From contig NC_135260.1 in NCBI RefSeq assembly GCF_964204865.1, positions 1,736,001-1,800,000 on the forward strand: a DNA stretch of 64,000 nucleotides, written 5' to 3'. Shown piece after piece: positions 1 to 64,000 of this stretch. The stretch is from Styela clava (taxonomy: Eukaryota > Chordata > Ascidiacea > Stolidobranchia > Styelidae). How positions within the stretch are numbered: position 1 is the first letter of the stretch; the number at the start of each line of letters is the position of its first letter. The translations under genes were made by a program, and so were the position numbers. The notes under the pieces are model-generated. The model saw nothing but the letters and a program-made list of their open reading frames with translations. It did no database searches and had not been told where the DNA came from.

Positions 1-25
1 CGACGACGAAGGGTTCTGAAAACTA

Positions 26-114
26 TCCCTTAATGGAATTCGAACCGACGCAGAGTAATCAGAGGTGTGGTAACGAGCGTATATCTGACACTTAGCACGA
101 TGCGCCACACGGTT
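26..114 (-). pseudogene. tRNA-Leu-like pseudogene, first copy in window
   Basis: Copy of the element described at 1353. The T stem is changed by GAACCGACG in place of GAACCCACG on the plus strand. The B box GGTTCGAATTCC (46-35) is intact. Confidence 0.55.
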
Positions 115-721
115 GAGCACGAGTTTTACCATAGCTTGAAATCTACCTATATCTAGTATTACATAGTGAGATCTACGTCAATTCAGTACTTTAGCGCAGG
201 TTCAAAGCCTTCATTTTGCATCCCTAGTAGATATCTCATTAAATTTAGTTAAACTGACTGACTATTAACGTTGATACATTTTTATTGAACCGGACTTAAT
301 CGAAAAATTAAACTCTCGCCAAGTTACGGGCGATCACCGAAGTGCCACGCGCTTGTGAGAGTTTATATATAACTTTTGATACTGTGTGAATGCACGTAAC
401 CTAGCTTTGAGCACATATAATAGAAAACAAGCTTATAAGAAGGGCAACTTTCATATATACTGTCGAACTATCTGGGTTATGTGCAATACAATGGGCATCC
501 GCTTATCAAAAAGCTTTGTCAATAACACGTCAGGCCTCAATAACAAACAAGCGAGTTATATCAGCGACTCGATGCTTGCGTTAAGCCATACACCAGAGAT
601 AAAATACCTATGAGGAAAAACATGCAATCAATAAATTAACGCATGTAATCAATAATAACAAAATTTGACACTGGTAGAAAGTGTTGGCGGTAAGCCATTG
701 AGCGAAACAGCGACTGCCTGA

Positions 722-752
722 GTTTCATTGTTTGTGACTCTACAAACGAAAC
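722..752 (+). repeat. Hairpin upstream of the 5S promoter
   Basis: GTTTC and GTTTGT pair with ACAAAC and GAAAC around a six-base loop (GACTCT, or GACTGT in alpha units), with three unpaired bases on the left arm. It lies about 70-100 bases before the 5S gene and recurs in every unit (2049-2079 in the next). Function unknown. Confidence 0.55.
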
Positions 753-787
753 AGTTGCGCTTCGCTTCTCTCTCATTAGGCGTTGCC

Positions 788-801
788 TAAATATAAATAA
801 C
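788..801 (+). promoter_or_regulatory. TATA-like element upstream of 5S copy 1
   Basis: TAAATATAAATAAC lies at about -35 to -22 from the 5S start. The same stretch precedes every 5S gene in the window, except that copies 38 and 42 read AAATATGAATAACC. In several invertebrates 5S transcription needs an upstream TATA-like box besides the internal promoter. That role here is inferred from position and composition. Confidence 0.6.
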
Positions 802-822
802 CGAATATGTCTCGTCGATATC

Positions 823-941
823 GCCTACGACCATACCACGTTGAATACACCCGATCTCGTTCGATCTCGGAAGTTAAGCAACGTCGGGCTCGGTTAGTAC
901 TTGCATGGGTGACCGGCTGGGAATACCGGGTGCCGTAGGCT
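823..941 (+). rRNA. 5S ribosomal RNA, copy 1
   Basis: RNA of the large ribosomal subunit, transcribed by RNA polymerase III. The ends GCCTAC and GTAGGC pair as helix I. The internal promoter is visible: A box near nt 50-64 (AAGTTAAGCAACG) and C box near nt 80-97 (CATGGGTGACCGGCTGGG). The gene body is 118 bases before the T-run, as expected for animal 5S of 119-121 nt, so the end is placed on the first T. This copy carries the majority sequence (C29, A55) and serves as reference. The 3' end is exact to within about 2 bases. Confidence 0.97.
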
Positions 942-951
942 TTTCGCTTTT
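941..951 (+). terminator. RNA polymerase III terminator of 5S copy 1
   Basis: TTTTCGCTTTT begins directly after the GTAGGC end of the 5S gene, giving a primary and a back-up T4 run. The pair is retained after the other 42 genes. RNA polymerase III ends at runs of four or more T. Confidence 0.85.
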
Positions 952-1352
952 ATCAAAAATAAAAGGAATGCTGTCTGAACAAAACATAATTTAAAATGAA
1001 TATGTTATAAAATATTTCAGATTGTCGAGGACTGAATAATAAATAACTAACAGGGGCGAAACGCAACTTTACGAATAGTCACTGAGACCCGTCATCGATA
1101 TTTCGAATGCGTCCTAATAGATATAGGCCTACTATATATGGCAGAATAATCGGTGCTACTATGGAGTGAGTTGGATATGAGAAATCGAGATAAGACGACT
1201 TAATTAGTCATATGACGGATCACGCCAATCGCCCGGTTATCAGTCAAGGCCAGTTATTTCATTTCGGAAGCAAGCACTTAATGGTAGCGGAAGCCGTAAC
1301 TTACCTGCGGTAACATTGACTACCTTACGACGACGAAGGGTTCTGAAAACTA

Positions 1353-1441
1353 TCCCTTAATGGAATTCGAACCCACGCAGAGTAATCAGAGGTGTGGTAA
1401 CGAGCGTATATCTCACACTTAGCACGATGCGCCACACGGTT
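1353..1441 (-). pseudogene. tRNA-Leu-like pseudogene in each 5S spacer (reference copy)
   Basis: On the minus strand, GTGGCGCATCGTGCTAAG resembles the tRNA-Leu A box/D arm and GTGGGTTCGAATTCC holds a full B box. The T stem (GTGGG/TCCAT) and D stem (GCGC/GTGT) pair with G-U wobbles, and a long variable region is present as in Leu tRNAs. Acceptor and anticodon stems do not pair, and the anticodon position would read TAC, so it is not a working tRNA. A TTTT lies 3 bases beyond the end (1349-1346). Other copies start at 26, 2680, 4017, 5343, 6668, 7994, 9322, 10645, 11971, 13299, 14622, 15950, 17273, 18600, 19926, 21254, 26314, 27641, 28967, 30295, 31619, 32945, 34272, 35598, 36926, 38256, 39582, 40905, 42232, 43558, 49775, 51103, 52430, 53758, 55081, 56412, 57742, 59070, 60393, 61723 and 63053. 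It could instead be the head of an old tRNA-derived SINE. Confidence 0.6.
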
Positions 1442-1635
1442 GAGCACGAGTTTTACCATAGCTTGAAATCTACCTATATCTAGTATTACATAGTGAGATC
1501 TACGTCAATTCAGTACTTTAGCGCAGGTTCAAAGCCTTCATTTTGCATCCCTAGTAGATATCTCATTAAATTTAGTTAAACTGACTGACTATAAACGTTG
1601 ATACATTTTTATTGAACCGGACTTAATCGAAAAAT

Positions 1636-1692
1636 TAAACTCTCGCCAAGTTACGGGCGATCACCGAAGTGCCACGCGCTTGTGAGAGTTTA
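1636..1692. repeat. Branched inverted repeat in the spacer (reference copy)
   Basis: TAAACTCTC (1636-1644) pairs perfectly with GAGAGTTTA (1684-1692), and the stem extends by a G-U and a C-G pair. Inside are an AAGTGC/GCGCTT hairpin with loop CAC and a competing CGCC/GGCG hairpin. The plus strand continues into TATATAACTTTTGATAC, where AACTTTTGA (1698-1706) resembles an Sm site. The minus strand has AATTTTTCG on the other side. It recurs in each unit (309-365 in the partial first unit). It may be a small structured RNA, a protein-binding site or neither. Confidence 0.4.
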
Positions 1693-2102
1693 TATATAAC
1701 TTTTGATACTGTGTGAGTGCACGTAACCTAGCTTTGAGCACATATAATAGAAAACAAGCTTATAAGAAGGGCAACTTTCATATATACTGTCGAACTATCT
1801 GGGTTATGTGCAATACAATGGGCATCCGCTTATCAAAAAGCTTTGTCAATAACACGTCAGGCCTCAATAACAAACAAGCGAGTTATATCAGCGACTCGAT
1901 GCTTGCGTTAAGCCATACACCAGAGATAAAATACCTATGAGGAAAAACATGCAATCAATAAATTAACGCATGTAATCAATAATAACAAAATTTGACACTG
2001 GTAGAAAGTGTCGGCGGTAAGCCATTGAGCGAAACAGCGACTGCCTGAGTTTCATTGTTTGTGACTCTACAAACGAAACAGTTGCGCTTCGCTTCTCTCT
2101 CA

Positions 2103-2117
2103 TTAGGCGTTGCCTAA
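2103..2117 (+). repeat. TTAGGC-GTT-GCCTAA hairpin before the TATA-like box
   Basis: Perfect six-base inverted repeat with a three-base loop at about -47 to -33 from the 5S start. Most units keep it. It is altered before copies 28, 36, 37, 40 and 41, so strict conservation is not needed for the unit to spread. Confidence 0.5.
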
Positions 2118-2128
2118 ATATAAATAAC
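2115..2128 (+). promoter_or_regulatory. TATA-like element upstream of 5S copy 2
   Basis: Same TAAATATAAATAAC at -35 to -22. It overlaps the 3' arm of the TTAGGC-GTT-GCCTAA hairpin at 2103-2117, so hairpin and TATA box could be coupled. Confidence 0.6.
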
Positions 2129-2149
2129 CGAATATGTCTCGTCGATATC

Positions 2150-2268
2150 GCCTACGACCATACCACGTTGAATACACCCGATCTCGTTCGATCTCGGAAG
2201 TTAAGCAACGTCGGGCTCGGTTAGTACTTGCATGGGTGACCGGCTGGGAATACCGGGTGCCGTAGGCT
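2150..2268 (+). rRNA. 5S ribosomal RNA, copy 2
   Basis: Same sequence as the majority type (C29, A55). It lies 1327 bases after copy 1 and is followed by a beta-prime spacer with T-run terminator. Confidence 0.97.
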
Positions 2269-3021
2269 TTTCGCTTTTATCAAAAATAAAAGGAATGCTG
2301 TCTGAACAAAACATAATTTAAAATGAATATGTTATAAAATATTTCAGATTGTCGAGGACTGAATAATAAATAACTAACAGGGGCGAAACGCAACTTTACG
2401 AATAGTCACTGAGACCCGTCATCGATATTTCGAATGCGTCCTAATAGATATAGGCCTACTATATATGGCAGAATAATCGGTGCTACTATGGAGTGAGTTG
2501 GATATGAGAAATCGAGAAAAGACGACTTAATTAGTCATATGACGGATCACGCCAATCGCCCGGTTATCAGTCAAGGCCAGTTATTTCATTTCGGAAGCAA
2601 GCACTTAATGGTAGCGGAAGCCGTAACTTACCTGCGGTAACATTGACTACCTTACGACGACGAAGGGTTCTGAAAACTATCCCTTAATGGAATTCGAACC
2701 CACGCAGAGTAATCAGAGGTGTGGTAACGAGCGTATATCTGACACTTAGCACGATGCGCCACACGGTTGAGCACGAGTTTTACCATAGCTTGAAATCTAC
2801 CTATATCTAGTATTACATAGTGAGATCTACGTCAAATCAGTACTTTAGCGCAGGTTCAAAGCCTTCATTTTGCATCCCTAGTAGATATCTCATTAAATTT
2901 AGTTAGACTGACTGACTATTAACGTTGATACATTTTTATTGAACCGGACTTAATCGAAAAATTAAACTCTCGCCAAGTTACGGGCGATCACCGAAGTGCC
3001 ACGCGCTTGTGAGAGTTTATT

Positions 3022-3045
3022 TTTTGATTTTGATTTTGATTTTGA
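3022..3045 (+). repeat. TTTTGA short tandem repeat, four copies
   Basis: Four perfect TTTTGA units replace the TATATAACTTTTGA found here in other spacers. This expansion accounts for the 1339-base interval between 5S copies 2 and 3. It looks like slippage from the single TTTTGA of the normal unit. Confidence 0.9.
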
Positions 3046-3488
3046 TACTGTGTGAGTGCACGTAACCTAGCTTTGAGCACATATAATAAAAAACAAGCTT
3101 ATAAGAAGGGCAACTTTCATATATACTGTCGAACTATCTGGGTTATGTGCAATACAATGGGCATCCGCTTATCAAAAAGCTTTGTCAATAACACGTCAGG
3201 CCTCAATAACAAACAAGCGAGTTATATCAGCGACTCGATGCTTGCGTTAAGCCATACACCAGAGATAAAATACCTATGAGGAAAAACATGCAATCAATAA
3301 ATTAACGCATGTAATCAATAATAACAAAATTTGACACTGGTAGAAAATGTCGGCGGTAAGCCACTGAGCGAAACAGCGACTGCCTGAGTTTCATTGTTTG
3401 TGACTCTACAAACGAAACAGTTGCGCTTCGCTTCTCTCTCATTAGGCGTTGCCTAAATATAAATAACCGAATATGTCTCGTCGATATC

Positions 3489-3607
3489 GCCTACGACCAT
3501 ACCACGTTGAATACACTCGATCTCGTTCGATATCGGAAGTTAGGCAACGTCGGGCTCGGTTAGTACTTGCATGGGTGACCGGCTGGGAATACCGGGTGCC
3601 GTAGGCT
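3489..3607 (+). rRNA. 5S ribosomal RNA, copy 3 (T29, A44, G55 variant)
   Basis: Alpha-type gene with C29T and A55G plus a private C44A in loop C (TTCGATATCGG). It lies 1339 bases after copy 2, the longest interval in the window, because the preceding spacer has a TTTTGA expansion at 3022-3045. Confidence 0.95.
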
Positions 3608-4813
3608 TTTCGCTTTTATCAAAAATAAAAGGAATGCTGTCTTAACAAAACATAATTTAAAATGAATATGTTATAAAATATTTCAGATTGTCGAGGACTG
3701 AATAATAACTAACAGGGGCGAAACGCAACTTTACGAATAGTCACTGAGACCCGTCATCGATATTTCGAATGCGTCTTAATAGATATAGGCCTACTATATA
3801 TGGCAGAATAATCGGTGCTACTATGGAGTGAGTTAGGATATGGGAAATCGAGATAAGACGACTTAATTAATCATATGACGGATCACGGCCAATCGCCCGG
3901 TTATCAGTCAAGGCCAGTTATTTCATTTCGGAAGCAAGCACTTAATGGTAGCGGAAGCCGTAACTTACCTGCGGTAACATGGACTACCTTACGACGACGA
4001 AGAGTTCTGAAAACTATCCCTTAATGGAATTCGAACCCACGCAGAGTAATCAGAGGTGTGGTAACGAGCGTATATCTGACACTTAGCACGATGCGCCACA
4101 CGGTTGAGCACGAGTTTTACCATAGCTTGAAATCTACCTATATCTAGTATTACATAGTGAGATCTACGTCAATTCAGTACTTTAGCGCAGGTTCAAAGCC
4201 TTCATTTTGCATCCCTAGTAGATATCTCATTAAATTTAGTTAGAGTGACTGACTATTAACGTTGATACATTTTTATTGAACCGGACTTAATCGAAAAATT
4301 AAACTCTCGCCAAGTTACGGGCGATCACCGAAGTGCCACGCGCTTGTGAGAGTTTATATATAACTTTTGATACTGTGTGAGTGCACGTAACCTAGCTTTG
4401 AGCACATATAATAAAAAACAAGCTTATAAGAAGGGCAACTTTCATATATACTGTCGAACTATCTGGGTTATGTGCAATACAATGGGCATCCGCTTATCAA
4501 AAAGCTTTGTCAATAACACGTCAGGCCTCAATAACAAACAAGCGAGTTATATCAGGGACTCGATGCTTGCGTTAGGCCATACACCAGAGATAAAATACCT
4601 ATGAGGAAAAACATGCAATCAATAAATTAACGCATGTAATCAATAATAACAAAATTTGACACTGGTAGAAAATGTCGGCGGTAAGCCACTGAGCGAAACA
4701 GCGACTGCCTGAGTTTCATTGTTTGTGACTGTACAAACGAAACAGTTGCGCTTCGCTTCTCTCTCATTAGGCGTTGCCTAAATATAAATAACCGAATATG
4801 TCTCGTCGATATC

Positions 4814-4932
4814 GCCTACGACCATACCACGTTGAATACACCCGATCTCGTTCGATCTCGGAAGTTAGGCAACGTCGGGCTCGGTTAGTACTTGCATGGG
4901 TGACCGGCTGGGAATACCGGGTGCCGTAGGCT
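4814..4932 (+). rRNA. 5S ribosomal RNA, copy 4 (G55 variant)
   Basis: Alpha-type spacer with G55 (AAGTTAGGCAACG), but C29 is retained, so the two alpha-associated changes are separable. Confidence 0.96.
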
Positions 4933-6138
4933 TTTCGCTTTTATCAAAAATAAAAGGAATGCTGTCTTAACAAAACATAATTTAAAATGAATATGTTATA
5001 AAATATTTCAGATTGTCGAGGACTGAATAATAACTAACAGGGGCGAAACGCAACTTTACGAATAGTCACTGAGACCCGTCATCGATATTTCGAATGCGTC
5101 TTAATAGATATAGGCCTACTATATATGGCAGAATAATCGGTGCTACTATGGAGTGAGTTAGGATATGGGAAATCGAGATAAGACGACTTAATTAATCATA
5201 TGACGGATCACGGCCAATCGCCCGGTTATCAGTCAAGGCCAGTTATTTCATTTCGGAAGCAAGCACTTAATGGTAGCGGAAGCCGTAACTTACCTGCGGT
5301 AACATGGACTACCTTACGACGACGAAGGTTTTCTGAAAACTATCCCTTAATGGAATTCGAACCCACGCAGAGTAATCAGAGGTGTGGTAACGAGCGTATA
5401 TCTGACACTTAGCACGATGCGCCACACGGTTGAGCACGAGTTTTACCATAGCTTGAAATCTACCTATATCTAGTATTACATAGTGAGATCTACGTCAATT
5501 CAGTAATTTAGCGCAGGTTCAAAGCCTTCATTTGTATCCCTAGGAGATATCTCATTAAATTTAGTTAGACTGACTGACTATTAACGTTGATACATTTTTA
5601 TTGAACCGGACTTAATCGAAAAATTAAACTCTCGCCAAGTTACGGGCGATCACCGAAGTGCCACGCGCTTGTGAGAGTTTATATATAACTTTTGATACTG
5701 TGTGAGTGCACGTAACCTAGCTTTGAGCACATATAATAAAAAACAAGCTTATAAGAAGGGCAACTTTCATATATACTGTCGAACTATCTGGGTTATGTGC
5801 AATACAATGGGCATCCGCTTATCAAAAAGCTTTGTCAATAACACGTCAGGCCTCAATAACAAACAAGCGAGTTATATCAGGGACTCGATGCTTGCGTTAG
5901 GCCATACACCAGAGATAAAATACCTATGAGGAAAAACATGCAATCAATAAATTAACGCATGTAATCAATAATAACAAAATTTGACACTGGTAGAAAATGT
6001 CGGCGGTAAGCCACTGAGCGAAACAGCGACTGCCTGAGTTTCATTGTTTGTGACTGTACAAACGAAACAGTTTCGCTTCGCTTCTCTCTCATTAGGCGTT
6101 GCCTAAATATAAATAACCGAATATGTCTCGTCGATATC

Positions 6139-6257
6139 GCCTACGACCATACCACGTTGAATACACTCGATCTCGTTCGATCTCGGAAGTTAGGCAACGT
6201 CGGGCTCGGTTAGTACTTGCATGGGTGACCGACTGGGAATACCGGGTGCCGTAGGCT
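6139..6257 (+). rRNA. 5S ribosomal RNA, copy 5 (T29, G55, A94 variant)
   Basis: Alpha-type gene with T29 and G55 plus a private G94A in the C-box region (GACCGACTGGG). That region belongs to the internal promoter, so this copy may be transcribed less well. That consequence is inference. Confidence 0.95.
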
Positions 6258-7464
6258 TTTCGCTTTTATCAAAAATAAAAGGAATGCTGTCTTAACAAAA
6301 CATAATTTAAAATGAATATGTTATAAAATATTTCAGATTGTCGAGGACTGAATAATAACTAACAGGGGCGAAACGCAACTTTACGAATAGTCACTGAGAC
6401 CCGTCATCGATATTTCGAATGCGTCTTAATAGATATAGGCCTACTATATATGGCAGAATAATCGGTGCTACTATGGAGTGAGTTAGGATATGGGAAATCG
6501 AGATAAGACGACTTAATTAATCATATGACGGATCACGGCCAATCGCCCGGTTATCAGTCAAGGCCAGTTATTTCATTTCGGAAGCAAGCACTTAATGGTA
6601 GCGGAAGCCGTAACTTACCTGCGGTAACATGGACTACCTTACGACGACGAAGGTTTTCTGAAAACTATCCCTTAATGGAATTCGAACCCACGCAGAGTAA
6701 TCAGAGGTGTGGTAACGAGCGTATATCTGACACTTAGCACGATGCGCCACACGGTTGAGCACGAGTTTTACCATAGCTTGAAATCTACCTATATCTAGTA
6801 TTACATAGTGAGATCTACGTCAATTCAGTACTTTAGCGCAGGTTCAAAGCCTTCATTTTGCATCCCTAGTAGATATCTCATTAAATTTAGTTAGACTGAC
6901 TGACTATTAACGTTGATACATTTTTATTGAACCGGACTTAATCGAAAAATTAAACTCTCGCCAAGTTACGGGCGATCACCGAAGTGCCACGCGCTTGTGA
7001 GAGTTTATATATAACTTTTGATACTGTGTGAGTGCACGTAACCTAGCTTTGAGCACATAAAATAAAAAACAAGCTTATAAGAAGGGCAACTTTCATATAT
7101 ACTGTCGAACTATCTGGGTTATGTGCAATACAATGGGCATCCGCTTATCAAAAAGCTTTGTCAATAACACGTCAGGCCTCAATAACAAACAAGCGAGTTA
7201 TATCAGGGACTCGATGCTTGCGTTAGGCCATACACCAGAGATAAAATACCTATGAGGAAAAACATGCAATCAATAAATTAACGCATGTAATCAATAATAA
7301 CAAAATTTGACACTGGTAGAAAATGTCGGCGGTAAGCCACTGAGCGAAACAGCGACTGCCTGAGTTTCATTGTTTGTGACTGTACAAACGAAACAGTTGC
7401 GCTTCGCTTCTCTCTCATTAGGCGTTGCCTAAATATAAATAACCGAATATGTCTCGTCGATATC

Positions 7465-7583
7465 GCCTACGACCATACCACGTTGAATACACTCGATCTC
7501 GTTCGATCTCGGAAGTTAGGCAACGTCGGGCTCGGTTAGTACTTGCATGGGTGACCGGCTGGGAATACCGGGTGCCGTAGGCT
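7465..7583 (+). rRNA. 5S ribosomal RNA, copy 6 (T29, G55 variant)
   Basis: Alpha-type gene. The flanks share CACATAAAAT upstream and TTTAGAATG downstream with copy 9, marking copies 6-8 and 9-11 as a three-unit duplication. Confidence 0.96.
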
Positions 7584-8790
7584 TTTCGCTTTTATCAAAA
7601 ATAAAAGGAATGCTGTCTTAACAAAACATAATTTAGAATGAATATGTTATAAAATATTTCAGATTGTCGAGGACTGAATAATAACTAACAGGGGCGAAAC
7701 GCAACTTTACGAATAGTCACTGAGACCCGTCATCGATATTTCGAATGCGTCTTAATAGATATAGGCCTACTATATATGGCAGAATAATCGGTGCTACTAT
7801 GGAGTGAGTTAGGATATGGGAAATCGAGATAAGACGACTTAATTAATCATATGACGGATCACGGCCAATCGCCCGGTTATCAGTCAAGGCCAGTTATTTC
7901 ATTTCGGAAGCAAGCACTTAATGGTAGCGGAAGCCGTAACTTACCTGCGGTAACATGGACTACCTTACGACGACGAAGGTTTTCTGAAAACTATCCCTTA
8001 ATGGAATTCGAACCCACGCAGAGTAATCAGAGGTGTGGTAACGAGCGTATATCTGACACTTAGCACGATGCGCCACACGGTTGAGCACGAGTTTTACCAT
8101 AGCTTGAAATCTACCTATATCTAGTATTACATAGTGAGATCTACGTCAATTCAGTACTTTAGCGCAGGTTCAAAGCCTTCATTTTGCATCCCTAGTAGAT
8201 ATCTCATTAAATTTAGTTAGACTGACTGACTATTAACGTTGATACATTTTTATTGAACCGGACTTAATCGAAAAATTAAACTCTCGCCAAGTTACGGGCG
8301 ATCACCGAAGTGCCACGCGCTTGTGAGAGTTTATATATAACTTTTGATACTGTGTGAGTGCACGTAACCTAGCTTTGAGCACATATAATAAAAAACAAGC
8401 TTATAAGAAGGGCAACTTTCATATATACTGTCGAACTATCTGGGTTATGTGCAATACAATGGGCATCCGCTTATCAAAAAGCTTTGTCAATAACACGTCA
8501 GGCCTCAATAACAAACAAGCGAGTTATATCAGCGACTCGATGCTTGCGTTAAGCCATACACCAGAGATAAAATACCTATGAGGAAAAACATGCAATCAAT
8601 AAATTAACGCATGTAATCAATAATAACAAAATTTGACACTGGTAGAAAATGTCGGCGGTAAGCCACTGAGCGAAACAGCGACTGCCTGAGTTTCATTGTT
8701 TGTGACTCTACAAACGAAACAGTTGCGCTTCGCTTCTCTCTCATTAGGCGTTGCCTAAATATAAATAACCGAATATGTCTCGTCGATATC

Positions 8791-8909
8791 GCCTACGACC
8801 ATACCACGTTGAATACACCCGATCTCGTTCGATCTCGGAAGTTAAGCAACGTCGGGCTCGGTTAGTACTTGCATGGGTGACCGGCTGGGAATACCGGGTG
8901 CCGTAGGCT
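8791..8909 (+). rRNA. 5S ribosomal RNA, copy 7
   Basis: Majority sequence (C29, A55) followed by a beta spacer. The partner in the 3977-base duplication is copy 10. Confidence 0.97.
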
Positions 8910-10118
8910 TTTCGCTTTTATCAAAAATAAAAGGAATGCTGTCTGAACAAAACATAATTTAAAATGAATATGTTATAAAATATTTCAGATTGTCGAGGAC
9001 TGAATAATAAATAACTAACAGGGGCGAAACGCAACTTTACGAATAGTCACTGAGACCCGTCATCGATATTTCGAATGCGTCTTAATAGATATAGGCCTAC
9101 TATATATGGCAGAATAATCGGTGCTACTATGGAGTGAGTTAGGATATGAGAAATCGAGATAAGACGACTTAATTAGTCATATGACGGATCACGCCAATCG
9201 CCCGGTTATCAGTCAAGGCCAGTTATTTCATTTCGGAAGCAAGCACTTAATGGTAGCGGAAGCCGTAACTTACCTGCGGTAACATTGACTACCTTACGAC
9301 GACGAAGGGTTCTGAAAACTATCCCTTAATGGAATTCGAACCCACGCAGAGTAATCAGAGGTGTGGTAACGAGCGTATATCTGACACTTAGCACGATGCG
9401 CCACACGGTTGAGCACGAGTTTTACCATAGCTTGAAATCTACCTATATCTAGTATTACATAGTGAGATCTACGTCAAATCAGTACTTTAGCGCAGGTTCA
9501 AAGCCTTCATTTTGCATCCCTAGTAGATATCTCATTAAATTTAGTTAGACTGACTGACTATTAACGTTGATACATTTTTATTGAACCGGACTTAATCGAA
9601 AAATTAAACTCTCGCCAAGTTACGGGCGATCACCGAAGTGCCACGCGCTTGTGAGAGTTTATATATAACTTTTGATACTGTGTGAGTGCACGTAACCTAG
9701 CTTTGAGCACATATAATAAAAAACAAGCTTAAAAGAAGGGCAACTTTCATATATACTGTCGAACTATCTGGGTTATGTGCAATACAATGGGCATCCGCTT
9801 ATCAAAAAGCTTTGTCAATAACACGTCAGGCCTCAATAACAAACAAGCGAGTTATATCAGCGACTCGATGCTTGCGTTAAGCCATACACCAGAGATAAAA
9901 TACCTATGAGGAAAAACATGCAATCAATAAATTAACGCATGTAATCAATAATAACAAAATTTGACACTGGTAGAAAATGTCGGCGGTAAGCCACTGAGCG
10001 AAACAGCGACTGCCTGAGTTTCATTGTTTGTGACTCTACAAACGAAACAGTTGCGCTTCGCTTCTCTCTCATTAGGCGTTGCCTAAATATAAATAACCGA
10101 ATATGTCTCGTCGATATC

Positions 10119-10237
10119 GCCTACGACCATACCACGTTGAATACACCCGATCTCGTTCGATCTCGGAAGTTAAGCAACGTCGGGCTCGGTTAGTACTTGC
10201 ATGGGTGACCGGCTGGGAATACCGGGTGCCGTAGGCT
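10119..10237 (+). rRNA. 5S ribosomal RNA, copy 8
   Basis: Majority sequence followed by a gamma spacer with the private TATATATTGC change shared with copy 11. Confidence 0.97.
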
Positions 10238-11441
10238 TTTCGCTTTTATCAAAAATAAAAGGAATGCTGTCTGAACAAAACATAATTTAAAATGAATATG
10301 TTATAAAATATTTCAGATTGTCGAGGACTGAATAATAACTAACAGGGGCGAAACGCAACTTTACGAATAGTCACTGAGACCCGTCATCGATATTTCGAAT
10401 GCGGTTAATAGGTATAGGCCTGCTATATATTGCAGAATAATCGGTGCTACTATGGAGTGAGTTAGGATATGAGAAATCGAGATAAGACGACTTAATTAAT
10501 CATATGACGGATCACGCCAATCGCCCGGTTATCAGTCAAGGCCAGTTATTTCATTTCGGAAGCAAGCACTTAATGGTAGCGGAAGCCGTAACTTACCTGC
10601 GGTAACATGGACTACCTTACGACGACGAAGGGTTCTGAAAACTATCCCTTAATGGAATTCGAACCCACGCAGAGTAATCAGAGGTGTGGTAACGAGCGTA
10701 TATCTGACACTTAGCACGATGCGCCACACGGTTGAGCACGAGTTTTACCATAGCTTGAAATCTACCTATATCTAGTATTACATAGTGAGATCTACGTCAA
10801 TTCAGTACTTTAGCGCAGGTTCAAAGCCTTCATTTTGCATCCCTAGTAGATATCTCATTAAATTTAGTTAGACTGACTGACTATTAACGTTGATACATTT
10901 TTATTGAACCGGACTTAATCGAAAAATTAAACTCTCGCCAAGTTACGGGCGATCACCGAAGTGCCACGCGCTTGTGAGAGTTTATATATAACTTTTGATA
11001 CTGTGTGAGTGCACGTAACCTAGCTTTGAGCACATAAAATAAAAAACAAGCTTATAAGAAGGGCAACTTTCATATATACTGTCGAACTATCTGGGTTATG
11101 TGCAATACAATGGGCATCCGCTTATCAAAAAGCTTTGTCAATAACACGTCAGGCCTCAATAACAAACAAGCGAGTTATATCAGGGACTCGATGCTTGCGT
11201 TAGGCCATACACCAGAGATAAAATACCTATGAGGAAAAACATGCAATCAATAAATTAACGCATGTAATCAATAATAACAAAATTTGACACTGGTAGAAAA
11301 TGTCGGCGGTAAGCCACTGAGCGAAACAGCGACTGCCTGAGTTTCATTGTTTGTGACTGTACAAACGAAACAGTTGCGCTTCGCTTCTCTCTCATTAGGC
11401 GTTGCCTAAATATAAATAACCGAATATGTCTCGTCGATATC

Positions 11442-11560
11442 GCCTACGACCATACCACGTTGAATACACTCGATCTCGTTCGATCTCGGAAGTTAGGCAA
11501 CGTCGGGCTCGGTTAGTACTTGCATGGGTGACCGGCTGGGAATACCGGGTGCCGTAGGCT
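11442..11560 (+). rRNA. 5S ribosomal RNA, copy 9 (T29, G55 variant)
   Basis: Alpha-type gene, duplicate of copy 6 by flanking private variants. Confidence 0.96.
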
Positions 11561-12767
11561 TTTCGCTTTTATCAAAAATAAAAGGAATGCTGTCTTAACA
11601 AAACATAATTTAGAATGAATATGTTATAAAATATTTCAGATTGTCGAGGACTGAATAATAACTAACAGGGGCGAAACGCAACTTTACGAATAGTCACTGA
11701 GACCCGTCATCGATATTTCGAATGCGTCTTAATAGATATAGGCCTACTATATATGGCAGAATAATCGGTGCTACTATGGAGTGAGTTAGGATATGGGAAA
11801 TCGAGATAAGACGACTTAATTAATCATATGACGGATCACGGCCAATCGCCCGGTTATCAGTCAAGGCCAGTTATTTCATTTCGGAAGCAAGCACTTAATG
11901 GTAGCGGAAGCCGTAACTTACCTGCGGTAACATGGACTACCTTACGACGACGAAGGTTTTCTGAAAACTATCCCTTAATGGAATTCGAACCCACGCAGAG
12001 TAATCAGAGGTGTGGTAACGAGCGTATATCTGACACTTAGCACGATGCGCCACACGGTTGAGCACGAGTTTTACCATAGCTTGAAATCTACCTATATCTA
12101 GTATTACATAGTGAGATCTACGTCAATTCAGTACTTTAGCGCAGGTTCAAAGCCTTCATTTTGCATCCCTAGTAGATATCTCATTAAATTTAGTTAGACT
12201 GACTGACTATTAACGTTGATACATTTTTATTGAACCGGACTTAATCGAAAAATTAAACTCTCGCCAAGTTACGGGCGATCACCGAAGTGCCACGCGCTTG
12301 TGAGAGTTTATATATAACTTTTGATACTGTGTGAGTGCACGTAACCTAGCTTTGAGCACATATAATAAAAAACAAGCTTATAAGAAGGGCAACTTTCATA
12401 TATACTGTCGAACTATCTGGGTTATGTGCAATACAATGGGCATCCGCTTATCAAAAAGCTTTGTCAATAACACGTCAGGCCTCAATAACAAACAAGCGAG
12501 TTATATCAGCGACTCGATGCTTGCGTTAAGCCATACACCAGAGATAAAATACCTATGAGGAAAAACATGCAATCAATAAATTAACGCATGTAATCAATAA
12601 TAACAAAATTTGACACTGGTAGAAAATGTCGGCGGTAAGCCACTGAGCGAAACAGCGACTGCCTGAGTTTCATTGTTTGTGACTCTACAAACGAAACAGT
12701 TGCGCTTCGCTTCTCTCTCATTAGGCGTTGCCTAAATATAAATAACCGAATATGTCTCGTCGATATC

Positions 12768-12886
12768 GCCTACGACCATACCACGTTGAATACACCCGAT
12801 CTCGTTCGATCTCGGAAGTTAAGCAACGTCGGGCTCGGTTAGTACTTGCATGGGTGACCGGCTGGGAATACCGGGTGCCGTAGGCT
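12768..12886 (+). rRNA. 5S ribosomal RNA, copy 10
   Basis: Majority sequence followed by a beta spacer. Duplicate partner of copy 7. Confidence 0.97.
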
Positions 12887-14095
12887 TTTCGCTTTTATCA
12901 AAAATAAAAGGAATGCTGTCTGAACAAAACATAATTTAAAATGAATATGTTATAAAATATTTCAGATTGTCGAGGACTGAATAATAAATAACTAACAGGG
13001 GCGAAACGCAACTTTACGAATAGTCACTGAGACCCGTCATCGATATTTCGAATGCGTCTTAATAGATATAGGCCTACTATATATGGCAGAATAATCGGTG
13101 CTACTATGGAGTGAGTTAGGATATGAGAAATCGTGATAAGACGACTTAATTAGTCATATGACGGATCACGCCAATCGCCCGGTTATCAGTCAAGGCCAGT
13201 TATTTCATTTCGGAAGCAAGCACTTAATGGTAGCGGAAGCCGTAACTTACCTGCGGTAACATTGACTACCTTACGACGACGAAGGGTTCTGAAAACTATC
13301 CCTTAATGGAATTCGAACCCACGCAGAGTAATCAGAGGTGTGGTAACGAGCGTATATCTGACACTTAGCACGATGCGCCACACGGTTGAGCACGAGTTTT
13401 ACCATAGCTTGAAATCTACCTATATCTAGTATTACATAGTGAGATCTACGTCAAATCAGTACTTTAGCGCAGGTTCAAAGCCTTCATTTTGCATCCCTAG
13501 TAGATATCTCATTAAATTTAGTTAGACTGACTGACTATTAACGTTGATACATTTTTATTGAACCGGACTTAATCGAAAAATTAAACTCTCGCCAAGTTAC
13601 GGGCGATCACCGAAGTGCCACGCGCTTGTGAGAGTTTATATATAACTTTTGATACTGTGTGAGTGCACGTAACCTAGCTTTGAGCACATATAATAAAAAA
13701 CAAGCTTAAAAGAAGGGCAACTTTCATATATACTGTCGAACTATCTGGGTTATGTGCAATACAATGGGCATCCGCTTATCAAAAAGCTTTGTCAATAACA
13801 CGTCAGGCCTCAATAACAAACAAGCGAGTTATATCAGCGACTCGATGCTTGCGTTAAGCCATACACCAGAGATAAAATACCTATGAGGAAAAACATGCAA
13901 TCAATAAATTAACGCATGTAATCAATAATAACAAAATTTGACACTGGTAGAAAATGTCGGCGGTAAGCCACTGAGCGAAACAGCGACTGCCTGAGTTTCA
14001 TTGTTTGTGACTCTACAAACGAAACAGTTGCGCTTCGCTTCTCTCTCATTAGGCGTTGCCTAAATATAAATAACCGAATATGTCTCGTCGATATC

Positions 14096-14214
14096 GCCTA
14101 CGACCATACCACGTTGAATACACCCGATCTCGTTCGATCTCGGAAGTTAAGCAACGTCGGGCTCGGTTAGTACTTGCATGGGTGACCGGCTGGGAATACC
14201 GGGTGCCGTAGGCT
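14096..14214 (+). rRNA. 5S ribosomal RNA, copy 11
   Basis: Majority sequence followed by a gamma spacer. Duplicate partner of copy 8. Confidence 0.97.
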
Positions 14215-15418
14215 TTTCGCTTTTATCAAAAATAAAAGGAATGCTGTCTGAACAAAACATAATTTAAAATGAATATGTTATAAAATATTTCAGATTGTCG
14301 AGGACTGAATAATAACTAACAGGGGCGAAACGCAACTTTACGAATAGTCACTGAGACCCGTCATCGATATTTCGAATGCGGTTAATAGGTATAGGCCTGC
14401 TATATATTGCAGAATAATCGGTGCTACTATGGAGTGAGTTAGGATATGAGAAATCGAGATAAGACGACTTAATTAATCATATGACGGATCACGCCAATCG
14501 CCCGGTTATCAGTCAAGGCCAGTTATTTCATTTCGGAAGCAAGCACTTAATGGTAGCGGAAGCCGTAACTTACCTGCGGTAACATGGACTACCTTACGAC
14601 GACGAAGGGTTCTGAAAACTATCCCTTAATGGAATTCGAACCCACGCAGAGTAATCAGAGGTGTGGTAACGAGCGTATATCTGACACTTAGCACGATGCG
14701 CCACACGGTTGAGCACGAGTTTTACCATAGCTTGAAATCTACCTATATCTAGTATTACATAGTGAGATCTACGTCAATTCAGTACTTTAGCGCAGGTTCA
14801 AAGCCTTCATTTTGCATCCCTAGTAGATATCTCATTAAATTTAGTTAGACTGACTGACTATTAACGTTGATACATTTTTATTGAACCGGACTTAATCGAA
14901 AAATTAAACTCTCGCCAAGTTACGGGCGATCACCGAAGTGCCACGCGCTTGTGAGAGTTTATATATAACTTTTGATACTGTGTGAGTGCACGTAACCTAG
15001 CTTTGAGCACATATAATAAAAAACAAGCTTATAAGAAGGGCAACTTTCATATATACTGTCGAACTATCTGGGTTATGTGCAATACAATGGGCATCCGCTT
15101 ATCAAAAAGCTTTGTCAATAACACGTCAGGCCTCAATAACAAACAAGCGAGTTATATCAGCGACTCGATGCTTGCGTTAAGCCATACACCAGAGATAAAA
15201 TACCTATGAGGAAAAACATGCAATCAATAAATTAACGCATGTAATCAATAATAACAAAATTTGACACTGGTAGAAAATGTCGGCGGTAAGCCACTGAGCG
15301 AAACAGCGACTGCCTGAGTTTCATTGTTTGTGACTCTACAAACGAAACAGTTGCGCTTCGCTTCTCTCTCATTAGGCGTTGCCTAAATATAAATAACCGA
15401 ATATGTCTCGTCGATATC

Positions 15419-15537
15419 GCCTACGACCATACCACGTTGAATACACCCGATCTCGTTCGATCTCGGAAGTTAAGCAACGTCGGGCTCGGTTAGTACTTGC
15501 ATGGGTGACCGGCTGGGAATACCGGGTGCCGTAGGCT
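15419..15537 (+). rRNA. 5S ribosomal RNA, copy 12
   Basis: Majority sequence. The downstream spacer is beta with a private GGAATAATGTCTG and the TATTGCAG variant otherwise seen after copies 8 and 11. Confidence 0.97.
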
Positions 15538-16746
15538 TTTCGCTTTTATCAAAAATAAAAGGAATAATGTCTGAACAAAACATAATTTAAAATGAATATG
15601 TTATAAAATATTTCAGATTGTCGAGGACTGAATAATAAATAACTAACAGGGGCGAAACGCAACTTTACGAATAGTCACTGAGACCCGTCATCGATATTTC
15701 GAATGCGTCTTAATAGATATAGGCCTACTATATATTGCAGAATAATCGGTGCTACTATGGAGTGAGTTAGGATATGAGAAATCGAGATAAGACGACTTAA
15801 TTAGTCATATGACGGATCACGCCAATCGCCCGGTTATCAGTCAAGGCCAGTTATTTCATTTCGGAAGCAAGCACTTAATGGTAGCGGAAGCCGTAACTTA
15901 CCTGCGGTAACATTGACTACCTTACGACTACGAAGGGTTCTGAAAACTATCCCTTAATGGAATTCGAACCCACGCAGAGTAATCAGAGGTGTGGTAACGA
16001 GCGTATATCTGACACTTAGCACGATGCGCCACACGGTTGAGCACGAGTTTTACCATAGCTTGAAATCTACCTATATCTAGTATTACATAGTGAGATCTAC
16101 GTCAAATCAGTACTTTAGCGCAGGTTCAAAGCCTTCATTTTGCATCCCTAGTAGATATCTCATTAAATTTAGTTGAACTGACTGACTATTAACGTTGATA
16201 CATTTTTATTGAACCGGACTTAATCGAAAAATTAAACTCTCGCCAAGTTACGGGCGATCACCGAAGTGCCACGCGCTTGTGAGAGTTTATATATAACTTT
16301 TGATACTGTGTGAGTGCACGTAACCTAGCTTTGAGCACATATAATAAAAAACAAGCTTAAAAGAAGGGCAACTTTCATATATACTGTCGAACTATCTGGG
16401 TTATGTGCAATACAATGGGCATCCGCTTATCAAAAAGCTTTGTCAATAACACGTCAGGCCTCAATAACAAACAAGCGAGTTATATCAGCGACTCGATGCT
16501 TGCGTTAAGCCATACACCAGAGATAAAATACCTATGAGGAAAAACATGCAATCAATAAATTAACGCATGTAATCAATAATAACAAAATTTGACACTGGTA
16601 GAAAATGTCGGCGGTAAGCCACTGAGCGAAACAGCGACTGCCTGAGTTTCATTGTTTGTGACTCTACAAACGAAACAGTTGCGCTTCGCTTCTCTCTCAT
16701 TAGGCGTTGCCTAAATATAAATAACCGAATATGTCTCGTCGATATC

Positions 16747-16865
16747 GCCTACGACCATACCACGTTGAATACACCCGATCTCGTTCGATCTCGGAAGTTA
16801 AGCAACGTCGGGCTCGGTTAGTACTTGCATGGGTGACCGGCTGGGAATACCGGGTGCCGTAGGCT
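16747..16865 (+). rRNA. 5S ribosomal RNA, copy 13
   Basis: Majority sequence followed by a gamma spacer (GGTTAATGGGTATAGG). Confidence 0.97.
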
Positions 16866-18069
16866 TTTCGCTTTTATCAAAAATAAAAGGAATGCTGTCT
16901 GAACAAAACATAATTTAAAATGAATATGTTATAAAATATTTCAGATTGTCGAGGACTGAATAATAACTAACAGGGGCGAAACGCAACTTTACGAATAGTC
17001 ACTGAGACCCGTCATCGATATTTCGAATGCGGTTAATGGGTATAGGCCTGCTATATATGGCAGAATAATCGGTGCTACTATGGAGTGAGTTAGGATATGA
17101 GAAATCGAGATAAGACGACTTAATTAATCATATGACGGATCACGCCAATCGCCCGGTTATCAGTCAAGGCCAGTTATTTCATTTCGGAAGCAAGCACTTA
17201 ATGGTAGCGGAAGCCGTAACTTACCTGCGGTAACATGGACTACCTTACGACGACGAAGGGTTCTGAAAACTATCCCTTAATGGAATTCGAACCCACGCAG
17301 AGTAATCAGAGGTGTGGTAACGAGCGTATATCTGACACTTAGCACGATGCGCCACACGGTTGAGCACGAGTTTTACCATAGCTTGAAATCTACCTATATC
17401 TAGTATTACATAGTGAGATCTACGTCAATTCAGTACTTTAGCGCAGGTTCAAAGCCTTCATTTTGCATCCCTAGTAGATATCTCATTAAATTTAGTTAGA
17501 CTGACTGACTATTAACGTTGATACATTTTTATTGAACCGGACTTAATCGAAAAACTAAACTCTCGCCAAGTTACGGGCGATCACCGAAGTGCCACGCGCT
17601 TGTGAGAGTTTATATATAACTTTTGATACTGTGTGAGTGCACGTAACCTAGCTTTGAGCACATATAATAAAAAACAAGCTTATAAGAAGGGCAACTTTCA
17701 TATATACTGTCGAACTATCTGGGTTATGTGCAATACAATGGGCATCCGCTTATCAAAAAGCTTTGTCAATAACACGTCAGGCCTCAATAACAAACAAGCG
17801 AGTTATATCAGCGACTCGATGCTTGCGTTAAGCCATACACCAGAGATAAAATACCTATGAGGAAAAACATGCAATCAATAAATTAACGCATGTAATCAAT
17901 AATAACAAAATTTGACACTGGTAGAAAGTGTCGGCGGTAAGCCATTGAGCGAAACAGCGACTGCCTGAGTTTCATTGTTTGTGACTCTACAAACGAAACA
18001 GTTGCGCTTCGCTTCTCTCTCATTAGGCGTTGCCTAAATATAAATAACCGAATATGTCTCGTCGATATC

Positions 18070-18188
18070 GCCTACGACCATACCACGTTGAATACACCCG
18101 ATCTCGTTCGATCTCGGAAGTTAAGCAACGTCGGGCTCGGTTAGTACTTGCATGGGTGACCGGCTGGGAATACCGGGTGCCGTAGGCT
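18070..18188 (+). rRNA. 5S ribosomal RNA, copy 14
   Basis: Majority sequence followed by a beta-prime spacer (CCTAATAG, GAGTTGGATATG). Confidence 0.97.
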
Positions 18189-19396
18189 TTTCGCTTTTAT
18201 CAAAAATAAAAGGAATGCTGTCTGAACAAAACATAATTTAAAATGAATATGTTATAAAATATTTCAGATTGTCGAGGACTGAATAATAAATAACTAACAG
18301 GGGCGAAACGCAACTTTACGAATAGTCACTGAGACCCGTCATCGATATTTCGAATGCGTCCTAATAGATATAGGCCTACTATATATGGCAGAATAATCGG
18401 TGCTACTATGGAGTGAGTTGGATATGAGAAATCGAGATAAGACGACTTAATTAGTCATATGACGGATCACGCCAATCGCCCGGTTATCAGTCAAGGCCAG
18501 TTATTTCATTTCGGAAGCAAGCACTTAATGGTAGCGGAAGCCGTAACTTACCTGCGGTAACATGGACTACCTTACGACGACGAAGGGTTCTGAAAACTAT
18601 CCCTTAATGGAATTCGAACCCACGCAGAGTAATCAGAGGTGTGGTAACGAGCGTATATCTGACACTTAGCACGATGCGCCACACGGTTGAGCACGAGTTT
18701 TACCATAGCTTGAAATCTACCTATATCTAGTATTACATAGTGAGATCTACGTCAAATCAGTACTTTAGCGCAGGTTCAAAGCCTTCATTTTGCATCCCTA
18801 GTAGATATCTCATTAAATTTAGTTAGACTGACTGACTATTAACGTTGATACATTTTTATTGAACCGGACTTAATCGAAAAATTAAACTCTCGCCAAGTTA
18901 CGGGCGATCACCGAAGTGCCACGCGCTTGTGAGAGTTTATATATAACTTTTGATACTGTGTGAGTGCACGTAACCTAGCTTTGAGCACATATAATAAAAA
19001 ACAAGCCTATAAGAAGGGCAACTTTCATATATACTGTCGAACTATCTGGGTTATGTGCAATACAATGGGCATCCGCTTATCAAAAAGCTTTGTCAATAAC
19101 ACGTCAGGCCTCAATAACAAACAAGCGAGTTATATCAGGGACTCGATGCTTGCGTTAGGCCATACACCAGAGATAAAATACCTATGAGGAAAAACATGCA
19201 ATCAATAAATTAACGCATGTAATCAATAATAACAAAATTTGACACTGGTAGAAAATGTCGGCGGTAAGCCACTGAGCGAAACAGCGACTGCCTGAGTTTC
19301 ATTGTTTGTGACTGTACAAACGAAACAGTTGCGCTTCGCTTCTCTCTCATTAGGCGTTGCCTAAATATAAATAACCGAATATGTCTCGTCGATATC

Positions 19397-19515
19397 GCCT
19401 ACGATCATACCACGTTGAATACACTCGATCTCGTTCGATCTCGGAAGTTAGGCAACGTCGGGCTCGGTTAGTACTTGCATGGGTGACCGGCTGGGAATAC
19501 CGGGTGCCGTAGGCT
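19397..19515 (+). rRNA. 5S ribosomal RNA, copy 15 (T9, T29, G55 variant)
   Basis: Alpha-type gene with a private C9T next to helix I (CTACGATCATACC). Confidence 0.95.
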
Positions 19516-20722
19516 TTTCGCTTTTATCAAAAATAAAAGGAATGCTGTCTTAACAAAACATAATTTAAAATGAATATGTTATAAAATATTTCAGATTGTC
19601 GAGGACTGAATAATAACTAACAGGGGCGAAACGCAACTTTACGAATAGTCACTGAGACCCGTCATCGATATTTCGAATGCGTCTTAATAGATATAGGCCT
19701 ACTATATATGGCAGAATAATCGGTGCTACTATGGAGTGAGAGAGGATATGGGAAATCGAGATAAGACGACTTAATTAATCATATGACTGATCACGGCCAA
19801 TCGCCCGGTTATCAGTCAAGGCCAGTTATTTCATTTCGGAAGCAAGCACTTAATGGTAGCGGAAGCCGTAACTTACCTGCGGTAACATGGACTACCTTAC
19901 GACGACGAAGGTTTTCTGAAAACTATCCCTTAATGGAATTCGAACCCACGCAGAGTAATCAGAGGTGTGGTAACGAGCGTATATCTGACACTTAGCACGA
20001 TGCGCCACACGGTTGAGCACGAGTTTTACCATAGCTTGAAATCTACCTATATCTAGTATTACATAGTGAGATCTACGTCAATTCAGTACTTTAGCGCAGG
20101 TTCAAAGCCTTCATTTTGCATCCCTAGTAGATATCTCATTAAATTTAGTTAGACTGACTGACTATTAACGTTGATACATTTTTATTGAACCGGACTTAAT
20201 CGAAAAATTAAACTCTCGCCAAGTTACGGGCGATCACCGAAGTGCCACGCGCTTGTGAGAGTTTATATATAACTTTTGATACTGTGTGAGTGCACGTAAC
20301 CTAGCTTTGAGCACATATAATAAAAAACAAGCTTATAAGAAGGGCAACTTTCATATATACTGTCGAAATATCTGGGTTATGTGCAATACAATGGGCATCC
20401 GCTTATCAAAAAGCTTTGTCAATAACACGTCAGGCCTCAATAACAAACAAGCGAGTTATATCAGCGACTCGATGCTTGCGTTAAGCCATACACCAGAGAT
20501 AAAATACCTATGAGGAAAAACATGCAATCAATAAATTAACGCATGTAATCAATAATAACAAAATTTGACACTGGTAGAAAATGTCGGCGGTAAGCCACTG
20601 AGCGAAACAGCGACTGCCTGAGTTTCATTGTTTGTGACTCTACAAACGAAACAGTTGCGCTTCGCTTCTCTCTCATTAGGCGTTGCCTAAATATAAATAA
20701 CCGAATATGTCTCGTCGATATC

Positions 20723-20841
20723 GCCTACGACCATACCACGTTGAATACACCCGATCTCGTTCGATCTCGGAAGTTAAGCAACGTCGGGCTCGGTTAGTAC
20801 TTGCATGGGTGACCGGCTGGGAATACCGGGTGCCGTAGGCT
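20723..20841 (+). rRNA. 5S ribosomal RNA, copy 16
   Basis: Majority sequence with a beta spacer that is interrupted 763 bases after the gene start by mobile element copy 1. Confidence 0.97.
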
Positions 20842-21529
20842 TTTCGCTTTTATCAAAAATAAAAGGAATGCTGTCTGAACAAAACATAATTTAAAATGAA
20901 TATGTTATAAAATATTTCAGATTGTCGAGGACTGAATAATAAATAACTAACAGGGGCTAAACGCAACTTTACGAATAGTCACTGAGACCCGTCATCGATA
21001 TTTCGAATGCGTCTTAATAGATATAGGCCTACTATATATGGCAGAATAATCGGTGCTACTATGGAGTGAGTTAGGATATGAGAAATCGAGATAAGACGAC
21101 TTAATTAGTCATATGACGGATCACGCCAATCGCCCGGTTATCAGTCAAGGCCAGTTATTTCATTTCGGAAGCAAGCACTTAATGGTTGCGGAAGCCGTAA
21201 CTTACCTGCGGTAACATTGACTACCTTACGACGACGAAGGGTTCTGAAAACTATCCCTTAATGGAATTCGAACCCACGCAGAGTAATCAGAGGTGTGGTA
21301 ACGAGCGTATATCTGACACTTAGCACGATGCGCCACACGGTTGAGCACGAGTTTTACCATAGCTTGAAATCTACCTATATCTAGTATTACATAGTGAGAT
21401 CTACGTCAAATCAGTACTTTAGCGCAGGTTCAAAGCCTTCATTTTGCATCCCTAGTAGATATCTCATTAAATTTAGTTAGACTGACCAATGACATTAAAC
21501 AACATGATGCGCAACTCCGGCATTTTTGG

Positions 21530-21574
21530 CCGAAGATCGTATCCGATAGCACGCTCCAATGCACATACTTGGCG
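21530..21574 (-). repeat. Left inner arm of the outer transposon, copy 1
   Basis: Read on the minus strand, this block (core ATGTGCATTGGAGCGT) resembles the right arm at 25120-25162 (core ATGTGAATTGGAGCGT), about three quarters identical over 43 bases. The inverted repeat is therefore longer than the 32-base tips. In one frame the two arms also agree as protein: RQVCALERAIGYDLRP against REICELERIMKYNLSP. Confidence 0.6.
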
Positions 21575-22235
21575 AGACGAAAACGAGCGGATGTGTGCTG
21601 CTTTCAAGGCATAGCACGAATAGTGTTCGCGCCTGCTTTGACAGTTGTTGTCGATTTTAATGATATTTTGGAAAGTTGAGGTAAAAAGAAATCGGAAAAA
21701 GGTAAGGTAAATACTATTGTTGTATATCACACCCGGGCATCGCACTGTTAAGTACGTGTGGAAAGCCAGCCTTTGTCAAATACTACAAAGTTATTAATTC
21801 AGTACGGTACGTAGTTGCCCATTTGCCGAAATTGCATATTTACTTACCCCTTATGGTTTCAAATAGTTCATGCACCTCCGTTTAGATTTTTTTAATCAGT
21901 GAGGATATGTACTCATTGCTGATTGCTGTTCATTGTAACATACTATTGCACATTCACTTTTATTTGCGTATTGAATCAAAGTGTTCACAAGTTCACCTAA
22001 CATTTCACTCATACCGGTCTATATTGTATAGTCTGATCTCTCAAGTATTTGGAGCCACCAATGCTTGTAATTTTCTGACTAAACCCTTTTATTAGCTGGT
22101 TTATATACCAAATTCAGTAAAACATTTTTTACATAAAACATGAGATATTGGATTTATTAGCTTTTCCATTCTAAATCACATAGACTGCTTTATTTATTCT
22201 TAACGAAAATTAATAAATCTCCTCTCTTTCTTTAG

Positions 22236-22497
22236 ATGTGAAAGTTGTGGAGCAACCTGTCTAAGCATTGTGAGACTCCTGCAGCACAAGAGGCAATAGC
22301 AAAAATAGTAAGTATATCAATCAAGAAATTAAGCCGACATAAAGCAAAATTTTCAACTATTCGCCTAATCTCAATTTCCCATTATTTATTCACAGGACAA
22401 CTATACCAGAGGGGAGATATCAGAAATCTGGCGACATATCAGTGACAGTGTGATTCCAAGAAATATAATTAGAGTACTCCATGAATGTTTGCAATAG
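22236..22497 (+). pseudogene. Exon-like fragments A and B in transposon copy 1
   Basis: A 72-base segment (22236-22307) lies between an acceptor CTTTAG and a donor GTAAGTAT. After a short A+T-rich intron, TTCACAG at 22395 opens a second segment read in the same phase to TAG at 22495-22497. Translations contain LSKHCETPAAQEAIAKI, then DNYTRGEISEIWRHISDS. The first segment has an in-frame TGA after its ATG here, so the gene is not intact. I do not recognise the family. It may be a captured host fragment or remnant transposase, or chance. Confidence 0.35.
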
Positions 22498-22833
22498 AAA
22501 AACAACCTATGGAAGCATGCAAAGACATTCGAGATTCGACCATCCGGTAGATTTGTGTATGGCCCCCACATCCTGCAGGGCTTGAGGAAAATAACTAAAA
22601 ATTCCAAAGCGTAGGATTGCATAGGCGGTCTTCTTTGTAAAAAGGCACAAAACACGCCAGACATACTTAAAACAGCTTTGGAAAATGAGGATTACGGGTA
22701 ACTCACTGCACCAGTGTTATATTTGGTTCATCAACTTTTGGTAGTATTATAGAAGAAATTCCGGAAGGGGTATAATCATCATTCATGATAAAATACTGTT
22801 TATATATATATTTTGGACAACTTCAATCTAGAC

Positions 22834-24003
22834 CAGGGATGTCAAACTCGTGGCCCCAGAGAACTTCCAGTGCGGCCCTAGAACGCTTAACAATAATTGT
22901 AATAGTATTTTGGAAGTTTTTTTTTATCTAAATGTAATATATTTTTCAAACCTTTAAAAGTGAAATTGATTATTCACACAGAAAACAATTTACTGAAAGT
23001 AGTTTTGGAATATTATTTTTTTTTGTCCCCATTTTGACCCAATTAAGAATACACAACAAGCTAGCCAAAGAATACTTGAATAAAACACTTGAGTGATTAA
23101 ATTAAACGCAAAGTACATGAAGAAGGTGGCATTTTCGAAGAAAATGGGAGTTGCAATATTTCTGCATTTCACAAAATTCTGAAGCACATTGTTTAATTTG
23201 TCATATTTCCATCAATACAATGAAAAAACACAATAAGCTCAGCAGTCAATATGACAAATTCGAAGACCAACTTCGAACAGAAAATTTCCATGTGTTTGTA
23301 TATTAATATAATTATACAACGACTTAGTTACTAAAAAGCAATATCAATAATAATTCAAGCAATCCTATGCCACGCAATGTGGTGCGAAATGTCTTGTCGA
23401 AAAAATCTGTCATTTGTTTTTTTACTGATCTATACATGCAGTGAGTAACTTTTTTGCATTACTGGAATTAATTAAACATTCGCAAAGATCCAGATTAACC
23501 CATGATCATGTGACCTCGTTAGTTAGACTATAAAATCATTTCAGCCTGGCCTTAGTATGCTGGTGACACAAAAAAGATGCCAAACGTCAGAACAAATGTA
23601 ACTAAAAAAACATTGAGTATATACTGTAGTATTTTTGTTAATTTTAGGTTCATATATTTAGATTAAGTCATTTTTAGTGTATGTATTATTTTTTCCTTAT
23701 CCAAAGCTTGTTCAAAAATGATTTTGATGGTTGTACATGGAATTTTATGATTTTTTATAATAAATACAGTAACTTGCAAATGTTGCAATAATAGTGGAAT
23801 GCAAATATTAATATGTAATTGCATTTGAAATTGAAGAAAATAATAAAACTTAAACTGTTTAGTTGCATCACAATATAGGTCACAAACTAAAACTATCTTA
23901 AAAATATCTTTCAAGTATACATTATCAAAAACTGTTTGCGGCCCTTTTTACAATTTCCAAAATGCAATGCGGCTCTCGAAAACCCATGAGTTTGACACCA
24001 CTG
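22834..24003. mobile_element. Nested hAT-like non-autonomous element, copy 1 (1170 bases)
   Basis: Left end CAGGGATGTCAAACTCGTGG and right end, read inward, CAGTGGTGTCAAACTCATGG are inverted repeats matching at 17 of 20 bases. This is the CAG...TGTCAAACTC form common in animal hAT elements. GCGGCCC motifs lie near both ends. The flanks ATCTAGAC (22826-22833) and ATCTATTC (24004-24011) are a degraded 8-base duplication, the length usual for hAT. The interior is A+T-rich with no transposase reading frame. It holds two perfect inverted repeats near 23195-23277. Confidence 0.85.
23195..23277. repeat. Double hairpin inside the hAT-like element
   Basis: AATTTGTCATATT (23195-23207) pairs perfectly with AATATGACAAATT (23248-23260). 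Directly after it, TTCGAAG and CTTCGAA form a seven-base stem with a five-base loop (23259-23277). Both are kept in copy 2 near 45239-45318. They could be subterminal transposase-binding structure or part of an older insertion. Confidence 0.6.
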
Positions 24004-24355
24004 ATCTATTCTAGAGGATTCAAGCATAGCTTTGGGAAAGAATATCACTTCAATTAAATTGAAAAAAAACTCGCTATATTAAATACAAAATCGTTGCTAT
24101 CATAAAGGTAAACCAATTCAGCCACTCGAAATATATTGGCCTTCACAAAGCAATGGAGGCAAAATCGAGAGTTCATTAGCAATGAACATTTGTTCTTTTC
24201 GTTGTCTTGAACTTTTCATACTCCACAGCCCCTGTTCATTTTTTTAATTTTAATTACCATGTGATGCTCATACTTATCTTTAACTTGTATTTTCTGTCAT
24301 GATGTATTATCTCAATGTGTCAAACTATTAATTAGTGTGCATATTTTGCTTCCAG

Positions 24356-25082
24356 ATGACATAAATGTATTGTCTTGTTTATTACCTCAGCTTGGAGTAT
24401 TGACAAGAAAAAGGTGCCAGTAAATTAGGTAAAAAAATTTTCAACTCTTTGTTATAATCAGAATTCACAATTAATAGGAATTATAAACAGCCAACAATCA
24501 ATGAGAATTATATGCGAAATCCCTCAGAATAAAGTTGTCTAATATCGGAGGAAGGCAAAATATATAGGTAGTTTCCATTCACACAAGCATTTCAAGAAGA
24601 CTTGCTCGAGCCAAACTAAATGAGCATCGTCAAGTGATCGGTAAGGCTGCAAGTTGAATTCAGCCCTGGAACCTCCTGCATAGAAGATAATATTAATTAG
24701 TGGGCTATGAGCTAAATTCCTAAATTTAGACACAAACATATCTACGATTCATTATGTACCAGCAATGTTACCTACGATAAACTGAATATGTAATATGTCT
24801 AATAAATTATAGGTGCAAACTTTGTGTTATAGAATTGTATCACAGCATCGTTAATAAGAGAAGTAAAAACAGTTTTGTATGACACCCTCTTTAAATGAAA
24901 ATGCAATGTTTAAGTGCAAACATCAAAATTACTAACTTTGAACTTTGTCATTATCTGCAAAATGTTCCACACAAATCTTCTTAGATAACTTCTTCTTCAC
25001 AAACTTCTTAGATATAGAGATTATTTTCTTTTGTTACAGGCGCAAAAAGGCAGGTACTACACGTAAAAAAGCCGCCGAGTAG
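24356..25082 (+). pseudogene. Exon-like fragments C and E in transposon copy 1
   Basis: A 64-base segment (24356-24419) follows TTTTGCTTCCAG and ends at a GTAAAT donor. A segment from 25040 follows TTTTGTTACAG and reaches TAG at 25080-25082. Joined at these sites the phase fits, giving a basic end: ...GVLTRKRC-Q-RKKAGTTRKKAAE. Both segments stay open in copy 2. No family recognised. The sequence between holds an A+T-rich stretch and another possible short open segment at 24568-24640. Confidence 0.35.
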
Positions 25083-25119
25083 CAAGAGCGAGCGGAAAAC
25101 GGTCGCGAAAGGCGACGAG

Positions 25120-25162
25120 AAATATGTGAATTGGAGCGTATCATGAAATACAATCTTTCGCC
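25120..25162 (+). repeat. Right inner arm of the outer transposon, copy 1
   Basis: Counterpart of 21530-21574. In copy 2 the matching arm, near 47258-47300, reads ATGTGCATTGGAGCGT and is even closer to the left arm. The frame that aligns to the left arm continues upstream through a TAG (25080-25082) into the exon-like end RKKAGTTRKKAAE. Confidence 0.6.
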
Positions 25163-25787
25163 TGCAGTCTTATGGAGTGACGTCAGAGTTGCCTATCATG
25201 TTGTTTAATGTCATTGGACTGACTGACTATTAACGTTGATACATTTTTATTGAACCGGACTTAATCGAAAAATTAAACTCTCGCCAAGTTACGGGCGATC
25301 ACCGAAGTGCCACGCGCTTGTGAGAGTTTATATATAACTTTTGATACTGTGTGAGTGCACGTAACCTAGCTTTGAGCACATATAATAAAAAACAAGCTTA
25401 AAAGAAGGGCAACTTTCATATATACTGTCGAACTATCTGGGTTATGTGCAATACAATGGGCATCCGCTTATCAAAAAGCTTTGTCAATAACACGTCAGGC
25501 CTCAATAACAAACAAGCGAGTTATATCAGCGACTCGATGCTTGCGTTAAGTCATACACCAGAGATAAAATACCTATGAGGAAAAACATGCAATCAATAAA
25601 TTAACGCATGTAATCAATAATAACAAAATTTGACACTGGTAGAAAATGTCGGCGGTAAGCCACTGAGCGAAACAGCGACTGCCTGAGTTTCATTGTTTGT
25701 GACTCTACAAACGAAACAGTTGCGCTTCGCTTCTCTCTCATTAGGCGTTGCCTAAATATAAATAACCGAATATGTCTCGTCGATATC

Positions 25788-25906
25788 GCCTACGACCATA
25801 CCACGTTGAATACACCCGATCTCGTTCGATCTCGGAAGTCAAGCAACGTCGGGCTCGGTTAGTACTTGCATGGGTGACCGGCTGGGAATACCGGGTGCCG
25901 TAGGCT
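25788..25906 (+). rRNA. 5S ribosomal RNA, copy 17 (C53 variant)
   Basis: First gene after mobile element copy 1. It has a private T53C in the A box (GAAGTCAAGC) and is followed by a gamma spacer. Confidence 0.96.
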
Positions 25907-27110
25907 TTTCGCTTTTATCAAAAATAAAAGGAATGCTGTCTGAACAAAACATAATTTAAAATGAATATGTTATAAAATATTTCAGATTGTCGAGGACTGA
26001 ATAATAACTAACAGGGGCGAAACGCAACTTTACGAATAGTCACTGAGACCCGTCATCGATATTTCGAATGCGGTTAATAGGTATAGGCCTGCTATATATG
26101 GCAGAATAATCGGTGCTACTATGGAGTGAGTTAGGATATGAGAAATCGAGATAAGACGACTTAATTAATCATATGACGGATCACGCCAATCGCCCGGTTA
26201 TCAGTCAAGGCCAGTTATTTCATTTCGGAAGCAAGCACTTAATGGTAGCGGAAGCCGTAACTTACCTGCGGTAACATGGACTACCTTACGACGACGAAGG
26301 GTTCTGAAAACTATTCCTTAATGGAATTCGAACCCACGCAGAGTAATCAGAGGTATGGTAACGAGCGTATATCTGACACTTAGCACGATGCGCCACACGG
26401 TTGAGCACGAGTTTTACCATAGCTTGAAATCTACCTATATCTAGTATTACATAGTGAGATCTACGTCAATTCAGTACTTTAGCGCAGGTTCAAAGCCTTC
26501 ATTTTGCATCCCTAGTAGATATCTCATTAAATTTAGTTAGACTGACTGACTATTAACGTTGATACATTTTTATTGAACCGGACTTAATCGAAAAATTAAA
26601 CTCTCGCCAAGTTACGGGCGATCACCGAAGTGCCACGCGCTTGTGAGAGTTTATATATAACTTTTGATACTGTGTGAGTGCACGTAACCTAGCTTTGAGC
26701 ACATATAATAAAAAACAAGCTTATAAGAAGGGCAACTTTCATATATACTGTCGAACTATCTGGGTTATGTGCAATACAATGGGCATCCGCTTATCAAAAA
26801 GCTTTGTCAATAACACGTCAGGCCTCCATAACAAACAAGCGAGTTATATCAGCGACTCGATGCTTGCGTTAAGCCATACACCAGAGATAAAATACCTATG
26901 AGGAAAAACATGCAATCAATAAATTAACGCATGTAATCAATAATAACAAAATTTGACACTGGTAGAAAGTGTCGGCGGTAAGCCATTGAGCGAAACAGCG
27001 ACTGCCTGAGTTTCATTGTTTGTGACTCTACAAACGAAACAGTTGCGCTTCGCTTCTCTCTCATTAGGCGTTGCCTAAATATAAATAACCGAATATGTCT
27101 CGTCGATATC

Positions 27111-27229
27111 GCCTACGACCATACCACGTTGAATACACCCGATCTCGTTCGATCTCGGAAGTTAAGCAACGTCGGGCTCGGTTAGTACTTGCATGGGTGA
27201 CCGGCTGGGAATACCGGGTGCCGTAGGCT
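27111..27229 (+). rRNA. 5S ribosomal RNA, copy 18
   Basis: Majority sequence, beta-prime spacer. First unit of a five-unit duplication. Its spacer shares CAGAGATGTGG only with the spacer after copy 23. Confidence 0.97.
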
Positions 27230-28437
27230 TTTCGCTTTTATCAAAAATAAAAGGAATGCTGTCTGAACAAAACATAATTTAAAATGAATATGTTATAAAA
27301 TATTTCAGATTGTCGAGGACTGAATAATAAATAACTAACAGGGGCGAAACGCAACTTTACGAATAGTCACTGAGACCCGTCATCGATATTTCGAATGCGT
27401 CCTAATAGATATAGGCCTACTATATATGGCAGAATAATCGGTGCTACTATGGAGTGAGTTGGATATGAGAAATCGAGATAAGACGACTTAATTAGTCATA
27501 TGACGGATCACGCCAATCGCCCGGTTATCAGTCAAGGCCAGTTATTTCATTTCGGAAGCAAGCACTTAATGGTAGCGGAAGCCGTAACTTACCTGCGGTA
27601 ACATTGACTACCTTACGACGACGAAGGGTTCTGAAAACTATCCCTTAATGGAATTCGAACCCACGCAGAGTAATCAGAGATGTGGTAACGAGCGTATATC
27701 TGACACTTAGCACGATGCGCCACACGGTTGAGCACGAGTTTTACCATAGCTTGAAATCTACCTATATCTAGTATTACATAGTGAGATCTACGTCAAATCA
27801 GTACTTTAGCGCAGGTTCAAAGCCTTCATTTTGCATCCCTAGTAGATATCTCATTAAATTTAGTTAGACTGACTGACTATTAACGTTGATACATTTTTAT
27901 TGAACCGGACTTAATCGAAAAATTAAACTCTCGCCAAGTTACGGGCGATCACCGAAGTGCCACGCGCTTGTGAGAGTTTATATATAACTTTTGATACTGT
28001 GTGAGTGCACGTAACCTAGCTTTGAGCACATATAATAAAAAACAAGCTTATAAGAAGGGCAACTTTCATATATACTGTCGAACTATCTGGGTTATGTGCA
28101 ATACAATGGGCATCCGCTTATCAAAAAGCTTTGTCAATAACACGTCAGGCCTCAATAACAAACAAGCGAGTTATATCAGGGACTCGATGCTTGCGTTAGG
28201 CCATACACCAGAGATAAAATACCTATGAGGAAAAACATGCAATCAATAAATTAACGCATGTAATCAATAATAACAAAATTTGACACTGGTAGAAAATGTC
28301 GGCGGTAAGCCACTGAGCGAAACAGCGACTGCCTGAGTTTCATTGTTTGTGACTGTACAAACGAAACAGTTGCGCTTCGCTTCTCTCTCATTAGGCGTTG
28401 CCTAAATATAAATAACCGAATATGTCTCGTCGATATC

Positions 28438-28556
28438 GCCTACGACCATACCACGTTGAATACACTCGATCTCGTTCGATCTCGGAAGTTAGGCAACGTC
28501 GGGCTCGGTTAGTACTTGCATGGGTGACCGGCTGGGAATACCGGGTGCCGTAGGCT
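28438..28556 (+). rRNA. 5S ribosomal RNA, copy 19 (T29, G55 variant)
   Basis: Alpha-type gene. Counterpart of copy 24 in the 6631-base duplication. Confidence 0.96.
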
Positions 28557-29763
28557 TTTCGCTTTTATCAAAAATAAAAGGAATGCTGTCTTAACAAAAC
28601 ATAATTTAAAATGAATATGTTATAAAATATTTCAGATTGTCGAGGACTGAATAATAACTAACAGGGGCGAAACGCAACTTTACGAATAGTCACTGAGACC
28701 CGTCATCGATATTTCGAATGCGTCTTAATAGATATAGGCCTACTATATATGGCAGAATAATCGGTGCTACTATGGAGTGAGTTAGGATATGGGAAATCGA
28801 GATAAGACGACTTAATTAATCATATGACGGATCACGGCCAATCGCCCGGTTATCAGTCAAGGCCAGTTATTTCATTTCGGAAGCAAGCACTTAATGGTAG
28901 CGGAAGCCGTAACTTACCTGCGGTAACATGGACTACCTTACGACGACGAAGGTTTTCTGAAAACTATCCCTTAATGGAATTCGAACCCACGCAGAGTAAT
29001 CAGAGGTGTGGTAACGAGCGTATATCTGACACTTAGCACGATGCGCCACACGGTTGAGCACGAGTTTTACCATAGCTTGAAATCTACCTATATCTAGTAT
29101 TACATAGTGAGATCTACGTCAATTCAGTACTTTAGCGCAGGTTCAAAGCCTTCATTTTGCATCCCTAGTAGATATCTCATTAAATTTAGTTAGACTGACT
29201 GACTATTAACGTTGATACATTTTTATTGAACCGGACTTAATCGAAAAATTAAACTCTCGCCAAGTTACGGGCGATCACCGAAGTGCCACGCGCTTGTGAG
29301 AGTTTATATATAACTTTTGATACTGTGTGAGTGCACGTAACCTAGCTTTGAGCACATATAATAAAAAACAAGCTTATAAGAAGGGCAACTTTCATATATA
29401 CTGTCGAACTATCTGGGTTATGTGCAATACAATGGGCATCCGCTTATCAAAAAGCTTTGTCAATAACACGTCAGGCCTCAATAACAAACAAGCGAGTTAT
29501 ATCAGCGACTCGATGCTTGCGTTAAGCCATACACCAGAGATAAAATACCTATGAGGAAAAACATGCAATCAATAAATTAACGCATGTAATCAATAATAAC
29601 AAAATTTGACACTGGTAGAAAATGTCGGCGGTAAGCCACTGAGCGAAACAGCGACTGCCTGAGTTTCATTGTTTGTGACTCTACAAACGAAACAGTTGCG
29701 CTTCGCTTCTCTCTCATTAGGCGTTGCCTAAATATAAATAACCGAATATGTCTCGTCGATATC

Positions 29764-29882
29764 GCCTACGACCATACCACGTTGAATACACCCGATCTCG
29801 TTCGATCTCGGAAGTTAAGCAACGTCGGGCTCGGTTAGTACTTGCATGGGTGACCGGCTGGGAATACCGGGTGCCGTAGGCT
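29764..29882 (+). rRNA. 5S ribosomal RNA, copy 20
   Basis: Majority sequence, beta spacer. The following spacer has the private AATAATAAACAAG shared with the spacer after copy 25. Confidence 0.97.
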
Positions 29883-31091
29883 TTTCGCTTTTATCAAAAA
29901 TAAAAGGAATGCTGTCTGAACAAAACATAATTTAAAATGAATATGTTATAAAATATTTCAGATTGTCGAGGACTGAATAATAAATAACTAACAGGGGCGA
30001 AACGCAACTTTACGAATAGTCACTGAGACCCGTCATCGATATTTCGAATGCGTCTTAATAGATATAGGCCTACTATATATGGCAGAATAATCGGTGCTAC
30101 TATGGAGTGAGTTAGGATATGAGAAATCGAGATAAGACGACTTAATTAGTCATATGACGGATCACGCCAATCGCCCGGTTATCAGTCAAGGCCAGTTATT
30201 TCATTTCGGAAGCAAGCACTTAATGGTAGCGGAAGCCGTAACTTACCTGCGGTAACATTGACTACCTTACGACGACGAAGGGTTCTGAAAACTATCCCTT
30301 AATGGAATTCGAACCCACGCAGAGTAATCAGAGGTGTGGTAACGAGCGTATATCTGACACTTAGCACGATGCGCCACACGGTTGAGCACGAGTTTTACCA
30401 TAGCTTGAAATCTACCTATATCTAGTATTACATAGTGAGATCTACGTCAAATCAGTACTTTAGCGCAGGTTCAAAGCCTTCATTTTGCATCCCTAGTAGA
30501 TATCTCATTAAATTTAGTTAGACTGACTGACTATTAACGTTGATACATTTTTATTGAACCGGACTTAATCGAAAAATTAAACTCTCGCCAAGTTACGGGC
30601 GATCACCGAAGTGCCACGCGCTTGTGAGAGTTTATATATAACTTTTGATACTGTGTGAGTGCACGTAACCTAGCTTTGAGCACATATAATAAAAAACAAG
30701 CTTAAAAGAAGGGCAACTTTCATATATACTGTCGAACTATCTGGGTTATGTGCAATACAATGGGCATCCGCTTATCAAAAAGCTTTGTCAATAACACGTC
30801 AGGCCTCAATAATAAACAAGCGAGTTATATCAGCGACTCGATGCTTGCGTTAAGCCATACACCAGAGATAAAATACCTATGAGGAAAAACATGCAATCAA
30901 TAAATTAACGCATGTAATCAATAATAACAAAATTTGACACTGGTAGAAAATGTCGGCGGTAAGCCACTGAGCGAAACAGCGACTGCCTGAGTTTCATTGT
31001 TTGTGACTCTACAAACGAAACAGTTGCGCTTCGCTTCTCTCTCATTAGGCGTTGCCTAAATATAAATAACCGAATATGTCTCGTCGATATC

Positions 31092-31210
31092 GCCTACGAC
31101 CATACCACGTTGAATACACCCGATCTCGTTCGATCTCGGAAGTTAAGCAACGTCGGGCTCGGTTAGTACTTGCATGGGTGACCGGCTGGGAATACCGGGT
31201 GCCGTAGGCT
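31092..31210 (+). rRNA. 5S ribosomal RNA, copy 21
   Basis: Majority sequence with a gamma-like spacer (GTCTTAATAGGTATAGG). Duplicate partner of copy 26 but without the 6-base insertion found there. Confidence 0.97.
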
Positions 31211-32415
31211 TTTCGCTTTTATCAAAAATAAAAGGAATGCTGTCTGAACAAAACATAATTTAAAATGAATATGTTATAAAATATTTCAGATTGTCGAGGA
31301 CTGAATAATAACTAACAGGGGCGAAACGCAACTTTACGAATAGTCACTGAGACCCGTCATCGATATTTCGAATGCGTCTTAATAGGTATAGGCCTGCTAT
31401 ATATGGCAGAATAATCGGTGCTACTATGGAGTGAGTTAGGATATGAGAAATCGAGATAAGACGACTTAATTAATCATATGACGGATCACGCCAATCGCCC
31501 GGTTATCAGTCAAGGCCAGTTATTTCATTTCGGAAGCAAGCACTTAATGGTAGCGGAAGCCGTAACTTACCTGCGGTAACATGGACTACCTTACGACGAC
31601 GAAGGGTTCTGAAAACTATCCCTTAATGGAATTCGAACCCACGCAGAGTAATCAGAGGTGTGGTAACGAGCGTATATCTGACACTTAGCACGATGCGCCA
31701 CACGGTTGAGCACGAGTTTTACCATAGCTTGAAATCTACCTATATCTAGTATTACATAGTGAGATCTACGTCAATTCAGTACTTTAGCGCAGGTTCAAAG
31801 CCTTCATTTTGCATCCCTAGTAGATATCTTATTAAATTTAGTTAGAGTGACTGACTATTAACGTTGATACATTTTTATTGAACCGGACTTAATCGAAAAA
31901 TTAAACTCTCGCCAAGTTACGGGCGATCACCGAAGTGCCACGCGCTTGTGAGAGTTTATATATAACTTTTGATACTGTGTGAGTGCACGTAACCTAGCTT
32001 TGAGCACATATAATAAAAAACAAGCTTATAAGAAGGGCAACTTTCATATATACTGTCGAACTATCTGGGTTATGTGCAATACAATGGGCATCCGCTTATC
32101 AAAAAGCTTTGTCAATAACACGTCAGGCCTCAATAACAAACAAGCGAGTTATATCAGGGACTCGATGCTTGCGTTAGGCCATACACCAGAGATAAAATAC
32201 CTATGAGGAAAAACATGCAATCAATAAATTAACGCATGTAATCAATAATAACAAAATTTGACACTGGTAGAAAATGTCGGCGGTAAGCCACTGAGCGAAA
32301 CAGCGACTGCCTGAGTTTCATTGTTTGTGACTGTACAAACGAAACAGTTGCGCTTCGCTTCTCTCTCATTAGGCGTTGCCTAAATATAAATAACCGAATA
32401 TGTCTCGTCGATATC

Positions 32416-32534
32416 GCCTACGACCATACCACGTTGAATACACCCGATCTCGTTCGATCTCGGAAGTTAGGCAACGTCGGGCTCGGTTAGTACTTGCATG
32501 GGTGACCGGCTGGGAATACCGGGTGCCGTAGGCT
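32416..32534 (+). rRNA. 5S ribosomal RNA, copy 22 (G55 variant)
   Basis: Alpha-type gene with G55 but C29, the same combination as its duplicate, copy 27. Confidence 0.96.
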
Positions 32535-33741
32535 TTTCGCTTTTATCAAAAATAAAAGGAATGCTGTCTTAACAAAACATAATTTAAAATGAATATGTTA
32601 TAAAATATTTCAGATTGTCGAGGACTGAATAATAACTAACAGGGGCGAAACGCAACTTTACGAATAGTCACTGAGACCCGTCATCGATATTTCGAATGCG
32701 TCTTAATAGATATAGGCCTACTATATATGGCAGAATAATCGGTGCTACTATGGAGTGAGTTAGGATATGGGAAATCGAGATAAGACGACTTAATTAATCA
32801 TATGACGGATCACGGCCAATCGCCCGGTTATCAGTCAAGGCCAGTTATTTCATTTCGGAAGCAAGCACTTAATGGTAGCGGAAGCCGTAACTTACCTGCG
32901 GTAACATGGACTACCTTACGACGACGAAGGTTTTCTGAAAACTATCCCTTAATGGAATTCGAACCCACGCAGAGTAATCAGAGGTGTGGTAACGAGCGTA
33001 TATCTGACACTTAGCACGATGCGCCACACGGTTGAGCACGAGTTTTACCATAGCTTGAAATCTACCTATATCTAGTATTACATAGTGAGATCTACGTCAA
33101 TTCAGTACTTTAGCGCAGGTTCAAAGCCTTCATTTTGCATCCCTAGTAGATATCTCATTAAATTTAGTTAGACTGACTGACTATTAACGTTGATACATTT
33201 TTATTGAACCGGACTTAATCGAAAAATTAAACTCTCGCCAAGTTACGGGCGATCACCGAAGTGCCACGCGCTTGTGAGAGTTTATATATAACTTTTGATA
33301 CTGTGTGAGTGCACGTAACCTAGCTTTGAGCACATATAATAAAAAACAAGCTTATAAGAAGGGCAACTTTCATATATACTGTCGAACTATCTGGGTTATG
33401 TGCAATACAATGGGCATCCGCTTATCAAAAAGCTTTGTCAATAACACGTCAGGCCTCAATAACAAACAAGCGAGTTATATCAGCGACTCGATGCTTGCGT
33501 TAAGCCATACACCAGAGATAAAATACCTATGAGGAAAAACATGCAATCAATAAATTAACGCATGTAATCAATAATAACAAAATTTGACACTGGTAGAAAG
33601 TGTCGGCGGTAAGCCATTGAGCGAAACAGCGACTGCCTGAGTTTCATTGTTTGTGACTCTACAAACGAAACAGTTGCGCTTCGCTTCTCTCTCATTAGGC
33701 GTTGCCTAAATATAAATAACCGAATATGTCTCGTCGATATC

Positions 33742-33860
33742 GCCTACGACCATACCACGTTGAATACACCCGATCTCGTTCGATCTCGGAAGTTAAGCAA
33801 CGTCGGGCTCGGTTAGTACTTGCATGGGTGACCGGCTGGGAATACCGGGTGCCGTAGGCT
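33742..33860 (+). rRNA. 5S ribosomal RNA, copy 23
   Basis: Majority sequence, beta-prime spacer. Start of the second half of the five-unit duplication. Private ATCGTTGCTAC downstream. Confidence 0.97.
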
Positions 33861-35068
33861 TTTCGCTTTTATCAAAAATAAAAGGAATGCTGTCTGAACA
33901 AAACATAATTTAAAATGAATATGTTATAAAATATTTCAGATTGTCGAGGACTGAATAATAAATAACTAACAGGGGCGAAACGCAACTTTACGAATAGTCA
34001 CTGAGACCCGTCATCGATATTTCGAATGCGTCCTAATAGATATAGGCCTACTATATATGGCAGAATAATCGTTGCTACTATGGAGTGAGTTGGATATGAG
34101 AAATCGAGATAAGACGACTTAATTAGTCATATGACGGATCACGCCAATCGCCCGGTTATCAGTCAAGGCCAGTTATTTCATTTCGGAAGCAAGCACTTAA
34201 TGGTAGCGGAAGCCGTAACTTACCTGCGGTAACATTGACTACCTTACGACGACGAAGGGTTCTGAAAACTATCCCTTAATGGAATTCGAACCCACGCAGA
34301 GTAATCAGAGATGTGGTAACGAGCGTATATCTGACACTTAGCACGATGCGCCACACGGTTGAGCACGAGTTTTACCATAGCTTGAAATCTACCTATATCT
34401 AGTATTACATAGTGAGATCTACGTCAAATCAGTACTTTAGCGCAGGTTCAAAGCCTTCATTTTGCATCCCTAGTAGATATCTCATTAAATTTAGTTAGAC
34501 TGACTGACTATTAACGTTGATACATTTTTATTGAACCGGACTTAATCGAAAAATTAAACTCTCGCCAAGTTACGGGCGATCACCGAAGTGCCACGCGCTT
34601 GTGAGAGTTTATATATAACTTTTGATACTGTGTGAGTGCACGTAACCTAGCTTTGAGCACATATAATAAAAAACAAGCTTATAAGAAGGGCAACTTTCAT
34701 ATATACTGTCGAACTATCTGGGTTATGTGCAATACAATGGGCATCCGCTTATCAAAAAGCTTTGTCAATAACACGTCAGGCCTCAATAACAAACAAGCGA
34801 GTTATATCAGGGACTCGATGCTTGCGTTAGGCCATACACCAGAGATAAAATACCTATGAGGAAAAACATGCAATCAATAAATTAACGCATGTAATCAATA
34901 ATAACAAAATTTGACACTGGTAGAAAATGTCGGCGGTAAGCCACTGAGCGAAACAGCGACTGCCTGAGTTTCATTGTTTGTGACTGTACAAACGAAACAG
35001 TTGCGCTTCGCTTCTCTCTCATTAGGCGTTGCCTAAATATAAATAACCGAATATGTCTCGTCGATATC

Positions 35069-35187
35069 GCCTACGACCATACCACGTTGAATACACTCGA
35101 TCTCGTTCGATCTCGGAAGTTAGGCAACGTCGGGCTCGGTTAGTACTTGCATGGGTGACCGGCTGGGAATACCGGGTGCCGTAGGCT
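35069..35187 (+). rRNA. 5S ribosomal RNA, copy 24 (T29, G55 variant)
   Basis: Alpha-type gene, duplicate of copy 19. Confidence 0.96.
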
Positions 35188-36394
35188 TTTCGCTTTTATC
35201 AAAAATAAAAGGAATGCTGTCTTAACAAAACATAATTTAAAATGAATATGTTATAAAATATTTCAGATTGTCGAGGACTGAATAATAACTAACAGGGGCG
35301 AAACGCAACTTTACGAATAGTCACTGAGACCCGTCATCGATATTTCGAATGCGTCTTAATAGATATAGGCCTACTATATATGGCAGAATAATCGGTGCTA
35401 CTATGGAGTGAGTTAGGATATGGGAAATCGAGATAAGACGACTTAATTAATCATATGACGGATCACGGCCAATCGCCCGGTTATCAGTCAAGGCCAGTTA
35501 TTTCATTTCGGAAGCAAGCACTTAATGGTAGCGGAAGCCGTAACTTACCTGCGGTAACATGGACTACCTTACGACGACGAAGGTTTTCTGAAAACTATCC
35601 CTTAATGGAATTCGAACCCACGCAGAGTAATCAGAGGTGTGGTAACGAGCGTATATCTGACACTTAGCACGATGCGCCACACGGTTGAGCACGAGTTTTA
35701 CCATAGCTTGAAATCTACCTATATCTAGTATTACATAGTGAGATCTACGTCAATTCAGTACTTTAGCGCAGGTTCAAAGCCTTCATTTTGCATCCCTAGT
35801 AGATATCTCATTAAATTTAGTTAGACTGACTGACTATTAACGTTGATACATTTTTATTGAACCGGACTTAATCGAAAAATTAAACTCTCGCCAAGTTACG
35901 GGCGATCACCGAAGTGCCACGCGCTTGTGAGAGTTTATATATAACTTTTGATACTGTGTAAGTGCACGTAACCTAGCTTTGAGCACATATAATAAAAAAC
36001 AAGCTTATAAGAAGGGCAACTTTCATATATACTGTCGAACTATCTGGGTTATGTGCAATACAATGGGCATCCGCTTATCAAAAAGCTTTGTCAATAACAC
36101 GTCAGGCCTCAATAACAAACAAGCGAGTTATATCAGCGACTCGATGCTTGCGTTAAGCCATACACCAGAGATAAAATACCTATGAGGAAAAACATGCAAT
36201 CAATAAATTAACGCATGTAATCAATAATAACAAAATTTGACACTGGTAGAAAATGTCGGCGGTAAGCCACTGAGCGAAACAGCGACTGCCTGAGTTTCAT
36301 TGTTTGTGACTCTACAAACGAAACAGTTGCGCTTCGCTTCTCTCTCATTAGGCGTTGCCTAAATATAAATAACCGAATATGTCTCGTCGATATC

Positions 36395-36513
36395 GCCTAC
36401 GACCATACCACGTTGAATACACCCGATCTCGTTCGATCTCGGAAGTTAAGCAACGTCGGGCTCGGTTAGTACTTGCATGGGTGACCGGCTGGGAATACCG
36501 GGTGCCGTAGGCT
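36395..36513 (+). rRNA. 5S ribosomal RNA, copy 25
   Basis: Majority sequence, beta spacer, duplicate of copy 20. The downstream spacer has private ATATGACAAATCACG. Confidence 0.97.
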
Positions 36514-37722
36514 TTTCGCTTTTATCAAAAATAAAAGGAATGCTGTCTGAACAAAACATAATTTAAAATGAATATGTTATAAAATATTTCAGATTGTCGA
36601 GGACTGAATAATAAATAACTAACAGGGGCGAAACGCAACTTTACGAATAGTCACTGAGACCCGTCATCGATATTTCGAATGCGTCTTAATAGATATAGGC
36701 CTACTATATATGGCAGAATAATCGGTGCTACTATGGAGTGAGTTAGGATATGAGAAATCGAGATAAGACGACTTAATTAGTCATATGACAAATCACGCCA
36801 ATCGCCCGGTTATCAGTCAAGGCCAGTTATTTCATTTCGGAAGCAAGCACTTAATGGTAGCGGAAGCCGTAACTTACCTGCGGTAACATTGACTACCTTA
36901 CGACGACGAAGGGTTCTGAAAACTATCCCTTAATGGAATTCGAACCCACGCAGAGTAATCAGAGGTGTGGTAACGAGCGTATATCTGACACTTAGCACGA
37001 TGCGCCACACGGTTGAGCACGAGTTTTACCATAGCTTGAAATCTACCTATATCTAGTATTACATAGTGAGATCTACGTCAAATCAGTACTTTAGCGCAGG
37101 TTCAAAGCCTTCATTTTGCATCCCTAGTAGATATCTCATTAAATTTAGTTAGACTGACTGACTATTAACGTTGATACATTTTTATTGAATCGGACTTAAT
37201 CTAAAAATTAAACTCTCGCCAAGTTACGGGCGATCACCGAAGTGCCACGCGCTTGTGAGAGTTTATATATAACTTTTGATACTGTGTGAGTGCACGTAAC
37301 CTAGCTTTGAGCACATATAATAAAAAACAAGCTTAAAAGAAGGGCAACTTTCATATATACTGTCGAACTATCTGGGTTATGTGCAATACAATGGGCATCC
37401 GCTTATCAAAAAGCTTTGTCAATAACACGTCAGGCCTCAATAATAAACAAGCGAGTTATATCAGCGACTCGATGCTTGCGTTAAGCCATACACCAGAGAT
37501 AAAATACCTATGAGGAAAAACATGCAATCAATAAATTAACGCATGTAATCAATAATAACAAAATTTGACACTGGTAGAAAATGTCGGCGGTAAGCCACTG
37601 AGCGAAACAGCGACTGCCTGAGTTTCATTGTTTGTGACTCTACAAACGAAACAGTTGCGCTTCGCTTCTCTCTCATTAGGCGTTGCCTAAATATAAATAA
37701 CCGAATATGTCTCGTCGATATC

Positions 37723-37847
37723 GCCTACGACCATACCGGTACCACGTTGAATACACCCGATCTCGTTCGATCTCGGAAGTTAAGCAACGTCGGGCTCGGT
37801 TAGTACTTGCATGGGTGACCGGCTGGGAATACCGGGTGCCGTAGGCT
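37723..37847 (+). pseudogene. 5S rRNA, copy 26, with 6-base insertion (probable pseudogene)
   Basis: Otherwise majority sequence, but GGTACC is inserted after nt 15 (ATACCGGTACCACG instead of ATACCACG). This lengthens the gene to 124 bases before the T-run. The insertion sits at the loop A/helix II boundary and adds 6 bases between transcription start and internal promoter. The RNA would have a bulge or misfolded helix II, so incorporation into ribosomes is doubtful. The duplicate partner, copy 21, lacks it, so it arose after the five-unit duplication. An assembly artefact is possible but unlikely for a clean 6-base palindrome. Confidence 0.9.
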
Positions 37848-39052
37848 TTTCGCTTTTATCAAAAATAAAAGGAATGCTGTCTGAACAAAACATAATTTAA
37901 AATGAATATGTTATAAAATATTTCAGATTGTCGAGGACTGAATAATAACTAACAGGGGCGAAACGCAACTTTACGAATAGTCACTGAGACCCGTCATCGA
38001 TATTTCGAATGCGTCTTAATAGGTATAGGCCTGCTATATATGGCAGAATAATCGGTGCTACTATGGAGTGAGTTAGGATATGAGAAATCGAGATAAGACG
38101 ACTTAATTAATCATATGACGGATCACGCCAATCGCCCGGTTATCAGTCAAGGCCAGTTATTTCATTTCGGAAGCAAGCACTTAATGGTAGCGGAAGCCGT
38201 AACTTACCTGCGGTAACATGGACTACCTTACGACGACGAAGGGTTCTGAAAACTATCCCTTAATGGAATTCGAACCCACGCAGAGTAATCAGAGGTGTGG
38301 TAACGAGCGTATATCTGACACTTAGCACGATGCGCCACACGGTTGAGCACGAGTTTTACCATAGCTTGAAATCTACCTATATCTAGTATTACATAGTGAG
38401 ATCTACGTCAATTCAGTACTTTAGCGCAGGTTCAAAGCCTTCATTTTGCATCCCTAGTAGATATCTTATTAAATTTAGTTAGAGTGACTGACTATTAACG
38501 TTGATACATTTTTATTGAACCGGACTTAATCGAAAAATTAAACTCTCGCCAAGTTACGGGCGATCACCGAAGTGCCACGCGCTTGTGAGAGTTTATATAT
38601 AACTTTTGATACTGTGTGAGTGCACGTAACCTAGCTTTGAGCACATATAATAAAAAACAAGCTTATAAGAAGGGCAACTTTCATATATACTGTCGAACTA
38701 TCTGGGTTATGTGCAATACAATGGGCATCCGCTTATCAAAAAGCTTTGTCAATAACACGTCAGGCCTCAATAACAAACAAGCGAGTTATATCAGGGACTC
38801 GATGCTTGCGTTAGGCCATACACCAGAGATAAAATACCTATGAGGAAAAACATGCAATCAATAAATTAACGCATGTAATCAATAATAACAAAATTTGACA
38901 CTGGTAGAAAATGTCGGCGGTAAGCCACTGAGCGAAACAGCGACTGCCTGAGTTTCATTGTTTGTGACTGTACAAACGAAACAGTTGCGCTTCGCTTCTC
39001 TCTCATTAGGCGTTGCCTAAATATAAATAACCGAATATGTCTCGTCGATATC

Positions 39053-39171
39053 GCCTACGACCATACCACGTTGAATACACCCGATCTCGTTCGATCTCGG
39101 AAGTTAGGCAACGTCGGGCTCGGTTAGTACTTGCATGGGTGACCGGCTGGGAATACCGGGTGCCGTAGGCT
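39053..39171 (+). rRNA. 5S ribosomal RNA, copy 27 (G55 variant)
   Basis: Alpha-type gene with G55 and C29, matching its duplicate, copy 22. Confidence 0.96.
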
Positions 39172-40378
39172 TTTCGCTTTTGTCAAAAATAAAAGGAATG
39201 CTGTCTTAACAAAACATAATTTAAAATGAATATGTTATAAAATATTTCAGATTGTCGAGGACTGAATAATAACTAACAGGGGCGAAACGCAACTTTACGA
39301 ATAGTCACTGAGACCCGTCATCGATATTTCGAATGCGTCTTAATAGATATAGGCCTACTATATATGGCAGAATAATCGGTGCTACTATGGAGTGAGTTAG
39401 GATATGGGAAATCGAGATAAGACGACTTAATTAATCATATGACGGATCACGGCCAATCGCCCGGTTATCAGTCAAGGCCAGTTATTTCATTTCGGAAGCA
39501 AGCACTTAATGGTAGCGGAAGCCGTAACTTACCTGCGGTAACATGGACTACCTTACGACGACGAAGGTTTTCTGAAAACTATCCCTTAATGGAATTCGAA
39601 CCCACGCAGAGTAATCAGAGGTGTGGTAACGAGCGTATATCTGACACTTAGCACGATGCGCCACACGGTTGAGCACGAGTTTTACCATAGCTTGAAATCT
39701 ACCTATATCTAGTATTACATAGTGAGATCTACGTCAATTCAGTACTTTAGCGCAGGTTCAAAGCCTTCATTTTGCATCCCTAGTAGATATCTCATTAAAT
39801 TTAGTTAGACTGACTGACTATTAACGTTGATACATTTTTATTGAACCGGACTTAATCGAAAAATTAAACTCTCGCCAAGTTACGGGCGATCACCGAAGTG
39901 CCACGCGCTTGTGAGAGTTTATATATAACTTTTGATACTGTGTGAGTGCACGTAACCTAGCTTTGAGCACATATAATAAAAAACAAGCTTATAAGAAGGG
40001 CAACTTTCATATATACTGTCGAACTATCTGGGTTATGTGCAATACAATGGGCATCCGCTTATCAAAAAGCTTTGTCAATAACACGTCAGGCCTCAATAAC
40101 AAACAAGCGAGTTATATCAGCGACTCGATGCTTACGTTAAGCCATACACCAGAGATAAAATACCTATGAGGAAAAACATGCAATCAATAAATTAACGCAT
40201 GTAATCAATAATAACAAAATTTGACACTGGTAGAAAATGTCGGCGGTAAGCCACTGAGCGAAACAGCGACTGCCTGAGTTTCATTGTTTGTGACTCTACA
40301 AACGAAACAGTTGCGCTTCGCTTCTCTCTCATTAAGCGTTGCCTAAATATAAATAACCGAATATGTCTCGTCGATATC

Positions 40379-40497
40379 GCCTACGACCATACCACGTTGA
40401 ATACACCCGATCTCGTTCGATCTCGGAAGTTAAGCAACGTCGGGCTCGGTTAGTACTTGCATGGGTGACCGGCTGGGAATACCGGGTGCCGTAGGCT
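40379..40497 (+). rRNA. 5S ribosomal RNA, copy 28
   Basis: Majority sequence, gamma spacer. The upstream hairpin has ATTAAGCG instead of ATTAGGCG, which breaks one pair. Confidence 0.97.
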
Positions 40498-41701
40498 TTT
40501 CGCTTTTATCAAAAATAAAAGGAATGCTGTCTGAACAAAACATAATTTAAAATGAATATGTTATAAAATATTTCAGATTGTCGAGGACTGAATAATAACT
40601 AACAGGGGCGAAACGCAACTTTACGAATAGTCACTGAGACCCGTCATCGATATTTCGAATGCGGTTAATAGGTATAGGCCTGCTATATATGGCAGAATAA
40701 TCGGTGCTACTATGGAGTGAGTTAGGATATGAGAAATCGAGATAAGACGACTTAATTAATCATATGACGGATCACGCCAATCGCCCGGTTATCAGTCAAG
40801 GCCAGTTATTTCATTTCGGAAGCAAGCACTTAATGGTAGCGGAAGCCGTAACTTACCTGCGGTAACATGGACTACCTCACGACGACGAAGGGTTCTGAAA
40901 ACTATCCCTTAATGGAATTCGAACCCACGCAGAGTAATCAGAGGTGTGGTAACGAGCGTATATCTGACACTTAGCACGATGCGCCACACGGTTGAGCACG
41001 AGTTTTACCATAGCTTGAAATCTACCTATATCTAGTATTACATAGTGAGATCTACGTCAATTCAGTACTTTAGCGCAGGTTCAAAGCCTTCATTTTGCAT
41101 CCCTAGTAGATATCTCATTAAATTTAGTTAGACTGACTGACTATTAACGTTGATACATTTTTATTGAACCGGACTTAATCGAAAAATTAAACTCTCGCCA
41201 AGTTACGGGCGATCACCGAAGTGCCACGCGCTTGTGAGAGTTTATATATAACTTTTGATACTGTGTGAGTGCACGTAACCTAGCTTTGAGCACATATAAT
41301 AAAAAACAAGCTTATAAGAAGGGCAACTTTCATATATACTGTCGAACTATCTGGGTTATGTGCAATACAATGGGCATCCGCTTATCAAAAAGCTTTGTCA
41401 ATAACACGTCAGGCCTCAATAACAAACAAGCGAGTTATATCAGCGACTCGATGCTTGCGTTAAGCCATACACCAGAGATAAAATACCTATGAGGAAAAAC
41501 ATGCAATCAATAAATTAACGCATGTAATCAATAATAACAAAATTTGACACTGGTAGAAAGTGTCGGCGGTAAGCCATTGAGCGAAACAGCGACTGCCTGA
41601 GTTTCATTGTTTGTGACTCTACAAACGAAACAGTTGCGCTTCGCTTCTCTCTCATTAGGCGTTGCCTAAATATAAATAACCGAATATGTCTCGTCGATAT
41701 C

Positions 41702-41820
41702 GCCTACGACCATACCACGTTGAATACACCCGATCTCGTTCGATCTCGGAAGTTAAGCAACGTCGGGCTCGGTTAGTACTTGCATGGGTGACCGGCTGGG
41801 AATACCGGGTGCCGTAGGCT
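41702..41820 (+). rRNA. 5S ribosomal RNA, copy 29
   Basis: Majority sequence, beta-prime spacer. Confidence 0.97.
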
Positions 41821-43028
41821 TTTCGCTTTTATCAAAAATAAAAGGAATGCTGTCTGAACAAAACATAATTTAAAATGAATATGTTATAAAATATTTCAGA
41901 TTGTCGAGGACTGAATAATAAATAACTAACAGGGGCGAAACGCAACTTTACGAATAGTCACTGAGACCCGTCATCGATATTTCGAATGCGTCCTAATAGA
42001 TATAGGCCTACTATATATGGCAGAATAATCGGTGCTACTATGGAGTGAGTTGGATATGAGAAATCGAGATAAGACGACTTAATTAGTCATATGACGGATC
42101 ACGCCAATCGCCCGGTTATCAGTCAAGGCCAGTTATTTCATTTCGGAAGCAAGCACTTAATGGTAGCGGAAGCCGTAACTTACCTGCGGTAACATTGACT
42201 ACCTTACGACGACGAAGGGTTCTGAAAACTATCCCTTAATGGAATTCGAACCCACGCAGAGTAATCAGAGGTGTGGTAACGAGCGTATATCTGACACTTA
42301 GCACGATGCGCCACACGGTTGAGCACGAGTTTTACCATAGCTTGAAATCTACCTATATCTAGTATTACATAGTGAGATCTACGTCAAATCAGTACTTTAG
42401 CGCAGGTTCAAAGCCTTCATTTTGCATCCCTAGTAGATATCTCATTAAATTTAGTTAGACTGACTGACTATTAACGTTGATACATTTTTATTGAACCGGA
42501 CTTAATCGAAAAATTAAACTCTCGCCAAGTTACGGGCGATCACCGAAGTGCCACGCGCTTGTGAGAGTTTATATATAACTTTTGATACTGTGTGAGTGCA
42601 CGTAACCTAGCTTTGAGCACATATAATAAAAAACAAGCTTATAAGAAGGGCAACTTTCATATATACTGTCGAACTATCTGGGTTATGTGCAATACAATGG
42701 GCATCCGCTTATCAAAAAACTTTGTCAATAACTCGTCAGACCTCAATAACAAACAAGCGAGTTATATCAGCGACTCGATGCTTGCGTTAAGCCATACACC
42801 AGAGATAAAATACCTATGAGGAAAAACATGCAATCAATAAATTAACGCATGTAATCAATAATAACAAAATTTGACACTGGTAGAAAATGTCGGCGGTAAG
42901 CCACTGAGCGAAACAGCGACTGCCTGAGTTTCATTGTTTGTGACTCTACAAACGAAACAGTTGCGCTTCGCTTCTCTCTCATTAGGCGTTGCCTAAATAT
43001 AAATAACCGAATATGTCTCGTCGATATC

Positions 43029-43147
43029 GCCTACGACCATACCACGTTGAATACACTCGATCTCGTTCGATCTCGGAAGTTAAGCAACGTCGGGCTCGGT
43101 TAGTACTTGCATGGGTGACCGGCTGGGAATACCGGGTGCCGTAGGCT
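43029..43147 (+). rRNA. 5S ribosomal RNA, copy 30 (T29 variant)
   Basis: T29 with A55, the only T29 gene without G55. Its alpha spacer is interrupted 761 bases after the gene start by mobile element copy 2. Confidence 0.96.
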
Positions 43148-44526
43148 TTTCGCTTTTATCAAAAATAAAAGGAATGCTGTCTTAACAAAACATAATTTAA
43201 AATGAATATGTTATAAAATATTTCAGATTGTCGAGGACTGAATAATAACTAACAGGGGCGAAACGCAACTTTACGAATAGTCACTGAGACCCGTCATCGA
43301 TATTTCGAATGCGTCTTAATAGATATAGGCCTACTATATATGGCAGAATAATCGGTGCTACTATGGAGTGAGTTAGGATATGGGAAATCGAGATAAGACG
43401 ACTTAATTAATCATATGACGGATCACGGCCAATCGCCCGGTTATCAGTCAAGGCCAGTTATTTCATTTCGGAAGCAAGCACTTAATGGTAGCGGAAGCCG
43501 TAACTTACCTGCGGTAACATGGACTACCTTACGACGACGAAGGTTTTCTGAAAACTATCCCTTAATGGAATTCGAACCCACGCAGAGTAATCAGAGGTGT
43601 GGTAACGAGCGTATATCTGACACTTAGCACGATGCGCCACACGGTTGAGCACGAGTTTCACCATAGCTTGAAATCTACCTATATCTAGTATTACATAGTG
43701 AGATCTACGTCAATTCAGTACTTTAGCGCAGGTTCAAAGCCTTCATTTTGCATCCCTAGTAGATATCTCATTAAATTTAGTTAGACTGACCAATGACATT
43801 AAACAACATGATGCGCAACTCCGGCATTTTTGGCCGAAGATCGTATCTGATAGCACGCTCCAATGCACATACTTGACGAGACGAAAACGAGCGGATGCGT
43901 GCTGCTTTCAAGGCATAGCACGAATGGTGTTCGTGCCTGCTTTGACAGTTGTTGTCGATTTTAATGATATTTTGGAAGGTTGAGGTAAAAAGAAATTGGA
44001 AAAAGGTAAGGTAAATACCATTGTTGTATATCACACCCGGGCATCGCACTGTTAAGTACATGTGGGAAAACCAGCTTTTGTCAAATTCTACGAAGTTATT
44101 AATTCAGTACGGTACGTAGTTGCCCATTTGCCGAAATTGCATATTTAGTTACCCCTTATGGTTTCAAATAGTTCATGCACCTTCATTTAGATTTTTTTTT
44201 AATCAGTGAGGATATATACTCATCGCTGTAACTTACTATTGCTCATTCACTTTTATTTGCGTATTGAATCAAAGGGTTAACAAGTTCACCTAACATTCAC
44301 TCATACCGGACTATATTGTATAGTCTGATCTCTCAAGTATTTGGAGCCACGAATGCTTGTAATTTTCTGACTAAACCCTTTATTAATTGGTTTATATACC
44401 AAATTCAGTAAAACATTTTTTACATAAAACATGAGATATTGGATTTATTATCTTTTTCATTCTAAATCATATAGACTGCTTTATTTATTCTTAACGAAAA
44501 TTAATAAATCTCCTCTCTTCCTTCAG

Positions 44527-44598
44527 ATGTGGAAGTTGTGGACAAACCTGTCTAAGCATTGTGAGACTCCTGTAGCACAAGAAGCAACAGCAAAAATA
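44527..44598 (+). pseudogene. Exon-like fragment A in transposon copy 2
   Basis: Counterpart of 22236-22307 with TGG where copy 1 has TGA, so it is open (starts MWKLWTNLSKHCET). Splice-like CTTCAG and GTAAGTAT are kept. Most of fragment B is missing because of the 250-base difference between copies; TCACAG ends at 44686 and is followed by a short, different tail. Confidence 0.33.
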
Positions 44599-44869
44599 GT
44601 AAGTATATCAATCAAAAAATTAGGCCGACATAAAGCAAAACTTTCAACTATTCGTCTAACCTCAATTTCATATTATTTATTCACAGGACAAAACACGTCA
44701 GACATACTTAAAACAGCTTTGGAAAATGAGGATTACGGGTCACTCACTACACCTGTGTTATATTTAGTTCATCAACTTTTGGTAGTACTATAGAAGAAAT
44801 TCAGGAAAGGGTATAGTCATGATACACGATAAAATACTGTTATATATTTTAGCCAACTTTAATCTAGAC

Positions 44870-46026
44870 CAGGGATGTCAAACTCGCGGCCCCAGAGAAC
44901 TTCCAGTGCGGCCCTCGAACGCCTAACAATAATTCTAATAGTATTTTGGAAGTTTTTTTTATCTAAATGTAATAGATTTTTCAAACCTTTTAAAGTGAAA
45001 TTGATTATTCACACAGAAAACAATTTACTGAAAGTAGTTTTGGAAAATCAATTTTTTTTGTTCACATTTTGACCCAATTAAGAATACACATCAAGCTAGC
45101 AAAAGAATACTTGAATTAAACACTTGAGTGAATAAATTAAACGCAAGTACATGAAGAAGGTGGCATTTTCGAAGAAAATAGGAGTTGCAATATTTCTGCA
45201 TTTCAAAATATTCTGAAGCAAAGAAGAATTCTGTTTAATTTGTCATATTTCCATCAGTACAATGAAAAAACACAATAAGCTCAGCAGTCAATATGACAAA
45301 TTCGAAGAGCAACTTCGAACAGAAAGTTTCCATGTGTTTGTATATTAATATAATTATACAACGACTTAGTTATTAAAAATCAATAATAATTCAAGCAATC
45401 CTATGCCACGCAATGTGGCGCGAAATGTCTTGTCGAAAAAATCTGTCATTTGTTTTTTTACTGATCTATACATGAAATGATAAAAGTAACTTTTTTTGCA
45501 TTACTGGAATTATTTAAGCATTCGCAAAGATCCAGATTAACCCATGATCATGTGACCTCGTGAGTTAGAGTTGGTACTATAAAATCATTTCAGCCTGGCC
45601 TTAGTATGCTGGTGACACATAAAAGATGCCAAACGTCAGGACAAATGTAATTAAAAAAACATTGAGGTTATACTGTAGTATTTTTGTCAATTTTAGGTCC
45701 ATATATTTCGATTAAGTGTATGTATTATTCTTTCCTTATCCAAAGCTTGTTCAAAAATGATTTTGATGGTTGTAAATAGAATTTTATGATCTTTTGTAAA
45801 AAATACAGTAACTTGCAATAATAGTGGAATGCAAATATTAATATGTAATTGCATTTGAAATTGAAGAAAATAATAAAACTTAATTCAACTGTTTAGTTGC
45901 ATCACAATGTATGTCACAAACTGAAACTATCTTTCAAGTATACATTATCAAAAACTGTTTGCGGCCCTTTTTACAATTTTCAAAATGCAATGCGGCTCTC
46001 GAAAACCCATGTGTTTGACACCACTA
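44870..46026. mobile_element. Nested hAT-like non-autonomous element, copy 2 (1157 bases)
   Basis: Same element at the same place within transposon copy 2. The right end has decayed from CACTG to CACTA. Flanks ATCTAGAC (44862-44869) and ATCTACTC (46027-46034) agree at 6 of 8 bases. Since both outer copies contain it, it inserted before the outer element was duplicated. Confidence 0.84.
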
Positions 46027-46380
46027 ATCTACTCTACACGATTCAAGCATTGCTTTGGGAAATAATATCACTTTAAATAAATTGAAAAAAATCTCGCTAT
46101 ATTAAATACAAAATCGTTGCTATCATAAAGGTAAACCAATTCACCCACTCGGAATATATTGGCCCTCACAAAGCAATGGGGGCAAAATTGGGAGTTTATG
46201 AGCTATGAACTTTTGTTCTTTTCTTTGTCTTGAACTTTCCATACTCCACAGCCCCTATTATTATTTTTTTGATTTTAATTACCATGTGATGGTCATATAC
46301 ATCTTTAACTTGTATTTTCTGTCATGGTGTATTATCTCAATGTGTCAAACTTTTAATTAGTGTGCATATTTTGCTTCCAG

Positions 46381-47217
46381 ATGACATAAATGTATTGTCT
46401 TGTTTATTACCTCATCTTCGAGTATTGACAAGGAAAAGGTGCCAGTAAATTACGTAAAAATTTTTTTAACTCTTTGTTATAATCAGAATTCACAATTAAT
46501 AGAAATTATAAACAGCCAACAATCAATGAGAATTATATGCGAAATCCCTCAGAATAAATTTTCTCCTAAAATCGGAGGAAGGCAAAACATATAGGTAGTT
46601 CCCATTCACACAAGTCTTTCAAGAGGACTTGCTCGAGCCAAACTAAATGAGCATTGTCAGGTGATCGGTAAGGCTGAAAGTTGAATTTAGCCCTGCAACC
46701 TCCTGCATCGAAGATAATATTAATTAGTGAGCTATGAGCTAAATTTAGACACAAACCTATCTACGGGGCATTATGTACCAGAAATGTTACCTACGATTAG
46801 CTGAATATGTAATATGTCTAAGAAATTCACCTACTAAAACAAGCAGTTCGATAGGTGCAAACATTGTGTTATGGAATTGTATCACAGCACCGTAAAAAGA
46901 AGTAAAAACAGTTTTGCTGTTTTGTATGCTGTTTTGTATGCTCTTTAAATGAAATTTCAATGTTCAAGCGCAAACATTAATATTATTAACTTTGAACTTT
47001 GTCATTATCTGCAAAATGTTCCAAACATATCTTTACGCTATCGCGTTTGTAATCTTCTCTGATAAAAAAAAACGTTTATGATGTGCAGAATTACTCTTCG
47101 CAGCTTGTCTGCAATTCCAGCTTTCCAAGTGAGCAAAACTTCTTAGATATAAGGATTATTTTCTTTTGTTACAGGCGCAAAAAGGCAGGTACTACACGTA
47201 AAGAAAACGCCGAGTAG
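46381..47217 (+). pseudogene. Exon-like fragments C and E in transposon copy 2
   Basis: Same acceptor and donor positions as in copy 1 (exon C 46381-46444; exon E from 47075 to TAG at 47215-47217). Ends RKKAGTTRKENAE. Differences from copy 1 include several amino-acid changes, so there is no clear sign of protein-level selection. Confidence 0.33.
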
Positions 47218-47922
47218 CAAAAGCGAGCGGAAAACGGTCGCGAAAGGCGACGAGAAATATGTGCATTGGAGCGTATCATGAAATACAATCTTTTGCCTGT
47301 AGCCTTATGGAGTGACGTCAGAGTTGCCTATCATGTTGTTTAATGTCATTGGACTGACTGACTATTAACGTTGATACATTTTTATTGAACCGGACTTAAT
47401 CGAAAAATTAAACTCTCGCCAAGTTACGGGCGATCACCGAAGTGCCACGCGCTTGTGAGAGTTTATATATAACTTTTGATACTGTGTGAGTGCACGTAAC
47501 CTAGCTTTGAGCACATATAATAAAAAACAAGCTTATAAGAAGGGCAACTTTCATATATACTGTCGAACTATCTGGGTTATGTGCAATACAATGGGCATCC
47601 GCTTATCAAAAAGCTTTGTCAATAACACGTCAGGCCTCAATAACAAACAAGCGAGTTATATCAGCGACTCGATGCTTGCGTTAAGCCATACACCAGAGAT
47701 AAAATACCTATGAGGAAAAACATGCAATCAATAAATTAACGCATGTAATCAATAATAACAAAATTTGACACTGGTAGAAAATGTCGGCGGTAAGCCACTG
47801 AGCGAAACAGCGACTGCCTGAGTTTCATTGTTAGTGACTCTACAAACGAAACAGTTGCGCTTCGCTTCTCTCTCATTAGGCGTTGCCTAAATATAAATAA
47901 CCGAATATGTCTCGTCGATATC

Positions 47923-48041
47923 GCCTACGACCATACCACGTTGAATACACCCGATCTCGTTCGATCTCGGAAGTTAAGCAACGTCGGGCTCGGTTAGTAC
48001 TTGCATGGGTGACCGGCTGGGAATACCGGGTGCCGTAGGCT
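47923..48041 (+). rRNA. 5S ribosomal RNA, copy 31
   Basis: First gene after mobile element copy 2. Majority sequence, beta spacer in which the tRNA-like B box is broken. Confidence 0.97.
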
Positions 48042-48453
48042 TTTCGCTTTTATCAAAAATAAAAGGAATGCTGTCTGAACAAAACATAATTTAAAATGAA
48101 TATGTTATAAAATATTTCAGATTGTCGAGGACTGAATAATAAATAACTAACAGGGGCGAAACGCAACTTTACGAATAGTCACTGAGACCCGTCATCGATA
48201 TTTCGAATGCGTCTTAATAGATATAGGCCTACTATATATGGCAGAATAATCGGTGCTACTATGGAGTGAGTTAGGATATGAGAAATCGAGATAAGACGAC
48301 TTAATTAGTCATATGACGGATCACGCCAATCGCCCGGTTATCAGTCAAGGCCAGTTATTTCATTTCGGAAGCAAGCACTTAATGGTAGCGGAAGCCGTAA
48401 CTTACCTGCGGTAACATTGACTACCTTACGACGACGAAGGGTTCTGAAAACTA

Positions 48454-48540
48454 TCCCTTAATGGAATTCGCCCACGCAGAGTAATCAGAGGTGTGGTAAC
48501 GAACGTATATCTGACACTTAGCACGATGCGCCACACGGTT
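48454..48540 (-). pseudogene. tRNA-Leu-like pseudogene with broken B box
   Basis: Two A bases are missing in the T loop (plus strand GGAATTCGCCCACGC instead of GGAATTCGAACCCACGC). This removes the TTCGA core of the B box. It is the only copy I saw with this loss, so it is a natural test of whether the B box matters. Confidence 0.6.
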
Positions 48541-49248
48541 GAGCACGAGTTTTACCATAGCTTGAAATCTACCTATATCAAGTATTACATAGTGAGATCT
48601 ACGTCAAATCAGTACTTTAGCGCAGGTTCAAAGCCTTCATTTTGCATCCCTAGTAGATATCTCATTAAATTTAGTTAGACTGACTGACTATTAACGTTGA
48701 TACATTTTTATTGAACCGGACTTAATCGAAAAATTAAACTCTCGCCAAGTTACGGGCGATCACCGAAGTGCCACGCGCTTGTGAGAGTTTATATATAACT
48801 TTTGATACTGTGTGAGTGCACGTAACCTAGCTTTGAGCACATATAATAAAAAACAAGCTTAAAAGAAGGGCAACTTTCATATATACTGTCGAACTATCTG
48901 GGTTATGTGCAATACAATGGGCATCCGCTTATCAAAAAGCTTTGTCAATAACACGTCAGGCCTCAATAACAAACAAGCGAGTTATATCAGCGACTCGATG
49001 CTTGCGTTAAGCCATACACCAGAGATAAAATACCTATGAGGAAAAACATGCAATCAATAAATTAACGCATGTAATCAATAATAACAAAATTTGACACTGG
49101 TAGAAAATGTCGGCGGTAAGCCACTGAGCGAAACAGCGACTGCCTGAGTTTCATTGTTTGTGACTCTACAAACGAAACAGTTGCGCTTCGCTTCTCTCTC
49201 ATTAGGCGTTGCCTAAATATAAATAACCGAATATGTCTCGTCGATATC

Positions 49249-49367
49249 GCCTACGACCATACCACGTTGAATACACCCGATCTCGTTCGATCTCGGAAGT
49301 TAAGCAACGTCGGGCTCGGTTAGTACTTGCATGGGTGACCGGCTGGGAATACCGGGTGCCGTAGGCT
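49249..49367 (+). rRNA. 5S ribosomal RNA, copy 32
   Basis: Majority sequence, gamma spacer. Confidence 0.97.
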
Positions 49368-50571
49368 TTTCGCTTTTATCAAAAATAAAAGGAATGCTGT
49401 CTGAACAAAACATAATTTAAAATGAATATGTTATAAAATATTTCAGATTGTCGAGGACTGAATAATAACTAACAGGGGCGAAACGCAACTTTACGAATAG
49501 TCACTGAGACCCGTCATCGATATTTCGAATGCGGTTAATAGGTATAGGCCTGCTATATATGGCAGAATAATCGGTGCTACTATGGAGTGAGTTAGGATAT
49601 GAGAAATCGAGATAAGACGACTTAATTAATCATATGACGGATCACGCCAATCGCCCGGTTATCAGTCAAGGCCAGTTATTTCATTTCGGAAGCAAGCACT
49701 TAATGGTAGCGGAAGCCGTAACTTACCTGCGGTAACATGGACTACCTTACGACGACGAAGGGTTCTGAAAACTATCCCTTAATGGAATTCGAACCCACGC
49801 AGAGTAATCAGAGGTGTGGTAACGAGCGTATATCTGACACTTAGCACGATGCGCCACACGGTTGAGCACGAGTTTTACCATAGCTTGAAATCTACCTATA
49901 TCTAGTATTACATAGTGAGATCTACGTCAATTCAGTACTTTAGCGCAGGTTCAAAGCCTTCATTTTGCATCCCTAGTAGATATCTCATTAAATTTAGTTA
50001 GACTGACTGACTATTAACGTTGATACATTTTTATTGAACCGGACTTAATCGAAAAATTAAACTCTCGCCAAGTTACGGGCGATCACCGAAGTGCCACGCG
50101 CTTGTGAGAGTTTATATATAACTTTTGATACTGTGTGAGTGCACGTAACCTAGCTTTGAGCACATATAATAAAAAACAAGCTTATAAGAAGGGCAACTTT
50201 CATATATACTGTCGAACTATCTGGGTTATGTGCAATACAATGGGCATCCGCTTATCAAAAAGCTTTGTCAATAACACGTCAGGCCTCAATAACAAACAAG
50301 CGAGTTATATCAGCGACTCGATGCTTGCGTTAAGCCATACACCAGAGATAAAATACCTATGAGGAAAAACATGCAATCAATAAATTAACGCATGTAATCA
50401 ATAATAACAAAATTTGACACTGGTAGAAAGTGTCGGCGGTAAGCCATTGAGCGAAACAGCGACTGCCTGAGTTTCATTGTTTGTGACTCTACAAACGAAA
50501 CAGTTGCGCTTCGCTTCTCTCTCATTAGGCGTTGCCTAAATATAAATAACCGAATATGTCTCGTCGATATC

Positions 50572-50690
50572 GCCTACGACCATACCACGTTGAATACACC
50601 CGATCTCGTTCGATCTCGGAAGTTAAGCAACGTCGGGCTCGGTTAGTACTTGCATGGGTGACCGGCTGGGAATACCGGGTGCCGTAGGCT
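50572..50690 (+). rRNA. 5S ribosomal RNA, copy 33
   Basis: Majority sequence, beta-prime spacer with extra A bases (ACAAAAACAT, GACTAATTAACG). These contribute to the 1329-base interval to copy 34. Confidence 0.97.
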
Positions 50691-51900
50691 TTTCGCTTTT
50701 ATCAAAAATAAAAGGAATGCTGTCTGAACAAAAACATAATTTAAAATGAATATGTTATAAAATATTTCAGATTGTCGAGGACTGAATAATAAATAACTAA
50801 CAGGGGCGAAACGCAACTTTACGAATAGTCACTGAGACCCGTCATCGATATTTCGAATGCGTCCTAATAGATATAGGCCTACTATATATGGCAGAATAAT
50901 CGGTGCTACTATGGAGTGAGTTGGATATGAGAAATCGAGATAAGACGACTTAATTAGTCATATGACGGATCACGCCAATCGCCCGGTTATCAGTCAAGGC
51001 CAGTTATTTCATTTCGGAAGCAAGCACTTAATGGTAGCGGAAGCCGTAACTTACCTGCGGTAACATTGACTACCTTACGACGACGAAGGGTTCTGAAAAC
51101 TATCCCTTAATGGAATTCGAACCCACGCAGAGTAATCAGAGGTGTGGTAACGAGCGTATATCTGACACTTAGCACGATGCGCCACACGGTTGAGCACGAG
51201 TTTTACCATAGCTTGAAATCTACCTATATCTAGTATTACATAGTGAGATCTACGTCAAATCAGTACTTTAGCGCAGGTTCAAAGCCTTCATTTTGCATCC
51301 CTAGTAGATATCTCATTAAATTTAGTTAGACTGACTGACTAATTAACGTTGATACATTTTTATTGAACCGGACTTAATCGAAAAATTAAACTCTCGCCAA
51401 GTTACGGGCGATCACCGAAGTGCCACGCGCTTGTGAGAGTTTATATATAACTTTTGATACTGTGTGAGTGCACGTAACCTAGCTTTGAGCACATATAATA
51501 AAAAACAAGCTTATAAGAAGGGCAACTTTCATATATACTGTCGAACTATCTGGGTTATGTGCAATACAATGGGCATCCGCTTATCAAAAAGCTTTGTCAA
51601 TAACACGTCAGGCCTCAATAACAAACAAGCGAGTTATATCAGGGACTTGATGCTTGCGTTAGGCCATACACCAGAGATAAAATACCTATGAGGAAAAACA
51701 TGCAATCAATAAATTAACGCATGTAATCAATAATAACAAAATTTGACACTGGTAGAAAATGTCGGCGGTAAGCCACTGAGCGAAACAGCGACTGCCTGAG
51801 TTTCATTGATTGTGACTGTACAAACGAAACAGTTGCGCTTCGCTTCTCTCTCATTAGGCGTTGCCTAAATATAAATAACCGAATATGTCTCGTCGATATC

Positions 51901-52019
51901 GCCTACGACCATACCACGTTGAATACACTCGATCTCGTTCGATCTCGGAAGTTAGGCAACGTCGGGCTCGGTTAGTACTTGCATGGGTGACCGGCTGGGA
52001 ATACCGGGTGCCGTAGGCT
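51901..52019 (+). rRNA. 5S ribosomal RNA, copy 34 (T29, G55 variant)
   Basis: Alpha-type gene, the last in the window with both T29 and G55. Confidence 0.96.
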
Positions 52020-53226
52020 TTTCGCTTTTATCAAAAATAAAAGGAATGCTGTCTTAACAAAACATAATTTAAAATGAATATGTTATAAAATATTTCAGAT
52101 TGTCGAGGACTGAATAATAACTAACAGGGGCGAAACGCAACTTTACGAATAGTCACTGAGACCCGTCATCGATATTTCGAATGCGTCTTAATAGATATAG
52201 GCCTACTATATATGGCAGAATAATCGGTGCTACTATGGAGTGAGTTAGGATATGGGAAATCGAGATAAGACGACTTAATTAATCATATGACGGATCACGG
52301 CCAATCGCCCGGTTATCAGTCAAGGCCAGTTATTTCATTTCGGAAGCAAGCACTTAATGGTAGCGGAAGCCGTAACTTACCTGCGGTAACATGGACTACC
52401 TTACGACGACGAAGGTTTTCTGAAAACTATCCCTTAATGGAATTCGAACCCACGCAGAGTAATCAGAGGTGTGGTAACGAGCGTATATCTGACACTTAGC
52501 ACGATGCGCCACACGGTTGAGCACGAGTTTTACCATAGCTTGAAATCTACCTATATCTAGTATTACATAGTGAGATCTACGTCAATTCAGTACTTTAGCG
52601 CAGGTTCAAAGCCTTCATTTTGCATCCCTAGTAGATATCTCATTAAATTTAGTTAGACTGACTGACTATTAACGTTGATACATTTTTATTGAACCGGACT
52701 TAATCGAAAAATTAAACTCTCGCCAAGTTACGGGCGATCACCGAAGTGCCACGCGCTTGTGAGAGTTTATATATAACTTTTGATACTGTGTGAGTGCACG
52801 TAACCTAGCTTTGAGCACATATAATAAAAAACAAGCTTATAAGAAGGGCAACTTTCATATATACTGTCGAACTATCTGGGTTATGTGCAATACAATGGGC
52901 ATCCGCTTATCAAAAAGCTTTGTCAATAACACGTCAGGCCTCAATAACAAACAAGCGAGTTATATCAGCGACTCGATGCTTGCGTTAAGCCATACACCAG
53001 AGATAAAATACCTATGAGGAAAAACATGCAATCAATAAATTAACGCATGTAATCAATAATAACAAAATTTGACACTGGTAGAAAATGTCGGCGGTAAGCC
53101 ACTGAGCGAAACAGCGACTGCCTGAGTTTCATTGTTTGTGACTCTACAAACGAAACAGTTGCGCTTCGCTTCTCTCTCATTAGGCGTTGCCTAAATATAA
53201 ATAACCGAATATGTCTCGTCGATATC

Positions 53227-53345
53227 GCCTACGACCATACCACGTTGAATACACCCGATCTCGTTCGATCTCGGAAGTTAAGCAACGTCGGGCTCGGTTA
53301 GTACTTGCATGGGTGACCGGCTGGGAATACCGGGTGCCGTAGGCT
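53227..53345 (+). rRNA. 5S ribosomal RNA, copy 35
   Basis: Majority sequence, beta spacer with private CGACGGCGAAGG and CATTCTGCATC, both repeated after copy 39. Confidence 0.97.
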
Positions 53346-54554
53346 TTTCGCTTTTATCAAAAATAAAAGGAATGCTGTCTGAACAAAACATAATTTAAAA
53401 TGAATATGTTATAAAATATTTCAGATTGTCGAGGACTGAATAATAAATAACTAACAGGGGCGAAACGCAACTTTACGAATAGTCACTGAGACCCGTCATC
53501 GATATTTCGAATGCGTCTTAATAGATATAGGCCTACTATATATGGCAGAATAATCGGTGCTACTATGGAGTGAGTTAGGATATGAGAAATCGAGATAAGA
53601 CGACTTAATTAGTCATATGACGGATCACGCCAATCGCCCGGTTATCAGTCAAGGCCAGTTATTTCATTTCGGAAGCAAGCTCTTAATGGTAGCGGAAGCC
53701 GTAACTTACCTGCGGTAACATTGACTACCTTACGACGGCGAAGGGTTCTGAAAACTATCCCTTAATGGAATTCGAACCCACGCAGAGTAATCAGAGGTGT
53801 GGTAACGAGCGTATATCTGACACTTAGCACGATGCGCCACACGGTTGAGCACGAGTTTTACCATAGCTTGAAATCTACCTATATCTAGTATTACATAGTG
53901 AGATCTACGTCAAATCAGTACTTTAGCGCAGGTTCAAAGCCTTCATTCTGCATCCCTAGTAGATATCTCATTAAATTTAGTTAGACTGACTGACTATTAA
54001 CGTTGATACATTTTTATTGAACCGGACTTAATCGAAAAATTAAACTCTCGCCAAGTTACGGGCGATCACCGAAGTGCCACGCGCTTGTGAGAGTTTATAT
54101 ATAACTTTTGATACTGTGTGAGTGCACGTAACCTAGCTTTGAGCACATATAATAAAAAACAAGCTTAAAAGAAGGGCAACTTTCATATATACTGTCGAAC
54201 TATCTGGGTTATGTGCAATACAATGGGCATCCGCTTATCAAAAAGCTTTGTCAATAACACGTCAGGCCTCAATAACAAACAAGCGAGTTATATCAGCGAC
54301 TCGATGCTTGCGTTAAGCCATACACCAGAGATAAAATACCTATGAGGAAAAACATGCAATCAATAAATTAACGCATGTAATCAATAATAACAAAATTTGA
54401 CACTGGTAGAAAATGTCGGCGGTAAGCCACTGAGCGAAACAGCGACTGCCTGAGTTTCATTGTTTGTGACTCTACAAACGAAACAGTTGCGCTTCGCTTC
54501 TCTCTCATTAGACGTTGCCTAAATATAAATAACCGAATATGTCTCGTCGATATC

Positions 54555-54673
54555 GCCTACGACCATACCACGTTGAATACACCCGATCTCGTTCGATCTC
54601 GGAAGTTAAGCAACGTCGGGCTCGGTTAGTACTTGCATGGGTGACCGGCTGGGAATACCGGGTGCCGTAGGCT
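54555..54673 (+). rRNA. 5S ribosomal RNA, copy 36
   Basis: Majority sequence, gamma variant spacer (GGTATATCCTGC). Upstream hairpin mutated to ATTAGACG, as before copy 40. Confidence 0.97.
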
Positions 54674-55877
54674 TTTCGCTTTTATCAAAAATAAAAGGAA
54701 TGCTGTCTGAACAAAACATAATTTAAAATGAATATGTTATAAAATATTTCAGATTGTCGAGGACTGAATAATAACTAACAGGGGCGAAACGCAACTTTAC
54801 GAATAGTCACTGAGACCCGTCATCGATATTTCGAATGCGTCTTAATAGGTATATCCTGCTATATATGGCAGAATAATCGGTGCTACTATGGAGTGAGTTA
54901 GGATATGAGAAATCGAGATAAGACGACTTAATTAATCATATGACGGATCACGCCAATCGCCCGGTTATCAGTCAAGGCCAGTTATTTCATTTCGGAAGCA
55001 AGCACTTAATGGTAGCGGAAGCCGTAACTTACCTGCGGTAACATGGACTACCTTACGACGACGAAGGGTTCTGAAAACTATCCCTTAATGGAATTCGAAC
55101 CCACGCAGAGTAATCAGAGGTGTGGTAACGAGCGTATATCTGACACTTAGCACGATGCGCCACACGGTTGAGCACGAGTTTTACCATAGCTTGAAATCTA
55201 CCTATATCTAGTATTACATAGTGAGATCTACGTCAATTCAGTACTTTAGCGCAGGTTCAAAGCCTTCATTTTGCATCCCTAGTAGATATCTCATTAAATT
55301 TAGTTAGACTGACTGACTATTAACGTTGATACATTTTTATTGAACCGGACTTAATCGAAAAATTAAACTCTCGCCAAGTTACGGGCGATCACCGAAGTGC
55401 CACGCGCTTGTGAGAGTTTATATATAACTTTTGATACTGTGTGAGTGCACGTAACCTAGCTTTGAGCACATATAATAAAAAACAAGCTTATAAGAAGGGC
55501 AACTTTCATATATACTGTCGAACTATCTGGGTTATGTGCAATACAATGGGCATCCGCTTATCAAAAAGCTTTGTCAATAACACGTCAGGCCTCAATAACA
55601 AACAAGCGAGTTATATCAGCGACTCGATGCTTACGTTAAGCCATACACCAGAGATAAAATACCTATGAGGAAAAACATGCAATCAATAAATTAACGCATG
55701 TAATCAATAATAACAAAATTTGACACTGGTAGAAAATGTCGGCGGTAAGCCACTGAGCGAAACAGCGACTGCCTGAGTTTCATTGTTTGTGACTCTACAA
55801 ACGAAACAGTTGCGCTTCGCTTCTCTCTCATTGGGCGTTGCCTAAATATAAATAACCGAATATGTCTCGTCGATATC

Positions 55878-55996
55878 GCCTACGACCATACCACGTTGAA
55901 TACACCCGATCTCGTTCGATCTCGGAAGTTAAGCAACGTCGGGCTCGGTTAGTACTTGCATGGGTGACCGGCTGGGAATACCGGGTGCCGTAGGCT
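55878..55996 (+). rRNA. 5S ribosomal RNA, copy 37
   Basis: Majority sequence with hybrid beta/alpha spacer. Upstream hairpin mutated to ATTGGGCG, as before copy 41. The distal T-run reads CTTTTTTCAAAAAAT, longer than in other copies. Confidence 0.97.
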
Positions 55997-57208
55997 TTTC
56001 GCTTTTTTCAAAAAATAAAAGGAATGCTGTCTGAACAAAACATAATTTAAAATGAATATGTTATAAAATATTTCAGATTGTCGAGGACTGAATAATAAAT
56101 AACTAACAGGGGCGAAACGCAACTTTACGAATAGTCACTGAGACCCGTCATCGATATTTCGAATGCGTCTTAATAGATATAGGCCTACTATATATGGCAG
56201 AATAATCGGTGCTACTATGGAGTGAGTTAGGATATGGGAAATCGAGATAAGACGACTTAATTAATCATATGACGGATCACGGCCAATCGCCCGGTTATCA
56301 GTCAAGGCCAGTTATTTCATTTCGGAAGCAAGCACTTAATGGTAGCGGAAGCCGTAACTTACCTGCGGTAACATGGACTACCTTACGACGACGAAGGTTT
56401 TCTGAAAACTATCCCTTAATGGAATTCGAACCCACGCAGAGTAATCAGAGGTGTGGTAACGAGCGTATATCTGACACTTAGCACGATGCGCCACACGGTT
56501 GAGCACGAGTTTTACCATAGCTTGAAATCTACCTATATCTAGTATTACATAGTGAGATCTACGTCAATTCAGTACTTTAGCGCAGGTTCAAAGCCTTCAT
56601 TTTGCATCCCTAGTAGATATCTCATTAAATTTAGTTAGACTGACTGACTATTAACGTTGATACATTTTTATTGAACCGGACTTAATCGAAAAATTAAACT
56701 CTCGCCAAGTTACGGGCGATCACCGAAGTGCCACGCGCTTGTGAGAGTTTATATATAACTTTTGATACTGTGTGAGTGCACGTAACCTAGCTTTGAGCAC
56801 ATATAATAAAAAATAAGCTTATAAGAAGGGCAACTTTCATATATACTGTCGAACTATCTGGGTTATGTGCAATACAATGGGCATCCGCTTATCAAAAAGC
56901 TTTGTCAATAACACGTCAGGCCTCAATAACAAACAAGCGAGTTATATCAGGGACTCGATGCTTTCGTTAAGCCATACACCAGAGATAAAATACCTATGAG
57001 GAAAAACATGCAATCAATAAATTAACGCATGTAATCAATAATAACAAAATTTGACACTGGTAGAAAATGTCGGCGGTAAGCCACTGAGCGAAACAGCGAC
57101 TGCCTGAGTTTCATTGTTTGTGACTCTACAAACGAAACAGTTGCGCTTCGCTTCTCTCTCATTAGGCGTTGCCTAAATATGAATAACCGAATATGTCTCG
57201 TCGATATC

Positions 57209-57327
57209 GCCTACGACCATACCACGTTGAATACACCCGATCTCGTTCGATCTCGGAAGTTAAGCAACGTCGGGCTCGGTTAGTACTTGCATGGGTGACC
57301 GGCTGGGAATACCGGGTGCCGTAGGCT
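57209..57327 (+). rRNA. 5S ribosomal RNA, copy 38
   Basis: Majority sequence, hybrid spacer. The TATA-like element reads AAATATGAATAACC, as before copy 42. Confidence 0.97.
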
Positions 57328-58538
57328 TTTCGCTTTTATCAAAAATAAAAGGAATGCTGTCTGAACAAAACATAATTTAAAATGAATATGTTATAAAATA
57401 TTTCAGATTGTCGAGGACTGAATAATAAATAACTAACAGGGGCGAAACGCAACTTTACGAATAGTCACTGAGACCCGTCATCGATATTTCGAATGCGTCT
57501 TAATAGATATAGGCCTACTATATATGGCAGAATAATCGGTGCTACTATGGAGTGAGTTAGGATATGGGAAATCGAGATAAGACGACTTAATTAATCATAT
57601 GACGGATCACGGCCAATCGCCCGGTTATCAGTCAAGGCCAGTTATTTCATTTCGGAAGCAAGCACTTAATGGTAGCGGAAGCCGTAACTTACCTGCGGTA
57701 ACATGGACTACCTTACGACGACGAAGGTTTTCTGAAAACTATCCCTTAATGGAATTCGAACCCACGCAGAGTAATCAGAGGTGTGGTAACGAGCGTATAT
57801 CTGACACTTAGCACGATGCGCCACACGGTTGAGCACGAGTTTTACCATAGCTTGAAATCTACCTATATCTAGTATTACATAGTGAGATCTACGTCAATTC
57901 AGTACTTTAGCGCAGGTTCAAAGCCTTCATTTTGCATCCCTAGTAGATATCTCATTAAATTTAGTTAGACTGACTGACTATTAACGTTGATACATTTTTA
58001 TTGAACCGGACTTAATCGAAAAATTAAACTCTCGCCAAGTTACGGGCGATCACCGAAGTGCCACGCGCTTGTGAGAGTTTATATATAACTTTTGATACTG
58101 TGTGAGTGCACGTAACCTAGCTTTGAGCACATATAATAAAAAATAAGCTTATAAGAAGGGCAACTTTCATATATACTGTCGAACTATCTGGGTTATGTGC
58201 AATACAATGGGCATCCGCTTATCAAAAAGCTTTGTCAATAACACGTCAGGCCTCAATAACAAACAAGCGAGTTATATCAGCGACTCGATGCTTGCGTTAA
58301 GCCATACACCAGAGATAAAATACCTATGAGGAAAAACATGCAATCAATAAATTAACGCATGTAATCAATAATAACAAAATTTGACACTGGTAGAAAATGT
58401 CGGCGGTAAGCCACTGAGCGAAACAGCGACTGCCTGAGTTTCATTGTTTGTGACTCTACAAACGAAACAGTTGCGCTTCGCTTCTCTCTCATTAGGCGTT
58501 GCCTAAATATAAATAACCGAATATGTCTCGTCGATATC

Positions 58539-58657
58539 GCCTACGACCATACCACGTTGAATACACCCGATCTCGTTCGATCTCGGAAGTTAAGCAACGT
58601 CGGGCTCGGTTAGTACTTGCATGGGTGACCGGCTGGGAATACCGGGTGCCGTAGGCT
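58539..58657 (+). rRNA. 5S ribosomal RNA, copy 39
   Basis: Majority sequence, beta spacer. Duplicate of copy 35, 5312 bases earlier. Confidence 0.97.
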
Positions 58658-59866
58658 TTTCGCTTTTATCAAAAATAAAAGGAATGCTGTCTGAACAAAA
58701 CATAATTTAAAATGAATATGTTATAAAATATTTCAGATTGTCGAGGACTGAATAATAAATAACTAACAGGGGCGAAACGCAACTTTACGAATAGTCACTG
58801 AGACCCGTCATCGATATTTCGAATGCGTCTTAATAGATATAGGCCTACTATATAGGGCAGAATAATCGGTGCTACTATGGAGTGAGTTAGGATATGAGAA
58901 ATCGAGATAAGACGACTTAATTAGTCATATGACGGATCACGCCAATCGCCCGGTTATCAGTCAAGGCCAGTTATTTCATTTCGGAAGCAAGCACTTAATG
59001 GTAGCGGAAGCCGTAACTTACCTGCGGTAACATTGACTACCTTACGACGGCGAAGGGTTCTGAAAACTATCCCTTAATGGAATTCGAACCCACGCAGAGT
59101 AATCAGAGGTGTGGTAACGAGCGTATATCTGACACTTAGCACGATGCGCCACACGGTTGAGCACGAGTTTTACCATAGCTTGAAATCTACCTATATCTAG
59201 TATTACATAGTGAGATCTACGTCAAATCAGTACTTTAGCGCAGGTTCAAAGCCTTCATTCTGCATCCCTAGTAGATATCTCATTAAATTTAGTTAGACTG
59301 ACTGACTATTAACGTTGATACATTTTTATTGAACCGGACTTAATCGAAAAATTAAACTCTCGCCAAGTTACGGGCGATCACCGAAGTGCCACGCGCTTGT
59401 GAGAGTTTATATATAACTTTTGATACTGTGTGAGTGCACGTAACCTAGCTTTGAGCACATATAATAAAAAACAAGCTTAAAAGAAGGGCAACTTTCATAT
59501 ATACTGTCGAACTATCTGGGTTATGTGCAATACAATTGGCATCCGCTTATCAAAAAGCTTTGTCAATAACACGTCAGGCCTCAATAACAAACAAGCGAGT
59601 TATATCAGCGACTCGATGCTTGCGTTAAGCCATACACCAGAGATAAAATACCTATGAGGAAAAACATGCAATCAATAAATTAACGCATGTAATCAATAAT
59701 AACAAAATTTGACACTGGTAGAAAATGTCGGCGGTAAGCCACTGAGCGAAACAGCGACTGCCTGAGTTTCATTGTTTGTGACTCTACAAACGAAACAGTT
59801 GCGCTTCGCTTCTCTCTCATTAGACGTTGCCTAAATATAAATAACCGAATATGTCTCGTCGATATC

Positions 59867-59985
59867 GCCTACGACCATACCACGTTGAATACACCCGATC
59901 TCGTTCGATCTCGGAAGTTAAGCAACGTCGGGCTCGGTTAGTACTTGCATGGGTGACCGGCTGGGAATACCGGGTGCCGTAGGCT
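59867..59985 (+). rRNA. 5S ribosomal RNA, copy 40
   Basis: Majority sequence, gamma variant spacer. Duplicate of copy 36. Confidence 0.97.
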
Positions 59986-61189
59986 TTTCGCTTTTATCAA
60001 AAATAAAAGGAATGCTGTCTGAACAAAACATAATTTAAAATGAATATGTTATAAAATATTTCAGATTGTCGAGGACTGAATAATAACTAACAGGGGCGAA
60101 ACGCAACTTTACGAATAGTCACTGAGACCCGTCATCGATATTTCGAATGCGTCTTAATAGGTATATCCTGCTATATATGGCAGAATAATCGGTGCTACTA
60201 TGGAGTGAGTTAGGATATGAGAAATCGAGATAAGACGACTTAATTAATCATATGACGGATCACGCCAATCGCCCGGTTATCAGTCAAGGCCAGTTATTTC
60301 ATTTCGGAAGCAAGCACTTAATGGTAGCGGAAGCCGTAACTTACCTGCGGTAACATGGACTACCTTACGACGACGAAGAGTTCTGAAAACTATCCCTTAA
60401 TGGAATTCGAACCCACGCAGAGTAATCAGAGGTGTGGTAACGAGCGTATATCTGACACTTAGCACGATGCGCCACACGGTTGAGCACGAGTTTTACCATA
60501 GCTTGAAATCTACCTATATCTAGTATTACATAGTGAGATCTACGTCAATTCAGTACTTTAGCGCAGGTTCAAAGCCTTCATTTTGCATCCCTAGTAGATA
60601 TCTCATTAAATTTAGTTAGACTGACTGACTATTAACGTTGATACATTTTTATTGAACCGGACTTAATCGAAAAATTAAACTCTCGCCAAGTTACGGGCGA
60701 TCACCGAAGTGCCACGCGCTTGTGAGAGTTTATATATAACTTTTGATACTGTGTGAGTGCACGTAACCTAGCTTTGAGCACATATAATAAAAAACAAGCT
60801 TATAAGAAGGGCAACTTTCATATATACTGTCGAACTATCTGGGTTATGTGCAATACAATGGGCATCCGCTTATCAAAAAGCTTTGTCAATAACACGTCAG
60901 GCCTCAATAACAAACAAGCGAGTTATATCAGCGACTCGATGCTTACGTTAAGCCATACACCAGAGATAAAATACCTATGAGGAAAAACATGCAATCAATA
61001 AATTAACGCATGTAATCAATAATAACAAAATTTGACACTGGTAGAAAATGTCGGCGGTAAGCCACTGAGCGAAACAGCGACTGCCTGAGTTTCATTGTTT
61101 GTGACTCTACAAACGAAACAGTTGCGCATCGCTTCTCTCTCATTGGGCGTTGCCTAAATATAAATAACCGAATATGTCTCGTCGATATC

Positions 61190-61308
61190 GCCTACGACCA
61201 TACCACGTTGAATACACCCGATCTCGTTCGATCTCGGAAGTTAAGCAACGTCGGGCTCGGTTAGTACTTGCATGGGTGACCGGCTGGGAATACTGGGTGC
61301 CGTAGGCT
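61190..61308 (+). rRNA. 5S ribosomal RNA, copy 41 (T105 variant)
   Basis: Private C105T (AATACTGGGTGCC); hybrid spacer. Duplicate of copy 37, so the change postdates the four-unit duplication. Confidence 0.96.
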
Positions 61309-62519
61309 TTTCGCTTTTATCAAAAATAAAAGGAATGCTGTCTGAACAAAACATAATTTAAAATGAATATGTTATAAAATATTTCAGATTGTCGAGGACT
61401 GAATAATAAATAACTAACAGGGGCGAAACGCAACTTTACGAATAGTCACTGAGACCCGTCATCGATATTTCGAATGCGTCTCAATAGATATAGGCCTACT
61501 ATATATGGCAGAATAATCGGTGCTACTATGGAGTGAGTTAGGATATGGGAAATCGAGATAAGACGACTTAATTAATCATATGACGGATCACGGCCAATCG
61601 CCCGGTTATCAGTCAAGGCCAGTTATTTCATTTCGGAAGCAAGCACTTAATGGTAGCGGAAGCCGTAACTTACCTGCGGTAACATGGACTACCTTACGAC
61701 GACGAAGGTTTTCTGAAAACTATCCCTTAATGGAATTCGAACCCACGCAGAGTAATCAGAGGTGTGGTAACGAGCGTATATCTGACACTTAGCACGATGC
61801 GCCACACGGTTGAGCACGAGTTTTACCATAGCTTGAAATCTACCTATATCTAGTATTACATAGTGAGATCTACGTCAATTCAGTACTTTAGCGCAGGTTC
61901 AAAGCCTTCATTTTGCATCCCTAGTAGATATCTCATTAAATTTAGTTAGACTGACTGACTATTAACGTTGATACATTTTTATTGAACCGGACTTAATCGA
62001 AAAATTAAACTCTCGCCAAGTTACGGGCGATCACCGAAGTGCCACGCGCTTGTGAGAGTTTATATATAACTTTTGATACTGTGTGAGTGCACGTAACCTA
62101 GCTTTGAGCACATATAATAAAAAATAAGCTTATAAGAAGGGCAACTTTCATATATACTGTCGAACTATCTGGGTTATGTGCAATACAATGGGCATCCGCT
62201 TATCAAAAAGCTTTGTCAATAACACGTCAGGCCTCAATAACAAACAAGCGAGTTATATCAGGGACTCGATGCTTGCGTTAAGCCATACACCAGAGATAAA
62301 ATACCTATGAGGAAAAACATGCAATCAATAAATTAACGCATGTAATCAATAATAACAAAATTTGACACTGGTAGAAAATGTCGGCGGTAAGCCACTGAGC
62401 GAAACAGCGACTGCCTGAGTTTCATTGTTTGTGACTCTACAAACGAAACAGTTGCGCTTCGCTTCTCTCTCATTAGGCGTTGCCTAAATATGAATAACCG
62501 AATATGTCTCGTCGATATC

Positions 62520-62638
62520 GCCTACGACCATACCACGTTGAATACACCCGATCTCGTTCGATCTCGGAAGTTAAGCAACGTCGGGCTCGGTTAGTACTTG
62601 CATGGGTGACCGGCTGGGAATACCGGGTGCCGTAGGCT
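62520..62638 (+). rRNA. 5S ribosomal RNA, copy 42
   Basis: Majority sequence, hybrid spacer. Duplicate of copy 38. Confidence 0.97.
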
Positions 62639-63849
62639 TTTCGCTTTTATCAAAAATAAAAGGAATGCTGTCTGAACAAAACATAATTTAAAATGAATAT
62701 GTTATAAAATATTTCAGATTGTCGAGGACTGAATAATAAATAACTAACAGGGGCGAAACGCAACTTTACGAATAGTCACTGAGACCCGTCATCGATATTT
62801 CGAATGCGTCTTAATAGATATAGGCCTACTATATATGGCAGAATAATCGGTGCTACTATGGAGTGAGTTAGGATATGGGAAATCGAGATAAGACGACTTA
62901 ATTAATCATATGACGGATCACGGCCAATCGCCCGGTTATCAGTCAAGGCCAGTTATTTCATTTCGGAAGCAAGCACTTAATGGTAGCGGAAGCCGTAACT
63001 TACCTGCGGTAACATGGACTACCTTACGACGACGAAGGTTTTCTGAAAACTATCCCTTAATGGAATTCGAACCCACGCAGAGTAATCAGAGGTGTGGTAA
63101 CGAGCGTATATGTGACACTTAGCACGATGCGCCACACGGTTGAGCACGAGTTTTACCATAGCTTGAAATCTACCTATATCTAGTATTACATAGTGAGATC
63201 TACGTCAATTCAGTACTTTAGCGCAGGTTCAAAGCCTTCATTTTGCATCCCTAGTAGATATCTCATTAAATTTAGTTAGACTGACTGACTATTAACGTTG
63301 ATACATTTTTATTGAACCGGACTTAATCGAAAAATTAAACTCTCGCCAAGTTACGGGCGATCACCGAAGTGCCACGCGCTTGTGAGAGTTTATATATAAC
63401 TTTTGATACTGTGTGAGTGCACGTAACCTAGCTTTGAGCACATATAATAAAAAATAAGCTTATAAGAAGGGCAACTTTCATATATACTGTCGAACTATCT
63501 GGGTTATGTGCAATACAATGGGCATCCGCTTATCAAAAAGCTTTGTCAATAACACGTCAGGCCTCAATAACAAACAAGCGAGTTATATCAGGGACTCGAT
63601 GCTTGCGTTAAGCCATACACCAGAGATAAAATACCTATGAGGAAAAACATGCAATCAATAAATTAACGCATGTAGTCAATAATAACAAAATTTGACACTG
63701 ATAGAAAATGTCGGCGGTAAGCCACTGAGCGAAACAGCGACTGCCTGAGTTCCATTGTTTGTGACTCTACAAACGAAACAGTTGCGCTTCGATTCTCTCT
63801 CATTAGGCGTTGCCTAAATATAAATAACCGAATATGTCTCGTCGATATC

Positions 63850-63968
63850 GCCTACGACCATACCACGTTGAATACACCCGATCTCGTTCGATCTCGGAAG
63901 TTAGGCAACGTCGGGCTCCGTTAGTACTTGCATGGGTGACCGGCTGGGAATACCGGGTGCCGTAGGCT
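63850..63968 (+). rRNA. 5S ribosomal RNA, copy 43 (G55, C70 variant)
   Basis: G55 and a private G70C (GGGCTCCGTTAG) in the intermediate element of the internal promoter. The window ends 32 bases downstream. Confidence 0.95.
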
Positions 63969-64000
63969 TTTCGCTTTTATCAAAAATAAAAGGAATGCTG

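Follow-up and report, generated by a model that had tools for sequence, protein, structure and literature searches.

Separate insertions of a putative non-autonomous P-superfamily transposon at one base of the 5S spacer in Styela clava

Two transposon copies in a 5S array

The window, a 64,000-nucleotide stretch of Styela clava DNA, holds an array of 43 5S genes in which two transposable elements occupy an identical unit position. The insertion base is position 758 of the 1,328 in the unit and lies in the spacer, approximately 638 bp past the 5S gene. Exact terminal-repeat ends occur four times in the window, at 21486, 25217, 43790 and 47352, against a chance expectation of 0.02, and bear out the first-pass annotation, which had placed two transposon copies at one base of the 5S spacer. 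Copy 1 (W1) spans 21487–25216 (3,730 bp) and copy 2 (W2), from the same family, 43791–47351 (3,561 bp), both on the forward strand. The terminal inverted repeats of copy 1 (left, 21487–21585, forward strand; right, 25118–25216, reverse strand; inner limits approximate) are perfect for about 22 bp and imperfect to about 100 bp. Each copy is bounded on both sides by a perfect GACTGAC (21480–21486 and 25217–25223 for copy 1; 43784–43790 and 47352–47358 for copy 2), and the same heptamer can be seen as an empty target, for example at 30521–30527 on the forward strand, in the intact unit beginning at 29764. The duplication, initially given as the 5-bp ACTGA, is actually 7 bp long: we assign the outermost C/G of the “element” as then delimited to the target, because 420 of the 949 exact ends found genome-wide carry another base at that position, and the element start reads CAATGACATT, not CCAATGACATT.

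Both copies contain a nested element and decayed coding sequence. The nested insertion in copy 1 (22834–24003, forward strand) starts with CAGGGATGTCAAACTCG and is surrounded by an imperfect 8-bp duplication, ATCTAGAC/ATCTATTC; judging by eye from its ends and the duplication length, we take it to be hAT-like. It yields a weak match to the Spin-doc zinc finger (E 0.009, below the curated cut-off), and is absent from the coding relative L092. Its counterpart in copy 2 (44870–46026, forward strand) was inherited with the family. A decayed reading frame in copy 1 (22396–22698, forward strand) is interrupted by two in-frame stops, and its last 46 residues align to a 290-aa ORF of L092. On the reverse strand, frames at 24542–24748 in copy 1 and 46569–46760 in copy 2 carry P-type transposase remnants, with 28 and 33 aa aligned, respectively. 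Their scores against L092 (113 and 115) exceed the shuffled maxima of 54 and 47. Another short alignment, of the remnant to the other L092 frame, did no better than shuffles (34 vs 45 and 31 vs 43). Relative to L092, copy 1 has a 3.07-kb internal deletion with a breakpoint near 24655. Pfam and PDB searches with the window element’s own fragments returned nothing above a curated cut-off.

Superfamily assignment

It is only through L092 that the superfamily could be assigned. This relative yields PF21787, PF21788 and PF21789 above their cut-offs, matches the solved Drosophila P transposase (6p5a) with an E-value of 2e-16, and agrees with the family’s right end at 17 of 19 bases. No left end turned up for L092 in the 1.8 kb examined with up to 6 mismatches allowed, and the transposase of this relative is in pieces; in its two minus-strand ORFs scanned, no N-terminal THAP domain was found. 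A palindromic target with GT...AC edges, terminal inverted repeats and duplications of 7 or 8 bp, all features of the P superfamily, are present, as is, in L092, the P-type transposase, which has an RNase H fold with a GTP-binding insertion. Since L092 shares the right end and encodes a P-element transposase, of which the window copies keep about 30 residues, sequence homology identifies the window elements as a non-autonomous P-superfamily transposon.

We also considered whether they might be Dada elements, which form 6–7-bp duplications and occupy multicopy RNA genes such as those for 5S rRNA (PMC3706591, PMC8869645). The 7-bp duplication and the multicopy RNA-gene locus would both suit Dada, and Dada-5S families exist in fish (PMC8869645). 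However, Dada is described as lacking terminal inverted repeats, inserting inside the RNA gene and encoding a different transposase (PMC3706591), whereas the copies described here have perfect repeats over approximately 22 bp and a spacer site, and L092 carries P-transposase domains. Because of these repeats, the spacer position and the P-type homology, we give a Dada identity practically no chance. The first-pass annotation had likewise tentatively set Dada aside, but on the wrong argument, that of a 5-bp duplication.

Other candidates were dropped as well. For IS481EU, duplications of about 4, 15 or 25 bp are reported (PMC10045372). Prokaryote and viral collections each returned a single match, and in neither case did the remainder of the terminal repeat accompany it. 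Among the long copies L022, L088 and L089, considered as possible autonomous partners, L022 and L088 look like nested other elements; by visual judgment, the long ORFs are hAT-like in L022 and reverse-transcriptase-like in L088.

Independent insertions and a local duplication

The two window copies differ at 208 of 3,412 aligned bases (6.1%). Their flanks differ by spacer subtype, in agreement with the initial description. Of the 40 intact units in the window, 36 were typed by visual inspection and four that looked recombinant were excluded; some array units resemble exchanges between unit types. At the 14 columns distinguishing unit types P and A, which were derived from 8 P and 11 A units and are nearest to the insertion at −70 and +197, the unit of copy 1, with the element set aside, shows the P state throughout, and that of copy 2 shows the A state at 13, the exception lying inside the 5S gene.

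Outside the window, two more copies, L033 and L034 (C14:1648980 and C14:1696727), occupy the same 5S base in the opposite orientation, and the 5S units around them lack a close match among the four unit types of the window. An exact 5S left junction is carried by four copies in the genome search, a count restricted to exact junctions; the array was surveyed directly for insertions at this base as far as C14:1,793,985. L033 and L034 differ from each other at 8 of 3,503 bases in the element and 6 of 2,674 in the flanks. Because these divergences match the prediction for a duplication, two of the four array copies represent a single insertion duplicated together with its flanks.

A tree was built from 30 copies, comprising the 4 array copies and 26 dispersed ones, of which 7 (L081–L087) were picked as close matches to array copies; L022 was excluded from both trees. 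W1 grouped with the dispersed copies L014 and L086, W2 with L081–L083, its nearest relative being on contig C19, and L033/L034 with L084/L085, each with 100% SH-aLRT support. All four one-clade groupings of array copies tested were rejected by AU tests, including {W1,W2} (p 2e-5) and the four array copies together (p 1e-7). Since W1, W2 and the opposite-orientation pair group with relatives on other contigs and the one-clade groupings are rejected, at least three independent insertions at one 5S spacer base are supported among the copies sampled. The orientation of L033/L034 counts in the same direction, because copy 1 or 2, if duplicated in register or acting as a conversion donor, would not give rise to reversed elements.

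The first-pass annotation had offered, as an alternative, one insertion with later exchange of flanks, and such an insertion could in principle have spread by unequal crossing-over or gene conversion, its flanks being later homogenized to the local unit type. All four copies do share the position and the duplication, copies 1 and 2 have the same orientation, exchange-like units exist, and L033/L034 do show duplication with flanks. Yet W1 and W2 are each closer to copies on other contigs than to each other, and their outermost 58 and 49 bp are identical despite the divergence of the elements (chance about 0.001), the pattern expected if both had diverged while still mobile. Together with the rejected groupings and the opposite orientation of L033/L034, this makes spread from a single insertion highly improbable for copies 1 and 2, and what survives of the alternative is flank-inclusive duplication, for L033/L034. 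Separate insertion at a preferred site, which the annotation had favored, is strengthened by orientation, unit type and phylogeny.

Target motif and use of the 5S site

The 949 exact ends correspond to roughly 475 copies genome-wide, and the dispersed copies that we read occupy many different 7-bp targets. A 5S-spacer specialist, as earlier proposed, would have most copies at ACTGA in 5S spacers; that view did not survive the search, in which only four copies matched the 5S left junction exactly. Of 41 rows, 36 show a 7-bp duplication, two an 8-bp one and three none.

The preferred target is a 13-bp palindrome, TNNGTNNNACNNA, built from 29 non-5S sites on contig C1, all with exact 7-bp duplications. 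The counts are 22 for T at −3, 16 for G1, 24 for T2, 25 for A6, 19 for C7 and 23 for A10, and the central three positions are barely constrained (A at position 3, like T at position 5, occurs in 3 of 29 sites). There were 32 C1 rows in all, L011 and L075/076 (8 bp) and L017 (no duplication) being kept out of the motif; copies with altered ends, single ends and a 7-kb C1 pair subsequently recognized as L088 were also outside the set. A first motif, from copies with CCAATG at both ends, was biased, since that choice fixed the edge bases as G and C, and was replaced. A resemblance of the terminal repeat to the target, as in Dada, was discarded, as shuffled repeats were equally good in 2,675 of 5,000 trials.

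The 5S spacer site, TTA-GACTGAC-TGA, is a strong match to this motif. The used base scores second among the 1,328 unit positions, and does so in each of the 36 units scored (36 of 40 have the site in recognized form); the empty site is present in at least 168 exact copies in the genome. The top-scoring site, GTTAGAC, lies 4 bp upstream and has a predicted share of 0.61–0.65, versus about 0.15 for the used base, and no left junction was found there with up to 3 mismatches allowed. The model probability of all three insertions falling on the used base is about 0.004. The three independent insertions in the 183-kb array exceed an expectation of 0.23 based on length (P 0.002) and one of 0.74–0.83 after motif weighting (P 0.04–0.05). 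A simple additive motif is incomplete, because no insertion was found at the upstream site, the used base has such a low model probability and array insertions exceed expectation. We infer that the motif is probably the main reason for the repeated use of one base, possibly joined by a modest bias toward the array.

Should 5S arrays attract the family beyond sequence, for example because RNA polymerase III factors tether the elements or because chromatin is open there, the palindrome would choose the base. The excess of insertions and the failure to find the better-scoring neighboring site occupied point this way, but motif weighting removes most of that excess, the four array copies stand against 949 ends genome-wide, and selection against insertions elsewhere would presumably produce the same pattern. 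We regard such attraction as unlikely. A P family with an acquired 5S-array bias, in which the motif would determine the base and 5S chromatin the locus, and with a second, opposite-strand gene beside the P transposase in the lineage, appears doubtful to a similar degree.

Proposed explanation

We consider it very probable that three lineages of one non-autonomous P-superfamily family separately inserted at the same motif-matching 5S base, and that one insertion was then duplicated. Position, orientations, the 7-bp duplication, the motif, separate lineages and transposase homology are direct observations, and the remaining steps can be proposed as follows. A cut-and-paste family of about 3.5–3.8 kb would depend for its movement on a P-type transposase supplied in trans; this enzyme would join the ends to a target staggered by 7 bp, occasionally 8, favoring the palindrome TNNGTNNNACNNA. 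The 5S spacer offers a strong match that recurs in the genome, so that members of the three lineages could each have inserted there, on one and the same base and in both orientations. An insertion from one lineage would later have been duplicated with its flanks during array growth.

The locus can be viewed as a natural replicate experiment, with three lineages of one transposon on the same base among 1,328, and the nearly identical targets of the array allow the pull of a short palindrome to be measured. It indicates that apparent “targeting” of RNA genes can be largely due to a motif whose repetition is incidental. The array also provides a side-by-side control, as one pair arose via duplication and the other copies via separate insertion.

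Comparison with known systems

Pokey, a piggyBac element of Daphnia rDNA, resembles the S. clava family in having copies both inside an rRNA array and elsewhere (PMC3849761, PMC4912750); it resides in 28S genes (PMC3706591), as opposed to the 5S spacer occupied here by a P-superfamily element. The Drosophila P element and zebrafish Pdre2/THAP9 share with L092 and its family the P-type transposase domains with a GTP-binding insertion and short terminal repeats (PMC7776569, PMC10983969), and a palindromic target motif has been reported for the P element (PMC4168063), but these elements form 8-bp duplications rather than 7-bp ones. Galileo, a P-superfamily element of Drosophila, has 7-bp and a few 8-bp duplications, GT...AC edges and a longer palindromic target motif (PMC4168063), as does the family described here. 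Its consensus is GTANTAC, whereas here, although the GT and AC edges agree, the three bases between them vary almost freely; its terminal repeats are unusually long (PMC3688188), in contrast to the imperfect ones of about 100 bp in our family. On these features we did not assign a Galileo identity, as GTANTAC is not matched and very long terminal repeats are absent. The S. clava copies nonetheless add a P-type family with a Galileo-like palindromic target of 7 bp.

Independent insertions at one base of the 5S spacer

The 5S rDNA array to which the window belongs is located on contig C14 of the 376.6-Mb genome; the window itself contains 43 5S genes in units of ~1,326 bp. The uninterrupted target, or empty site, is present in 168 exact copies genome-wide, and the 100 matches listed all lie on C14, spanning C14:1,611,018 to 1,793,985. 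In the window, the 16th and 30th complete units are interrupted at the same base, ~638 bp beyond the 5S gene end, by two members of one non-autonomous family, W1 (21487-25216) and W2 (43791-47351), and the coincidence reported in the first-pass annotation is real.

Most aligned units sort into four types in repeating order; the types were assigned by eye, with 36 of the 40 intact window units placed. Types A, P, C and D recur across 823-63968 as a higher-order repeat within the array, and some units look recombinant between types. A tRNA-like stretch was recognized by eye on the minus strand of the spacer at 21270-21350, and likewise in other units, while ARAGORN called no tRNA genes in the window. 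Other insertions also occur in the array: locus L036 (C14:1726740-1732320) holds at 251-3133 a 2.9-kb transposon with ends TAGGGCCCGACCGATA and an 8-bp duplication, GTTTTGTG/GTTATGTG, with one difference, at unit position ~982, which looks like a hAT element, and locus L035 (C14:1686610-1694120) holds at about 834-7019 a 6.2-kb insertion at unit position ~261, starting with a long T run and possibly a reverse-oriented retrotransposon.

With the elements set aside, the unit holding W1 is P-type at all 14 diagnostic columns, and that holding W2 is A-type at 13 of the 14. Two more array copies, L033 and L034, are also inserted at this base, oriented oppositely to W1 and W2, in units with no close match to any of the four window types. 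These two differ from each other at 8 of 3,503 element positions and 6 of 2,674 flank positions and, being near-identical in both, therefore represent one insertion duplicated with its surroundings; W1 and W2 differ at 208 of 3,412 bases. A quick maximum-likelihood tree built from 30 copies places each array lineage, three in all, with dispersed copies on other contigs (100% SH-aLRT), and within the W2 set the pairing with dispersed copy L081 has 92% support. The AU test, which presumes groups named beforehand and was here applied to groups set by array membership, though an earlier tree had already been seen, rejected W1+W2 (2e-5), W1+L033+L034 (4e-6), W2+L033+L034 (1e-75) and all four array copies together (1e-7) as single groups. 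From lineages that join dispersed relatives, and from the rejection of these groupings, at least three independent insertions at this base follow; separate insertions, as initially proposed, are borne out by unit types, opposite orientation, tree groupings and AU rejections alike.

Target duplication and target choice

The duplication had been read as the 5-bp ACTGA, which is wrong. In the target, ACTGA is flanked by G and C, and the window alone is compatible with 5 to 7 bp. A genome search found 529 exact ends reading CCAATGACATTAAACAACAT and 420 with A, G or T replacing the first C; since the ends vary there, the outer base is part of the target, and the true length is 7 bp. Among 41 two-ended rows read, 36 have an exact 7-bp duplication, two have 8 bp and three have none, the latter representing two loci, L017 and L028, with copies side by side at both. 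Neighbouring family members separated by just one 7-bp target, either back to back or side by side, occur at L024, L028 and L096 (C18:4785600), and L081 apparently sits inside the terminal repeat of another family copy.

The target motif was built from 29 contig-C1 insertion sites (0/29 in 5S) and is palindromic, with T at -3 (22/29), G1 (16/29), T2 (24/29), A6 (25/29), C7 (19/29) and A10 (23/29). The used 5S base scores 9.4-9.5 bits, the leave-one-out median of real sites being 4.2, and ranks second of 1,328 unit positions, as it does in 36 of 36 units scored. The best-scoring position lies 4 bp upstream, overlapping the used one; searching for its left junction with up to 3 mismatches revealed no occupied copy. 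The motif assigns the used base ~15% of insertions per unit; three insertions would share any one base with probability 0.16-0.28, and all three would fall at the used base with ~0.004; coincidence under equal positions would have a probability of (1/1,328) squared. The motif would explain most of the coincidence, not all.

The suggestion of a 5S-spacer specialist was not borne out. The family numbers ~475 copies (949 exact ends halved), and three insertions in the array are a weak excess. By length, 0.23 insertions are expected in the 183-kb array (P 0.002 for the observed three); weighting by the motif, at 3.2-3.6, raises the expectation to 0.74-0.83 (P 0.04-0.05), and a second weight estimate, 2.6-3.6, possibly lowers the latter figure somewhat. 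Survival bias could produce such an excess.

Element structure and a coding relative

The terminal inverted repeat is perfect over ~22 bp, with fainter similarity out to ~100 bp. W1 and W2 share a nested hAT-like element, and reading frames in family elements are decayed; a genome search with one such frame gave 150 scored places among 984 first-look candidates, with stops inside. A coding relative on contig C18, L092, aligns with W1 in six collinear segments of 67-90% identity, is free of the nested hAT element and retains ~3.07 kb lost from the family. Its minus-strand transposase has P-element RNase H and GTP-binding domains and matches the solved Drosophila P transposase at E 2e-16. W1 and W2 retain 28-33 residues of this transposase; a second short match was no better than shuffles. 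Of 19 bases compared, 17 at the L092 right end agree with that of the family; after this end come GTCAGAC and another family member, placed back to back. No left end was found in the sequence searched around L092.

On the strand opposite to the transposase, L092 has a 290-aa ORF (146-1015, plus strand) homologous to a decayed frame in W1. Pfam gave no match to it at E 0.01 and the PDB none better than 0.7; it may represent a second gene carried by a P-type element. PF21787 has 44 matches in the genome, several within long open frames. An 834-aa open frame in locus L090 (2514-5015, plus strand) with Tnp_P_element, RNase H, GBD and THAP9_C domains is a candidate intact P-type transposase; no family ends were found around it within the 7 kb searched.

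Comparison with known systems

In the open-access literature searched, as judged from listings, no report of a terminal-repeat transposon in 5S spacers was found. Dada elements are described as being without terminal repeats and inserting inside RNA genes (PMC3706591), whereas the S. clava family has terminal repeats and its array copies sit in the 5S spacer. P elements and Pdre2 make 8-bp duplications (PMC10983969, PMC1562414, PMC7776569), as opposed to 7 bp here. Galileo, also of the P superfamily, makes duplications of 7 bp, a few being of 8 bp, and has a GTANTAC consensus within a longer palindrome (PMC4168063, PMC2775673); the S. clava family has the same transposase type, duplication length and GT...AC edges, but lacks Galileo's central target bases and long repeats. 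It is a further P-type family, and an unusually clear case of one base used repeatedly.
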